Positions 1-64,000 of a DNA stretch of 64,000 nucleotides are shown here, one piece after another; within the stretch, counting starts at the first letter, position 1; each line of letters begins with the position of its first letter. Source of the stretch: Hymenopellis radicata (Eukaryota > Basidiomycota > Agaricomycetes > Agaricales > Physalacriaceae); assembly GCA_015501595.1 (NCBI GenBank), contig JADNRX010000029.1, positions 1-64,000 on the forward strand, in the 5' to 3' direction. The position numbers were made by a program, and so were the translations under genes. The notes beneath the pieces were generated by a model that was not told the origin of the DNA, did no database searches, and was given only the letters and a program-made list of their open reading frames with translations.

Positions 1-1082
1 CCAATAGAGGGAAGGACTACGTTTTGGTCTCCATGATCTGAAGGATGCCTTTTATCATGTCGAGGACGATCGTTGTACATCGTTGAGGAGGGAGGAGTGG
101 CTGGGAGAACGACGAAGCATATCGGCAAAGGTCAGGGTCTATATAGGCTAGTTTAACAGCACAGCCTGAGTCACTGGCTAGATGAAGGCGAACTTGAACG
201 AATGAAACAACGGGAGGGCCCAGGACATTGCCCCACGCACTATTAAATCAGGACGTTGGCATCGTTTCCGCATCGTCGACCGACTACAGCTCTGACAATC
301 TAAGTCGGTAATCTGACTCGGTGACTGGTAATGGTATGATTGAGTGTTTATGACAGAGAAAAACATACATCACGGAGAGCTAGGGATGAACGGTAAAACG
401 TCACGCGGCGCCACATTTAGGCCATCAACACGTGGAGCACACGCGGATAACTCCGGCTAGCTGCTACGTTTCCTCGCCGTTCTGCAATAGTTGAACCAAG
501 GTCAAGACGACCGTTGCTCGATACATGAGAGTTGTATATCCCGGTCATAGGTATGCAGTGCTCATCAATACCACGGAAGGGTTTCAATCAAATGACTGTA
601 CCTGTCAAAATTCAATGGCGAACAGAGTTCCGAACCCGCAGATCAAACACGATCGGACTTGGTGATTCTACGCGTAGACGTCGCGTCTCGCAGACGTTAG
701 CAGCAGCAATGATTTGGTTTATTGTTGGTTAGGCAAGTGGTAAGGCCTGAGTCCGTTCATCCGAGCTTGACAGCGCGACTTCTGAAACATGACCGAGTCC
801 GAGTTCAACTGTGGATCCGCCTTGGTCCTCAATTACCGTAAACGGAGAGATGCGACTACTCTCGTCCTCCTCTGACATGTAGAGCGCTCCACGGAATCAT
901 GTATAAGTACTTGGTATTATTATTCCTGTATGGGCTGTATGGTATAGGTAAATAATTAATTTAGAGTGAGATATTATATAGAACGCTAGAATGGGTTATA
1001 TATGCACTACAGGTCTTGATTCAAATGGAGTAGCTCTGTTCAGTTCATAATCAAATCCCGGGTCGTTCAACATCATCATGGA
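1..1082. other. Left-edge region with no recognised gene
   Basis: I see no coding signal here. Open frames are short (about 60 codons), have no family resemblance and are not linked by plausible splice sites. The segment lies downstream of the minus-strand zinc-finger gene that ends at 1083, so its right part should contain that gene's 3' UTR. The AT-rich part around 900-1000 would suit a 3' end, but no clear poly(A) signal decides it. Confidence 0.4.
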
Positions 1083-2176
1083 TTAATCTGCCCCGTCGTA
1101 CGAGTGCTCACTCGGCGCCTGCATATTCTGGTGCACGAGACGTATGTGTCGCAACATATTACTGCGAATACCGAATTTTCGTCGACATGTCTCCTCTGGA
1201 CAGACGAAATCTATACAGGGCGTTGAACATTGCACTCAAAAAGCATTATCACCCGACTCTTACCTTTGTCTCCGGTATGAGAAATAACGTGAATCTGATA
1301 GTAAGGAACCACTGTAAGCACATGCACGTATTACATGTCAGAAGAGGTTGCTTACCTTGAGGGCACTGGGCCGGCTGAAGCCCTTGCCACAATACGTACA
1401 TTCGTATCTCGTCTTACTGGCGGTGTCGTCTGGGTATAGCTCGGACTCCCGAGATCCGCCCATTCTGTTTGGTATGCCCTCCCCGTACGAATGACCGGAC
1501 ATATCACCGCGTAAAGCGTAACTCTGCTCGTGAATCCTGGCCTGGGGGTATCCCGTGGCAGGGAAGGCCGCCATGCCTGAAGACTGACGTACATCGCCTT
1601 GGTGCCCGTTCGGCGCCATGAAATGTGCAGTGTTCGTACGCGACGGCGTGAAAGGCGGCGGACTGAAGCTATGGAAATCCGAGGACTGGGCGACGTATGA
1701 ATGGGTATTGTAATACGTCGGGTTCGGTGTTTCATCGCGGTTAGGGTATCCATAGGAAGTCCCATAGCATGGCACAGAGTTAGATGATGATCGGTTCGGA
1801 CTCAAGCCTGGATCGTAGAATGCGGACGAGCCTGGATGTAAGCCTGTGTACGGCTGGGGTTGCTCGGGAGGTTGAGCGGGGGCGTATCTGCGATTCTATA
1901 CACAGAACGGAATACGTGAGTTACGATGTCGATATGTAGACGAAGCACTTGCCTGCGCGTTTTGCTGAGGAACGTATCCCGCGAGTCCATATGCCCCGTT
2001 GGCAGCGTATTGCGCATACTGGGATTGTGACGTAGGATCCTGGCTTTGACCTGGAGGTATATCTAGTGTGCATGAGTGAGGACACCGAAAATTGTGGCGT
2101 ACTATAACGTACTAAAGATTTGAGAGATTGGAGGAAGAGACACGTTGTCTTTCGTGTGAGGAATACGGTGAGACAT
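1083..2176 (-). CDS. C2H2 zinc-finger protein, two C-terminal fingers
   Basis: Probable sequence-specific DNA-binding nuclear regulator; target genes unknown. Read on the minus strand with four introns, the protein starts MSHRIPHTKDNVSLPPISQ at 2176 and runs into a long region rich in Tyr, Pro, Ser and Gln with no domain. It ends in two adjacent C2H2 fingers. Finger 1 has CTYCGKGFSRPSALK, and its histidines come after an intron (HVISHTGD, near 1265-1295). Finger 2 contains FVCPEETCRRKF and HIRLVH, and the stop is at 1083. The 3' exons are short and only make sense when spliced. The start is chosen because this ATG opens an exon that splices in phase to the PPGQSQDPTSQ exon. A low-complexity N-terminus with a terminal finger pair is common in agaric transcription factors. 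Two fingers make DNA binding likely but not proven. Confidence 0.8.
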
Positions 2177-2210
2177 AATTCAAAGAGCGACTGGTTTAAA
2201 ATGTGAGTAG

Positions 2211-2217
2211 TTATATA
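2211..2217 (-). promoter_or_regulatory. Possible TATA box of the zinc-finger gene
   Basis: The minus strand reads TATATAA about 35 bp upstream of the ATG at 2176. The sequence fits a TATA element, but the short distance would place the transcription start almost at the start codon. It may therefore be a chance AT-rich stretch. Confidence 0.25.
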
Positions 2218-2799
2218 GCGGAGCCGAGTGGGGAGGTAAGCATGAGATTAAGCCCGACAAAATACCAGTGATGCCAGGAAGGAAATTTGAGACACGCAAA
2301 CTGACACCCCCAATATTTATATGCGACATGATATGGCCACCGAGGGCTACACATCGACTCGGGCTTTCGAGTTACAGGATCAACATAATTGGGATCTTCA
2401 ATGACCATGTCATTGATCAAGCAAAAACGGGCAAGTGAGATGAAGCGCGTAAATCATGAAACACTTACTACGGCGCGAAGGGCAGCAAACCAACCACGTC
2501 GGAGGAGTTGTGCTCCTAGCGGTGGACGAAGATGCTGTAGATTCCGCGACACATGGAGCAAATCAAACGGATTAAGATGAACAGATGCGCACACACCGAC
2601 TGATGATACTCTATCAAACTTGATGTATTTCACGTGTCGGAAAGTACAGCTTTCAAGCACAGTTGATGGCGGACCTTGACGGTGACTGCAAGCGAGAGGA
2701 TCAGGTTTTGATGTCGCGCCGAGACAGAAAGATACACCACGGCATGTACCCGGGGAGAATGGTAGTAGACATTCAAGAAGTACGCTGTGAAACAAACAA

Positions 2800-3925
2800 T
2801 CACGACCAAGATGGCACCTCAATTCCAAACCACTCGGGAAGTCTCCTCCAGAAATCTGCTCGAGCACCAGCAACTATGACACTAAACTCCGATCTACAAA
2901 TTTCGCAGGGACGAAAGTGGGGTCGATGGCTGTCGTATGTTGTCTGCATCATTTCAGAGTCCATGATGGCGAAGAGGGGGTCGGAGCTGCGCTGACACAC
3001 GACACCGTTGGCATCACGAAGAATATCGAAGGTTATCGCCTCAAAGGCGGTTTGACAGGTCCGCTTGCGCGATTCGAGTGATTGGTTTTGATGAATACAG
3101 TTCGCGGCTGGTGTGCGACCTTCAAGGTGGTTCGCGATAAAAGTCGAGAGAAATCTAGATGCATGTTCCCTCCCTCTCAACAAATCCATCAGCGCGTCTT
3201 CCGAGAGACATTCTGGCATAGCATCTCTGACAACGTCACTTAACACAGAACGAGAGAGATCATAGAAGGCAGATGGTAGTAGCTGCGGTGCAGAGATGTC
3301 GTAACAGAGATTTATAACGAGGCTGGTGGTGTATCAGACAACAGACTAACTATCAATGGAGAAGACACACATAGGATGAGGAAATATCTCTCGCGGGCGG
3401 TATACAGAATGCGAATCAGTTGCACGCGCTTCACGTGCATCCCAATCTTGAAGATTGTCGGGCCAGTCCGCGAGTAGTCCGTCGACGAGATCTTGACGTA
3501 TGTGGGCAACTTCATAGCGGGTAGTAAGGCGTAAAATCGCGGCTATCTGGTCAAAGGTCGACTTGGTGTACGGAATGTTGGATCTAGACCTAGGCGGTGA
3601 ATACCGGAGTACTCGAGAACACGCCAGAAACTCACACTCCGTCATACAACGCGCATAGAAAGAGATGCATCTGATCTGCTGAGACATCTTCAAGTCGGAG
3701 AACAGGGCGACCTTCAAGGAAAGAACAGGAGGCGCTAAGGGCCGCAATAGAGGAGCCAAGAATAGGCGAGTGACGGGATAAAAGGCCTTGATGAACGAGA
3801 AAATAGTAATGACCGGTGAGGATAGCAAGGTTTCCGTCGTCGAAGGACAAGCCTGGATAGCGCGTGGGCTGAATAGGAACGTGCTGATTCGTACTAAAGT
3901 CGTTGACATCGTAGGTTGGAAACAT
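2800..3925 (-). CDS. BTB/POZ domain protein, agaric type
   Basis: Likely protein-protein interaction adaptor. BTB proteins often act as dimers or as substrate receptors for cullin-3 ubiquitin ligases; the partner here is unknown. Exon 1 (ATG at 3925) carries the BTB core: DGNLAILTGHYYFLVHQGLL, then RHSPILGSSI and LRLEDVSADQMHLFLCALYD. After an intron with donor GTGAGT comes the helical part (STFDQIAAILRLTTRYEVAH, then FPHP). A third exon holds the C-terminal half, ending CEICRSEF...FWRRLPEWFGIEVPSWS. The CxxC followed by a Trp-rich tail is the usual ending of the large BTB family expanded in mushrooms. No nuclear signal or Kelch repeats are seen. The gene lies between two other minus-strand genes with no obvious functional link. 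Confidence 0.8.
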
Positions 3926-4334
3926 GATGGGATGAAAGAATAGCAATTGAGTGACCTTGATAGAGAGTGGTAGTGGTTGCTAGTTAAGATGCCTCCGCGT
4001 CCAATTCTCCGTCCCAAAAAGGCAACATGTGACCCTGTTTGCATTCACAGGCGCGCGCTTACTCGCAATTTTCTTCACCTCCTTAGTACTTACCATTGAC
4101 TTGCAAAGTTTAAGTTCAAGATTGGATCATGAAGAGTAGTTCGTTGCTAGCAGGACAGCTTGGACCACATGAAGCGCTGTGATTTTTGCAGTTCACGCAA
4201 TTACACTATAGTTAGAGAGATGAGACCAGAAGTAATATGCATTTTCACAGCGAAATATCAAAAAGAATGTGCAGATATAGATACAACAAGACATACGACG
4301 GAGCAATACAGGGCTTCAAATAATTTTAAGCGTC

Positions 4335-6182
4335 TCAGGAAGGGGGCGCTGTAAAGATAGAACTGAGAACTATTCAATGTCAGGAATGAGATGCCTTACC
4401 ACCACGATCACCACCTCGTCCACGGCCACGTCCGCCACGTCCGCGACCCTCGCCATCACCGCCGCCACGACGATATCCGCCACGTCCTCGGTCGCCATCG
4501 CCCCGGAAGTTGCTGCCGCCACGTCCGCGTTCGCCACGGAAGCCACCACGGCCTTCGCCGCGACCACGACCGAATCCACCACGCTCTCCCCCATGCCCAC
4601 CACGCTCGCTACCACGACCACGTCCGTGCCCGCGTCCGCGTCCGCTCTTAGCTTGGACGAAACCGTCATCTTCGACGGGCTGTTCTGGTTCTGCGGAGAC
4701 AGGCGTCTGCGCGTCTCCGTTGATTTCAGCTACGGGTGTCGCTGCACCAGAAGGATTGAACGACGCGTGGATTTCATTGAGAGACGGCAAAGTGTCGTCT
4801 TCATCCGCCCAATCAATGGCGGCGGGAGTCTAGCGCATGTTCGTGGGTTGCGCGGCGTAGAACAAGTGATGAGCACGTACCTGAACATCAGGAGATTGAA
4901 TCTCGTCCGCCGTTGGATCAACATGTCCGTTAACAGCAGTTGTCGACTCGGAATGAGCTTGGGCTCCCGGTTGTGGCGGTGCATCAACAGACACCCACTC
5001 CGCGGTTTCTTCGACCGGGGTTTCGAGTTCACTTGCCTGCATGAAATGGAAGCTGCTAGACGTTGTTAAAGGCACTCCTGACACTGGCATATCTTCTTCA
5101 ACAGAGGAAGGAGGCGCGGTCTCTTCTTGAACCAAATCTGGTTCTGTGGGCGAAGGTGTGGCGGCCCGTGGATTCAAGCAGTCGTGCATGAACTCCCAGA
5201 CCTGAGAGTCTATGTTGACCCCCGTAAGCAGTGCTTCAGCGTATGTTGAACATCGACGTACATCTAACACCTTCATATTGACCATCGCCCGACCTAAGGC
5301 CTTCGTGCACTGCATGTTTGGTTTCGTTGTCCGGGCCCAAGAGAACGTTGGCGAGGGAGAATACGACGTGTGAGAGCGGCCCTTGGGGTTTAACCTCCCC
5401 AGACGCGAGTAAAAGGCGGAAGTTGAGGAATGTCAGAATCTCGTTCTCTTTCTCTCTTGAAGCTGCCTGCGAAATATTAGGCTCGGAGAAAAAACATAGA
5501 GAATATTTTCAAACCTCTGAAGAGGCGACGGCCTCAGCAATTTTAGCCTGAGCAGCATTGTCAATCTCGGCTTGCTTTTGACGAAGTTCAATGGCCAATT
5601 CAGCTTCGTGAGTCTATTGTGGGGTAAGTAAGGATTCGTATGTTGAATGCGGGGAACCGAACCTCGACAGCCTTCTTAACCTCGGACAACTCCTTTGCAA
5701 TGGCTTCAAGGGTAGGAAGCGTTTTCAAGGTGCGCTTCTGGTCGTCATTGAGTTTTTCGGGGTCGGCAGAGGCATACGCGGATATTCTGGTCTAGTGCCA
5801 ACAAGCTCAACAGGACGTCAAGTCAAAGTATGGGAAGGAAGCGCACAATTTTTTTGTTCGTAGCCTTCAATCGCTTGGTGATGAGGTCGACAATGGGGCT
5901 CAATTTGAGAGTGGTTGTGTCCGGTTCCGAGGCTGGGGCAGCTGGCGGTGGGGGTGCGTCCTGTACAATGAGTTCCGGAGCTACAGTGCCGTTTTCGACA
6001 GCGGTAGCGTCCGGTGCTTTCTCGACGAGAGCAGCGGCTGCGGCGTCCGGAATAGTGACGGGAGCGTCATCAGTACCGTCCACTTTCTTGGTGGTCTTGC
6101 GTTTCTTTTTCAACTGGGATTTTGTGAGGGGCACTGGTGGGGGTGCACCGGGCACGATACGCTGGGTGATGACTTCAGCCAT
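4335..6182 (-). CDS. Caprin-like RNA-binding protein with RGG tail
   Basis: Probable cytoplasmic RNA-binding protein of the caprin type (family: mRNA transport, translation control, stress granules). It starts MAEVITQRIVPGAPPPVPLT with a basic KSQLKKKRKTTKKV patch. A conserved helical module follows (SPIVDLITKRLKATNKKI, then LNDDQKRTLKTLPTLEAIA), resembling the caprin-1 dimerisation region, then coiled-coil-like helices over several short exons. The middle is acidic and has FHFMQASELETP, IDWADEDD and SLNEIHASF motifs seen in fungal homologues. The C-terminus has about 20 RGG/RGRG units (roughly 4400-4660). The last intron is uncertain: a GTAAGG donor near 4395 splices to an exon ending at 4335, while reading through stops at 4380. 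Because of the GC-rich repeat, all frames on both strands are open there, so those extra frames are not genes. It shares a short intergenic region with SMC3. Confidence 0.75.
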
Positions 6183-6445
6183 GGCAAAGGGGAATAAGTG
6201 AGAAGATGGAGAGAATTAGGGAGAACTTGACGAGGATGTGGCTGGTGATGACGAAAAAAAGCCGACGCGTCTTCCCAACTCGGTCGGGGCCGAAGTAATG
6301 GTCCAAATATGGCAGGAGCAGGCAGGAGCTCCATGTCACGGACGCGTCTGGTCACATCGTTGCCTCTTGACCGCCACCACGACCATTGCAAGCCCTCGGG
6401 GCGTCCATTTCTACCGATACTCTGCGTGAACTCTTGCGATACGAC
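6183..6445. promoter_or_regulatory. Shared divergent promoter region, caprin-like gene / SMC3
   Basis: This 263-bp gap separates two divergently transcribed start codons (6182 minus, 6446 plus), so both promoters must lie here or overlap the coding ends. I see no clear TATA box. CT-rich and GA-rich runs occur, as in many fungal promoters. Co-regulation is possible but is inferred from layout only. Confidence 0.5.
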
Positions 6446-10774
<4,329 letters not shown>

Positions 10775-10920
10775 ACGACATTCTTGTTTTGCGTGGTCCG
10801 TATTGTTATCCTTGCTTTCGTGCTTATTTATCTGGTTGTATATGTATTTGTACTACGATTAAGTCTGCATGCCCTGAATACTGTTCTCGGTCGTGCAAAG
10901 CCGTTAGCAATGAGGGGAAG

Positions 10921-10932
10921 AAACCCTAACCC
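10921..10932. repeat. Telomere-like motif (two CCCTAA units)
   Basis: AAACCCTAACCC occurs in the intergenic DNA between SMC3 and THI6, about 100 bp upstream of the THI6 ATG. It matches the complement of the fungal telomere unit TTAGGG. Two more copies of the core occur near 28.4 and 30.8 kb. It could be a binding site for a telobox factor (Tbf1/Teb1 type) or chance. Confidence 0.4.
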
Positions 10933-11032
10933 AAAAAAAATGAGGTTTGATCGATCTCGTATTGCTAGACCCTTGTCTTTCGCGTCTTAGTTCTTCCACC
11001 ATCACCACATTCTACAAGATTGAAATTGTACA

Positions 11033-13003
11033 ATGTCGAAAATAACACCAGACTATTCACTCTATCTAGTGACTGGTCGAACATTGCTGCCAGAAGGAAT
11101 GGTCAGTAAACGCGAAACTATTCTCAGTGTTGTCACTTGAATAGCCGCTAGGACTATCTGAGTTCGCTGGAGCAGGTACGCGCCGTTTGTATACATCGAG
11201 GATCTAACGTTGAGGATCGAATGTAGGCCTTGTTGGGCGGTGTCACCGTCGTGCAGATACGCGAAAAGGATACGGAAACGTCGGAGGTACGTATGTCTAA
11301 GGCTGTACGACGACATGGCTTGACGACCGTCTCTAGTTCCTTGAGATCGCGGAGGCTTCGAAGAAGCTATGTGATAAATTTCAAGTACCGCTGTTTGTAA
11401 ACGACAGGATTGACATCGCGCTTGCTATCGGTGCCCACGGAGTTCATCTTGGTCAGACTGATATGCCCATTGAAACGGCCCGCCGACTTCTTCCTGCCAG
11501 TGCCATCATTGGTATCTCCTGTAACACGGTTCGGGAGGCTGAAGATGCCGTTCGACGTGGTGCAGACTATATCGGAATCGGAGCTGTCTTCGGGACTCAG
11601 ACCAAGGCATTGACATCGCCTTTGGTCGGCGTAAGAGGAGTTGGCGCAATTCTGGATGTTCTACAAGGTACTAATGTCAAAGCAGTGGCAATAGGTAGGA
11701 TCTACATGTACGTCTTGGCTTCAAGCACTGAACTAAGCTCCAGGCGGTATCAAGCAGACCAATCTGCTCAGAACGCTGCACGGAACTACATCGTCCAGGG
11801 GACGAGCTTTGGATGGGGTGGCAATTGTTTCAGAGATTTCAGCATCTCGCGATCCCCAAGCGTCAGCCCGGGGACTCCGTGAGATCCTAGATAGCTTCAA
11901 GCTAGACGTCAACTCCTTCCAGTTTGCGGTCCAGGAACCCTTGACAGCGGAAGGTATTGTCGACAAGGTTGTCGAACTCATGGCGAAGATGAAGAATACG
12001 AGCCCGCTTGTTCATCAAGTAAGTGTCAGGGTGTGAAGAAGAAGACGTGCCACAATTCACATCTGTTTCATAGATCACCAATAATGTTGTCGCCACGCAA
12101 TCTGCCAACATAACTCTGGCCTTGGGAGCTAGTCCTATTATGGCTACTGCTCCAGAAGAAGCGGAAGATATCGCGAGAATATGCAGTGCATGTCTCATCA
12201 ACATTGGCACTTTGACCACTGAATCGAAGGCTGGTATGTTAAGGACGGGGTATTATGCCAATTCCTTTCGCAAACCGATCGTTCTCGATCCTGTTGGCGT
12301 AGGCGCTTCTGCTTTCCGTCAGTCAACCGTTGAAGGTTAGCGTTCCCAATGGCTTCTAATACCTGTGATTGACACTACAGCGAAAACAGAATTGATGGAC
12401 CTCTGGCAAGCAAGTGTAATTAAGGGCAACGCTGGGGAGCTTGCGACACTTGCTGGATCAAGGGAAGTCGGGAGCAAAGGCGTTGACAGCGTTGGTCCCG
12501 GATTCAAAGACCCTGTGTCGTTTGTCCGGAACTTGGCCCGTCGAGAACGTGAGTTCGAGGCTTCCTTTGCCATCAGTGACTGAACACTTCGTAGGCTGTG
12601 TGATCGTTTTGACTGGTCCCACGGATTATATATCCGACGGGTCTTATGTCGTAGCTCTGTCTAACGGACATGAAATGATGGGCAAAATAACAGGATCGGG
12701 ATGCATCGTGGGTTCTTGCATCGCATCCTACTGTGCCGTGGCGATGTCAGTCTCTACATCGCTCGTCAGTTCGACCACGCTGTTGGGCGCTGTAGCTGGG
12801 TACGTAGTCATCTCACATCTATCTACTTTCCTGACATGTGTCGTAGTGTGCTGGTCCTAACCATTGCAGCTGAGGTGGCGGCAGGGAGGCACGACGTTCA
12901 AGGACGGGGAACGTTCCTCCCCGCTTTGATTGACGAGCTGTCATTGTTGAGGCAGGAAACCGTCAGAGCAGGAGCAAAAATTCGTGTAATCGCGGACGAT
13001 TGA
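11033..13003 (+). CDS. THI6: Bifunctional thiamine-phosphate synthase / hydroxyethylthiazole kinase
   Basis: Makes thiamine phosphate. The N-terminal half joins hydroxymethylpyrimidine diphosphate to hydroxyethylthiazole phosphate, and the C-terminal half phosphorylates hydroxyethylthiazole. It starts MSKITPDYSLYLVTGRTLLP. Synthase motifs: VVQIREKDTETSE, NDRIDIALAIGAHGVHLGQ, ADYIGIGAVFGTQTK and, after splicing, AIGGIKQTNLLRTLHGTT. Kinase motifs: HQITNNVVATQSAN (rebuilt across an intron), ASPIMATAPEE, VLDPVGVGAS, IKGNAGELATLAGS and MGKITGSGC with the expected catalytic Cys. The C-terminus is TIAAEVAAGR...RVIADD. About nine short introns all join in phase. The fused order matches fungal Thi6 (about 500-540 residues). 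I looked for a TPP riboswitch upstream and in the first introns and did not recognise one. It sits between two SMC genes with no metabolic partner nearby. Confidence 0.95.
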
Positions 13004-13272
13004 TGAAACGAGGCGGAAAAATAGTCAAAATACATACAGTATAACATATGCTATAGCTGATATTCAAGCTGAAGCTGAAGCTTCAAGTTCCAGCTTTGCA
13101 GGCTTCAAGGCTTCTTGCAAGTTCGGTCCGGTAAGTCGGCCCGAATAGCGGCCACATTTTTGTCTGCCCAAATCGGGCTGTTCCTTCCCTTTCGAAGGCT
13201 TTCGTCATGAAGACAAAAGGTTAAAAGAAAGGTCATAGCTGTGTCTTCCAGGCATCTTCGACTGCTACCACA

Positions 13273-16200
13273 ATGACGAGCAAACGCCGCCCAGCGTCTC
13301 CGCCTTCCATCGGCCCTCAAACCCCCGCGAAGCGTAGGCGCGTCGAAGAAGAATACCCAACACCTCCGGAAACTTCACGTAAGGGAAAGAGACGCGCTCA
13401 GGAACAGGGTTCTGGAGGCTCGGAGACGGAATCATCCGAATCTGAATCCAGCGACTCTGACGCAGAGCAAGACTTTGAGGCAGAGCATAGAGAACGAATC
13501 CAGGCTTCCTTGAAAGCAAGGCAGGGCTTGGCTCGCGTAAGTCCTCGTTGGTCTTATTTGGGCTTGACCTTGACTGCCCTCAGGTTATATCCGAACATGG
13601 TATCATTGAACAGGTCGAAATGCACCAGTTTATGTGCCACAAGTATCTTACCTTCAAGATGGGACCAGACGTCAACTTCATCATCGGTGTGTAATGACAG
13701 AATCACAGTTGGATACTAAAGTCTAAATGTTTGTCAGGCCGTAATGGAAGTACGCACCATTCCTTTCCCTTTGTGGCAGGTCTAATGATGGCACCGAAGG
13801 CGGCAAGAGCGCCGTACTTTCCGCAATCACGATTGCCCTAGGTGGCAAGAGTTCCTCGACGGGAAGAGGCACCGGTCTCAAGTCGTTCATACGTGAGGGA
13901 CAGCCGTAAGTCAAACGAGTTCGGATGAATTTTCCTCATCGTTCTATTACATTTAGTGCGTCCGAAGTATCCATCTGGATAAAGAACAGAGGACCTGAAG
14001 CATTCAAACCCGCTGTCTATGGTGCGAGAATCTTCATAACGCGTAAGTTCAGCAGAAACGGGTCTTCATCCTGGAAGATCAAGGACAAGGATGGACGCGT
14101 GATAAGCACCACGAGAGCCGAACTGGACGCCATACGCGATTACATGAACATACAGGTCGATAATCCTATCAGTGTTTTGACTCAAGGTGCGATAGTAACG
14201 TCGCCTGATATCCTTGATCTAAACGACAACCAGATGCTGCCCGAAGGTTCCTAGGGCAAGCCGACGCCAAAACTAAATACGATGTAAGTACCGATTGCGT
14301 TGTCATTCAAGAGATAACTTCTGAGGCTCCGCAGCTTTTCTCGACTGGCACACAACTGTCTAGATTACACGAGGAGTACCAAGCATGTTACGAAAACGTG
14401 GAGAATATCGCGACAGTCCTGCGTAATCGGGAAGACGTGATAAATGACCTGCGACACGAGCAAACCAGAGCAGCGGAAGAGTTGGAACTTGTACGCAAGG
14501 TCAACGAGCAGCGCACTGCTATTCAAAAACTCAAAGAAGAGCTCACATGGGCATACGTTGCTGAGAAAGAGTCAGCTCTGGAGCGATGCTCAGAGGAACA
14601 TGCTGCGAAGCAGCTGAGACTCGACCAGATAAACGAGAGACTCGATGTAGCGAAGGTATGGTTATGTGTTCAGACTTATACCGCTCTTCTGAGATAATTT
14701 GGCAGAAACAACTTGAATCCCATTCCGAGGCTTTGCGTGCCAAGGAGCAAGATTTGAAAGTGCAGGACGACAAGCGTCGGGATCTGGCAAAGCAGAAGAC
14801 GGACCTGCGCAAACAAGTGCGCGATAGCAACCAACAGTTGGAGGAGTGGAAGGTACGGAAGTTTCTCCTTATTAGGGCTGCATTGATGATCGATTTAGGG
14901 AGACACTCGAGAGTTCGACCGCAAGTACGCCACGATAAAAATGGATATCGAGGCAATACAATCTCAAATAGCAGACGAAAAGCGTAAACTGGAAGCTGAG
15001 TCACAGTCCCAGCGAGAAAAAGAGCAGCAGTGCGTCGAGGTTGCTGAAGCTGCCGTGCGTGCAGCCCAAAGTGCTTTGGAATCTGCCGACTCCGAGAAGG
15101 CCGAACTCGACAAGAGACAGGAAGATCTGCTTGCAGAGCAGAACAACTTGACTGGGAGGATCACCGAGGCGGAGAGGGATGTCAGAAATTGCCAGAATGA
15201 CCTGAGGAACTTCGAGGAACAAGAGAAGAACCAGTATGCTCCTTACGGGAAGGGCATTCGTGAGGTTCTCATGGAAGTCAAGCGCACGGAATGGTTTGGC
15301 GATACGCCAGTTGGTCCATTAGGTACTTTCTTAACTGTCCACGACCCAGGCAAGTGGGCCAACGTGCTTCGCCGGCACATGGGCAAGCAGTTAACTTCGT
15401 GGGCGGTTACGGATACTCGGGATGCGAAGAAGCTCAGAAGGATGCTTGAGGGGAAAGGAAAGTATGTGATTTGTTCTGATTCATTGTCATGGAGCGCTTA
15501 TCACTGACCCCATGTTAGTCGCGACTTGCAAGTGATAATTGCGGAGAGGGACATGTTTGACTACAGCCACGGAGAACCACCTGATGAATATCTTACTGTT
15601 CTCCGTGCATTGTCTGTAAGACCCCCTGATGTATCGTTTACATCGCGAACACTTGTGACTGATTCGCTGCTGCAGATATCTGACCCCTACGTATGCCGCG
15701 TTTTGATCAATCAGGTCGGGATTGAACGTGTATTCCTGGCTCGGACACGGAAGGAGGGACAAGACCGCCTGAGACAGTACAACCGCTCTGGTGTTGCTTG
15801 GACAGCTGATGGATTTCTAGTGCGACGCTATCCGTGAGTTTTTTTTAGGAAAGGACAATCACTTAGATGCTGACCACTAGACACCAGTGAGGGTGGTGAA
15901 ATGTCTAAACCTATACAAGATCGACGTGATGCTACCAATCTGATTCTTAGTGATTCAAGGACCGAAATGCGGAAAGAGTTCGTTTACAACACTTATCTCC
16001 AACTCACTATGATATTGACTTTCAGACAGTCGCTTCGAAGTTGAATTGCGGAACGCACAGGCTCGCCTCGAAGTGTTGAGAACAGAAGAAACCGAGTTGA
16101 AAAGAACTATAGGAACTGTTTCTCGAGCTCTAAAGATATGCAAGGTAATTTGGATACTCTGAATTTAACCACCCAATGCTTGCACTCACAACTTTCGTTG

Positions 16201-17743
16201 CCAGACACGTGAAAGTGATGCGCAACGTGGGCTGGCCAGAGCCCGAGGCGATCTGCAGCAATCGCAAGACGATGCAGATATAGACCTTCCGGCACACATC
16301 ACCGCCCTCCAGGACTCTCTGAAGGTATGTCGTCTCCTTCCGATAGCCGCCCAGAAATAATCTCGATTACAGGAAGCAGAAGCCGAAAGGACTGCCCTTC
16401 AGACGGAGTTCCTCTTCCACAACAATCAGAAGGGCGACCTTGATACACACCACGACCAAGTAGGAACGGAGTTACGTCGACTTGAAGAGAGTCTTCAGGC
16501 GCTTAGCAAAGAACGCGACTTAGTCCAGGTGAATGGCATTGCATGGCTCCTCAAATGATTAGCTACTGAGGCTACTACACTGCCAGGAAAGGATAGAACA
16601 AGCAGCTCAAACCTTCGCTCAGTCACAAGGCAATGTCAAGCATTACGAAGACAAGCGTACTCGCGAAACCGTCGAGCTTGAATTTGTGGAAAAACACCTT
16701 CAGGATGCCGAGAACGTGTTCGCGGTACGTATCACTCACAAGGGGAAAGTAACACTTACCTACAAGGTCCTGCAGGACACTCGGTCGAAAGCTTTTGACT
16801 ACTGTCCGCCTGTTGCGACCCAACGTAACCCGAAAGAAATACAAAGGCTCATTGACTCCACCCAGGCCGCTGTGGAACGGGGCGGGTACGTCGTACGAGC
16901 TTCCTTTGATCTGTTGCTAACCGTGCCTTCCACAGAAATCGAGCGCTCCCTACACTGCCACAATCGACGGCAAGATTGAATACCGCCAACGATCGATTAG
17001 AGTCTGCGCGCGCAGAACGCGCAGCCATGAATGCTCTTCAAGATGTAAGCTCCTCGGTTTCCACTAATTCGGTTATTCTTACATGTTAATTTTCTAGACA
17101 TTGAAAAGGTCTCTGCAAATGCGATCTAATAGACGGGTCGAGTTCCGCAGGCATATTGCCGTTAGATGCAAAATCATTTTCCAGTTCAATATGCAGAGTC
17201 GTGGATACTTCGGAAGGCTCGAGTTCAAGCATGATTCAAACGAGTTGGAAATGCTGGTCGGTTGATATCACTCGCTTCTTACACGCAAGGCTCATCCAAA
17301 CAGGTAACAAAAGACGACGCTGCTGCTGGCGGATCTCAAGGCTCGAACGCGTCGTCCTTGAGTGGCGGGGAAAAGTCGTTTTCCACTCTTTGCTTCCTGC
17401 TTTCTCTCTGGGACGCAATCTCATGCCCAATAAGATGTTTAGGTAACATGCTTCTTCCTCTCTACCATGGCTGCCGACATTCATTGTGTTTGTAGATGAG
17501 TTCGACGTTTTCATGGATGATATCAACCGTAAAGTAGCAATCAAGCTGTTAGTACGTACTGCAGTGGTGTTTGCGCTGTTCGTAGCTGACTCGTCTCAAT
17601 AGATGGACAAAGCGAACCAAGGCGGTTCGGGGCAGTATATTTTCATCACCCCAAAGGGCCTTGGCGATATTACCGTCGGTCCTAATGTGCGTGTGCACAA
17701 GATGAGCGATCCGGAACGCAGACAAGGAAATTTGGACTTCTGA
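13273..17743 (+). CDS. SMC6: Structural maintenance of chromosomes protein 6 (SMC5/6 complex)
   Basis: ATPase subunit of the nuclear SMC5/6 complex, used in recombination repair and replication-fork stability. The N-terminus is basic then acidic (KRRRVEEEYPTPPE, ESSDSDAEQDFEAE). HGIIEQVEMHQFMCHKYLTF leads into Walker [21 protein letters not shown], which is split over three exons, the middle one only 12 nt (13738-13749). Next come STGRGTGLKSFIREG, a coiled coil, hinge motifs (TPVGPLGTFLTVHDPGKWAN), a second coiled coil, signature SLSGGEKSFSTLCFLLSLWD, and Walker B RCLDEFDVFMDDINRKVA. The end is GGSGQYIFITPKGLGDITVG. Introns number about 16, and in-frame stops in raw translation (such as after 14251) disappear when spliced. 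The part at 16880-17060 is the least certain. It converges with the DUF6593-like gene, 300 bp between stops. Confidence 0.95.
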
Positions 17744-18044
17744 ACGCCACAATATTTTTTGATAATTGTGATATTTATATTATTTTGCGCTCGGTTTCCT
17801 GTTAATGTACATCTACTCGCCGTTATATTGTATACCTACTGTTTTCATGATAAGTAATCATCCGTGTATCTCGATGTGGAACCCAATGTACACGGGCAAG
17901 GACAGCTTAGCGGTCAGCAACGTTCCTGTCTCGATATGGTCAATAAATACGCGTGGATTGAACACTCTACAGAAGTAGAAACGCAGCTAAAGCTGTCTAA
18001 ATTAGGATACAGTTTGCTATCGATACAGTAATGCGGAATGTTTG

Positions 18045-18732
18045 TTAGAAGGATTGTCCACTTTGCAAGAGAACGGCGGCGATAAGGACTGGATGAAGAA
18101 GCCCGCCCTGTACAACGTCATTCGCAACCTCCAACTTGAAGCCGTTCTGCTGCCGCTTGAGTCTCGCCAAGAGGGTGGGGGACTTCACCTCTCCAGCCAG
18201 ATACATCTGTAGGGCCCAGTCAGCTACCGTCTCATCTGTGAAGTCGAACCTACCGATATCGCGCTACCCTCTATGATCCAGAGGTAGTCCGTGTTCTGAA
18301 CCTGCATGATGCGGTATCTAATGCGAGGATAATGAGTAAAGTAGAAGCGCGATCGGCAGGGAACATAACGCACTTGTGATCACCGGACAGCCTGAGGAAA
18401 GAACCGGCGGGTTGTTTTCGTACGACGTGGAGGACTTCGACTTGGCTGCCATCGGGTCGCCATTCGATTAGACCAATGTTCTTTCCCTCCTTGCCTCTCA
18501 GGATCGTGTATCCAGGCATGGAGGTATTCGTCGTAATCTGGAACTGCGGGTGATTGTTCGGGCCCAGAACAACACAGTTGAGGACAGACGGATTAAGCGA
18601 GGTGAAGGTGAAGGCAAGCAGCGGGAGCATGCGTCGTGAAGTGGAATACGGGAGAGCGCCGTAGATTGACGGAGGAGCCTCGGAGCCCCTGCAATCCGCA
18701 GGAGTCCCCCAGATGTTATAAGGATTCTGCAT
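18045..18732 (-). CDS. DUF6593-like mushroom protein with a frame break
   Basis: Function unknown; it resembles small beta-rich proteins (DUF6593 type) found in many copies in Agaricomycetes. The start is placed at MQNPYNIWGTPADC because PPSIYGALPYS then LLAFTFTSLNPSVLNCVVLG follows the family order; the next ATG (18630) is an alternative. Conserved pieces: PGYTILRGKEGKNIGLIEWR and GSFLRLSGDHK, then, after an intron, YRIMQVQNTDYLWIIEG. The last part, DETVADWALQMYLAGEVKSP and LLHPVLIAAVLLQSGQSF, lies in another frame. The two are joined either by an implausibly short 32-nt intron (18236-18267) or by one missing base near 18258. The reading frame is also open upstream to 19011, without family resemblance. 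It could be a functional gene with an assembly error or a young pseudogene. Confidence 0.6.
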
Positions 18733-20573
18733 GTCGCGCCGAAGAATGGAATGGAAAGGAAGGCCTAGAAATGATGACTTCCCACACAAGAGCACACTCA
18801 TTAAATACGCGGCCTCGAGAAGATTGAGACATATGCACAAGCGGCGATGGCAGATCATGTTGGCAGGCGCGCGGAGATGTCGGTAGCACAGTAATGGTAG
18901 TTTTGCACTGGAAGAAGAAGACGCTAGGTCACAGCATATCCAATAAAGTAGATGAACACCGGCGTTACAAGAGAGGATCGGCATCAGAGTCTCAGGACAA
19001 ACAGTGAACACACTGATCGGCGAAGGTCAACTCTCATCAACGCGGAAACTGAGATCCTTGGTACTGCTATCTGCGTTAAGCTATAGCTATTGCTATGGCG
19101 CTGTTCCGATGGCCATAACACAACGCATCATTGAGGGATTGCGCAACGGAGACGATGAGATCGCCGCCAAGTCGGGGAACGCAGTTTTTGAGACTAGATT
19201 CTGAAGGGGACCCGTATCCTCTACCAGTGTCAGTGAATCCATCAAAACACCATAGACGCGCCAAATACAGTGACTGAGATCCCGGACCTAGCAGTGGAAG
19301 AGGCCGTGTGATGAACAGAATCCAACGAGCCCCCACGGTCGCCAATAAGCCATTCGTTTGAGTAAATTGATGATCGGAAAGGCATTTCTGGCGTGGTCTT
19401 CTACATTCAATCAGCTTCTTTAAATAAACTGAACAAGGTCGCCACCAACTGCGTAGTCGAGAGCAACAGTCTCCAGTGAGATGGTGCCTGTATGCATACG
19501 GGCCCACTACTACCCACTAAGTAAAAAGTAGGTATAAATGGGATCCGGGGATCGTGGGCAAAGTTGATCCATATTGAGCAAAAACGGCCACGTTGTAACT
19601 GTCCCGAAAAGGACAAACGTCGAAAGAGGTAATTGAATAGAACTGTGAGGACGACATGTCCACCTCGAACCCCGAATCTAGAATCCGCGGTGTTTGCTGT
19701 CTACGTGTTAAATCAGCGCTGAAGAGCATAGCAGTAGTCGAAACGAACAATGCATCAGCAAAAGAAGCACGTCTAGTCAATAGCGGCATCACTACAAGCG
19801 ATCCTCGTGTTTGACGGAAAATGCATCTCCGTAGACCGTTAGGACAGAAAGTGAGCACTTGGAAAGACATGATAATCGTGACATACAAAGAAAAGAGGTG
19901 CTCCTTACTGGTTATAATCCTTCCCTTTTCGATATGTTGCTGTTTTCGTATTTACAACTGCACTCCGAGTTCCTTGTCGACGTCAAATAATCAACACAGC
20001 CAGAACGCGGCCCACCATCGCACAAGTCTGCGCTCATCGGCGAAAATGGACATAAGCACCGCTGGAGCGCCACGTTAGACGCCTTCTGGAGGTCATGAGT
20101 GTGTAATTACCGATACATGAGACGACGGATTTGAACGCTATTAAAGGCGGTGCTTGTTTGAGAATCGAGCATTCCATCCTGACGCGTTATGAGTCATTGA
20201 GCCGTAAGCAGTGGTTCGTATTAGGTTCGCCATCGAAAACCAAAGTGGAGTTGATTCTCGACATGTCATTAGTACTCAGTACACCTAAGGAAGAGTCAAC
20301 TGAAAAGAAGGAACGATGGGAATTCAATAGCTTTACGTTCCAAATCGCTCTCGGATGAATGCCAATATTCGGGCACTCGGATGCGATGAGTACTTGTTGT
20401 ACGGATGTAACTTACTCGTTTCGTTTCGGGCACACCAGGCCAGCGTAGGGAGTAATAATTATAAACATCCCGGTTGCTGATAGTATATGTTGGGTAAAGC
20501 GTCAAGAAAGCATCTAGAAAAATAAATTTTAGTTACGTAGCGCCCATAATTCAACAAACATTCACTCACTCTT
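18733..20573. other. Long stretch without a recognised gene
   Basis: About 1.8 kb between the DUF6593-like gene and TAPT1, both on the minus strand. Open frames of 60-143 codons occur on both strands (for example 19076-19507 and 19517-19888 on minus), but none shows a domain, a plausible splice chain or a compositional coding signal. An unknown fast-evolving gene cannot be excluded. No repeat or transposon ends are seen. Confidence 0.4.
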
Positions 20574-22214
20574 CTACCATATCCTTTTAATCATCGTAAA
20601 TCGTGTCAGATCTTCGAGGCGGGCTCTCTGTCTGCCCCTCAGAACACCTTCGCCCATTTCTACGACTCTCACAGCGTCGTCTCTGGAATCATCTAGCATA
20701 CTCTTCAACTCACTATTATACTGACGTTCCTCTTTACCCTCCCCAATTGGTGGCCGCCCAAAGTCATTCTCTGGATCCTCAGCCCGACTAGCGGCCTCCT
20801 GACTATCCCGTCTAGCCGTCGCATAGCTGACCAGATTCACTCCAAGAATGATCTTCAAACCCAGGAAGCACAGCCAGAAGAGCAGACCCATCATACCCCA
20901 TTTGAGGTCAATTTCTCCGATGCTTTGACCCGCGATGAGGACGGAGAGCACCGCCAGCGGCAACGGTGCAAACCCTAGCCGGCGCGCAACCAGTGGCGAC
21001 TGGTCGACATATGTGTGCTTCCTGCGTCCCACCGCGCTGCCTGAGGTGAGATCACGACACAGGACATCCATGAAACGCGCGTATACGGAGGGTCGAATAT
21101 GATTGTATTTGGTGATAAACGCGTGCTTGAGCGAATCAACAACACACTCCGAAAGAATTACCGTCAAAACCGGGTATCCAATTGTCCACAACACACCCGC
21201 TTGTGACCAGCCAAAGCTCCTGGGCAACAGCGCATCGTGATCAAAGTGAGCTGCACTGCCAGTGAGCTCGATGAGGTTGCGAAAAGCAACGGCGGAGAGC
21301 ATCAGCGACAGGGTAAAGCGTTCGACGATATCCGCGCAAGTGAGCTGGAAAAGAATCTCCTTTTCGAACTTTTTAAACACAGAGGCCTTGATCTCGACGA
21401 ACTGATTTGACACCAGCAGGGTGAGGAGGGCGTGGTCATAGGAGTTTATCGCGACGTTGAGGGATATGAGCTGGTACACCATGACGAGTGAGTGGCCAAC
21501 AGTGTACAGTGTGGCGAGAAAAAAGTACAGGACGGTACGGAATGAGGTGGGAGAGAGACTAGAACGGGAGAAGAGGCAGTCCAAAATGTCTTGTCCAATG
21601 GACGCGCATAGACGATCCGCTATTTCTAGCGCGTTGAATATGACATATAATTTGATAGTATCCTGGCCGCGTATGCTGTGGTAGATCTTGCTCGGGTCGG
21701 TAAGTGGGCCGCAAATTAGCACAGTCAACACGAATAGCGAGACCCGCAGCAAGTCAGCTTTCTGGGACGGCGCCACGCGTTTCAAGGACAACACTCTGTA
21801 GAGTGCAAGGACGAAGCGAATGGGAAGGACGGTGAATGTGTACAGAAACGAGTCCAGACAAAGAAGGAAGCCAAAGCTCATGATCTATGCATTTTCAGTG
21901 CAAACATGGCGCGAAAGGAAGCAGCACACCTGTTCGATGGCTATGGGTATATTCAGAAAGTTGCTGACCCGCTCCCACTTGAGTTCTTGATGGGAATCAA
22001 AGTCCGTAGCCAGAAGTTCCTCGCGCAGGTAGTCCCAAAGCGAGAAAGGTGGGGGTGGCATCTCTGTGAACGTTGCCGACGTTGGCGACACCAGGCCCGT
22101 CGAGGGCGGTGACGGCGAGATGGGGTCGGCGGCAGCGAGGCGTACGCGAGGGGCACATCGTTGGTGGTAATAACGTGGGTCGGGCTTAGCGACGCTGGCC
22201 GGCGACGTCGCCAT
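20574..22214 (-). CDS. TAPT1/EMP65 family ER membrane protein
   Basis: Multipass membrane protein of the TAPT1 family (DUF747; human TAPT1, yeast Emp65). Emp65 works in the ER with Slp1 in protection of folding membrane and lumenal proteins. Exon 1 has a Pro/Ser-rich start and then FSLWDYLREELLATDFD, HQELKWERVSNFLNIPIAIE, the family signature. A 45-nt intron follows, and one long exon starts MSFGFLLCLDSFLYTFTVLP. Family motifs include DLLRVSLFVLTVLI, IRGQDTIKLYVIFNALEIAD, SIGQDILDCLF, FEIKASVFKKFEKE-like VEIKASVFKKFEKE, and DSLKHAFITKYNHIRPSVY. The tail ends RFTMIKRIW, the usual terminus. About six to eight hydrophobic segments are visible and length is about 530 residues. The first in-frame ATG (22214) is used; an upstream exon or the out-of-frame ATG at 22246 could extend it. 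Confidence 0.88.
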
Positions 22215-23353
22215 CCGTCTAACTTGGATTTCGCTTTGCGAGCCATTCAAGTCATGGTGGTCATGAGCAGCACGTAAATGAGAGAAGGTTCGGATGGCCG
22301 TTCCGGGAACCGGTCCTTCGCGGACTCTTTGCCCAGCAAGTGGTGCAATACTACAAACTTGCTACAAACTACCAGAAATGTTTCAATTATTTGAGGGCGT
22401 AGTATTACACGCCACACGTATCTGCTCTTCCATGTCTCTCGGCACTTGTCAGGACGTTTCCAAAGTATCTGAAGTACTACAAGATATTTCAAGCGGCATA
22501 TGTACCTGCTTACACCCACTCGCTACAGCCACTTGGAATTCAGTCTGACTTTTCTAAACGGACGCGTATGACCTCGCTCATATGAATACCAATTTGCAGC
22601 CGTGATTCCCAGGATTGTAATGGTACCCCAGTGGAGCCCAGTGGACTTCATCTAAGTATTCTCCCACTGATTCCACCATAAACGCCTGATGTCCGGCCGA
22701 AGCGACACAAAAATCTTCAGGATACTATTCAACAAAGCTTGGTTAACATTGCAAGCGAATAAGCGCAGATCGACTTGTGACAGGTATGATCGCGCGGGGT
22801 GTGGCGCGGCTTCTTTGGTCTCTTGACGAGCGACGACGACGACGGGCGGCAAGCATTGGGTCTCTGGTGAGTTTTACTATCTCCTCTGTGATAGTCGTGG
22901 CTCACTGACAATAGATATCGCGAACAGGACCTGCGCGTCATTGCACCTTTGACTGCAGTCACAGCCGGATGAAAGAGGTGCGTAAGTCTGATGCCATTGA
23001 TCTTCAAAGCTGATCAGACCTTCAAGTCCTCTAACATTGATACTCAGTAAGCGCGCTTCCCCACGGGTGATAAACTACTCTTTCCACTCCCAGGTATGTA
23101 CTACTAGGTGAAATTTCAGGTGAAGGCTGCTCATGACGATTCCGTCAACAGACAGATTTTTAAATTCAATCAAGACTTTCGACGCCTAACGAATTCTCTA
23201 TTTCCTGGACCTACCCTCTTATCTATCGATAATTTCGCCTGACTGCTCTATTGCCCATCGGCTAGATTTCCCTTTCCCCATCGCTCAAGATATCTACGAA
23301 TTTCATGCAACCGCATCCCTGCTTATAATCTGCAACATCTCCAATATCTCATT
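22215..23353. other. Divergent intergenic region, TAPT1 / Rua1-like gene
   Basis: Must contain the promoters of both flanking genes. Short minus-strand frames at 22652-23007 and 22247-22519 have no recognisable motif. The part just before 23354 is pyrimidine-rich (CTACCCTCTT, CATCTCC), typical of fungal transcript leaders. Nothing else is identified. Confidence 0.4.
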
Positions 23354-24852
23354 ATGATGACAGCCGACGTATTTTTATCACAGCTAAACATGGGCAGTCC
23401 GTTTCGCGAGCGCGTCGTTCCGGAAACGCGAACGTCGCAGTTTTTGCAACAGGAGGATGACTTTGAATTAGGAGCAAGTCAGAGCTCTTCATCGGCATTT
23501 GGTTCGCAATATGGCCCGTTATCAGACGCGTCCCTCGACATACCCGAAGGCATCAGCACAATACGGGATTCGCCATTTACGTACAAGACACGCAGCGAGG
23601 AAAGCTCGCCATTCCGATATGGATACACTTTGGGAGGAGTCGTGTCACCGTTTTCAGCCTCGCCTTTTGGGTTAGGTTTGCCTTACAAAAGGAGATGGGG
23701 AAGCGAAAGTCCAGTTATGCGGAAGGACGACTTTGGTGCTTTGGCCAGTGCTGCAGACCTTGGTACTATTCTTGGCAATATGGCTAGTAGAGAGCTCGAA
23801 TTTGCAGACGTGCGGCGCGAGACGCCGATGCCGATACGCCTGAGCAGGAAAGCCTTTGGTGCGAGCAGTCCATTGACACCGGTTCCACCTTCAGGAGCAA
23901 CGAAAAGGCGGAAGGTCAGCATCGCAAGTGCGTCGGAACAGGATGAGACGAGTTCGCCAGCACGTTCGTCGCCCATTCGTCCTCGTGAACGGTCGATTCG
24001 GCTACGCGCTCGTCAGCTCTCAGGTACCAAAAGTCAGGCCTCTTCACCGTTATCCTCCCCATCCAGGCCCCCGATCCCACGTCCGCTGACGCCTCCGAGT
24101 CCAATTCGCGCCATGCGCCAGCTGCCGGACGGTACACAAGTGACGGAAGGCTTTCCAAGATGGTATAGGGCATTTCCGAAGATCAAGACGGGGGGTGTAG
24201 GTGGAGCTAGCGCAGCGAAGAATACGAATGGCGGTCTTGTTGGAAGAAAGAAGGATACAGGAGAAGAAGGTGCTGGGGAGGAAGGGGCAGTGGCAGACTT
24301 GGGTGAAGACGATTTGTATACCCCGCGATGGGTCAAGGGCCGCGGTACAAGCAAAATGGGGCTCTGTCCAGTTTGTGGAGAGGAAGGAAAATCGAAGTGG
24401 TTTGCTATGAAGTTTAGCGCGTACAAGTGAGTATTTACTTTTCTTCTGTCGCGCAAATGTTGTTAATCGAATCTCCCAGTTATCACATGCAGTATGCCCA
24501 CGGGATAAGCGCTGCGACTAATCGTCCATTCGATCCGCCAGTGAAGACTCGCATTGGCCCACCCTCTCCGTCGGAGTCGGCATCTACGTCTTCCTCGAGT
24601 TCCTCCAAGTCCAAGGACAAGTCCCTGTCACGCAAAGAGTCCTCGTCGTCCCAATCTTCATCATCCTCCTTCTCTTCGTCGGGTGATAAGGAAAGAAAGG
24701 GAATTAATTTAAAACCAGAGCATGAGAAGCTATACGGGTTGTGTGGAAGGTGCGATATGTGGGTTCCAGTGGAAGGTTTGAAGGATGCTCCAGTGAAGGT
24801 TCCAGAGATGGTGTGGTGGAAGCATGCGAGGGGGTGTGGGGCACGGGGGTAA
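23354..24852 (+). CDS. Protein with Rua1-type C-terminal zinc domain
   Basis: Probable nuclear regulator. The C-terminal domain is the one named after Ustilago Rua1, an activator of ustilagic acid synthesis (formerly DUF4451); the targets here are unknown. The N-terminal half is Ser/Pro-rich and disordered. The domain begins FPRWYRAFPKIKTGGVGGAS and has putative zinc ligands in LCPVCGEEG, then WFAMKFSAYNYHMQYAHGIS, which is made by splicing a 53-nt intron (24427-24479). The domain ends GLCGRCDMWVPVEGL and WWKHARGCG. Length is 481 residues. Odd point: a run of some 40 mostly Ser/Lys residues (about 24573-24705) is inserted between the two halves of the zinc domain, where relatives usually have a short link. 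No ustilagic-acid-like biosynthetic cluster is nearby, so that role should not be transferred. Confidence 0.8.
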
Positions 24853-25236
24853 GTTTTTACATGCGGCTTGCCGTGTCTTTTGCTACTATGGTTGGAACTT
24901 GGGACTATCGGTCGTGTTGTCGGATTCTGCATTGTATTTGTTTTCGGATTGTTGTATGCTGTATTGCTCGATGTATTGCTATCCTGTTGTTACGCTTTTC
25001 CCATATAGAATTGAACCTTTAGAATCGCATTTCGTTCGAATCAAGGAAGGAGGTGAAAGCGGAGATTTCCTTTCGTGGAAAATTTTCGATCATGATTTTT
25101 TGCACGTGCATCTTGTCCTCATACCTTAAAGTTGAACTCTGTTCAGCCCACGACTGCTAGGCTGCGATTTATAACACGGAGGGCTTAGAAACGCCTTTAA
25201 TCTAAGCTCAACGGTGGGCAGCGAAAGAACTCAATC

Positions 25237-26859
25237 ATGGTGGTCAGTTTCCTATACTCATCTGAAGAGCGAGGTTAAAAGACATGTAGAAAATATCTGT
25301 CCTACAACATGCACCCTCTCAGCACCTACCAACACGTCCGGGAGACCCTACACCAATGGCCCGTAATCTCGATCCCCTCATGCACCCTTTCGCGCGTGCA
25401 AGAGAACGGACACGAGCGCTGAATGCTGCTAAAATGGACCGAATGTTTGCGAAGCCGTTTATTGCGAGTCTGGAGGGACATACAGATGCCGTAGAGGTTT
25501 TGGCGAGGAAGCCGCACGATCTCATTACAGTTGGAAGCGGAAGCTGGGACGGAGGTACATGTATCAACGCTTGCCTTGCAGGTGGCTCGCTGAACTTTTA
25601 GAAAGGCGTCATAATACACAATCTCTCCTTACGAACGCATATACTCCGGCTACCACAGGCACACAAGGGAAAGGTCTCTGGTCTCTGTTTTTCCGGAGAG
25701 TCGAGAATCCTGAGTTGTGGTGTCGATAGAAATGTCAAGTTGTGGGATATTGAATCACAATCAGTATGTCCTCAGAGCACTAAATTTCATTCTACTTACT
25801 TGTCTTGCAGGACAAGCCTGCCCTTATTTTCCCGGGAAAGAGCGCGTTCAAGTGAGTTTCTTAGAGCTGTGTCTTGTCCTCTCTCAACTGTATCCAAGCT
25901 CTATAGATCACCACCGCTACGAACCGCTCTTTGCTACTGCATCAGACCTGATACAAATCTGGGATGAAACAAAGTGAGGGCCTCTCATTTCTTCTGCAAT
26001 GCAGACTAATCCATACGATTAGAACATCCCCGATATCCAATCTCACCTTTCCTACATCCACTGAAACAATAACATCCGTCCGCTTTAATCAGAGTGAAGC
26101 GAGTGTTCTGGCTAGTATCGGCACAGACAGGACATTCACATTATACGACATACGAACGGGCAAGGCGGAACGACGGGTAATCATGCAATTCACCTCGAAC
26201 GCGCTCTCCTGGTGTCCTACACATCCAACAACACTCTTACTAGCATCCGAAGACCACAATCTTTATACCTTTGATATCCGGCATATGTCCACCCCGACAC
26301 AGATCTATAAAGCCCACGTAGCGGCAGTCATGAGCTGCGAATGGAGTCCTACAGGTCTCGAGTTTGTCAGCGGTGGATGGGATAGGACGGTGCGAATATG
26401 GAAGAAGGATAAGGGAACGGGAGAGGACGTATTCCACGGCAAGCGGATGGGACGAGTTTCTTCCACGGTGTTCACCAATGATGCGCGATTTGTCGTGTCT
26501 GGGTCAGATGATGGCAACGTTCGCGTGTGGAAATCGAGTGCGTCTGAGAAGCTGGGTGTGGTTAATGCGAGAGAACGCGCGGCGATTGAATATCGCGCCA
26601 AACTTGTGGAACGATGGAAGGACGATAAAGAAGTCGGGAAAGTTGCACGGTCCGTAGTCGTCTTGATCCCTGTGGTTGACTCTGACTTTTGGTTAGGACT
26701 CGGCATCTTCCGAAACCTGTCTATACGGCGTCCAAGCTCAAACGCACCATGCTCGAGGCGGAGAGGGTCAAAGAGGAACGCAGGCGGAAACATACGAGGG
26801 CGGGCGAGAACAAGCCCAAAGCGGAGCGCAAGAAGACCGTCATCGCAGAGCAGAGTTGA
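25237..26859 (+). CDS. SOF1: WD40 repeat and Sof1 domain protein (SSU processome)
   Basis: Nucleolar WD40 protein of the U3 snoRNP / small-subunit processome, needed for 18S rRNA maturation (yeast Sof1, human DCAF13). Exon 1 is only six bases (ATGGTG at 25237-25242), then splices to KISVLQHAPSQHLPTRPGD and PMARNLDPLMHPFARARERT, the conserved N-terminus. WD repeats follow: SLEGHTDAVEVLARKP, AHKGKVSGLCFSGESRIL, GVDRNVKLWD, NQSEASVLASIGTDRTFTLY, HVAAVMSCEWSPTGLEFVSG, GGWDRTVRIWKKD and SGSDDGNVRVWKS. The C-terminal Sof1 domain is NARERAAIEYRAKLVERW, then RTRHLPKPVYTASKLKRTM and a Lys/Arg-rich tail. Six or seven introns join in phase, and length is about 445 residues as in relatives. UTP20, a partner in the same complex, is 6.5 kb away. 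Confidence 0.93.
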
Positions 26860-27039
26860 TCTTGTATTTCTATGTGAGCTCTACCGCATACGACGCATCC
26901 TTATTTCTCATGTACCCACAGGTATATTGCAAAGTACATCTAGTGTATGTGTTCTAAATGAGACGCTCTTCCGCTTATTGCCGGCCGGCCGGCAATTCAA
27001 GGATGATAAAGGTAACCGTCTCCTTCTCTTCAACTCATC

Positions 27040-28119
27040 ATGGACTTGAACTTGAAAGACGTTCACGTTTTGGTTACTGGTAATGCTTACCCCCATATTC
27101 TTACTGCGGTTTGTTAATTCGTCTGTTCAGGCGCCAGCGGTGGAATAGGTCTGGAGACCGCTTCCCTCTTCTTAGGCGAGATTACTTGATCGAGTGACAT
27201 CGAGACTGTCGCTCAAGCTAGTTTATGCTCAGAACAAGGCGCGCGCGTCACGGCACACTACAATTCGAAGGCAGCCCCTTTGAAGCCCGTTTTGGATAAA
27301 TGGGGCAAGGAGCGTGTCCTGTTAGCCCAAGCCGACCTCGTCCAAGAAGACGCCGTTGCGAGGTTGTTCAGCGAAGCGACATCGACGTTCGGTACCGTTC
27401 AAGTGTTGATACTGAATCATGCGATATACGTAGCGGAGCCCGCGCCTCTACAGCACATGTCTCTTGACCGGTGGAAGAATACGTTTGACGCCAACGTCAC
27501 TTCGTCATTCCTTGTTGCTCGAGAGTATCTACGGTACCTGGAACGCGCAACTGACGCGGAGAAGGCGAAAGCGTCTATCGTCATTGTCGGTTCTTCTGCT
27601 GGGAAATACGGCGAGGCATTCCACGCTGAATATGCTGCGACAAAGAGCGGTAAGCGTCGATTCTTTGAGGGACGTCATCACTGATATCGTTTGGAAGCGT
27701 TGATGTATGGGTTTACGTTGAGTCTCAAGAACGAGATTGTGAAAATCGCTCCTTGGGGCCGCGTCAATTGTGTGTCTCCGGGCTGGGTCAAAACTCCCAT
27801 GGCTGAGGAGAGCCTCAAGGATATGAACATTCTTTACCAAGCGCTCGCTACGTATGTTGCTTTCTTCCTTTCGAATGCTTTGTTACTCAAGGGGAGTGAA
27901 CAGGTATCCTCTCAAAAAGGTTGCTGTGCCTTACGATGTTGCAACGCAAATCGTAATCCTCTCGTCAACGAAGGTGTCTGGACACATATCGGGCGAATGT
28001 CTGATGGTGACTGGAGGGATGGAGGGTGAGAGTTTCTGCATTTCCGAGCCATCTCTTCTGATCTTCATTTTCATGTCGTAGGACGCCTTCTGAACACACG
28101 CGAAGACCTTGGTTTGTAG
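27040..28119 (+). CDS. Short-chain dehydrogenase/reductase (SDR)
   Basis: NAD(P)-dependent oxidoreductase of the classical SDR fold; substrate unknown. Starts MDLNLKDVHVLVTG; after an intron ASGGIG completes the cofactor loop TGASGGIG. Then ASLFLEQGARVTAHYN, ILNHA (relatives usually have NNA/NAG), IVGSSAGKYGEAFHAEYAAT with catalytic Ser, Tyr and Lys (YxxxK), VNCVSPGWVKTPM and GHISGECLMVTGGMEG. The end is GRLLNTREDLGL. An odd feature is the second intron (27176-27232): it fits only with a GC donor, a non-canonical GC-AG intron, since the frame otherwise stops after IT. The His in place of Asn/Gly after ILN is unusual but close to the NAG motif. About 260 residues. The downstream aldehyde dehydrogenase is 650 bp away on the same strand; a link is possible but not shown. 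Confidence 0.88.
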
Positions 28120-28771
28120 CCATTCATGTATCAGAAGAGGCAACCTACCTATCTTGTCAACGATTGGGATCGCGTATGACTGTCAACGGCGTGGACCCAT
28201 TTTACCTAGTCTTCGTTCTTTCTATGGATAGTCAGTACCCTCGATCCTCTATCCAATTGCTCTATTGAGCGGAGGCAACATCACTGTTGCATTACACTAT
28301 TTCCGTTTCTTTCTACCTAGATGCAGGTCTGTTCCAGTGGCTAAGCCTGGGTACTATTTACGACCGAGGATGATACGCGAACCCTAACCCTCCTTCAGCT
28401 TGTCTCTCACACATGGACCACGTTTACAAATACCGCTGAATGTAGGGGATACTTGATGCTGATAGCGGTTTCGCGACTGTATGAAGGCCGTCACGGTCTT
28501 CACCCAGGCTCTCGTCCCTGCTTTGAAATGCTTACTAGGCGCCATGGCAGACACGTACTTCAAAGAGATACCCCGATTTCCACCACGATATTCACGGGTC
28601 TGTTTCAAGTTTGCAATCGGGTCGTACATACTTGCGCACTACAATCGTTGAACCAATCAGCGCTTTGATCAGTTCACTCTGCATTCGTGGCTTCTACCCG
28701 GATTTGACGCATTACGCACGTTCCGTGTAGGTATAAAACATCGCGTTACGATCAACTTCATACAACCAAGA
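28120..28771. other. Intergenic region with a telomere-like motif
   Basis: No gene is recognised between the SDR and the aldehyde dehydrogenase. AACCCTAACCCT sits at 28380-28391, about 390 bp before the aldehyde dehydrogenase ATG. A short TATA-like GTATAAAAC is present around 28731-28739, about 35 bp upstream of that ATG. Confidence 0.4.
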
Positions 28772-30813
28772 ATGGACCCGAATTTGTTTACGCCAATCGA
28801 TGATCTCAGCAAGGTACTATTGATTGATCTGGATCTTGTACTCATCTGTGACCTCGTTGTTCTGCAGATTCACCAGGACTTGCGCATCAAGTTCAACACC
28901 CGATCGACGCTTCCCATTCCATGGCGCCAACATCAGCTTCTTCAGCTTGCTCGGATGTTCCAGGACAATGACGAAAGCTTCGCCAACGCATTGTATCAGG
29001 TCAGTGGTCAGTAGAGTTCACTGACTGAACGACTGAATCATGTGCAGGATATGGGACGTCCTGCATTGGAAGCCTACACCTGCGAGATTACAGGCACAAT
29101 TAGTCGTTGTATCACTGTTGCTCAAACTCTTCCAGAATGGGCGACCGCCAGGGATCTAACGGCAGGTGTTGCGCCTCCCTTCCAGGCTTGGGCGCCTACA
29201 GTTTACAAGGCGCCCAAAGGCGTCGCACTGGTCATTGTGTGAGTCTTCCTCTTCCGATTGCTTCACTATCGCCATGCTTGACGTTCTTCAGACCGTGGAA
29301 TTATCCCATCATTCTGGCGACCTTGCCTTTGATTGGGGTTATCGCATCGGGCTGCTGCTGCGTCCTGAAGCTTTCGGAGATATCGCCTCATTGTTCGAAA
29401 CTGTTCGCTGACCTTATGCCACGTTATTTGGACGCCGATGCGTATCACGTAGTACTAGGCGCAGTCCCCGAAGCCGCGCGCCTTCTGGAGTTTAAATGTA
29501 TGCACGTCGCCTACACTGCTACCTCGTTCATTTGAACTGACCGTTCTTGACGTTGGTAGGGGATCATAGTACGGGCTTATAGAAAACCGCTAGTATGTGT
29601 CTCATCTACTCCGCAGTATTCTACACCGGCAACGCCACCATCGCAAGAATTGTGGCAGCAGCCGCTGCCAAGCACCTGACTCCCCTTACCCTTGAGCTGG
29701 GTGGAAAATGTCCTGTAATTCTTGATCCCACCTACGATCTAGACATTGCGGCCAAGAGAATCATGCAAGGGAAATGCTCCAATGCCGGTCAGGTACGGTA
29801 ATCAAAACGGCGCGCTCGTATACCAGAGCTCAGACCACATACACCTAGATATGTGTCTCCCCTGACTATCTTGTTGTCCCAACGAACGATGCAAGTGCCG
29901 TAGTCGCGGCGTTCCATCGTGCATACAGGTCATTCTTTCCGGAAGACGGTGGAGCTCTTTCCTCTTCGTCCTTCTCTCGCATCGTCGCCACTGCACAATT
30001 CCGACGCCTCGTGTTTCTCTTGGACAAAACGAAAGGTAGTATTGTCATGGGGGGTAGATATGATGCCTCCACTCTCCAAATGGAACCTACATTGATCACG
30101 GATGTCGCCGAGGACGATGTACTTTTGAGTGACGAGATATTCGGGCCCATCTTGCCTTTAGTCCTCGTTCCATCCATGGATGCCGCGATTGACTTTGTTA
30201 ACACACGGTAGGTCTACGTTCCTTTGTGGCCGACTCTTGAGGAGCGCTGAAGACTTTGTCTAATAGGGATCATCCACTGGTTCTGTACGTATTTACTGAC
30301 GATGCCAAAATCAAGGAACGAAGTGAGTTGCCTTACGCCTGCAGATTCATTGTCTGAGCCGGAACGACCAGTGAAATCTGAGACGACGAGTGGCAGTCTC
30401 GTCTTCAACGCGACCGTTCTGCAAATGGGTGGTAGGTATGCTGGGTTTCTCTTGGGTTACATAGCTGATGTTGAAGGGATAAAGTCAATGAAGTCCCGTA
30501 TGGCGGCGTCGGCATTTCTGGCTGTAAGCGTATTTCATTCTCGTACACGAGAACTTACACGTAATCCAGATGGTCGCAACAACGTTCCATTTGTTCAAGA
30601 CGAACTGACATATATTCGTGGCTCAATTGACATTCCGGCATCGTAAGTCTTGAGTTTACGTCCAGATTTCTGTCATGAAAACGAACCTCTAACAGGCTCG
30701 AACCGCACATTGAGCCACTTTATCCGCCCTACACAGAGAAGGCGCAAGTGCTTTTGAATGGTGGTGTCCTCATTCCAGAAAGCTCTCCAGGGGTAGGCTT
30801 GAAAAAAGCCTGA
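28772..30813 (+). CDS. Class-3 type aldehyde dehydrogenase
   Basis: Oxidises aldehydes to acids with NAD(P)+. The sequence order fits the ALDH3 group, which often acts on fatty or aromatic aldehydes. It starts [14 protein letters not shown], then [20 protein letters not shown]. Motifs: [11 protein letters not shown], then [37 protein letters not shown]; catalytic Glu in [11 protein letters not shown]; catalytic Cys in [28 protein letters not shown]; and [13 protein letters not shown] near the end. WDHI is assembled from three exons, the middle one only 9 nt (29560-29568). C-terminus [21 protein letters not shown], ending GLKKA. About ten introns. ALDH3 proteins often carry a membrane-anchoring C-terminal helix; none is evident, so it may be soluble. 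Length roughly 500 residues. Confidence 0.9.
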
Positions 30814-30838
30814 ATTCAGATATCGGCGTAGTAAATAG

Positions 30839-30852
30839 AACCCTAACCCTAA
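30839..30852. repeat. Telomere-like motif (AACCCTAACCCTAA)
   Basis: The longest of three such motifs in the window, with just over two CCCTAA units. It lies between the aldehyde dehydrogenase stop and the small membrane protein gene, 6 bp before the first possible ATG at 30858. A telobox factor site or a chance or relic telomeric insertion are both possible. Confidence 0.4.
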
Positions 30853-30932
30853 AATCAATGTACATACAGCGTGTGAAGTTTGAAGCGCGTCTTGTTCCTC
30901 TCCATCAAAGTCGAGCACTTCTTTATCTGCTC

Positions 30933-31358
30933 ATGGCTCCTCAAACGCCACACCTAGCAGAATCAGAGCATCCGTCGCTCGCCCATCTATCCGCATGGAC
31001 GTACCTCGCACTCATCGCTATCATCGTCATCATTGCCGCCGTCCTCTTCTATCTCCTGTCAACATGCTATGCTCCAGCACGCGTCAACCCGCCTTTACCT
31101 TCGGAAACGAAACAGTGCATGCGCTACAGTCAAGCAACGTTGATACAGCCGCCAGAACGCGCCTTTATGCTTGACGGCAATCGCATTCCATTCTACGAGC
31201 CGTATCACCCACCGTTGTGCACCAAAGTTACTCCCTCGAATCCCAAACTCACTCCCGTCATTGGATACGGTGTAGCTCTGAACCCGTTGCTGCGAGAAAA
31301 AGACGCGAAGCTGAAGAAAAGTAACAACACATTGAAGGCGAGGCTGGCTTGGAAGTGA
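30933..31358 (+). CDS. Small single-pass membrane protein, unknown
   Basis: Not recognised. A single exon codes 141 residues from the ATG at 30933; an in-frame ATG at 30858 would add 25 residues. After a short polar start (MAPQTPHLAESEHPSLAHLS) there is one strong membrane segment, YLALIAIIVIIAAVLFYLLS, roughly residues 25-44. A Pro-rich tail follows with YEPYHPPLC and a basic end (REKDAKLKKSNNTLKARLAW). The short hydrophilic N-terminus and positive C-terminus suggest an N-out anchor, though this is weak. No signal cleavage site is evident. It could be real, given good codon continuity and a clean hydropathy pattern, but no relative comes to mind. Confidence 0.55.
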   Translation: MAPQTPHLAESEHPSLAHLSAWTYLALIAIIVIIAAVLFYLLSTCYAPARVNPPLPSETKQCMRYSQATLIQPPERAFMLDGNRIPFYEPYHPPLCTKVTPSNPKLTPVIGYGVALNPLLREKDAKLKKSNNTLKARLAWK

Positions 31359-31648
31359 GACATGTGTTGCACCTTTTACTATCGTCTTTCTGGAATGTCT
31401 GTCCTTTAAATAATATCCCCTCAGTTTCCAGATGTTGCTCTGGCCTGCAGGTGGCTGTTTATCAGTTCCGTTTGGTTTGAGCTGATCGTACTGGCTTCCT
31501 TGGGACAGTGTAGAACAGCGTCTTGTTTGTACAGTCCTCGCTTTTTGGAACCTTCCTGAAATAGGCCAGCGATCGCGATAAAGTCCCCTGTTGCACTTTG
31601 GCTGCGTAAAAGGAGGACGGGATCGACTTTTCTTTCTCTACCGCCACC

Positions 31649-32866
31649 ATGGACACCTATGCTTTCTCCGAGTACTCTGCGATCCCTTCAAGCTCAGCTG
31701 CTTCGTCGTCGTCGTGGTCATCTGCTGGCAATCGTCGCACCGCGGATATACCTGGCCTTCCATCATACGCGTCGCACATCCTCAATTTTGATCCCGCACC
31801 CGCCCTTCCGCGGACACTTCACCATAGAGAGCATTATCCTCGGGAACAGGTGCAGCCTGGCAGCCCATACGCGAGTCCATATGTGAGCCGCAGCCCATAT
31901 GCAGTCAGTTCGACCAATTCGCCGTTCCTCTCTGCAAACTCTCCATTCCTCTCCGAACGCCCTACAGAAACAAAACGTAATATCCATAGCCCCCCGCCCT
32001 TCAACTTGGAGCCTTTGGCCAATGACTGGAACACATCCACCAACGGCGAGCTATTCGTCAATGTTTCAGATCTGACGTCTTCCCGGTCTTCCTCTGAGAA
32101 CTCGCCAACCACTGCGGTCCTCTGTGAATCTGCTCAGCAGTCCTCGCCGCATCACTATGACCATCATGCCAACACAGAACAGACTCCATCCATTCGAAAG
32201 TATTCCGGGAAGCGTAAACGTCCGTCCAATGCTCTTTCCTCTCCTTCATCGCCCCGTCCGGAAACCTCTGAGGCCGTCGATGTAACCTCACCTGAGAGTG
32301 GAAGCGCTTACGCGTCTTCCTACAACGACGATGAATCATCCTACTCCGACTCTGATTCATCGTACGTTCCTAGCCCTGGGCGCTCTAGACGTTCGAGACC
32401 TAGAAAACGCGCTCGTGTCTCAGAAGACAACGATTATCAGTTTGTTTCTGAAGGTGGGAAGAAAAGCCGCGGAAGGAAAGTTCCGGTCACACAAGAGTTT
32501 GGCGCTGTCGAAGGAAGCGACTCGGCGCAGGTGACGACTCTGCCGTCCATTCCTTATGGGATCAAGAAAGCCGGAGCGCCCCAGAAAAACAAGCGGCGGT
32601 ATGTTTGTACATTCGAGGGTTGTGGGAAGTGCTTTGTACGTGGGGAGCATCTAAAGAGGCACGTCAAGAGCCTGCATCTTTGCGAAAAACGTAAGCGTCT
32701 GTCTTTGCGTCATCTGACTAATCTAACCAACTGTGAAGCGCATGAATGTACATTCCCTGGATGTACGAAGTCATTCAGTAGGAAGGATAATCTCAAGCAA
32801 CATATCAACATTTTCCATCCCGACTTTCAGCTTCCTTGTGGCACTCAACGTGATTCATCCGCATGA
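31649..32866 (+). CDS. C2H2 zinc-finger transcription factor, two C-terminal fingers
   Basis: Probable DNA-binding regulator. The ATG sits in a near-ideal context (GCCACCATGG). The first 300 residues are Ser-rich and disordered, with repeats of the type SPY.SPFLSANSPFLSE, an acidic-Ser patch (YNDDESSYSDSDSSY) and a basic nuclear-type signal RSRRSRPRKRARV. Two fingers end the protein: YVCTFEGCGKCFVRGEHLKR then HVKSLH, and HECTFPGCTKSFSRKDNLKQ then HINIFH. A 48-nt intron (32691-32738, GTAAGC...CTAAC...AAG) lies between the fingers. It keeps the frame and has no stop, so an unspliced message would add 16 residues to the linker. Spliced, the linker is LCEKPHEC, close to the standard TGEKPxxC form. 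Target genes are unknown. Confidence 0.85.
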   Translation: MDTYAFSEYSAIPSSSAASSSSWSSAGNRRTADIPGLPSYASHILNFDPAPALPRTLHHREHYPREQVQPGSPYASPYVSRSPYAVSSTNSPFLSANSPFLSERPTETKRNIHSPPPFNLEPLANDWNTSTNGELFVNVSDLTSSRSSSENSPTTAVLCESAQQSSPHHYDHHANTEQTPSIRKYSGKRKRPSNALSSPSSPRPETSEAVDVTSPESGSAYASSYNDDESSYSDSDSSYVPSPGRSRRSRPRKRARVSEDNDYQFVSEGGKKSRGRKVPVTQEFGAVEGSDSAQVTTLPSIPYGIKKAGAPQKNKRRYVCTFEGCGKCFVRGEHLKRHVKSLHLCEKRKRLSLRHLTNLTNCEAHECTFPGCTKSFSRKDNLKQHINIFHPDFQLPCGTQRDSSA

Positions 32867-33372
32867 TGTATATTTCTCTCCTCGCCAGATTGCTATCCTA
32901 CCAGACTATACACCGCTCAATCTAGTATCCTTATGTTCAGCACGTTCTATCATCTGCCTCATCGACTCATGTATCAGTAGCTCGTCAGTATCGCTTTGTT
33001 GATAATCTATGTGCACCCCTGTTGTTCCCGTGGTCAGAGGTTGTCCCGGACGCGAGTGCTGTCTAGGTCTTTTTCAACAACTTTGTGGTTTCCTTAGCGC
33101 GCACACAACACCAGGTTGTTAAATAACAGGTTGAACCTCTGAGGGGTGTTAGTAAAAAAGGTATAAGACCAACCCCTCAGACCGTGCCAGTTTAGAACAC
33201 TCCACAAAAGCAAAACCTTCAACTCACAAAAATGGGACAGGTAGAAATCGAACTGTAAACGAAAAAGCCGCCGGCAAAACGCACCTCTGCTCCTCCGGTT
33301 TCTCGGACCGAAGCTGATTGCTTTTTTCATCCATCCGTCATCTCTCACTTGGTCGCGCTCCCTGTTGTGGGC
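32867..33372. other. Intergenic region with a perfect inverted repeat
   Basis: Between the zinc-finger gene and UTP20, both on plus. It contains CTGAGGGGT (33139-33147) and its complement ACCCCTCAG (33172-33180), a 9-bp stem with a 24-nt AT-rich loop. No gene is recognised. The right end should include the UTP20 leader. Confidence 0.45.
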
Positions 33373-36300
33373 ATGGACGAAAAGCGGTTCAAGGTGAGAT
33401 GGGTATTTGCCTCAGCTCACAAACGCTGACATCTCTACAGTACCAATCCTATGCCAGCGAATTAAAAGACGTTCATCTTCCCTCAGCTTTGGACCAGTCG
33501 CAGCGAGACCATGATTTTGAGGTCGGCTTCTCTTGGATTAGAATATGTCTGTTTCCACTGAAGTCACATTCAGGATTCTGAATGCCAATTCCACGACGCA
33601 CTGCAACATTGGCGACAACTGAATTTGTCACCATCGTTCATCTCGTATGCAAACAAATCCCAGTCACTTTCCGCGTCACTTCCACTCCTTCTCCACAATT
33701 GGCGCGAGATAGTGGATCTATGGATATCGGCTCTGAATTCCTCTGATGACGAAGGCTTGAAGGCATTGCTAGAGTATGTCTAAACTCGTCCTACTGGCAG
33801 TACTAACTGCCCTTCCAGTATCCTCCAAAAACTGATAATTGACCTTCGGGGATCACTCGCACCTGCGTACTTGGATATTCTCGGTGCCCTCCTACGCCTT
33901 CTTCCCCGTTCAATATCTAGTGCCTCTCTAACGATACTCCTCTCAACACTTACGTTGTTCTTCAAACATCTGCTTGTTCCGTCAACGGACGGGGAGCTGT
34001 TAAATTCAACGTGGAGCTCTGTCCGGGGAGCACTGGGAAAATGTGTGCCAGAGGTTCAGCGCGCGATGGCGGAGGTGTGGGGAGCACTTCTCCGAAGACT
34101 GAAAATAGTTTCGCGCGAGAAGGCTGTCCTCTTGTCTGCGGGTGATCTTACCGGCGTAGAGGACGCAATTGCCTGGGTCTTTGTGTCGGCTTGCAAAGTG
34201 CGATATGCTCTCAAGCATTGCCTATATTATACTAATCCTTGACTAGTCCGTTTCACAAACTCTTCACACCACGACCCCAACAATCATCACGCCGCTTGTC
34301 GAGTATTACATATCATGCCCACAGGATGTCCAGGAACCTACTTATCACCTCATTCGACGCGTTCTCACTGCATTGATCCACCATGTTAAGAATGCCGCCG
34401 GATTTGCTCCCGTTGGAGACTTTCTCTGCCAAAAAGCTCTTACCCACAATCTAGATGGCGACGAGGAGGCTTTGCGAAGACTGCTCGAAGTTCTTTCCGT
34501 CGCCTGTTCGGTGAGGCATGGTTCCCGGATGTCAGGTAAGTGTTCATTCTTCCGTCATGAGCCAGTCTTGACATCCTGCTCTAGATAAACATCTTGCTGC
34601 GCTTCTGCCAACTCTGGATCGCATTTCGATCACTCCCTGCTCTTTCGCGGCTCTCCTTAAGCTGTCGACTGCCATTCTGGTCAGTACAACGGGCGATATG
34701 GGTCTCTGGATGGGAAGCGGTCGGCGCTTCCTTGAGCACATTTGGTCCCTTGTGACCAACGGTCAGCCTCTTCATCTGAAATTCGCTCTGGAGTTGCACG
34801 GCGTGCTTGTAGACATGAATTGGGGAGGCTGGAAGATGATAGCCCTACCGGTTTTGCTAAAGCGGAGCATCTCTTTGTTGGATAAAGATGCTTTAGGTGT
34901 TCTTCGACTATTTTCAAAAATCAACGAAGAGGGCAAGCTTGGTGAAGTGGACGTTGTTTGGAAACGCGGAATTGAAGCATGGCTGAAGGAGCATTCCGGC
35001 CTCGGGACCGGCTTGACGAACATAGTACGTATACGCTGCATTGAGACAACGATGGCATTTTCACATTCGCAATAGGGACTCGAGCTACATTTCGCGCTCA
35101 AGCTCTCGCCGTATCTATCACCCGACGTCACTTCGCTTGTGACTAACGCGATTGAACAATTGCTCTCAATGCCACCGGATTCTGTTTCTTCCCAACAACA
35201 GGAGCAGTCTCTTGGCCTCTTTTTGCGTTATGTGGCAAATAGACCGCAAGCCGAGTGGTCAAATCAGGTTAACATGTCTTCCTGGACCTCTCGCATTATA
35301 GCCCAGTGGTCCGGATCCTCAGTGATCTTAACCGCTTTAGTCGAGCTTAAACAGACAGGATTGGCCGAGTAGGTTACTTTTTCATTGTCTTTTGCCGTTG
35401 CTTATCTTCCCATGAGTTCCCCGTTGGCTTTTGACTTAGTGTATAACTCTCTGAGGGATTGTCTGCTCTCACACGACGCCGATCTTCGCCTCAGTGCTTT
35501 GCGGGTCCTTGCGACTTGCTCGGATGCACCGGAGGTCGTGCAAAGATGTCTAGTGGGCGAAGAGGTTTCTCTGGATGTACGAGGCGTTCGAGAAAGAGTT
35601 CTCAGGACGAGTCGAGTAACTCAGGTGAAAAAAACATCTTGCCTCCCATCGCCGTGACTGAAAATCATTTCAGGGTGCTATTCCGACAGAGCTTTCCGCT
35701 GAACTTTGTTCGAGATGGCTTCTCGCGCAATTGAAAGTCAATTTGAAGCCGCTTTGGAAACCAGCGGCTAATACCATCGCTGAAGTAGTTGAACTAGGCT
35801 GGGGTGAAACCGTATGGTCCCTGGTTTGGAACGAATTGCAGGCAACAAATCTGGCGCGCTCTATTGATTCTGGAGATGACGAAACTACCGAATGCACAGA
35901 GGAAGAGGACTGGGAGAGTGAACGGACGTGGAGGGATCCGTCCGCCCACAAGCTTCGAACTGTGATTCAAACATGGCAACAAGATGTTACGCAACATGAA
36001 CCGGGCTCAAAGGTAAGCTTCACTAGCTAATCCAGCACAATTGATACTCATTGTCATGATAGACAAAGGGCCTCTGTACTCGTTTCAGTGGCCGATCTTA
36101 CGCCCTCGAGTTGCTGAACGTTCTGGGCCAATGTCACTTGTTAACCGAAAAGCACAACAGGGACCTTGTACCATTCTTCTTGTCCATTACACCAACTCTT
36201 TATCAACAGCGTCAATACCTCGTTGCGTATCTCAATCTCTTCGCCAAATTTTCCAATCCTAAAGCTTTGTATTCCACCGACAAACTCCAAGTTTTCTATC

Positions 36301-39300
36301 TCGATGTCCTAGCCCATCCTGATCGCTCCCTGCAAACCGCTGCCCTCTCATGTCTCCTGGCATACAAAACTCCTGCCTTCGTGCAATGGCAGGAGAAGCT
36401 CCGCGCGTTACTTGATGAAACACGATGGCGCGATGAGCTCACTTCTTTGGATCTGAGTGAAGCCGCCTCAGAAATCACTAACGTCGTGATAAGGATGCTG
36501 TATGGCATCTTGTTGGAACGCAAGGGCAAATCGAGGAGAGGAAATGAGCGGCGAACAACTATTCTGGGCATCCTCGGAGCATGTACTGAAGAGGATCTTG
36601 GTGTCCTAGTTCGCTTGATGCTCAAACCTTTGGTGTCAGTGGACGGAAAGCACACCGTCGAGACGGACAAGCAGAGGATCGGTTTCCTGACCCTGTTAGA
36701 TGACGTCCTCAAGAATTTGGGCTCAAAGCTGGTAACTTACTGGCCGGACCTGCTGGGGAAAACCATTCAGCTCACGGGAGGAGCGCAGTCTCAGCTCGGT
36801 TCTGATGTTCAAGCTGAGGATGTGGAGCAAGAAGAGGGCGAAGGGACGTCCGCAGACGTAGGTCATGGAACGAAGACGATCAGAACCGTTCGACAGCTTG
36901 GGATCAAGCGATTCGCGGATTTCTTTCGCATCCCCGTCGAGTTCGACTTCGTTCCTTACCTGAAGTTGTCCTTCGACTCCTTCATTTCCCCACGCATACC
37001 ATTGATCGATGCGGAGAACATCCAATCTCCTTCCGCCCTTCTCGAACTCTTCGCCGTCTGGAGTCGTTCCGCCGTGTATGCACTGTATCTGGTCCAGCTC
37101 GACAACCGCCTCGTTCCCAAAATCTTCGACTGTCTCATAGCCAATAATGTCAAGCCAGTTGTCATCTCCAAGATTTTTGACATCGTTGAAACCCTGCTAT
37201 CACTTGGGGCTTCCGATTCGGCCGTTCTTGATTCAGTGGTGAAACCCAACATCGGCCATCTTCTGAGGAACATGTCGATCATGGCAGAGAGGATGAAGGG
37301 CGTCGACGACGGTCTGGCACAGCGACAAATCCATATTCTTTCCCAGATAGCTCATCATTCCACTAGTAGCGACGACGCGAAAACGCTCTTCAAGCTTTTC
37401 GCCCCGCTTCTGCGCAAATCCCATAAACTGGTGCCGGAAAAGGTCAAAGCAGACCTTCTTCAAATCATCTCTCACCTCATCCCTCTCATTCCCGAACTCT
37501 CAGACCCCACCTCCGATGATTACCTTCGACTATATATGGCGCTATCATCGTTATTCCAGAGTCTTCGTACGAGGACGGCGAGACTCAGTCTTGTAGCCGC
37601 ATTCCGAAGCCTTTCATTCGTCAATCTATCCTTGCGAGGTCTGGCCGATCTTTTGGAGGATCTCAATTCGTACTCTCAGAGACGGCTGGACGAGCCTGAC
37701 TTTGACAGACGTTTGAAAGGATTCGCTGCTTTAAATGAACTGAACGCGTCTCTATCTCTCCCCCACTGGACTGTTATCATCCAACATTCATTGAACAGTA
37801 TTCATGACCCAGAGGAGCTTGCCATACGAACCAGCTCAGCATCCGTTCTTCGCCTTTTCATTGATCTGGTTGCTTCCGGTCAAACCGCCGAGAGCGAATC
37901 CATCTTCACGCGAACGTTATTGGTTGGTTTGAAGAACGGTTTGCGATCAAAGAACGAGCTCGTTCGCTCCGAAATATTGGGAGTTTTGGCTTACTCTGTC
38001 CAGAAATGCACGCAGGTCAGTGCTGTGCAGGACATGCGCATGCTACTTGGGGATGGAGACGAAGAGGTCAATTTCTTCAACAACATACAACATGTGCAGA
38101 TTCACCGACGATCTCGAGCTCTTCGTCGTCTCGCAGATCAATGCGATGACCATCCGCTTCGGAGCGGCACACTGTCGGAAATCATCCTACCCTTAATCAG
38201 CAATTACATTGTCGCCACAACCTCGACTAATCATCACCTGGTCAATGACGCGATCACTGCTACCGGGAGACTCTCGAAGCACTTGGCTTGGGGTGCATAC
38301 CATGCTCTTGTTCAAAAGTACATGCGGTTATCGAAGATGAAGGACGAGGCGGAAAAGATTTACGTTCGCGCACTTGTCGCGCTTTTGGAAAACTTCCATT
38401 TTCCTATGGATATGGAAATCTCTCCACCAGAAGTGCAAGACGACGATGAAGCCGATGTAGAAATGGTACCCTCGTCTGTCGATTCCCGCGTAGCAAGTGC
38501 AGTCAACAATCGCTTGTTACCCGATCTGCTCAAGTTCATCGAGTCTCGCGATTCTACCACAGAGGACACTACTCGGATTCCTGTCGCCGTCGGGATCATT
38601 GCGGTGGCCAAGCACTTGCCCCGTCGACCCGAGAGTCTCAAGTCACAAGACTTCTTACGGTTACGAGCCAAGTCCTTCGCAGTAGGTCCCAAGAAACTAG
38701 GGACCTTACACGCGAGACCATGGTGCAGATTGCAATAGCACTTGGGCCGTCTTACCTGCATTTGATGATCCAAGAGCTTCGTGGTGCCCTGTTACGTGGG
38801 CCGCATCTTCACATTCTCGCATACACGACGCACGCCCTACTGACCCATGTCACCTCGCCTGAACATGCGTCGGTCTTCCACACCCTAGACAGCTGTGTCG
38901 CCCATGTCGCCCATGTAGCTGCAGAAGTCATATTCGGAGAATCCGGAAAGGACGTCCAGTCGGAGGATTTCAAGACTAAAATGCGCGAAGTCCGTGGCTC
39001 TTCATCGAAAGGCTTCGATTCTTTTGCGATCATGGCGAAGCATATTACACCGCCGTACCTTAGCGCCCTTCTTGTCCCTTTGCGCTCCATATTGCACGAG
39101 ACAGCGAGCTCCAAGGTTCTGGGCTTAGTTGACGAGACATTGAAGCGGATTTCGTCGGGTCTCAACCTGAATCAGCACCTTGTGTCCGAACAGTTACTGT
39201 CCGTTTGTCACGCCCTCATCAGTCAAAACTCGCAGTTTTTGAAAGAGGCGCCGTTCCGTCGCAAACCCAAAGCGAAAAAGGATGATGCTATTGTCCAGGT

Positions 39301-41537
39301 GAAGCGCGAAGCAACAGGCGCCAATGATCACTATGCTAACAACTCCTTTCGGTATGTGTCTGGTATTTCCGATCCTTTTCATGTCTAAACGTTCATTACA
39401 GCTTCATCGTTCTTGGGCTTGATCTTTTCCAAACTGCCTTGCGCCGGAATAGATTTGATTTTCATGAAGCTGGCATCGTCTCTCGACTGGAGTCCATGCT
39501 TGTAGCTGTTGGCAACTCGCTGTATTCCAGTAATGCCCCAGTCCTCGTCATGAGCTTGAAGTGTATATCGGTCCTGGTGAAATGCCCATTGCGATCGTGG
39601 GGCAAATCCCTTCCGGTTCTCGTTCGACAAACGCTCGACATAATAAAGTCCACCGGGAGTGCGGAATCGGAACTTGCACAAGCGGCTTTGAAGGCGTTAG
39701 CCGTCGTTCTACGAGATGGCCCACCCGTAGATGTCAAAGAGAAGGATCTGGTCTTCTTGCTGCAGCTCATTTCCCCAGATCTCGAAGAACCTGCCCGCCA
39801 GGCGACGGTTTTTGCCATGCTTCGTGCTATCGTCTCTCGAAAGTTCGTTGTGGTGGAAATATACGACATAATGGAGAAGGTTTCGGAAGTCATGGTGACC
39901 AATCACTCTGCCCAAGTGCAGGAGCTATGTCGAGGAGTCCTCCTTCAATTCTTGTTAGACTATCCCCAGGGCAAGGGGCGTCTTCGGAGCCAGATGTCCT
40001 TCTTGGCTACAAATTTGTCCTATGTCTACGAAAGTGGGAGGAAATCGGTCATGGAGCTGCTGGGTGCCGTGATCACGAAATTCCAGTCCAACCTAGTTCA
40101 GGAATACGCCGACCTCTTGTTCGTTTCCTTGGTCATGGTTGTTGCCAACGATGATTCCTCCAAATGCGTTGACATTGCTTCACAACTCATTCAATCTCTC
40201 CTGTCGCGACTGGACGAAGACCGACGTTCAGCGATTGTATCCCACTTACATACTTGGGCCTCTCAGAACGAACGTCTCCGGCTTTCTCAGGTTTCATTAC
40301 AACTCTACGGGATCTTCATCGATGCTCTGGACAGCGGATGCGCGGACCACATGACAGTTATCCTTCAAGATGCAAATCAGGCATTGCAGGTCTCAGCACA
40401 ACAACTTGAAGAAGCCGAAGGGGATGATTCTATGGAGGTGGATTTGGATTGGCAATCTCCTTATCACTCTCTTCTTGTCGTATCGAAGGCCCTCAAGGTT
40501 TCTCCAAACCTAGCGACAGACCCGCATTCGATACAATGGCCATCCGTCGTAACCCTCCTTCTGTTTCCTCATCCATGGGTTCGGACTGCTGCCAGTCGAT
40601 TGCTCGGCGTATTATACGCCTCTGGCACGATTACAGCGCCTGGTCAACCCGATTCTGAAGTTGCCCTGTATCCTTTGTCCATGGTAGGCATGTTGGACGT
40701 CGCGAGGAAGTCGGCTTTGCAACTCAAAAGTCCTCATCTGGATGAAGCTCTCAGCGTCCAGATTGTAAAAAACCTTTTTTTCTTAGGCAAGTGTTTTGCT
40801 AGTGCATCGCCAGTTACGGAGGATGGCGATCGTATAAACGAAGATGGAGACGATGAAGAAGAAGAACAGGCACCAGATAATCCATTGCCTTGGTTATTTT
40901 CCAAGTTGTCTTATCAAGTTCGTTCGGCACACATTGCGCGCCGGAATCATCGACAATCGCAGGTTAATAGTTTTGTATTCACGTATCCTTCTTCTCACGA
41001 TCTTTGTAGAAGAGTTGGGGACATGAACCGTTGGCCGTGCTGCGATGGTTTGCCGCAATGACAAACTATCTAGAAGCTTCAAAGGTAGAACGATTCCTGG
41101 TTCATATCCTTTCGCCTCTATATCGGATCCTTGAAGACGACACTATTCGGGATGCACAAATGGGTACGTGGCAAGGCGTGTATCTCAGACCTTACTCATG
41201 ATGATCTTCTTCAGACGAGCTTAAGACCGTGTCGACCGAACTTCAAGACCTCATCCAGTCCAAGGTCGGCGTGACAGCATTCTCCACGATTTACAACCAA
41301 GTTCGGCAAGGTGTGATAGGTGTGAGGCGGGAGAGGAAAACGCTTCGCGCCCTTCAAGTGGCCACAAATCCCGCTGCTGCTGCTAAAAGGAAGGTTCAGA
41401 AGAACCTCATGAAGAAGGACAACCGTAAACGAAAAAACGAGTCATTCGCGTAAGTCTCATAAGGCAAAATCACCCGCCAGTGCTCAATCTAGCTTTGCAG
41501 CGATCGTCGAGGAAGTGTCAAACGATACAGACAATAG
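33373..41537 (+). CDS. UTP20: U3 snoRNA-associated protein UTP20 (SSU processome)
   Basis: Very large HEAT-repeat scaffold of the small-subunit processome, nucleolar, essential in yeast. Exon 1 codes MDEKRFK, then YQSYASELKDVHLPSALDQS. Helical repeats fill the protein. The best family matches are in the middle (LNVLGQCHLLTEKHNRDLVP, RRTTILGILGACTEEDLGVL, IKRFADFFRIPVEFDFVPYL) and later (GPSYLHLMIQELRGALLRGP, HLHILAYTTHALLTHVTSP). The C-terminus is basic: KRKVQKNLMKKDNRKRKNE, then a last exon ending FADRRGSVKRYRQ at 41537. About 15 introns; size about 2,500 residues, near yeast Utp20. One frame break falls at a CCCC run, 38619-38622: AKHLP in one frame continues as ESQVTRLLTVTSQVLRSRSQ and ETRDLTRETMVQIAIALGP in the frame that needs one more base. 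A real break in this gene is unlikely to be tolerated, so an assembly error is my reading. Confidence 0.92.
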
Positions 41538-42077
41538 TTGTCACTTGTGGGTCCTGTCGTTGATCCGCGTGTAAGCATGTGTACCTATTATTATTTGAAA
41601 ATTCACTTTACTGCGGAAGATCACGATTGCCTTCCTGAAGTTGAAGATTCGACGTGTACACAGTCGACCTCGAGCTGCTTAACATGGACGGCCTCGAACT
41701 GCGAACGCCGAAGAGAACACGGAGGCGAGCCGGAGCATTGTCTGGGCTTCTTGGCAGCTGGCTTCCTTGTTCATAATACAGTAACTCGGGTCACTGTCGC
41801 CAAGTTCTAGAGGTTTGTATCAAGAGGCTTACCACAGAGCAAAATCAGGCGTCAGTCAGAGTCGATAGGATTGAGTAGTGAACTGCTTGGCAAGCTTGAC
41901 CGCCACGTTGTCACGGGTGGATGACCGTATGAATTCTTACCAGAACAAATACCCTGCAGGACTTTACGTCGTTTCCGGGGAATCGTTTTCCAGGGTTCAT
42001 CAAAAACAACATGTGGCGAGCCGAAGTTCTCCAGTTCTGCCCAGCTTGTTCTTTGACTTCCGCCTCTCTATGTTACC
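41538..42077. other. Intergenic, UTP20 to alpha/beta hydrolase
   Basis: No gene recognised. The left part would be UTP20 3' UTR and the right part the hydrolase promoter. Short frames here lack any motif. The last 60 bases before 42078 are rich in CT, as in many fungal leaders. Confidence 0.4.
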
Positions 42078-43743
42078 ATGATGCTCTTTTTCCCCATTCT
42101 CTGCCTCTCCTTAATATCATATTGTACCGCGTCGCTGGACACTATTCACCGCAGACACACGCGTACGTCGGATACCCCAGTACGTCGTGCCCAGTCAAAT
42201 CCTGACCCCGTCGTCACTGGGAGTACCGACGAGGGTTGGGCGGAATTCCCCGACATACCAGATGCCACTGCCTATCCCGACTGGGTGGTCGACAAGGACA
42301 GCAATGCCAAAATTGTGCGTTGTTCACAACTTCGGACAGCATCTTGCTAAAAGTAACAGCCGTTATATCAATCAAGTGGTGTAGACCCCAAAGCGGTGAA
42401 GCGTGCTGTTATTATCCTTCCTGGAAAGGTGCGCTACGAAAACTCACTGGCGTTGACGCGTCTGACATCTACTTCTCTTCCTTTTAGCCGCGTGACTGCT
42501 GGTATTGTACGACCTTTGGACGTCACCTGAATTTGAGGACATTGCTAACTGTAATTAACAGACTGGACTGTGATGAACAACGCGCTCTACGTCGCCGCCG
42601 AAGCGGACCCATCTATCAAGCGAGAGGAAATCTCTATTCTTGGCCCTTGCTTCTTCGCCGAGAATGACTTGAACGCTGGTGCTGCAAAGAGCGACCAGCT
42701 CCTTTGGGGTCTTACCACTTGGGTTAGAGGAGCGAGCAACGTTGGGCCCTCCAGCATCAAGGACTTCAGCGCCTACGATGTCATTGACTCTCTCGTGGAC
42801 TACTATATGGACACAGATACGTTCCCTAACCTCAATGTTGGTCTTATTAATGTATTTTTTTGACGATTCATACTGACGTCCTGGAAGGTTGTGATGATAG
42901 CCGGCCATTCAGCCGGAGCACAGATGGCCCAGAGGTATCTCGCTCTTCGAAAATCGACCAAGAACGACGAGAGGCTACATTACTGGATCGGTAAGTCGCC
43001 CGTGTTATCATTTATGTCCGTACTCACCTTCACAGCCAATCCCGGATCCATATTGTGGTTAACGGAGGACCGTCCTCTGCCGAACGACGCTTGCGAAGGC
43101 GTCGACAAGTACAAGTACGGTTTAGCTGATGGCTTCCCTGCGTACGCCAAGAAGGATGCTAAAAAGAAGGGTCGCGAGGGCATTGTTTCACGATACCGAC
43201 AGCGTAACGCTCACTACGCTTGGGGTTTGGTAAGGCAGATTTCGTAGAAGTCTCCTACTCTCGCTCAACCTTTCTCAGGCCGATGAAGGAGCTGGAGACA
43301 CTCGATGCCAAGCTCAGGTAAGTCCAGAGCTATTGTCTATTCAAGCGGTTCCATACTTGATCATTGTCTTGCTTAGACTCAAGGAATGACTCATTTGGAG
43401 CGTGGACAAAACTTTGTCGCGATGCTTGACGGAATGAGTGGCGGTATGCCCAATCATACCACGGTCGACTTCGTCGTAGGTGCCTCTCACGACAACGTGG
43501 AAATGATGAACAGCGCTGCAGGTGGAGACAAGGTGAATTGTTCGAATATTCAACCGGAGCCGCTGTGTATTGATCTGTGATTTCTAGTTGTTCCGGTACA
43601 ACTACAACGGCACAAACTTGGTGTACGCTACAAGCGGCGAACCAAATTATGATGCAGAGGAGGCCAATGGCTCGACGATCAACTTGATCTCCCAAACTAT
43701 GGCGATGCTTGCACTCATTACTAGTGCACTCTTGCTGCACTAA
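42078..43743 (+). CDS. Secreted alpha/beta hydrolase-like protein
   Basis: Likely secreted or surface hydrolase; substrate unknown. MMLFFPILCLSLISYCTA is a clear signal peptide. The nucleophile elbow is MIAGHSAGAQMAQRYLAL (GxSxG with Ser). Upstream are RAVIILPGK (first strand) and WTVMNNALYVAAEADP; downstream are ILWLTEDRPLP, YGLADGFPAYAKKDAKKKGR, and DFVVGASHDNVEMMNS, where the His is a good candidate for the triad. The very C-terminus (INLISQTMAMLALITSALLL, then H) is hydrophobic after a polar NGST stretch, which fits a GPI-anchor signal. About ten short introns. The donor sites around 42316 and 42500 are uncertain, because the canonical choices leave small differences in the RDCW region. 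Many mushrooms have paralogues of this type; none is assigned a reaction here. Confidence 0.75.
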
Positions 43744-44087
43744 TACAGACACTTTGATACCACACCTTTACTTCTAACGATTACAACTAGTTTAATGCTC
43801 TTGAAATCACACTCGTTACCTGGATTTGCACTGTATCGTATTTCATGAGATCTCCGCGCACTACGCCTGCAGTCATCTAAGATTTTGAATCTGGTCCTTT
43901 GTATGGGACTCACAGTTAACCAAGAGTACTGGGGCTACTTTGAAGAAACTTGGAACTGCTCCTTATGAGGAGCATCACAGTAGGATACATTGTATAACCG
44001 GTGGTATTGTGGAAAGCATATAAACATAATTAAGCATAAGCATAAGGCATAATAACGCTCCGTCGCGGGAAAAGGTATGTTGCAACA
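43744..44087. other. Convergent 3' region
   Basis: Lies between the stop of the hydrolase (plus) and the stop of the unknown minus-strand gene. AT-rich with ATAAACATAATTAAGCATAA near 44021, a plausible poly(A) region. No gene seen. Confidence 0.4.
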
Positions 44088-45010
44088 CTACTCATAGCGT
44101 CGACGATGATCTCGAGAGTGTGTTCCTCTGTCAACCGTCATCTCCCGAACAAGAAACTCGTCCACCTCTTTCACAATTGCAGCTGCTTCGCCAGTTAGAC
44201 CACGCTGATCAGTTGGCGCGTGGATATGCACCGCCTTGGAAGCCTGGGCGCCGCCTCGCTGTTGCCCGCCCCATTGGTGAGCTACTGGTCCAGGACGGAC
44301 ATGCGCCTGCGCACGATTCCTTGGTGACTCTTTCAGCGGCACGCGGTTCAAAGGCAGATATTCGTCGGGAAGCTTTGGCACGCGAGGGATAGCGCGCGCC
44401 TCTGCTGGTGCGGAGGTAAGGGCTTCGAAAAGCGGGAATGAAGGCGCTGTCGGGGCTCCTGGGATTTGTCGTTGACGCTTGTCGACGACGGCGAATTCAA
44501 GCGGTTGGTACGATGGACGATGGCAGGAGTCGAGGAATTAGAATGCTTCAGAGGAAAGGCTGGCGTCCTTCCCCGCGATCCCGAGCCAGAAGTCGGTGAC
44601 GGGGACCGGTGACTTACGCCATTTCCCATATAACCTCGAGGAGCAGGAGTAGAGGTGTAGCTACTGGCATACATGTCGATGAGATCGCCATAGTCATCAT
44701 CATCGTCCATGATGTCGTTTGGCACGGTCTGATCCCCGACTGCGGTATGGGTAACAAAGCGCTGGTAGCTTTTCTGGTTGGTTGTGACTTGAGGCTTCGA
44801 TGGGTCATAAGACATCGCAAGATACGAGTCGTTCTGATTCTGTAGGGTAATAGGCCCAGAAATGGGATAATTTCGAAGAGGCATGGACTTTGTGTGTTTT
44901 AAGGCGCGTTGACCGGGATCCCTTGAAAGTAGTATCAGCACCAGTATTAAATGCAAATGCAGCTAGGCTTACTTTTTGTGAACTCCGAATGCGTTGCGAA
45001 TGCGCTGCAT
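44088..45010 (-). CDS. Unknown Ser/Pro-rich protein with a frame change
   Basis: Not recognised as a named family. Exon 1 is MQRIRNAFGVHKK (ATG at 45010), spliced in phase to DPGQRALKHTKSMPLRNYPI. The middle is disordered: FVTHTAVGDQTVPNDIMDDD, DLIDMYASSYTS, HRSPSPTSGSGSRGRTPAFP. The C-terminal part, SYQPLEFAVVDKRQRQIPG, FPLFEALTSAPAEARAIPR, KLPDEYLPLNRVPLKESPRN and a tail ending VDRGTHSRDHRRRYE, lies in another frame. Either an intron with the good donor GTAAGT near 44615 skips a segment, or one base is missing around 44480-44550. The second gives the more continuous protein and matches the same one-base pattern in neighbouring genes. The regularly spaced acidic DDDDDYGDLID motif suggests a short interaction site. 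Location and role unknown. Confidence 0.5.
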
Positions 45011-45810
45011 GATGCAAACGGAGGAGCAAAGGGCAAAGTTCTGAGTGTCGGTTTAGAGTCGACGACGTGGGATGGCAAGCTATTTATGTGAGCTGGGAGC
45101 GCGTATCGTCCATTGTTGAATGTCAGCCACATCGCATAAACACCAGAGCTCAGAGCCACAGCAGAACAAAGACACAATGGCGGTCCACAGGCATGCCTAA
45201 ATTAGGCAATTTGTAAGGCACCCTGTTAGTGTACAATGGGCAAAATTCATATTCTTGGATAGTCCACAGAAACCTTTCCGAGAATGATGAACCGCAAGCG
45301 AGGAGGCGCGAAGTTTCGGTGCCACACATCAGAGTTCCAAGTTGAACGTTGAACGTTGAACGCCGTACGTCATCAAACCCTGAAAAGTTAGAACCCATCA
45401 TTCGCGGTCCGAATGCCGGCTTTAGACCTTTGCCACGTTTCCTGAGGCTCTGAATTTCGTCTCTGCTTCGAACATTGTTCCGAAATGACGGTGACGAGTA
45501 AGCGCCGACGATGTGACTGTACGACTCGCCGAATCAACAGTTCATCTGCTTCACTTCAACTTCAAGAGCAGCTTCGCAACCGTGATGATCATCACACTTC
45601 CCGTTTATGCTGACGCTCAACTGACGCTTGTCAGTAATTCAATGAACACTGCCTGATGATAACTGACTCACTGATGCTCTCCTCCCGTCATTGTTTCAAC
45701 CACAAGGCATTCAACGTGTTGTCTGCGTATCGGTCCCACTTCAAGGCTGTCAAGGCAGCATACTACCGAGGAGACCTCGGTGGTCTTTCGCTCAAGTGCC
45801 AGGACGCACC
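45011..45810. other. Divergent intergenic region
   Basis: Between an unknown minus-strand gene and the plus-strand membrane protein. Short frames at 45150-45401 and 45656-45810 have no motif. AACGTTGAACGTTGAACG near 45344-45361 is a small direct repeat. Contains the promoters of both neighbours by position. Confidence 0.35.
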
Positions 45811-47381
45811 ATGCCCATCTTTACGATTTCGATCGAGGACTATTCTCCCTTGATATCCTATAGTCCTGTTCCTCCTTGGCGGCCTGGAAAAAGTGACGGT
45901 GATTCTCTCTTCGACAAGTAGGGCTCATTTCAACCACTGCACGACTGATACTGACGGTAAATAGATACTCTGACAACTCTTTCACCCTTTCAGACACCAA
46001 CGGATCTACAGCGTTGTTCTCGTTCAATGGCACATCAGTCAGAATATATGGTGCCAAGCGAGGCAACCATGGAGACTACCAGGTTACTGTAGATGGCAAA
46101 GACTACCCTCCGATGTCTGGGACAGCCAATGAATCGACATTCGAATCAACTGAGGTCCTCTTTACCGCTACCCTGGACCCTGGTCTCCATAACGTCTCAG
46201 TGGTCAATCTTGGAAGTGCAGACCCCAAGCTCCAATTTTTCGACATTGATTTTGTGAGCCCAGCTGTTGAGAGTCTCCTCAAGTCACTGATTCAATGCCA
46301 TTCTGCGCCTCAGGTCGAATGGGACACATTTATTGACGGCGAAGATGGGCCAATTGTCGATACCGTGCAGGACACGGACGCTGCATTCTCATATTCCCCG
46401 GTTTCTGCCTGGGACAACAATACAGAACACTCAGGTTTTTTCATGGGCCTGACCGGACAGTGAGTCTTTCTGGTAGTTCATAGGTCCAATTACAATCCGC
46501 CTTCGTGCAGCACATCAAGTCAGTCAAGTTCGTTCTTCGCCTTATCGTTTTCGGTGTGTATACTGTCGACGGAAATCGCAACTCAGATTAACATTCGTAC
46601 AGGGGATTGGCGTTTCGCTCTTCGGACCAATAGGACCCGACTGTGGAAACTACGTGGTCGAACTTGACGGAGGCCCCGGGGAAATATTCTCAGCCAGCAA
46701 CGTTAAGTTTAGACCGCAGGTTCCACTCTATCATGCTGTTGGTCTTCCATCAGGCCCTCATAGCCTCAAAGTGACCAGCCTGTCTACCTCGGCTGGTGCA
46801 AAAACACTTGCTATTGACTACGCGAATGTTTTCAGACATCCCGCAAGTGAATCTGCGTGAGTCTTATCTATTCGAGTTACTTTCATCCCATTATCGCTTT
46901 CGATTCAGAAATCCAGATTCCGGTAGCAGTGGGTAGGTGCTAGGTTCTATCTGAACGATAGCAATTCTTTGACCTGCTGGTAGATTGTCCCCAGCTACGT
47001 TGGGCGGTGTCATATTCGCTGCTGTTGTTGTTTTGGTGGCCTCGGCCTCGGCCTCTTTCTGTACATTCGACGTCGACGAAAATCAGCTCATAACGAGACA
47101 CCTTCCAACTCGCCGCAGATATCTGGATCAAGTCTCGGATACACTCCATATATGCTACAAAACCCGACTCAACAACGTGAAGTTGCGCAAACAATTACGT
47201 CTTAAACAGCGGGTAGTTCCAAGGTCCAATAACGTTCTTATAATTCTAGCAGATCATGCCAAATAACTATTCTAATAGGTCAAATACGTCGAGTGCTGGA
47301 GAGTCCTCCGTTCCAGGACAGCAGGTTGGATCTCCTGTAGAGCTTCCTCCTCCTCAGTATTATGATGATATGAATGTGTAG
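45811..47381 (+). CDS. Mushroom-type single-pass membrane protein with two beta-rich outer domains
   Basis: Role unknown, probably at the cell surface. The family is common in Agaricomycetes: two related extracellular modules, one membrane helix, and a polar tail. It starts MPIFTISIEDYSPLISYSPV. Module 1 has YSDNSFTLSDTNGSTALFSF, NGTSVRIYGAKRGNHGDYQV and LHNVSVVNLGS; module 2 has AAFSYSPVSAWDNN, GIGVSLFGPIGPDCGNYVV and GPHSLKVTSLST. The helix is LGGVIFAAVVVLVASASAS. Directly after it the frame breaks at 47054-47060: the expected stop-transfer LYIRRRRKSAHNETPSNSPQ lies in the frame reached by adding one base. The end, reached from either frame by different splicing, is VELPPPQYYDDMNV. One 60-nt intron (46254-46313) is stop-free and in frame. 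N-glycosylation sites (NGT, NVS, NES) fit an outside location. There is no classical signal peptide. Confidence 0.7.
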
Positions 47382-47723
47382 TACCGCTGTCTTTTTCCGC
47401 TCTTTGGGCACCACGCGAATTGTGTATTAAGTGGAATCACTCTATTTTCTGGGCACCAGAAGTTCACAGTCTCATCGATAGCGTTTCTGAGGAAGACAAG
47501 GCTCTATTTCTACTGCTTCCGAGTGCGGAGGTCCGGGAGAGGTCTCCGAGAAGAGTCCGATGCGGACATTAATGGTGTCATACCACGTGTTTTGAGAAAA
47601 TGAAAATCGCTCACTTAGTTCCTTTCAGCACTCTCCACATCCGCCCTCCTTATAGCGGGCTGACAGCCAGCGACACACCATTTACATGCCTTTTGCGTCT
47701 CTCGTTCTACCTCCTTTTCAATC
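47382..47723. other. Intergenic, membrane protein to mitochondrial carrier
   Basis: No gene seen. Contains the 3' UTR of the membrane protein and the promoter of the carrier. No distinct element recognised. Confidence 0.35.
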
Positions 47724-49087
47724 ATGACCTCGACTGCACAGAGCACTGAAGCCGCCACAGTCACCAAGTTCCTTACCCCCGAAGTCGCATCGTATTTCAT
47801 CGGTACCCCATCTTTTTTCTGACGGCGACGACCCGCTTATTGCTACAATAGCGGGAGGATGTGCTGGTGCAGCATCGCGCACTGTGGTCAGCCCCCTAGA
47901 GAGATTAAAGATCATACAGTGAGTGCATCCGAATAACAAAATCGCGTTCAAAAAGTCGACCTTGTCTTGCAGACAAGTACAACCACAATCATCCAACCAA
48001 CAGTATAAAGGCGTATGGCGCAGCCTCGTTCGTATGTGGCAAGAAGAGGGCTTCCGAGGTTATATGCGTGGCAATGGTATCAATTGTCTGCGCATCGTAC
48101 CGTATAGGTGAGTGTTCCACGAGTTCATCGACTTCTCCTGCTTATTGTTAGTGCCGTGCAGTTTACAACCTACGAGCAGCTCAAAAAGGTGAGTATTGAC
48201 CCCTCTGAATTGCGCGTCCTGACGTCATGAACTAGTGGTTTACCCAACACGGTACCCGAGAACTGGATACACCAAAACGACTCGCCAGTGGTGCACTGGC
48301 AGGAATCACATCCGTTTGCTCGACATACCCCTAGACCTCGTTCGCGCCCGACTATCCATTGCGACAGCATCTATACCAGTCTCCATACAAGAGAACACCA
48401 AACCTAGCATGTCATCATCCGAACCTCTCCGAGCTGCCTATCATACAGCGGCGCGCCCATCAAACTACACCGCTGCAGAAATGACAATATGGGGCATGAC
48501 TTTGAAGATTATACGCGAGGAAGGCGGCATTCGCGGTCTGTATCGGGGTTTGGTTGCCACAGCCGTTGGTGTCGCACCTTATGTTGGGATCAACTTCGCG
48601 GCGTACGAGCTACTCCGTGGTATCCTGACACCTCCTGGTCAAAGCAGTGTTCCCCGGAAACTCGCGTGTGGCGCTCTTGCCGGTGCGGATGGCCACTGTT
48701 ACTGTAGAGATTGGCGCTGACTGTCTTTTTCCAGGTACAATATCACAAAGTTTGACGTATCCTTTTGACGTTTTGCGTCGCAAGATGCAGGTCACGGGAA
48801 TGAAGTCAAGTGGACTTGGTATCCAGTACACAGGTGCGTTTGATGCGTTGAGGGGCATCATTCGCAAGGAAGGCGTTCGGGGGTTGTATAGAGGCCTCTG
48901 GCCGAATCTTTGTAAGTGTTTCGTACTGGTCTCGATGAAGATATAGGCGCTCATGTGGTCTAGTGAAAGTTGCGCCGAGCATTGCTACTTCGTTCTTTAC
49001 ATATGAGTTGGTACGTGTGCTTATCTCGGGGGCAAATGAGGTCCGCTGATATGCTCTCAGGTGAAAGATTTCCTGGTCCCATCATAA
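47724..49087 (+). CDS. Mitochondrial carrier (SLC25 family), frame break
   Basis: Inner-membrane solute carrier with three repeats. The closest types from memory are the CoA/adenine nucleotide carriers (human SLC25A42, yeast YPR011C), but substrate cannot be fixed. Start MTSTAQSTEAATVTKFLTPE. Repeat 1: AGGCAGAASRTVVSPLERLK (PxExxK variant of the carrier signature) and RGNGINCLRIVPYSAVQF. Repeat 2: ASGALAGITSVCSTYP, then PLDLVRARLSIATAS, GLYRGLVATAVGVAPYVGI. Repeat 3: CGALAGTISQSLTYPFDVL, RRKMQVTG, GLYRGLWPNLLKVAPS. End ELVKDFLVPS. The repeat-2 signature is broken at 48328-48331: ACATACCCCTAG reads a stop, while one more C restores TYPLDLVRAR. With such a conserved motif on both sides, a missing C in the sequence is the simplest cause; a new pseudogene is the alternative. 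Seven or eight introns join in phase. Confidence 0.85.
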
Positions 49088-49557
49088 AATTGGCGCGGCG
49101 GGGAGACGATATGATGGATAAACATAAATTTAGATGGCTTTGGATCATTTCATCACAACAGACTATTCCAGCGGTTGTCAACGCATAATTAAAATTGTAG
49201 TAGTTGTAAACTATTAAGGAAATTTGTATCCAGATGGCTAGAAGGGTGAAATCAGACTATCAGAATTCAAACATGTGGATTGTCATGATGCCCAATTAGG
49301 CACGCAAAGCACGGCACACTTTCTTTCGTGCCACCACCCAGCACATGAACACTCCTTGGTCGTGGTAGACGACGAAGCCATTCGCTGCATGAATACCCAC
49401 TGTGAGTCTTGTCTATACATATCGCCTAGTTACCCGGCCGCACAGCAACTTTCGCACCACTGTCACTTTTTCTGACTTTTTTATCAACAGAATACATTCC
49501 CGACGTTAATCTACCTCTGGAGGCGCATTCGAGCGGCGCCAACCCCTCCCTCTATCG
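49088..49557. other. Intergenic, carrier to RhoGAP gene
   Basis: No gene recognised. A short plus-strand frame at 49275-49475 has no motif. Pyrimidine-rich tracts near 49480-49555 look like the leader of the RhoGAP gene. Confidence 0.35.
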
Positions 49558-52500
49558 ATGCCTTCCGAGCCAAAGTATGGGCCTGTGCATTCAGGCTGGC
49601 CTGACGTGAATAGCTCCTCTCTATCCTCTTCACCTTCTACCTCTCTATCTTCCTCATTCTCGTCCTCCGCAGCTTCGCATATGCCTTCTCAGGACTCCAG
49701 TCAGTCTGAGATTCATATTACGGATCATTCGGCGCCTCTACCAACCCATCCTCATGTCCGCAACCTGGCTCTGGTTCCCTCCCGTCCACGCTCATCATCT
49801 CTTGCCGCGATGGGGCAGAATTTCAGCGGGGCCCCGTCGCAGGCGAACCCTACGGCGCCGTCGTCCCAGCTACACAAGGGAATCGCGGCAGCCACTGCGA
49901 CCGGTATGAAGCTGAAACGTGCGTTTGCCGGTAGACGGAAGAATAAGTCCGAGGACGCTACCAAATTGTTCTCTGCCCAAGGAAAGGACTACTTCACGGA
50001 CTCGGAGCTCGTTACCCCTGTTTCTACAGCGTCGACGTCGAGAGAGGTGAAGCCTCACGATCATATATGGGGAAAAGGAACTAAGATGACCTTGCAGTTG
50101 GCGCAACAAGTATTCCATGGCCGTAGGAGGTCGTCGGAGCAGAGGTCCGCCGCACAACCATCACATACTCCCCGCGTACGCCACCACCGCCACCTCCAAA
50201 ACCCATCGCAATGCAGGCCGCCGCCACCAAGGTCGTATCCCCACCGTCGCCTCTCCACATACCGAGCGCGGATCCAAGAGGTTCAATCATCGCCGTCAGT
50301 CCAGGTATATCCTCTGCGCTCAACTACATGCGCATGGGAGACCAGGATAAGGACCAGGACAAGACGAACACCCACAAGGCGGACAACTCAGACCGGGAGA
50401 AGGGTGAACAGAAGGAGGCCTGGCGCAAAAGCGATTCCACCATGAGCCATCACACTATACGACCCGGAGCCGCCCCTGGAACACGCGCGTCTCGTCCAGT
50501 TTCGATGGCGGAGTCTTTGCAGTCCATTCATACCATTGTACCCGTCAACAAGCGGCTCAGTGCGCTCATATCGGACGCTGATTTTGCGACACCAGAGGAG
50601 GAGCCCTCATCCACGTCGCCTGCTCTTCGCGAGCTGGTTACGCCGCCCAAATCCTCCCCTACCAACTCATTAAAGGCTCGCAACCGCCGCTCAATGTCTC
50701 TAAATCTGGGACCCACTTTCGCCAAGATTTACGTTCCTCCGTCATCAGCAACCGCGGCTGTTGTATCTGACGCTAAATATTCATCCAAGTCATTTGACGA
50801 GACCCACCCGCGCCTGCCACCTTCTGTATTGCAATTGCAGGAAACGCCGACGCTTACACGAGCAGCTGCCAATGGTATCATATCGCCATCTAGTCCTGGA
50901 TTGCAATCAACTGGTAACAACATTCGCGGTCGTTTGGCCGCCTGGTCAGCTACGAATACTGCACTTCCATCTCAGCGCAGCCTTCCTCCACCTCCACCCC
51001 GCCATTCGCCTGCAAACAGTTCTCCATCACGACACTCCCCAACCCCACCTCCTTCTTCCCGTCAGCCAACTGTCAGTATGACCGGTGGGTTTGGCCTTGC
51101 CAAACGCGCGGTTGAGAAGATGAATCGAGCCTGGGGCGGGTTTTCATCAGGATCAAGCAACTCTTCGTCATCCAGCACAGCACCTTCCTCGTACTCCGAC
51201 CACAATCTGGCAAGAATTAGCTCAAACCAATCTGGCCTTGGTCGTAATGGGAAGAAGTCTCGAAGAACTCCTGATGCACCGTCAGGCGCGTGGAGTGTCA
51301 ATTCTGCTACCTCCTCGATCTCAGATTCAGATGTCTTCATGACTCCTCCGGGTCCTTATTTGGGCAAACAGTTGCGCGGCCCTATGCGTACCAAGAGTGG
51401 AGGTGGCGGCGGCGGCGCCGTGGGTGGTATTGTCTTCGGCCGTGATCTCAAGAGTGTTACCAGAGAGACAGCTGTCGGCGTTGGTGTACAGTTCAGCGCC
51501 GCCGACTTGGACAGGGTATTGGGACCAGACCGAATTGGAATTGTTGACAAAAATCACCTACAAATGCTGGAAAAGCGGATGTTACCCGCGATTGTGGTTC
51601 GTTGCGCGCAGCATCTTCTATTGTGGGGGATACAAGAGGAAGGTCTCTTTCGGTGCGTCAAAGTTATCCTTAACCGCAATCTTAGTTAAATCTGCGTACA
51701 GCGTTTCTGGTCGTCCTTCACATGTCAACAAATTACGTGCCGATTTTGACACTGGTTAGTTTTCGTTAACTGCACATGCTGATACTCAACTCATCGATAT
51801 AGGGGCGGATTTTGACATGACTGAATGTTCCCCTGGTGAACTGGATCCCCATGCCGTTGCGTCCGTTTTCAAGGCCTTCCTACGCGAACGTAAGCGTCAG
51901 ATTACCTTCCCCGTTAAACGAATGCTAATTACGTTCACTAGTCCCTGAACCCATTCTAACGCATGCTCTACTACCTTACTTTGAGGCTGCTTTAACACAG
52001 GAAAATGCTTCTAATCCGCAGGCATCGTCAGCTTCCACTGGTGCGCGCGTTGGTGGCCGAGGGCCTACACTTCCTTCAGGCCCTCGGATTGGATTACGGA
52101 AACCGCCATCATTGTCCACTCTGGCTATGCCAAGTTTCGCTGGCATGCGTCCCCCCTCGCGTTCTTTGATCAATGCTTTCAAGTCGCTGCTTTCCCAGCT
52201 TCCACCAGAGAATAAGGACCTTATCCGCACAGTCACAGAACTCATCAAAGCTACTGCGATTGACAGCAAGGCCACAAAAATGCCGTTGAGCAATCTTCTT
52301 TTGGTGTTCTGTCCGAGCTTGAACATGAATCCACCCCTATTGAAGATTCTTTGCGAAGCCGAGGACATTTGGGATGCTATGCCATTGGATTCGCCTGTTC
52401 TCGATATCAAACGAGAAAGTGTCATCCTTGACATCAGCGCGCCTTCTACTGCTCAACCTCTCGTACATGACTCCCACCGCGGTATCGACGCGAACACTCC

Positions 52501-53704
52501 AGTGGAGGAAGAACGACCATCACTTGAAAAGGGCGAACGTCCACTGCCGAGCGCCAATTCCTTTGATCGCACTGCCAGAGCCAGACCAATGGGCCCAAGG
52601 CGCCATGTACCAGCTGCCGTTTTCGGAGAGTCTGTCGTTTCGTTTGACGATTCAACTCACCGGTCAGTTTCACCGCGGTCCATCGCCGCCACGTCTTCAG
52701 ATACGAAGTCCATCTCAGATGATGTGTCGTCGCATGACTCGATTTCGGAGGGTCACTCTATGACTTCCCCTCTATCACGCCTAGGTGTTTCTTCTCCACC
52801 ACCATTATCGTCATCCTCGGAATCTCTAGTGACACCGTCCAGTTCTTCTGCGAATCCATCCCTAACCGACATTCCTTTCATAAATGATCCCTACATGAAG
52901 CCGGAACCAGTCACATGCCCAATCATCGCCAGCTCGTCCGACCTTGCACTGAACATGGGAAACATCAGTGGACCCGTCCAGTTTCCTCTTTCAGATGAAA
53001 GTGACCAAATGGCCGTGCCCTCTCCTCGGAGGTCAATACCACTTATATCGCTTCCTGGTCGTTGCTCCAACCCTCCGTCACCTTCAGGGTCTCTCCCTGG
53101 GTCCCCTCGCCGCCGACTGAAGAAGCCGTCATTAACACTTCTCTTTTCCAAGCGGTCGGCATCCTCATTGACCTCCTCGCCAGGTGGGCGGCCCTACATA
53201 TCCTCTCCATATCTACAAACTTCAGCCTCTGATTCATCCATTTCTACCCCCATATCTGCCATTACTGCACCTCAGTCTCACTCCCCGAAGCCAGTTCCTG
53301 TTCTAGATACCACCATCGAATCTCCCTCTCTACGTCTCAGCATGGGTTTAGACGCTTCTCCTCCTAGTGAGACGTTGGAACACCAAATAGAGCACCCCAA
53401 CCCGCCAGAGGCTTTGAGCGATGCGCCATCTCTATCAGCGCGTTCCGGCCCAACGCCCATTGCGGATCACTATCGTTCAGTGTCGACTACGACACTACCA
53501 ATACTGTCTCCCGGTGAACAGCCATCACATCTCCGACCGAAACCTACTCGTAACGCTTCCAACGCCTCTGTCCTGTCGACGGCATCCTCCAATCACCTTG
53601 GAATACTGGATGACGACGAAGATCAAGAGGACTGGACGCAGAGTGTGCTCATGGCCGCTGATGCTGACGGACCATGGACGTTGCCGTACTCAACCACAAA
53701 GTGA
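49558..53704 (+). CDS. RhoGAP domain protein with long Ser/Pro-rich flanks
   Basis: Likely GTPase-activating protein that switches off Rho-type GTPases controlling polarity, actin and wall growth. The protein is about 1,300 residues. The N-terminal 650 are Ser/Pro-rich, starting MPSEPKYGPVHSGWPDVNSS. The RhoGAP core (about 51380-52370) has FGRDLKSVTRETAVGVGVQF, MLPAIVVRCAQHLLLWGIQE, GLFRVSGRPSHVNKLRADFD with the arginine finger in GLFR, SVFKAFLRELPEPILTHALL, and MPLSNLLLVFCPSLNMNPPL near its end. The core has an insert (QENASNPQASSASTGARVGG and following), longer than usual. The tail is again low complexity and ends WTLPYSTTK. Frame break at 50170-50173: QPSHTP in one frame, RTPPPPPPKPIAMQAAATKV in the frame needing one more C in the CCCC run. 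All three core introns join in phase. Confidence 0.85.
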
Positions 53705-54051
53705 TTACCAAGGCGTTCTACGACTACAGTACTTATCTCTATTCACTGCTTTCGACATGCTACTCCAACCTGTATTTACCTGGGCGCGCGTAAGCCACGA
53801 CCTTACTTTAATGTTACCTACTATACCGCAGCCAGTGGACACTTATCACACGTTTCAATTTGGGAGCACTTTGCATTCGTCTCGCGAGTAATAAGCGGCG
53901 ACTTGTTTGGTAGTATTGATACTTGAGGTCAAGGGTAACGCCGAGACCGAGATCATGATGCACCTCTGACGCGTCGTCACTACACGCCCATATATTACGG
54001 AGAACCATCTCGCCGTCATCCCCTATCTCTCTTTCAGTAACGACCACCATC
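53705..54051. other. Intergenic, RhoGAP to GH63-type gene
   Basis: Holds the 3' UTR of the RhoGAP gene and the promoter of the glycoside hydrolase. CTTTCAGTAACGACCACC directly precedes the ATG at 54052 (purine at -3, a good start context). No other element seen. Confidence 0.35.
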
Positions 54052-57000
54052 ATGGCCTCTGATACGATCAAGAAAGTGCAGGACAAGCTCTTTCGCGGCG
54101 CCGGCGCCGACGCGACGCCCCCGCCATCGTCGGAACGTGAGCCAGGCTTGACGATTAACATTCCAAAGCCCAGCAGTTCTCCTGTTCCCCCGCCTAAGCT
54201 TTTCAAGGCCGCAGAGTCGGGTGCCAACCCCAATCTCGCAGAGCAGGCCTCTTACCGTGAGCGTCTCGCCGCCCAACTCGGCGCAGAGTACAACGGAGTC
54301 GAAAGACATCGGCTGGTGCAAGATGTCAATAAGGAGAAACACTGGAAGCGCTTTGGCCCGTACCTTAGTGACAGGCAATGGGTATGTGCATCGTCATTTC
54401 CGCGCTCCATCGTATTGAACACGCATATATGCGCTTTTTAGGCTACAGTTCGCGAAGATTACTCGGGTAATGGTGATGCCTGGAGTCATTTCCCCACGAG
54501 CATGCTCGCTCTCGTGCATATCGCTGGGGCGAAGATGGTATTGCTGGCATATCAGACAACCATCAGCGCCTCTGCTTTGCTCTCTCGTTTTGGAACGGAG
54601 AGGACCCCATCCTCAAGGAGCGTCTTTTTGGTGTCACTGGTCATCAAGGCAACCATGGCGAGGATGTGAAGGAACTCTACTATTATCTCGACTCGACCCC
54701 TACGCATTCATACATGAAATTCCTTTACAAGTATCCCCAGCGCCGTTATCCGTATGAGGAACTGGTCACTGAGAACCAGAACCGAGGTCGCGATGTATCA
54801 GAGTTCGAAATCTTGGACACGGACGCGTTTGATGAGGACCGCTATTGGGACATCTTTGTCGAGGTAAATCTTTATAGTTCTTTCAACGTCGTTGTCTTAC
54901 TTAACCCTCCTCAGTATGCCAAGGATGAGGACGATCCGGATAACGTTTACGTTCGCATCACCAGCTACAACCGAGGTCCTGACCCAGCCACCCTTCATAT
55001 CATCCCTCAGTTCTGGTTCCCAAACACCTGGTCATGGCCTCTCGAGAAGCCGCCGATGCCCTCAATGAGCGCATCGACCCGGAACGATATCAATTGCATC
55101 ACTGCGAAGCATCCTGAGCTCCACAAAACGCATCTCTACTGTCTTCCTTCTCCGCCTCCAGTTGGGCCCTCTGGCAACTTTATTGGGGACCCTGATGATG
55201 TCATAGAGCCCGACTTGCTCTTCACCGAGAACAACACGAACTTCAGCAGGTTGTATGGTGGACAGAACGAAACTCCCTACGTGAAGGACGCGTTCCATGA
55301 CCACATCATTCCCTCCCATCGCCCTCCCGCGTCCGATTCTCAAGAGGACTTCTTCTCGCGGAGAATTAGAACGCGTACGGCATCGTCCTTCGGTGCCCCG
55401 CTGCCCGAGGAACGAGAGCAGGGCCCATGTACACCTTTCCCAGCTGGTCCGACCTATGTGAACCCCGACAAGACGGGAACCAAGTCTGCCGCACACTATA
55501 CTTTCCGTGATGTTCCTGGTCAAGGCGGTTGCGTTGTTGTACGGCTTAAAATGACGCCACTCTCTGCACGCAAAGATCCGAGTGTCATGGACGAAGGACT
55601 ATTCGATGATACCGTGGAGGCGCGTCGCCAGGAAGCTGACGAATTTTACAATTCATTCGTCTTTGGACCAATCAGTGACGACCTGAAACAGATCATGAGG
55701 CAGGCGCTCGGCGGCATGCTCTGGACGAAGCAGTATTACCAGTTTATCCAAAGCGAGTGGATTGCAGGTGATCCCGCTCAGCCAGCTCCTCCCCCAGAAC
55801 GGAAATTCATCCGGAATCGCGTACGTTTTTTGATAACTTCACTGGAGTTTGCTCATTGGATTTTCAGGAATGGCGACACATGCATGTAGCTGACGTTCTG
55901 TCCATGCCCGATAAGTAAGCATTCGTCTTCGTCCCAGACAAAATGGTATTCAGATATTTAGGTGGGAATACCCTTTCTTCGCTGCGTGGGATTCCGCCTT
56001 CCATTGTATTCCCCTTGCCGTCGTCGACCCAGCCTTCGCGAAGAAGCAGCTTGACCTGCTCACCCGTGAATGGTACATGAAACCTGATGGTCAGATTCCT
56101 GCGTACGAATGGAACTTTAGCGACGTCAATCCTCCTGTTCACGCTTGGTGAGCATGACTATCACCGAAGGCATTTAGCTTTTACTCAGTAAACAACTCAT
56201 AGGGCGACTTTCCGTGTTTTCAAAATTGAGCGCAAGCTTCACGGTACAGAAGATTTAGGCTTCCTGGAGCGTGTTTTCCAAAAGCTGCTCCTTAATTTCA
56301 CTTGGTAAATTTCTCATGCTTATGTTGCCTCGCCTAATGCCACGTTTTCAGGTGGGTAAACCGCAAGGATCAAGGTGGCAACAACGTCTTCGAGGGAGGC
56401 TTCCTTGGTTTGGACAATATTGGCGCGTTCAACCGATCAGAACCACTTCCTACTGGAGGCGTCTTACGTCAAGCCGACGGAACTGCTTGGATGGCATTCT
56501 ATTGTCTCAACATGTTCGTATACACAGCTCTTGACATCTTCTTCGATTGACCGTTGTGACAGGTTAAACATGGCCCTTGAGCTCGCCAAACATAATCCAG
56601 TTTATGAGGATATTGCTTCCAAATTCTTCGAGGTTAGGTTTGATCGTGATCCTTGAACGCTATTCTGATTTACATCCAGCACTTCATCTTTATTGCGGAC
56701 GCCATGACCTACAAAGAGGGTGATGATGAGTTCAGTCTGTGGAATGAACAGGATGGAATGTACTACGATGCCATCCAGTTCGGTCCCGGCAATTCCATGC
56801 AGCTACCTGTTAGAAGTCTCGTCGGTCTCATTCCTCTTTATGCGACACTAGTCTTAGAACCGGCTACTTTGAACCGGTTCCCGGGTTTCAAGAAGCGTGT
56901 AGAATGGTTTATCGACAATCGTCCCGAGGTCGCGGCGCGCAACATGGCCAACATGAAAGGTCCGCCTTCTAGATCTTGTGTATCTTGCCGTCACTCATGC

Positions 57001-58119
57001 ACTCGTATTCTAGTTCGTGGTAAGGACGAACGCAGGTTGATGGCTTTGGCCAGCAAGGAGCGTCTAGTGCAGATATTGGAGAAGATGTTGGACGAAGACG
57101 AGTTTTTGAGTGAACATGGAATTCGTTCGTAAGTCTTGTCGTGGATTGTCACCTACTTCTGGCTTATTTCTCCAGTTTGTCCAAACTGCATCAGGAACAG
57201 CCATGGGGCATGGATGTGAACGGTCAGCGCTATGAGGTGAACTACTGGCCCGGCGATTCGTTGTCCGGAATGTTTGGTGGCAATTCCAACTGGAGGGGAC
57301 CTATTTGTACGTGCTGCCCTACTCCTCATGACTGAAATACTGAGATTCCCTCAGGGTTAGCCACGAACTTTTTGCTGATCGAGAGCTTGCAGAGATTCTA
57401 TCAATACTACGGTGATGAACTTCAGGTGAGACTCAGCGTATTGTCTCTCTTTCCACCACAACATAAAATTTATAGGTTGAATGCCCTACTGGCAGCGGAG
57501 ACTACATGAACCTTGCCGGTGTCGCGGAAGAGATCCAGCATCGAATCATTCATATCTTCGGTCGCGACATGCAAGGCAAACGAGCGACAAACGGTGGTGT
57601 GACTAAGCTTGATCATGACCCTCATTTCCGGGACTACGTCTGGTTCTACGAGGTATGTGATGTCGTTGCATGTTGACGCTGGACTCACTTTCATCTGACA
57701 GTTCTTCCACGCCGATAACGGCAAAGGTCTTGGCGCATCCCATCAGACGGGCTGGTGAGTTCCTCGAGGTATTCCTGAATGAAAGCTGAAACTACTGTGT
57801 TCGTTCCTTAGGTCTGGGTTAGTGGCGTACCACATTCTGCAGAGCGGGGTTACCTGCCGCTTGCCGAAAACTCCGAAGAGTAAGCGGTCTTGCTTATATG
57901 GATGTGTAAGACGCTAACTTTGCATCCAGCTCCTCGTAGTCTCGCTCACCATTACTTCGATGTGAGTCTCAACCGCACTGTGACTAGGCGTTGCTCATTT
58001 GTTATTAGGAAACGATTGATTCTCGGTCTGAGTTTGGCGACGACGCGAAGTCTGCTTTCAGCGCCATGAGCAGCTTCGACCGAAACACCCTTGGTGACTT
58101 GTCCCCTGATGCTTTGTAG
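54052..58119 (+). CDS. Glycoside hydrolase family 63-type protein (MGH1-like)
   Basis: Predicted sugar hydrolase. Mushroom proteins of this type are placed in GH63 and carry a mannosylglycerate-hydrolase-like domain; the substrate is not known. No signal peptide, so probably cytosolic. Start [20 protein letters not shown]; then [75 protein letters not shown] and [20 protein letters not shown]. In the (alpha/alpha)6 part: [111 protein letters not shown]. The end is [11 protein letters not shown] at 58119. About 18 short introns. Frame break at 54492-54495 between SHFP and HEHARS: one extra C in the CCCC run restores the conserved stretch, so a sequence error is likely. Confidence 0.88.
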
Positions 58120-58300
58120 AAATGGACTGTTTTATGTTGTAAACTACGCTGTATACCTCAAAAGTCTGTACACTATACTATTCACGATAGATACACACCG
58201 AAACACATGTAACCTGTAATACCCGCATATCAGATCAGTAATAGACACGATACTTGTTTGCAAGTGGGGATCGCAGTCATGCGAGCAGAGAATGAACTTG

Positions 58301-58800
58301 TTACGAAGGAACTACGTACTCGAGGACGGCACTCCAGATGTCTACAGCAATGCAACGGGCCGTGGTGTTTAGTGTCCTTTGGGCTACAGCCCAGATCAGT
58401 GCTTGCATCTGTGTGGATGGAAACGTGGGTCATGTCTTCCTCAGGACAGACATCATGCACAAGGGAAATGGGCACGGAGTCCCGCGTCACGCCCAGAAGA
58501 AAAGCGGTCAGCGAGATGTCCTGCTTTCTCGGCTGCCAAACAAGTGGTTCATACACGTAGACGCGATCGGACGCGGTGGCGAGGAAATGGGACATGAGGA
58601 CATCATGCCCCTGGCTGGTGAAATCTCCCGTGTGAGAGTGATTGAAGTGCACATAACGCGTCGACTTGTCTGGGTGGATAAATGACTTTAGCTCGAAGTC
58701 CCGGAGCTGCATATGGAGGACGTCTGATGAAATGAGTGGAGAGATACGTGACTGGGAGCACTGCAGCCACGACAAGGAGGAGTTTATGGTGGAGACGCAT
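58301..58800 (-). pseudogene. Degenerate fragment of an agaric type-II membrane protein family
   Basis: Resembles, from memory, a mushroom family of single-anchor proteins that may be glycosyltransferases of the O-fucosyltransferase type; this is tentative. The ATG at 58800 gives MRLHHKLLLVVAAVLPVTYL, a possible signal anchor. The similarity continues in another frame: LRDFELKSFIHPDKSTRYVH, FNHSHTGDFTSQGHDVLMSH, FLATASDRVYVYEPLVWQPR and VCPEEDMTHVSIHTD. A second change leads to QALIWAVAQRTLNTTARC and IAVDIWSAVLEYVVPS with a stop at 58301. The first jump could be an intron ending at CATATGCAG; the second has no splice option. Relatives are about twice as long, so at least the C-terminal half is missing. 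Probably a pseudogene or relic. Confidence 0.4.
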
Positions 58801-59732
58801 AGAACCTGCATGGGAACCAACGGGTGTCTTCTGATCCCATATCCGCCTATCATACATCATTGGATACCAACTGTGCCAATGCCATGTTGGTGCAGTGATC
58901 TCCCATATGGATGTCGAGACCGCATACGACGTACTACAGTATTATGGGAGCAAGAAGAACTATCTTGATAAATGCGCATCACGGACAGAGAAATAGCTAT
59001 TCAGTCGATCGCGTATAGGATATGACGGATCATGCATGATGGCGGGGCCCGTAATACTAACAGGTCACAGCTCTGAAGAAGGCTCTCCCAGCTTCTCCTA
59101 GGCGAGCACAGGCGAAGGTTAGGCGATAATGTTCAGGTTGAAGTTGAGAGGAGACGTACGTGGGAATTTTTTGGCAGAATCAAAACTTTACGATCGTTGC
59201 GGCGTTCAGTTTTCTACGGTACTGTGATTGACAAGTTCCTTTCATCGCACATCTTCGAGTTCAACATTCAACAATGGGGTTCATGTCAACGATCTGTCTG
59301 GTACTGCTATCTTCGGCTATGTAATACGAGGCGCTGCCTAATCAATCGGGGTTTCACGAAAGCATCGCCTCAACTCGACAAAACTTCTCTTCCATCAGCT
59401 GGGATTCTCGGGCATGACCTTCTATGATAACGAATTCCGCCTGTTATTGACCACCGTTATGACCTTGAAACGGTGCTTTACTTGGGAGCTTCGGGCGTAC
59501 TCTTGTCTGCAAATTTCCAATCCGGGAGGTGCACAGGACTGAGATCCAGCCTCGACCCTGTGCTCTCTGTGGCTGATACATATAATATATTTCGACCTGC
59601 CTGGTTTCATTTCTTCTTCTTTTCCCTCGGTGACTTGTACGCTGTCGCGGTCGATAGTAAGTCTCCTCGCGTCTCAACTAGATATTCATTGAACCACCCT
59701 GCCAGATTTCTCGCCCGGCTCCCTCTAATTAA
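58801..59732. other. Region without a recognised gene
   Basis: About 930 bp with no supported coding region. The left part would hold the promoter of the degenerate minus-strand fragment. Short plus-strand frames at 59197-59427 and 59473-59751 have no domain. The second runs up to the start of the next membrane protein, so a missed 5' exon of that gene could lie here. Confidence 0.35.
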
Positions 59733-60708
59733 ATGGCCCCTTCACGCTTAACGTTACGCGCCAGTAATACCCCACCTCCGAAGGACGCATCCTTGACGCA
59801 AGATGCCAAAATCGCGCTCATTTCAGGAATAGTCGCTGGCATTGCCGGAATAATCCTCGGTATTTTTGTCATTCGTGCGGTCTTGCGCAACAGGAGGAAC
59901 AGAAACAGAAGGAGGGAAGCTATACCGCGCTTGCTCGGGGCCCACTACTCTTCCGGCGGGCATGCACGCAACCAAAGCACGATGGAGCACCTAATTCCCG
60001 ATGGGCCCCATCGCCGGGAGGACTCGCAAGGGTACGTCTATGAGACGACTTCCGGCTCTTATATATCGCAGTCGTGGTCGGATACTACGACGCGCTATTC
60101 TCGTGCCGTGTCTTATGACGACCCCAGTATCTCCCGCGCGCGGCACCATACAGGGAGCCCTCCGTCGCAAACGATCTTGTCCCAGTACGCTCGATGTCTG
60201 GGAGCATGTATGAGATCAATGACGCGTTCCCCATCCCGTCCTCCCCTCCCGAGCGCCGATCAATGCATAGCAGCCCGAAATGTCTTCCCCGTCTAATCAT
60301 CCCCAACGCTGCTGTGGTGCCAAAATCAGCCGTTGCGGTGTCCGTTTCAAATTCAGAGCCTGTGCCAGCAGGCGGTTCCGCGAAATCATCCGCGTCAGCT
60401 TACTCGCAGACGTCCGCGGGGAGCGTCGGGAGTATCAAGTCTCCAATGAGGTCCTGCCGCCAGTTCCTCCCGTACCGGATTACATCGTGGTGAATGCGCA
60501 CGCGTCGGAGGAAGGTGCGCCTTTAGGGAGAGCCGATACCGTTGCGATTGCGTCTTTGTTGCAGGAGCGCGCTCAGAGGATGTCGGGGGTGTCACGCGCC
60601 GCTAGCCATGTTTCACGCATCGAGAGATGGGATTCGGTTAAGCACGGAAACGCATACTTGCCCGAGAGTCCCGGCGGCACGCTCTTGCCACCGCCTGAAA
60701 GCTCATAG
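59733..60708 (+). CDS. Single-pass membrane protein with Ser/Pro-rich tail, two frame changes
   Basis: Role unknown. The ATG at 59733 gives a short outer part (MAPSRLTLRASNTPPPKDAS), a Gly/Ile-rich helix IALISGIVAGIAGIILGIFV and a strong stop-transfer RNRRNRNRRREAIPRLLGA. The tail is polar with YVYETTSGSYISQSW. It continues in a second frame from about 60150-60195 (DLVPVRSMSGSMYEINDAFP, IPSSPPERRSMHSSPK, SAYSQTSAGSVGSIKSP) and in a third from about 60440 (NEVLPPVPPVPDYIVVNAHA, VSRAASHVSRIERWDSVKHG), ending GGTLLPPPESS at 60708. Each jump is to the frame reached by adding one base; no splice pair explains them. The Gly/Ile-rich helix plus Arg-rich anchor and Ser/Pro tail matches the ending of the mushroom membrane family at 45811, so a missing extracellular part upstream is possible. 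Confidence 0.5.
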
Positions 60709-60846
60709 CGGCATGCCACATGCAGGGATTATCTGCACGATTTTCACGCTCAGATACGAGGATGATGACTGAGATTTTTCTTTTATACATGGACTATACC
60801 GCTTCCGAGTCAATGCTGTACATTATTGCTTACATCGTATCATTTG

Positions 60847-62198
60847 TTATTCGTAATTTATGCGCTCAGATTGTGAATCGATTCTTAATACGAGCTTGGG
60901 TGCTTGAGCAGGGTCTGTTTCAAGTTCGATGAGCATACCAAGTCCTTGGAATCTAAAGATGGTGGCACTCACTCCTCCGTCGATCAATACGGTCTCTCCG
61001 GTGACATAGAAGTTTACAAGAAGGAATAGCGCCAGCGAACCAACGTCTCGAGGCCTCCCATACCCATGTTCTTTGTAGGGAACTTCGAACTCGATGGGAT
61101 AGTCTTCCGGAAAGATTGCCGTACCGCTCTCATCGGTTGGTGCTCCCGGAAGGGACATCTATGGCAGTGGTAAAATCTAAGAGTGAGGCCGATGTCGATC
61201 AAACGCGAGACGTACAGCGCTCGGGAACAAACCTGAGCATTTAGTGGTCAGACGACGTCGGGGAAGATAGGCAAAGGAGGCTTACCTGGCGCGATTCCAT
61301 TCACTCGGATACCGAGCGGTAATAGCTCGTGGGCCAGTGAAGATGTAGCGTGGCCAATGGCACTCTTGGAGAACATGTATGGATACGACAATCCTGCTGT
61401 CGAAGAGTCCTAAAATGGCAGGATCGGCGTACCAGTCAATGCATCATGTAGGTAATAAGGTAGTCTCACCTTTGTCCATCCGTTCATACTGCTGGTCATA
61501 ATGATTTGCGGGGGAAATTTCTTGGTTATTGGATTATCGGATAGTTTCCATTTCTCGAGAAGAGGCAAAAAGGCAAAGGTGAGCCAGTATGGACCGACGG
61601 CGTTTGTGTTGAGTGACTTGTCGAATGCCTCGGGGGTAATGTCGTCGAAGAAACTCGACACGTAGTCGGCGGCGGTGTTGTTCTTGGGCCGCTTGAAGGA
61701 GCCCGTGAGGATGCCTGCGTTGTTGAATAACGCGGTGACATAGGGTTCACGACGCGCCATTTCGTCTGCTAGGCGTTTGGCTTCGGACTGCGTGAGCCGT
61801 CGCGTGAGAAACGGACCTGAGGCGCGTCGAGCATCCGTACCTTTTGGCTGATATCAGCCTCGAGACAATGCATCTTCCCACTGTGGTCAAAATTGAATAC
61901 AGATGCGTTATACTGCTTGCAAGTCCTAGAGACGCGTTAATTGGCTTGAGAGTATCAAGCATGTGACTGACTCTTCCATATCAGCTTGAGTTCCCGGAGG
62001 TCCGACGATATAGACAGTGGCCCCGTTGCTTATCAGAGTAGACGCGATCATTAGGCCTATGCCCTTGGGATGGATGAGGCCAGTTTCTTGAGGAGGAGGA
62101 AGATCTAGACGCACAGTTCCACCACCAGTCACAACTATCACCGAACCGCGCAGATCAAAGAGGTTTTTGGCTTGAAGATATTCTAGAGATGGAGGCAT
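60847..62198 (-). CDS. Short-chain dehydrogenase/reductase (SDR), second copy type
   Basis: NAD(P)-dependent oxidoreductase; substrate unknown. Starts MPPSLEYLQAKNLFDLRGSV, then IVVTGGGT, where an intron is spliced out to complete the cofactor loop TGGGTGIG; LMIASTLISNGATVYIVGP follows. Further on: VTALFNNAGILTGSFKRP (NNAG), FDKSLNTNAVGPYWLTFAFL, PPQIIMTSSMNGWTK with the catalytic Ser, SYPYMFSKSAIGHATSSLAH with YxxxK, IRVNGIAPGLFPSEMSLPG and FYVTGETVLIDGGVSATIF. The C-terminal extension runs on to LRIDSQSERINYE. About six introns. This SDR differs clearly from the one at 27 kb (longer, with NNAG and an inserted FPEDYPIEFEVPYKEHGYG), so it is not a recent duplicate. It belongs to a group common in basidiomycetes. 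The gene ends tail to tail with the membrane protein at 60708, leaving 138 bp. Confidence 0.85.
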
Positions 62199-62697
62199 AT
62201 TGAAGAGGTGATGGTGAGAGCCTGAGACCTATCGATGGAATGTTTATAGCTTCGGATGTCTACGTCACCAAGTGCGAATGTGAGAACAATCCAGATGCGC
62301 AGTTTTCAGACTTTCCCATGGGCCATTTTTACCTGCTGGGGGCTGCAGATGTGATGCACGTCTTGGTGTAGAAAAGATAACTGGATCCATAGTTCTGTGA
62401 ATGGTTGACTTTGCTTATCATGCTGTTCAAGCAAGAGGGAAAGTAGAGTAGACGGGCGGCAAACGCCGGTAACATTTCTGGAATGTATTATTCTCCGAAA
62501 TAGGATTTTGAGTCTGCGCTTGAACGACGACCACGACTTGCCACAGCTTGCTCGTTGACCCATTCTGTCGTCCATCCACGTTTACTTTCTTGGTTTACTC
62601 GCAGCAATATCCGTTCGCGGGACGTGGATAAGCTGTTGATCCAAAATTTCTCCATTTCAACCGAGCCCAGTGCCGTTCTCATTTTCTTCGCCAATCA
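62199..62697. other. Divergent promoter region, SDR / Ser-rich gene
   Basis: About 500 bp between divergent start codons at 62198 (minus) and 62698 (plus). Small frames on minus have no motif. A CT-rich leader-like tract precedes 62698. Nothing else supported. Confidence 0.35.
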
Positions 62698-64000
62698 ATG
62701 GCGCCCAATTTCTTCTCTAAACTTGTCAAGTCGCCGTCAGGTGCGTCGCATAGCCGCGACCGCTCAGATCGCTCGTCCGAATCACGTAGTTCACCCTCCC
62801 CGACGCCCCGAAGCAGAACCGTGTCTGCAATCACCCCTCCCAGCAGCAACTTTTCGTCCATGTCTGCCGTGGTCAATGGGCAGACACCACCCAACATTCG
62901 GACGGAGCCCCGGAACTCCAGCGACACCAATAGCAGCCCGAGCGTGACTGTTGTGCCGCCGTCTCCCATGTCCACCACAGACGGTTCGAGCCTGCGCAAG
63001 ATAGAGGGATTACCCCATGTCAATGGCGACGATACCAGTAACGGCCTCGTGTTCTCCACTCGTAACCGCTCGCTCTCGTCACCTGCCCAAGCGCGCTCAA
63101 CCGAAATCGGTTCCATACCCCCAGTCCCTCAGATACCCTCCGGTCTAAGCGCCTCACCCGAACCGTCCTCTCGACCACCATCTCGACCGAATACGGCATC
63201 GTCGTCCAAGTCGAACATAAGGGAGGCTTTCATCTCCGCATTCGGAGGTAAAGATCCCAACGCTTCACCTACGCCAGAGCTCCGCTCCAAGACATCCAAC
63301 AAATCGTTGAAAAATCAGCCGCCACCCATCGCTACTACGGCTGTGCTCCATAACCGTGCCGCGACTACTCCAAGTATGGTACGCGCAGAATCCAACGACA
63401 GTTCTATCGGCGAAACGTCTATCGTTGAATCTCCTACATCTATGGAATTCCCGTCCAGCGCGGCAACGAATGGCAATCCCCAGCTTACCGCGTCTCCTAC
63501 GCGAAATGGGGACGCGATCACTGCTCCCACGGCTTCGCCTCCTAAAGAGAACGGGTCAGACAACAAGAAGAAACCAAAATGGAAACGACCCACGCAGAAG
63601 CCGACTGGTCTTGCCAGCGCCATCGCTGCGTCAGGTCTGGCTATGGCCAATCCAATGGTCTCGGCACAGCACCAGGCTCATCACCAAGCTCAGCTTAGCC
63701 CCCCTGTTGCATCTACTAGAAAGTCGTCATTGCCGTCTCCTCCGTACCTGAATCGCGCAGGCTCAGGGTCAGCAGTGTCAGCAAGTGGATCGTCTCATAC
63801 ACGCATGGGCTCATCCGAATTTTCACCAAAGTCCAAGGCCTCCAAGAAGCGGGGTAGCTCTGTGCACAGCGACCATTCAGAATATTTCCCTGAAAATCCT
63901 GCCATCACCTCCACTGATTACTATTTGGGTCTTGAGGACGACAGCTCCGATGAGGATGACGATTCAGACGACGACGACGTCCTGCTGGATTTGGACTTGG
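62698..64000 (+). CDS. N-terminal part of a large Ser/Pro-rich protein (cut by window end)
   Basis: One open exon from the ATG at 62698 to the window edge, at least 434 residues, no stop. Starts MAPNFFSKLVKSPSGASHSR and stays disordered, rich in Ser, Pro, Thr and Asn. A conserved-looking block is SNIREAFISAFGGKD, and a basic stretch NKKKPKWKRPTQKPTGLASA follows. The visible end is HSEYFPENPAITSTDYYLGL, an acidic run of Asp/Ser, then VLLDLDL. In some mushroom proteins a similar acidic block comes just before a GRAM domain with a VASt lipid-transfer domain (Lam/Ysp family, sterol transfer at ER contact sites). That is a memory-based guess, because the domain itself lies outside the window. No frame break in this part. 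Confidence 0.65.
   Translation, partial: MAPNFFSKLVKSPSGASHSRDRSDRSSESRSSPSPTPRSRTVSAITPPSSNFSSMSAVVNGQTPPNIRTEPRNSSDTNSSPSVTVVPPSPMSTTDGSSLRKIEGLPHVNGDDTSNGLVFSTRNRSLSSPAQARSTEIGSIPPVPQIPSGLSASPEPSSRPPSRPNTASSSKSNIREAFISAFGGKDPNASPTPELRSKTSNKSLKNQPPPIATTAVLHNRAATTPSMVRAESNDSSIGETSIVESPTSMEFPSSAATNGNPQLTASPTRNGDAITAPTASPPKENGSDNKKKPKWKRPTQKPTGLASAIAASGLAMANPMVSAQHQAHHQAQLSPPVASTRKSSLPSPPYLNRAGSGSAVSASGSSHTRMGSSEFSPKSKASKKRGSSVHSDHSEYFPENPAITSTDYYLGLEDDSSDEDDDSDDDDVLLDLDL

Follow-up and report, generated by a model that had tools for sequence, protein, structure and literature searches.

In programmed -1 ribosomal frameshifting, reading changes at a slippery heptamer that lies in the zero frame. 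The frame breaks described in the present study resemble this system in the net minus-one reading at a run, and such a heptamer was found in the zero frame at one of four proven sites, that of a GH63-like gene. They differ from it in that the site and the change of frame are not common to relatives, which read on in one frame, in that three of the sites have no heptamer, and in that the genes concerned are unrelated.

A second described system is technical in nature. As far as the available text of the report on the Drechmeria coniospora nanopore assemblies goes, homopolymer errors break reading frames in fungal assemblies built from long reads only (PMC7500977), and the available parts of two further reports describe, for bacteria and small genomes assembled from long reads, errors of homopolymer length and errors that break genes (PMC8812927, PMC12007338). 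The likeness to the D. coniospora assemblies lies in homopolymer indels that break the frames of conserved genes, the pieces of which are still found by similarity; the differences are that polishing left more insertions than deletions according to the available text on that fungus (PMC7500977), whereas the cases polarised here are mostly deletions, and that the platform used here is one that we infer from contigs of up to 933 kb, haplotype duplicates, and the type of error. Length differences free of substitutions, a location in homopolymers, a lean towards deletions, and a spread over several contigs, which mark consensus errors, were all found in the assembly analyzed here.

Materials and Methods

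The window analyzed in the present study is a stretch of 64 kb at the start of contig C618, which measures 286 kb, in a genome assembly of 75.5 Mb and 1,405 contigs. Mushroom-type fungi, Marasmius and Amanita among them, supplied the best named matches of its GH63-like gene.

Proteins of relatives were aligned to the DNA with a custom local protein-to-DNA aligner, in which an intron costs 14 and a frame break costs 22. The references for UTP20, the GH63-like gene, and the RhoGAP gene were the best 120 relatives listed per gene, taken from a database search. In the filter for shared breaks away from the sites, each flank had to have 8 or more identical residues out of 20. A codon-usage model was also run for frame breaks at several break costs; it was rejected as an arbiter for the genes at 18, 44, 47, and 60 kb, having no power there and mis-solving the proven cases. 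Eight duplicated contig pairs were compared. Paralogue open reading frames were tried and discarded as references for aldehyde dehydrogenase (ALDH) and sugar transporter genes, being noisy and with wrong-frame reading frames among the matches, and one clean ALDH reference was used instead.

Results

Four Proven Frame Breaks on CCCC Runs

The earlier note on this DNA had claimed breaks of the same sign in at least eight genes, four of them on CCCC runs. The part that stood comprises four of nine breaks (in four of eight genes), those of UTP20, a mitochondrial carrier, the RhoGAP gene, and the GH63-like gene, while the others are retained as candidates. All four proven breaks lie on CCCC runs of the plus strand, at 38619, 48328, 50170, and 54492 as had been proposed, and all are one base short.

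UTP20, which is essential in yeast, aligned with its relative P0108 over 1,478 codons at 36096..40725 (plus strand), with one break and two introns. The short CCCC run, recognized from relatives and from Pfam frames, is at 38619..38622, and the break was present in all 119 of the site-spanning relatives among the best 120 listed. Pfam placed UTP20_N at 36063-38735 and the next UTP20 domain at 38450-39385, in different frames. Identity to the relatives was 0.53 before the break and 0.63 after it (n = 119). No other break in UTP20 passed the filter among the best 120 relatives listed, and a second UTP20 copy was not found in the genome, for which one candidate was scored.

The GH63-like gene, of the six-hairpin glycosidase type, aligned with P0121 over 717 codons at 54052..56520 (plus strand), with six introns and one break. 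Its CCCC run, one base short by comparison with relatives, is at 54492..54495; the aligner put the break at 54485-54491, adjoining the run. Sixteen of 17 site-spanning relatives among the best 120 listed gave the break and one gave none; in an initial check of ten relatives, eight had it and two started downstream of it. Against P0121 and P0123, 18 to 20 of 20 residues were identical on each side of the break, and the identity to relatives was 0.56 before and 0.89 after it (n = 3). No solved structure matched the GH63-like piece; elsewhere in the window, an SMC3 piece matched SMC3 chains in solved structures. Contig C642 carries a copy, with 98% identity (156/160), of 160 bases of the GH63-like gene (L052, window positions 55760-55919).

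In the RhoGAP gene, the short CCCC run at 50170..50173 (plus strand) was recognized from P0241 and other relatives. P0241, the closest of the RhoGAP relatives listed, has an uninterrupted frame and aligned over 721 codons at 49558..51686 (plus strand) with one break, placed at 50171, and 656 identical residues. Among the best 120 relatives listed, 91 spanned the site, 39 with an F-1 change, 20 with F+2, and 32 with none; since F-1 and F+2 lead to the same net frame, 59 of these 91 agree. Distant relatives carry little information here because the region is of low complexity, and identity to relatives was 0.29 before the break and 0.42 after it (n = 87).

The carrier break, on the CCCC run at 48328..48331 (plus strand), was established by a Pfam read-through: carrier repeat 2 scored 71.4 bits over profile positions 3-93 when read across the break and 47.8 bits over positions 46-92 in a single frame. 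The carriers of this genome itself were too distant to span the break.

Away from these sites, no break passing the filter was common to more than two of the 120 best relatives listed for UTP20, the GH63-like gene, or the RhoGAP gene. Weak extra breaks in the initial check of GH63-like relatives, each with a single relative, were F-2 at 57378 (P0141), F+1 at 56309 (P0172), and F+1 at 54211 (P0128). The alignments of the three genes with P0108, P0121, and P0241 contained no second break within approximately 2,900 aligned codons; the rate is 3 breaks in 2,916 aligned codons, or approximately one per 2.9 kb.

Candidate Breaks and Other Features of the Window

Five further breaks, in four genes, remain candidates, all recognized by eye and judged by eye to be of the same sign as the proven ones. 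The candidate in the DUF6593-like gene (18243..18265, minus strand), for which frames were compared, raised the Pfam score from 22.1 to 24.5 bits when read across, below the cut-off of 27, and the codon-usage model favors an intron there. For the candidate in the 44-kb gene (44395..44425, minus strand), the model sets an F-1 change near 44502, at the lowest break cost only and without power in this gene. The candidate in the 47-kb membrane protein (47035..47060, plus strand) and the two in the 60-kb membrane protein (60115..60160 and 60435..60450, plus strand) gave no signal in the model, which has no power here either. Pfam searches with pieces of these genes yielded no family above the cut-off. 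Introns may account for the candidates outside the four proven breaks. THI6, at 11-13 kb, had been considered as a further broken gene and was dropped, appearing intact with introns by eye.

The stretch at 42198-43540 has matches with 66-74% identity on several other contigs and represents a dispersed repeat or a gene family. A search of the genome with the 41-61 kb part of the window returned 15 matches and no long near-identical copy of these 20 kb; the match of the window to itself was also absent from that list, which shows the search to be less than exhaustive.

Base and Length of the Runs

In the four gene regions sampled, introns included, C runs of at least four account for 141 of 11,719 bases (1.2%), against four of four proven breaks. 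A and T runs of at least five exist in the same regions, yet carry no proven break. On contigs C713 and C1162, gaps affect other bases besides C, and the restriction of the four proven breaks in the window to C may be coincidental or come from a preference of the chemistry for certain bases (n = 4).

A general collapse of long C and G runs was rejected, since 40 runs of at least five C or G persist in the window. In the window, a proportion of 0.155 of the C runs and 0.177 of the G runs of at least four reach at least five, against 0.223 and 0.207 at the preceding step; the corresponding values on the other contigs are 0.173 and 0.210, against 0.190 and 0.210. The shortfall of the window at the step to five is absent for A and T. 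This shortage is weak support for lost bases.

Duplicated Contigs and Other Loci

The pair C567/C1162 showed 0 mismatches over 3,328 aligned bases; its one-base gaps numbered 4 and 14, 3 further gaps were longer, and 9 of the 18 one-base gaps lie within runs of at least two. Indels without substitutions, as in this pair, are not expected from natural divergence. When the RhoGAP region of the window served as a third copy, over 348 bp, three one-base deletions and one one-base insertion fell to C1162 and none to C567; thus, the polarised changes of C1162 are deletion-biased, but not purely so. The RhoGAP piece in question (L049 and L050, window positions 52465-52812 and 53025-53062) has its copies on these two contigs at 92-93% identity, and the copies, which lack the 212 bases that separate these parts, form a dispersed gene fragment.

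In the last 2 kb of C713 compared with C474, 14 gaps of 1-2 bases were found, all 14 in C713 and none in C474. In the comparison of the pair C713/C474, 11 of 13 one-base gaps are in runs of at least two. Seven of the eight pairs carry substitutions and are allele-like (9 to 89 mismatches), and the one-base gaps present in both copies of several allele-like pairs could be natural. One duplicate pair is gap-free across 1,371 bp, and the quality of the assembly is therefore uneven. Duplicated allele-like contigs were kept in the assembly, and so its 75.5 Mb exceeds the haploid size. Gene-family matches were also often paired on two contigs (C766/C752, C902/C521, C713/C474, C223/C1296, C456/C723, C380/C851, and C312/C463).

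On C641, an ALDH gene shows an F-1 break, at an identity of 75/91, that is absent from seven other ALDH loci, which include two duplicate pairs (four loci). The sugar-transporter references gave introns only on C474, and on C713 a weak F+1 change with one of four references, to which no weight was given. Errors of the same type occur on C641, C713, and C1162 besides the window, as counted at a few loci.

Discussion

The breaks are almost certainly artefacts, namely, deletion-biased consensus errors of a draft assembly of the long-read type, to judge from the sequence comparisons. This was the explanation favored in the earlier note, and it is borne out by the intact frames of relatives, by the 18 one-base gaps against 0 mismatches in C567/C1162, and by the position of 14 of 14 gaps in the end of C713. 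The error reading gains in particular because the duplicated contigs differ by one-base gaps, which is independent of protein homology. Short homopolymers, C runs in the proven cases of the window, would have been written one base short, and the loss of one base would shift the frame of genes that relatives keep intact. A consensus built from noisy long reads would have under-called run length, near a contig end at C713 and in duplicated sequence at C567/C1162. This presupposes noisy long reads, absent or incomplete polishing, and a common cause for the breaks of the window and the differences between duplicate contigs, all of which we infer. Points against an error are the 40 long C and G runs that are left, the gap-free pair, the gaps on both sides of several allele-like pairs, the insertion in C1162, the confinement of the breaks to C, and the excess of insertions after polishing in D. 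coniospora.

The DNA may, in principle, be right and the frame restored by -1 ribosomal slippage on C runs or by one base added to the mRNA in transcriptional slippage or editing, and the presence of four of four proven breaks on CCCC with one sign, as well as the canonical slippery heptamer at the GH63 site, agrees with this. The claim that only the GH63 site has such a heptamer was upheld for the proven sites (one of four) when the codons were read and the heptamer rule was applied, and its absence from the three others speaks against slippage. Moreover, relatives keep a single frame (119 of 119 for UTP20 and 16 of 17 for the GH63-like gene), one-base gaps set substitution-free duplicate contigs apart at the level of the DNA itself, and slippage or editing would be required in four unrelated genes within 64 kb, which makes this explanation very improbable. 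Its stronger form, in which the four C runs are correct and slippage in RNA or translation, or editing by one-base insertion, operates in many nuclear genes, is exceedingly improbable; if it were true, the differences between duplicate contigs would be a separate matter.

Real mutations, in decaying genes or in broken alleles of the strain, deserve consideration in a genome with duplicated allele-like contigs, in which an intact allele could mask a broken one. They would have to have struck UTP20, a gene indispensable to yeast, of which the single candidate scored provided no second copy, and to have left similarity that persists past the breaks, one sign, C runs only, and some 2,900 aligned codons free of a second break; we regard them as highly unlikely. 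That introns have been misread as frame changes is hardly credible, even though short introns abound in these genes, the codon-usage model hides the GH63 and RhoGAP breaks in introns (and that of UTP20 at a higher break cost only), and the aligner chose an intron at 50047-50129 for P0251, one of the 32 RhoGAP relatives with no break, since the break (cost 22) was chosen over the cheaper intron (cost 14) in 119 of 119 UTP20 and 16 of 17 GH63-like relatives and P0241 conserves the residues that would fall within the RhoGAP intron, 17 of 20 on either side of the break.

With consensus error as the preferred explanation, users of this assembly are warned that its gene models are not to be trusted before polishing. 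If the break rate of the three aligned genes, from which this is an extrapolation, is typical, a large part of the gene models would be cut short or acquire false introns, and error would be indistinguishable from genuine pseudogenes, alleles, or recoding.
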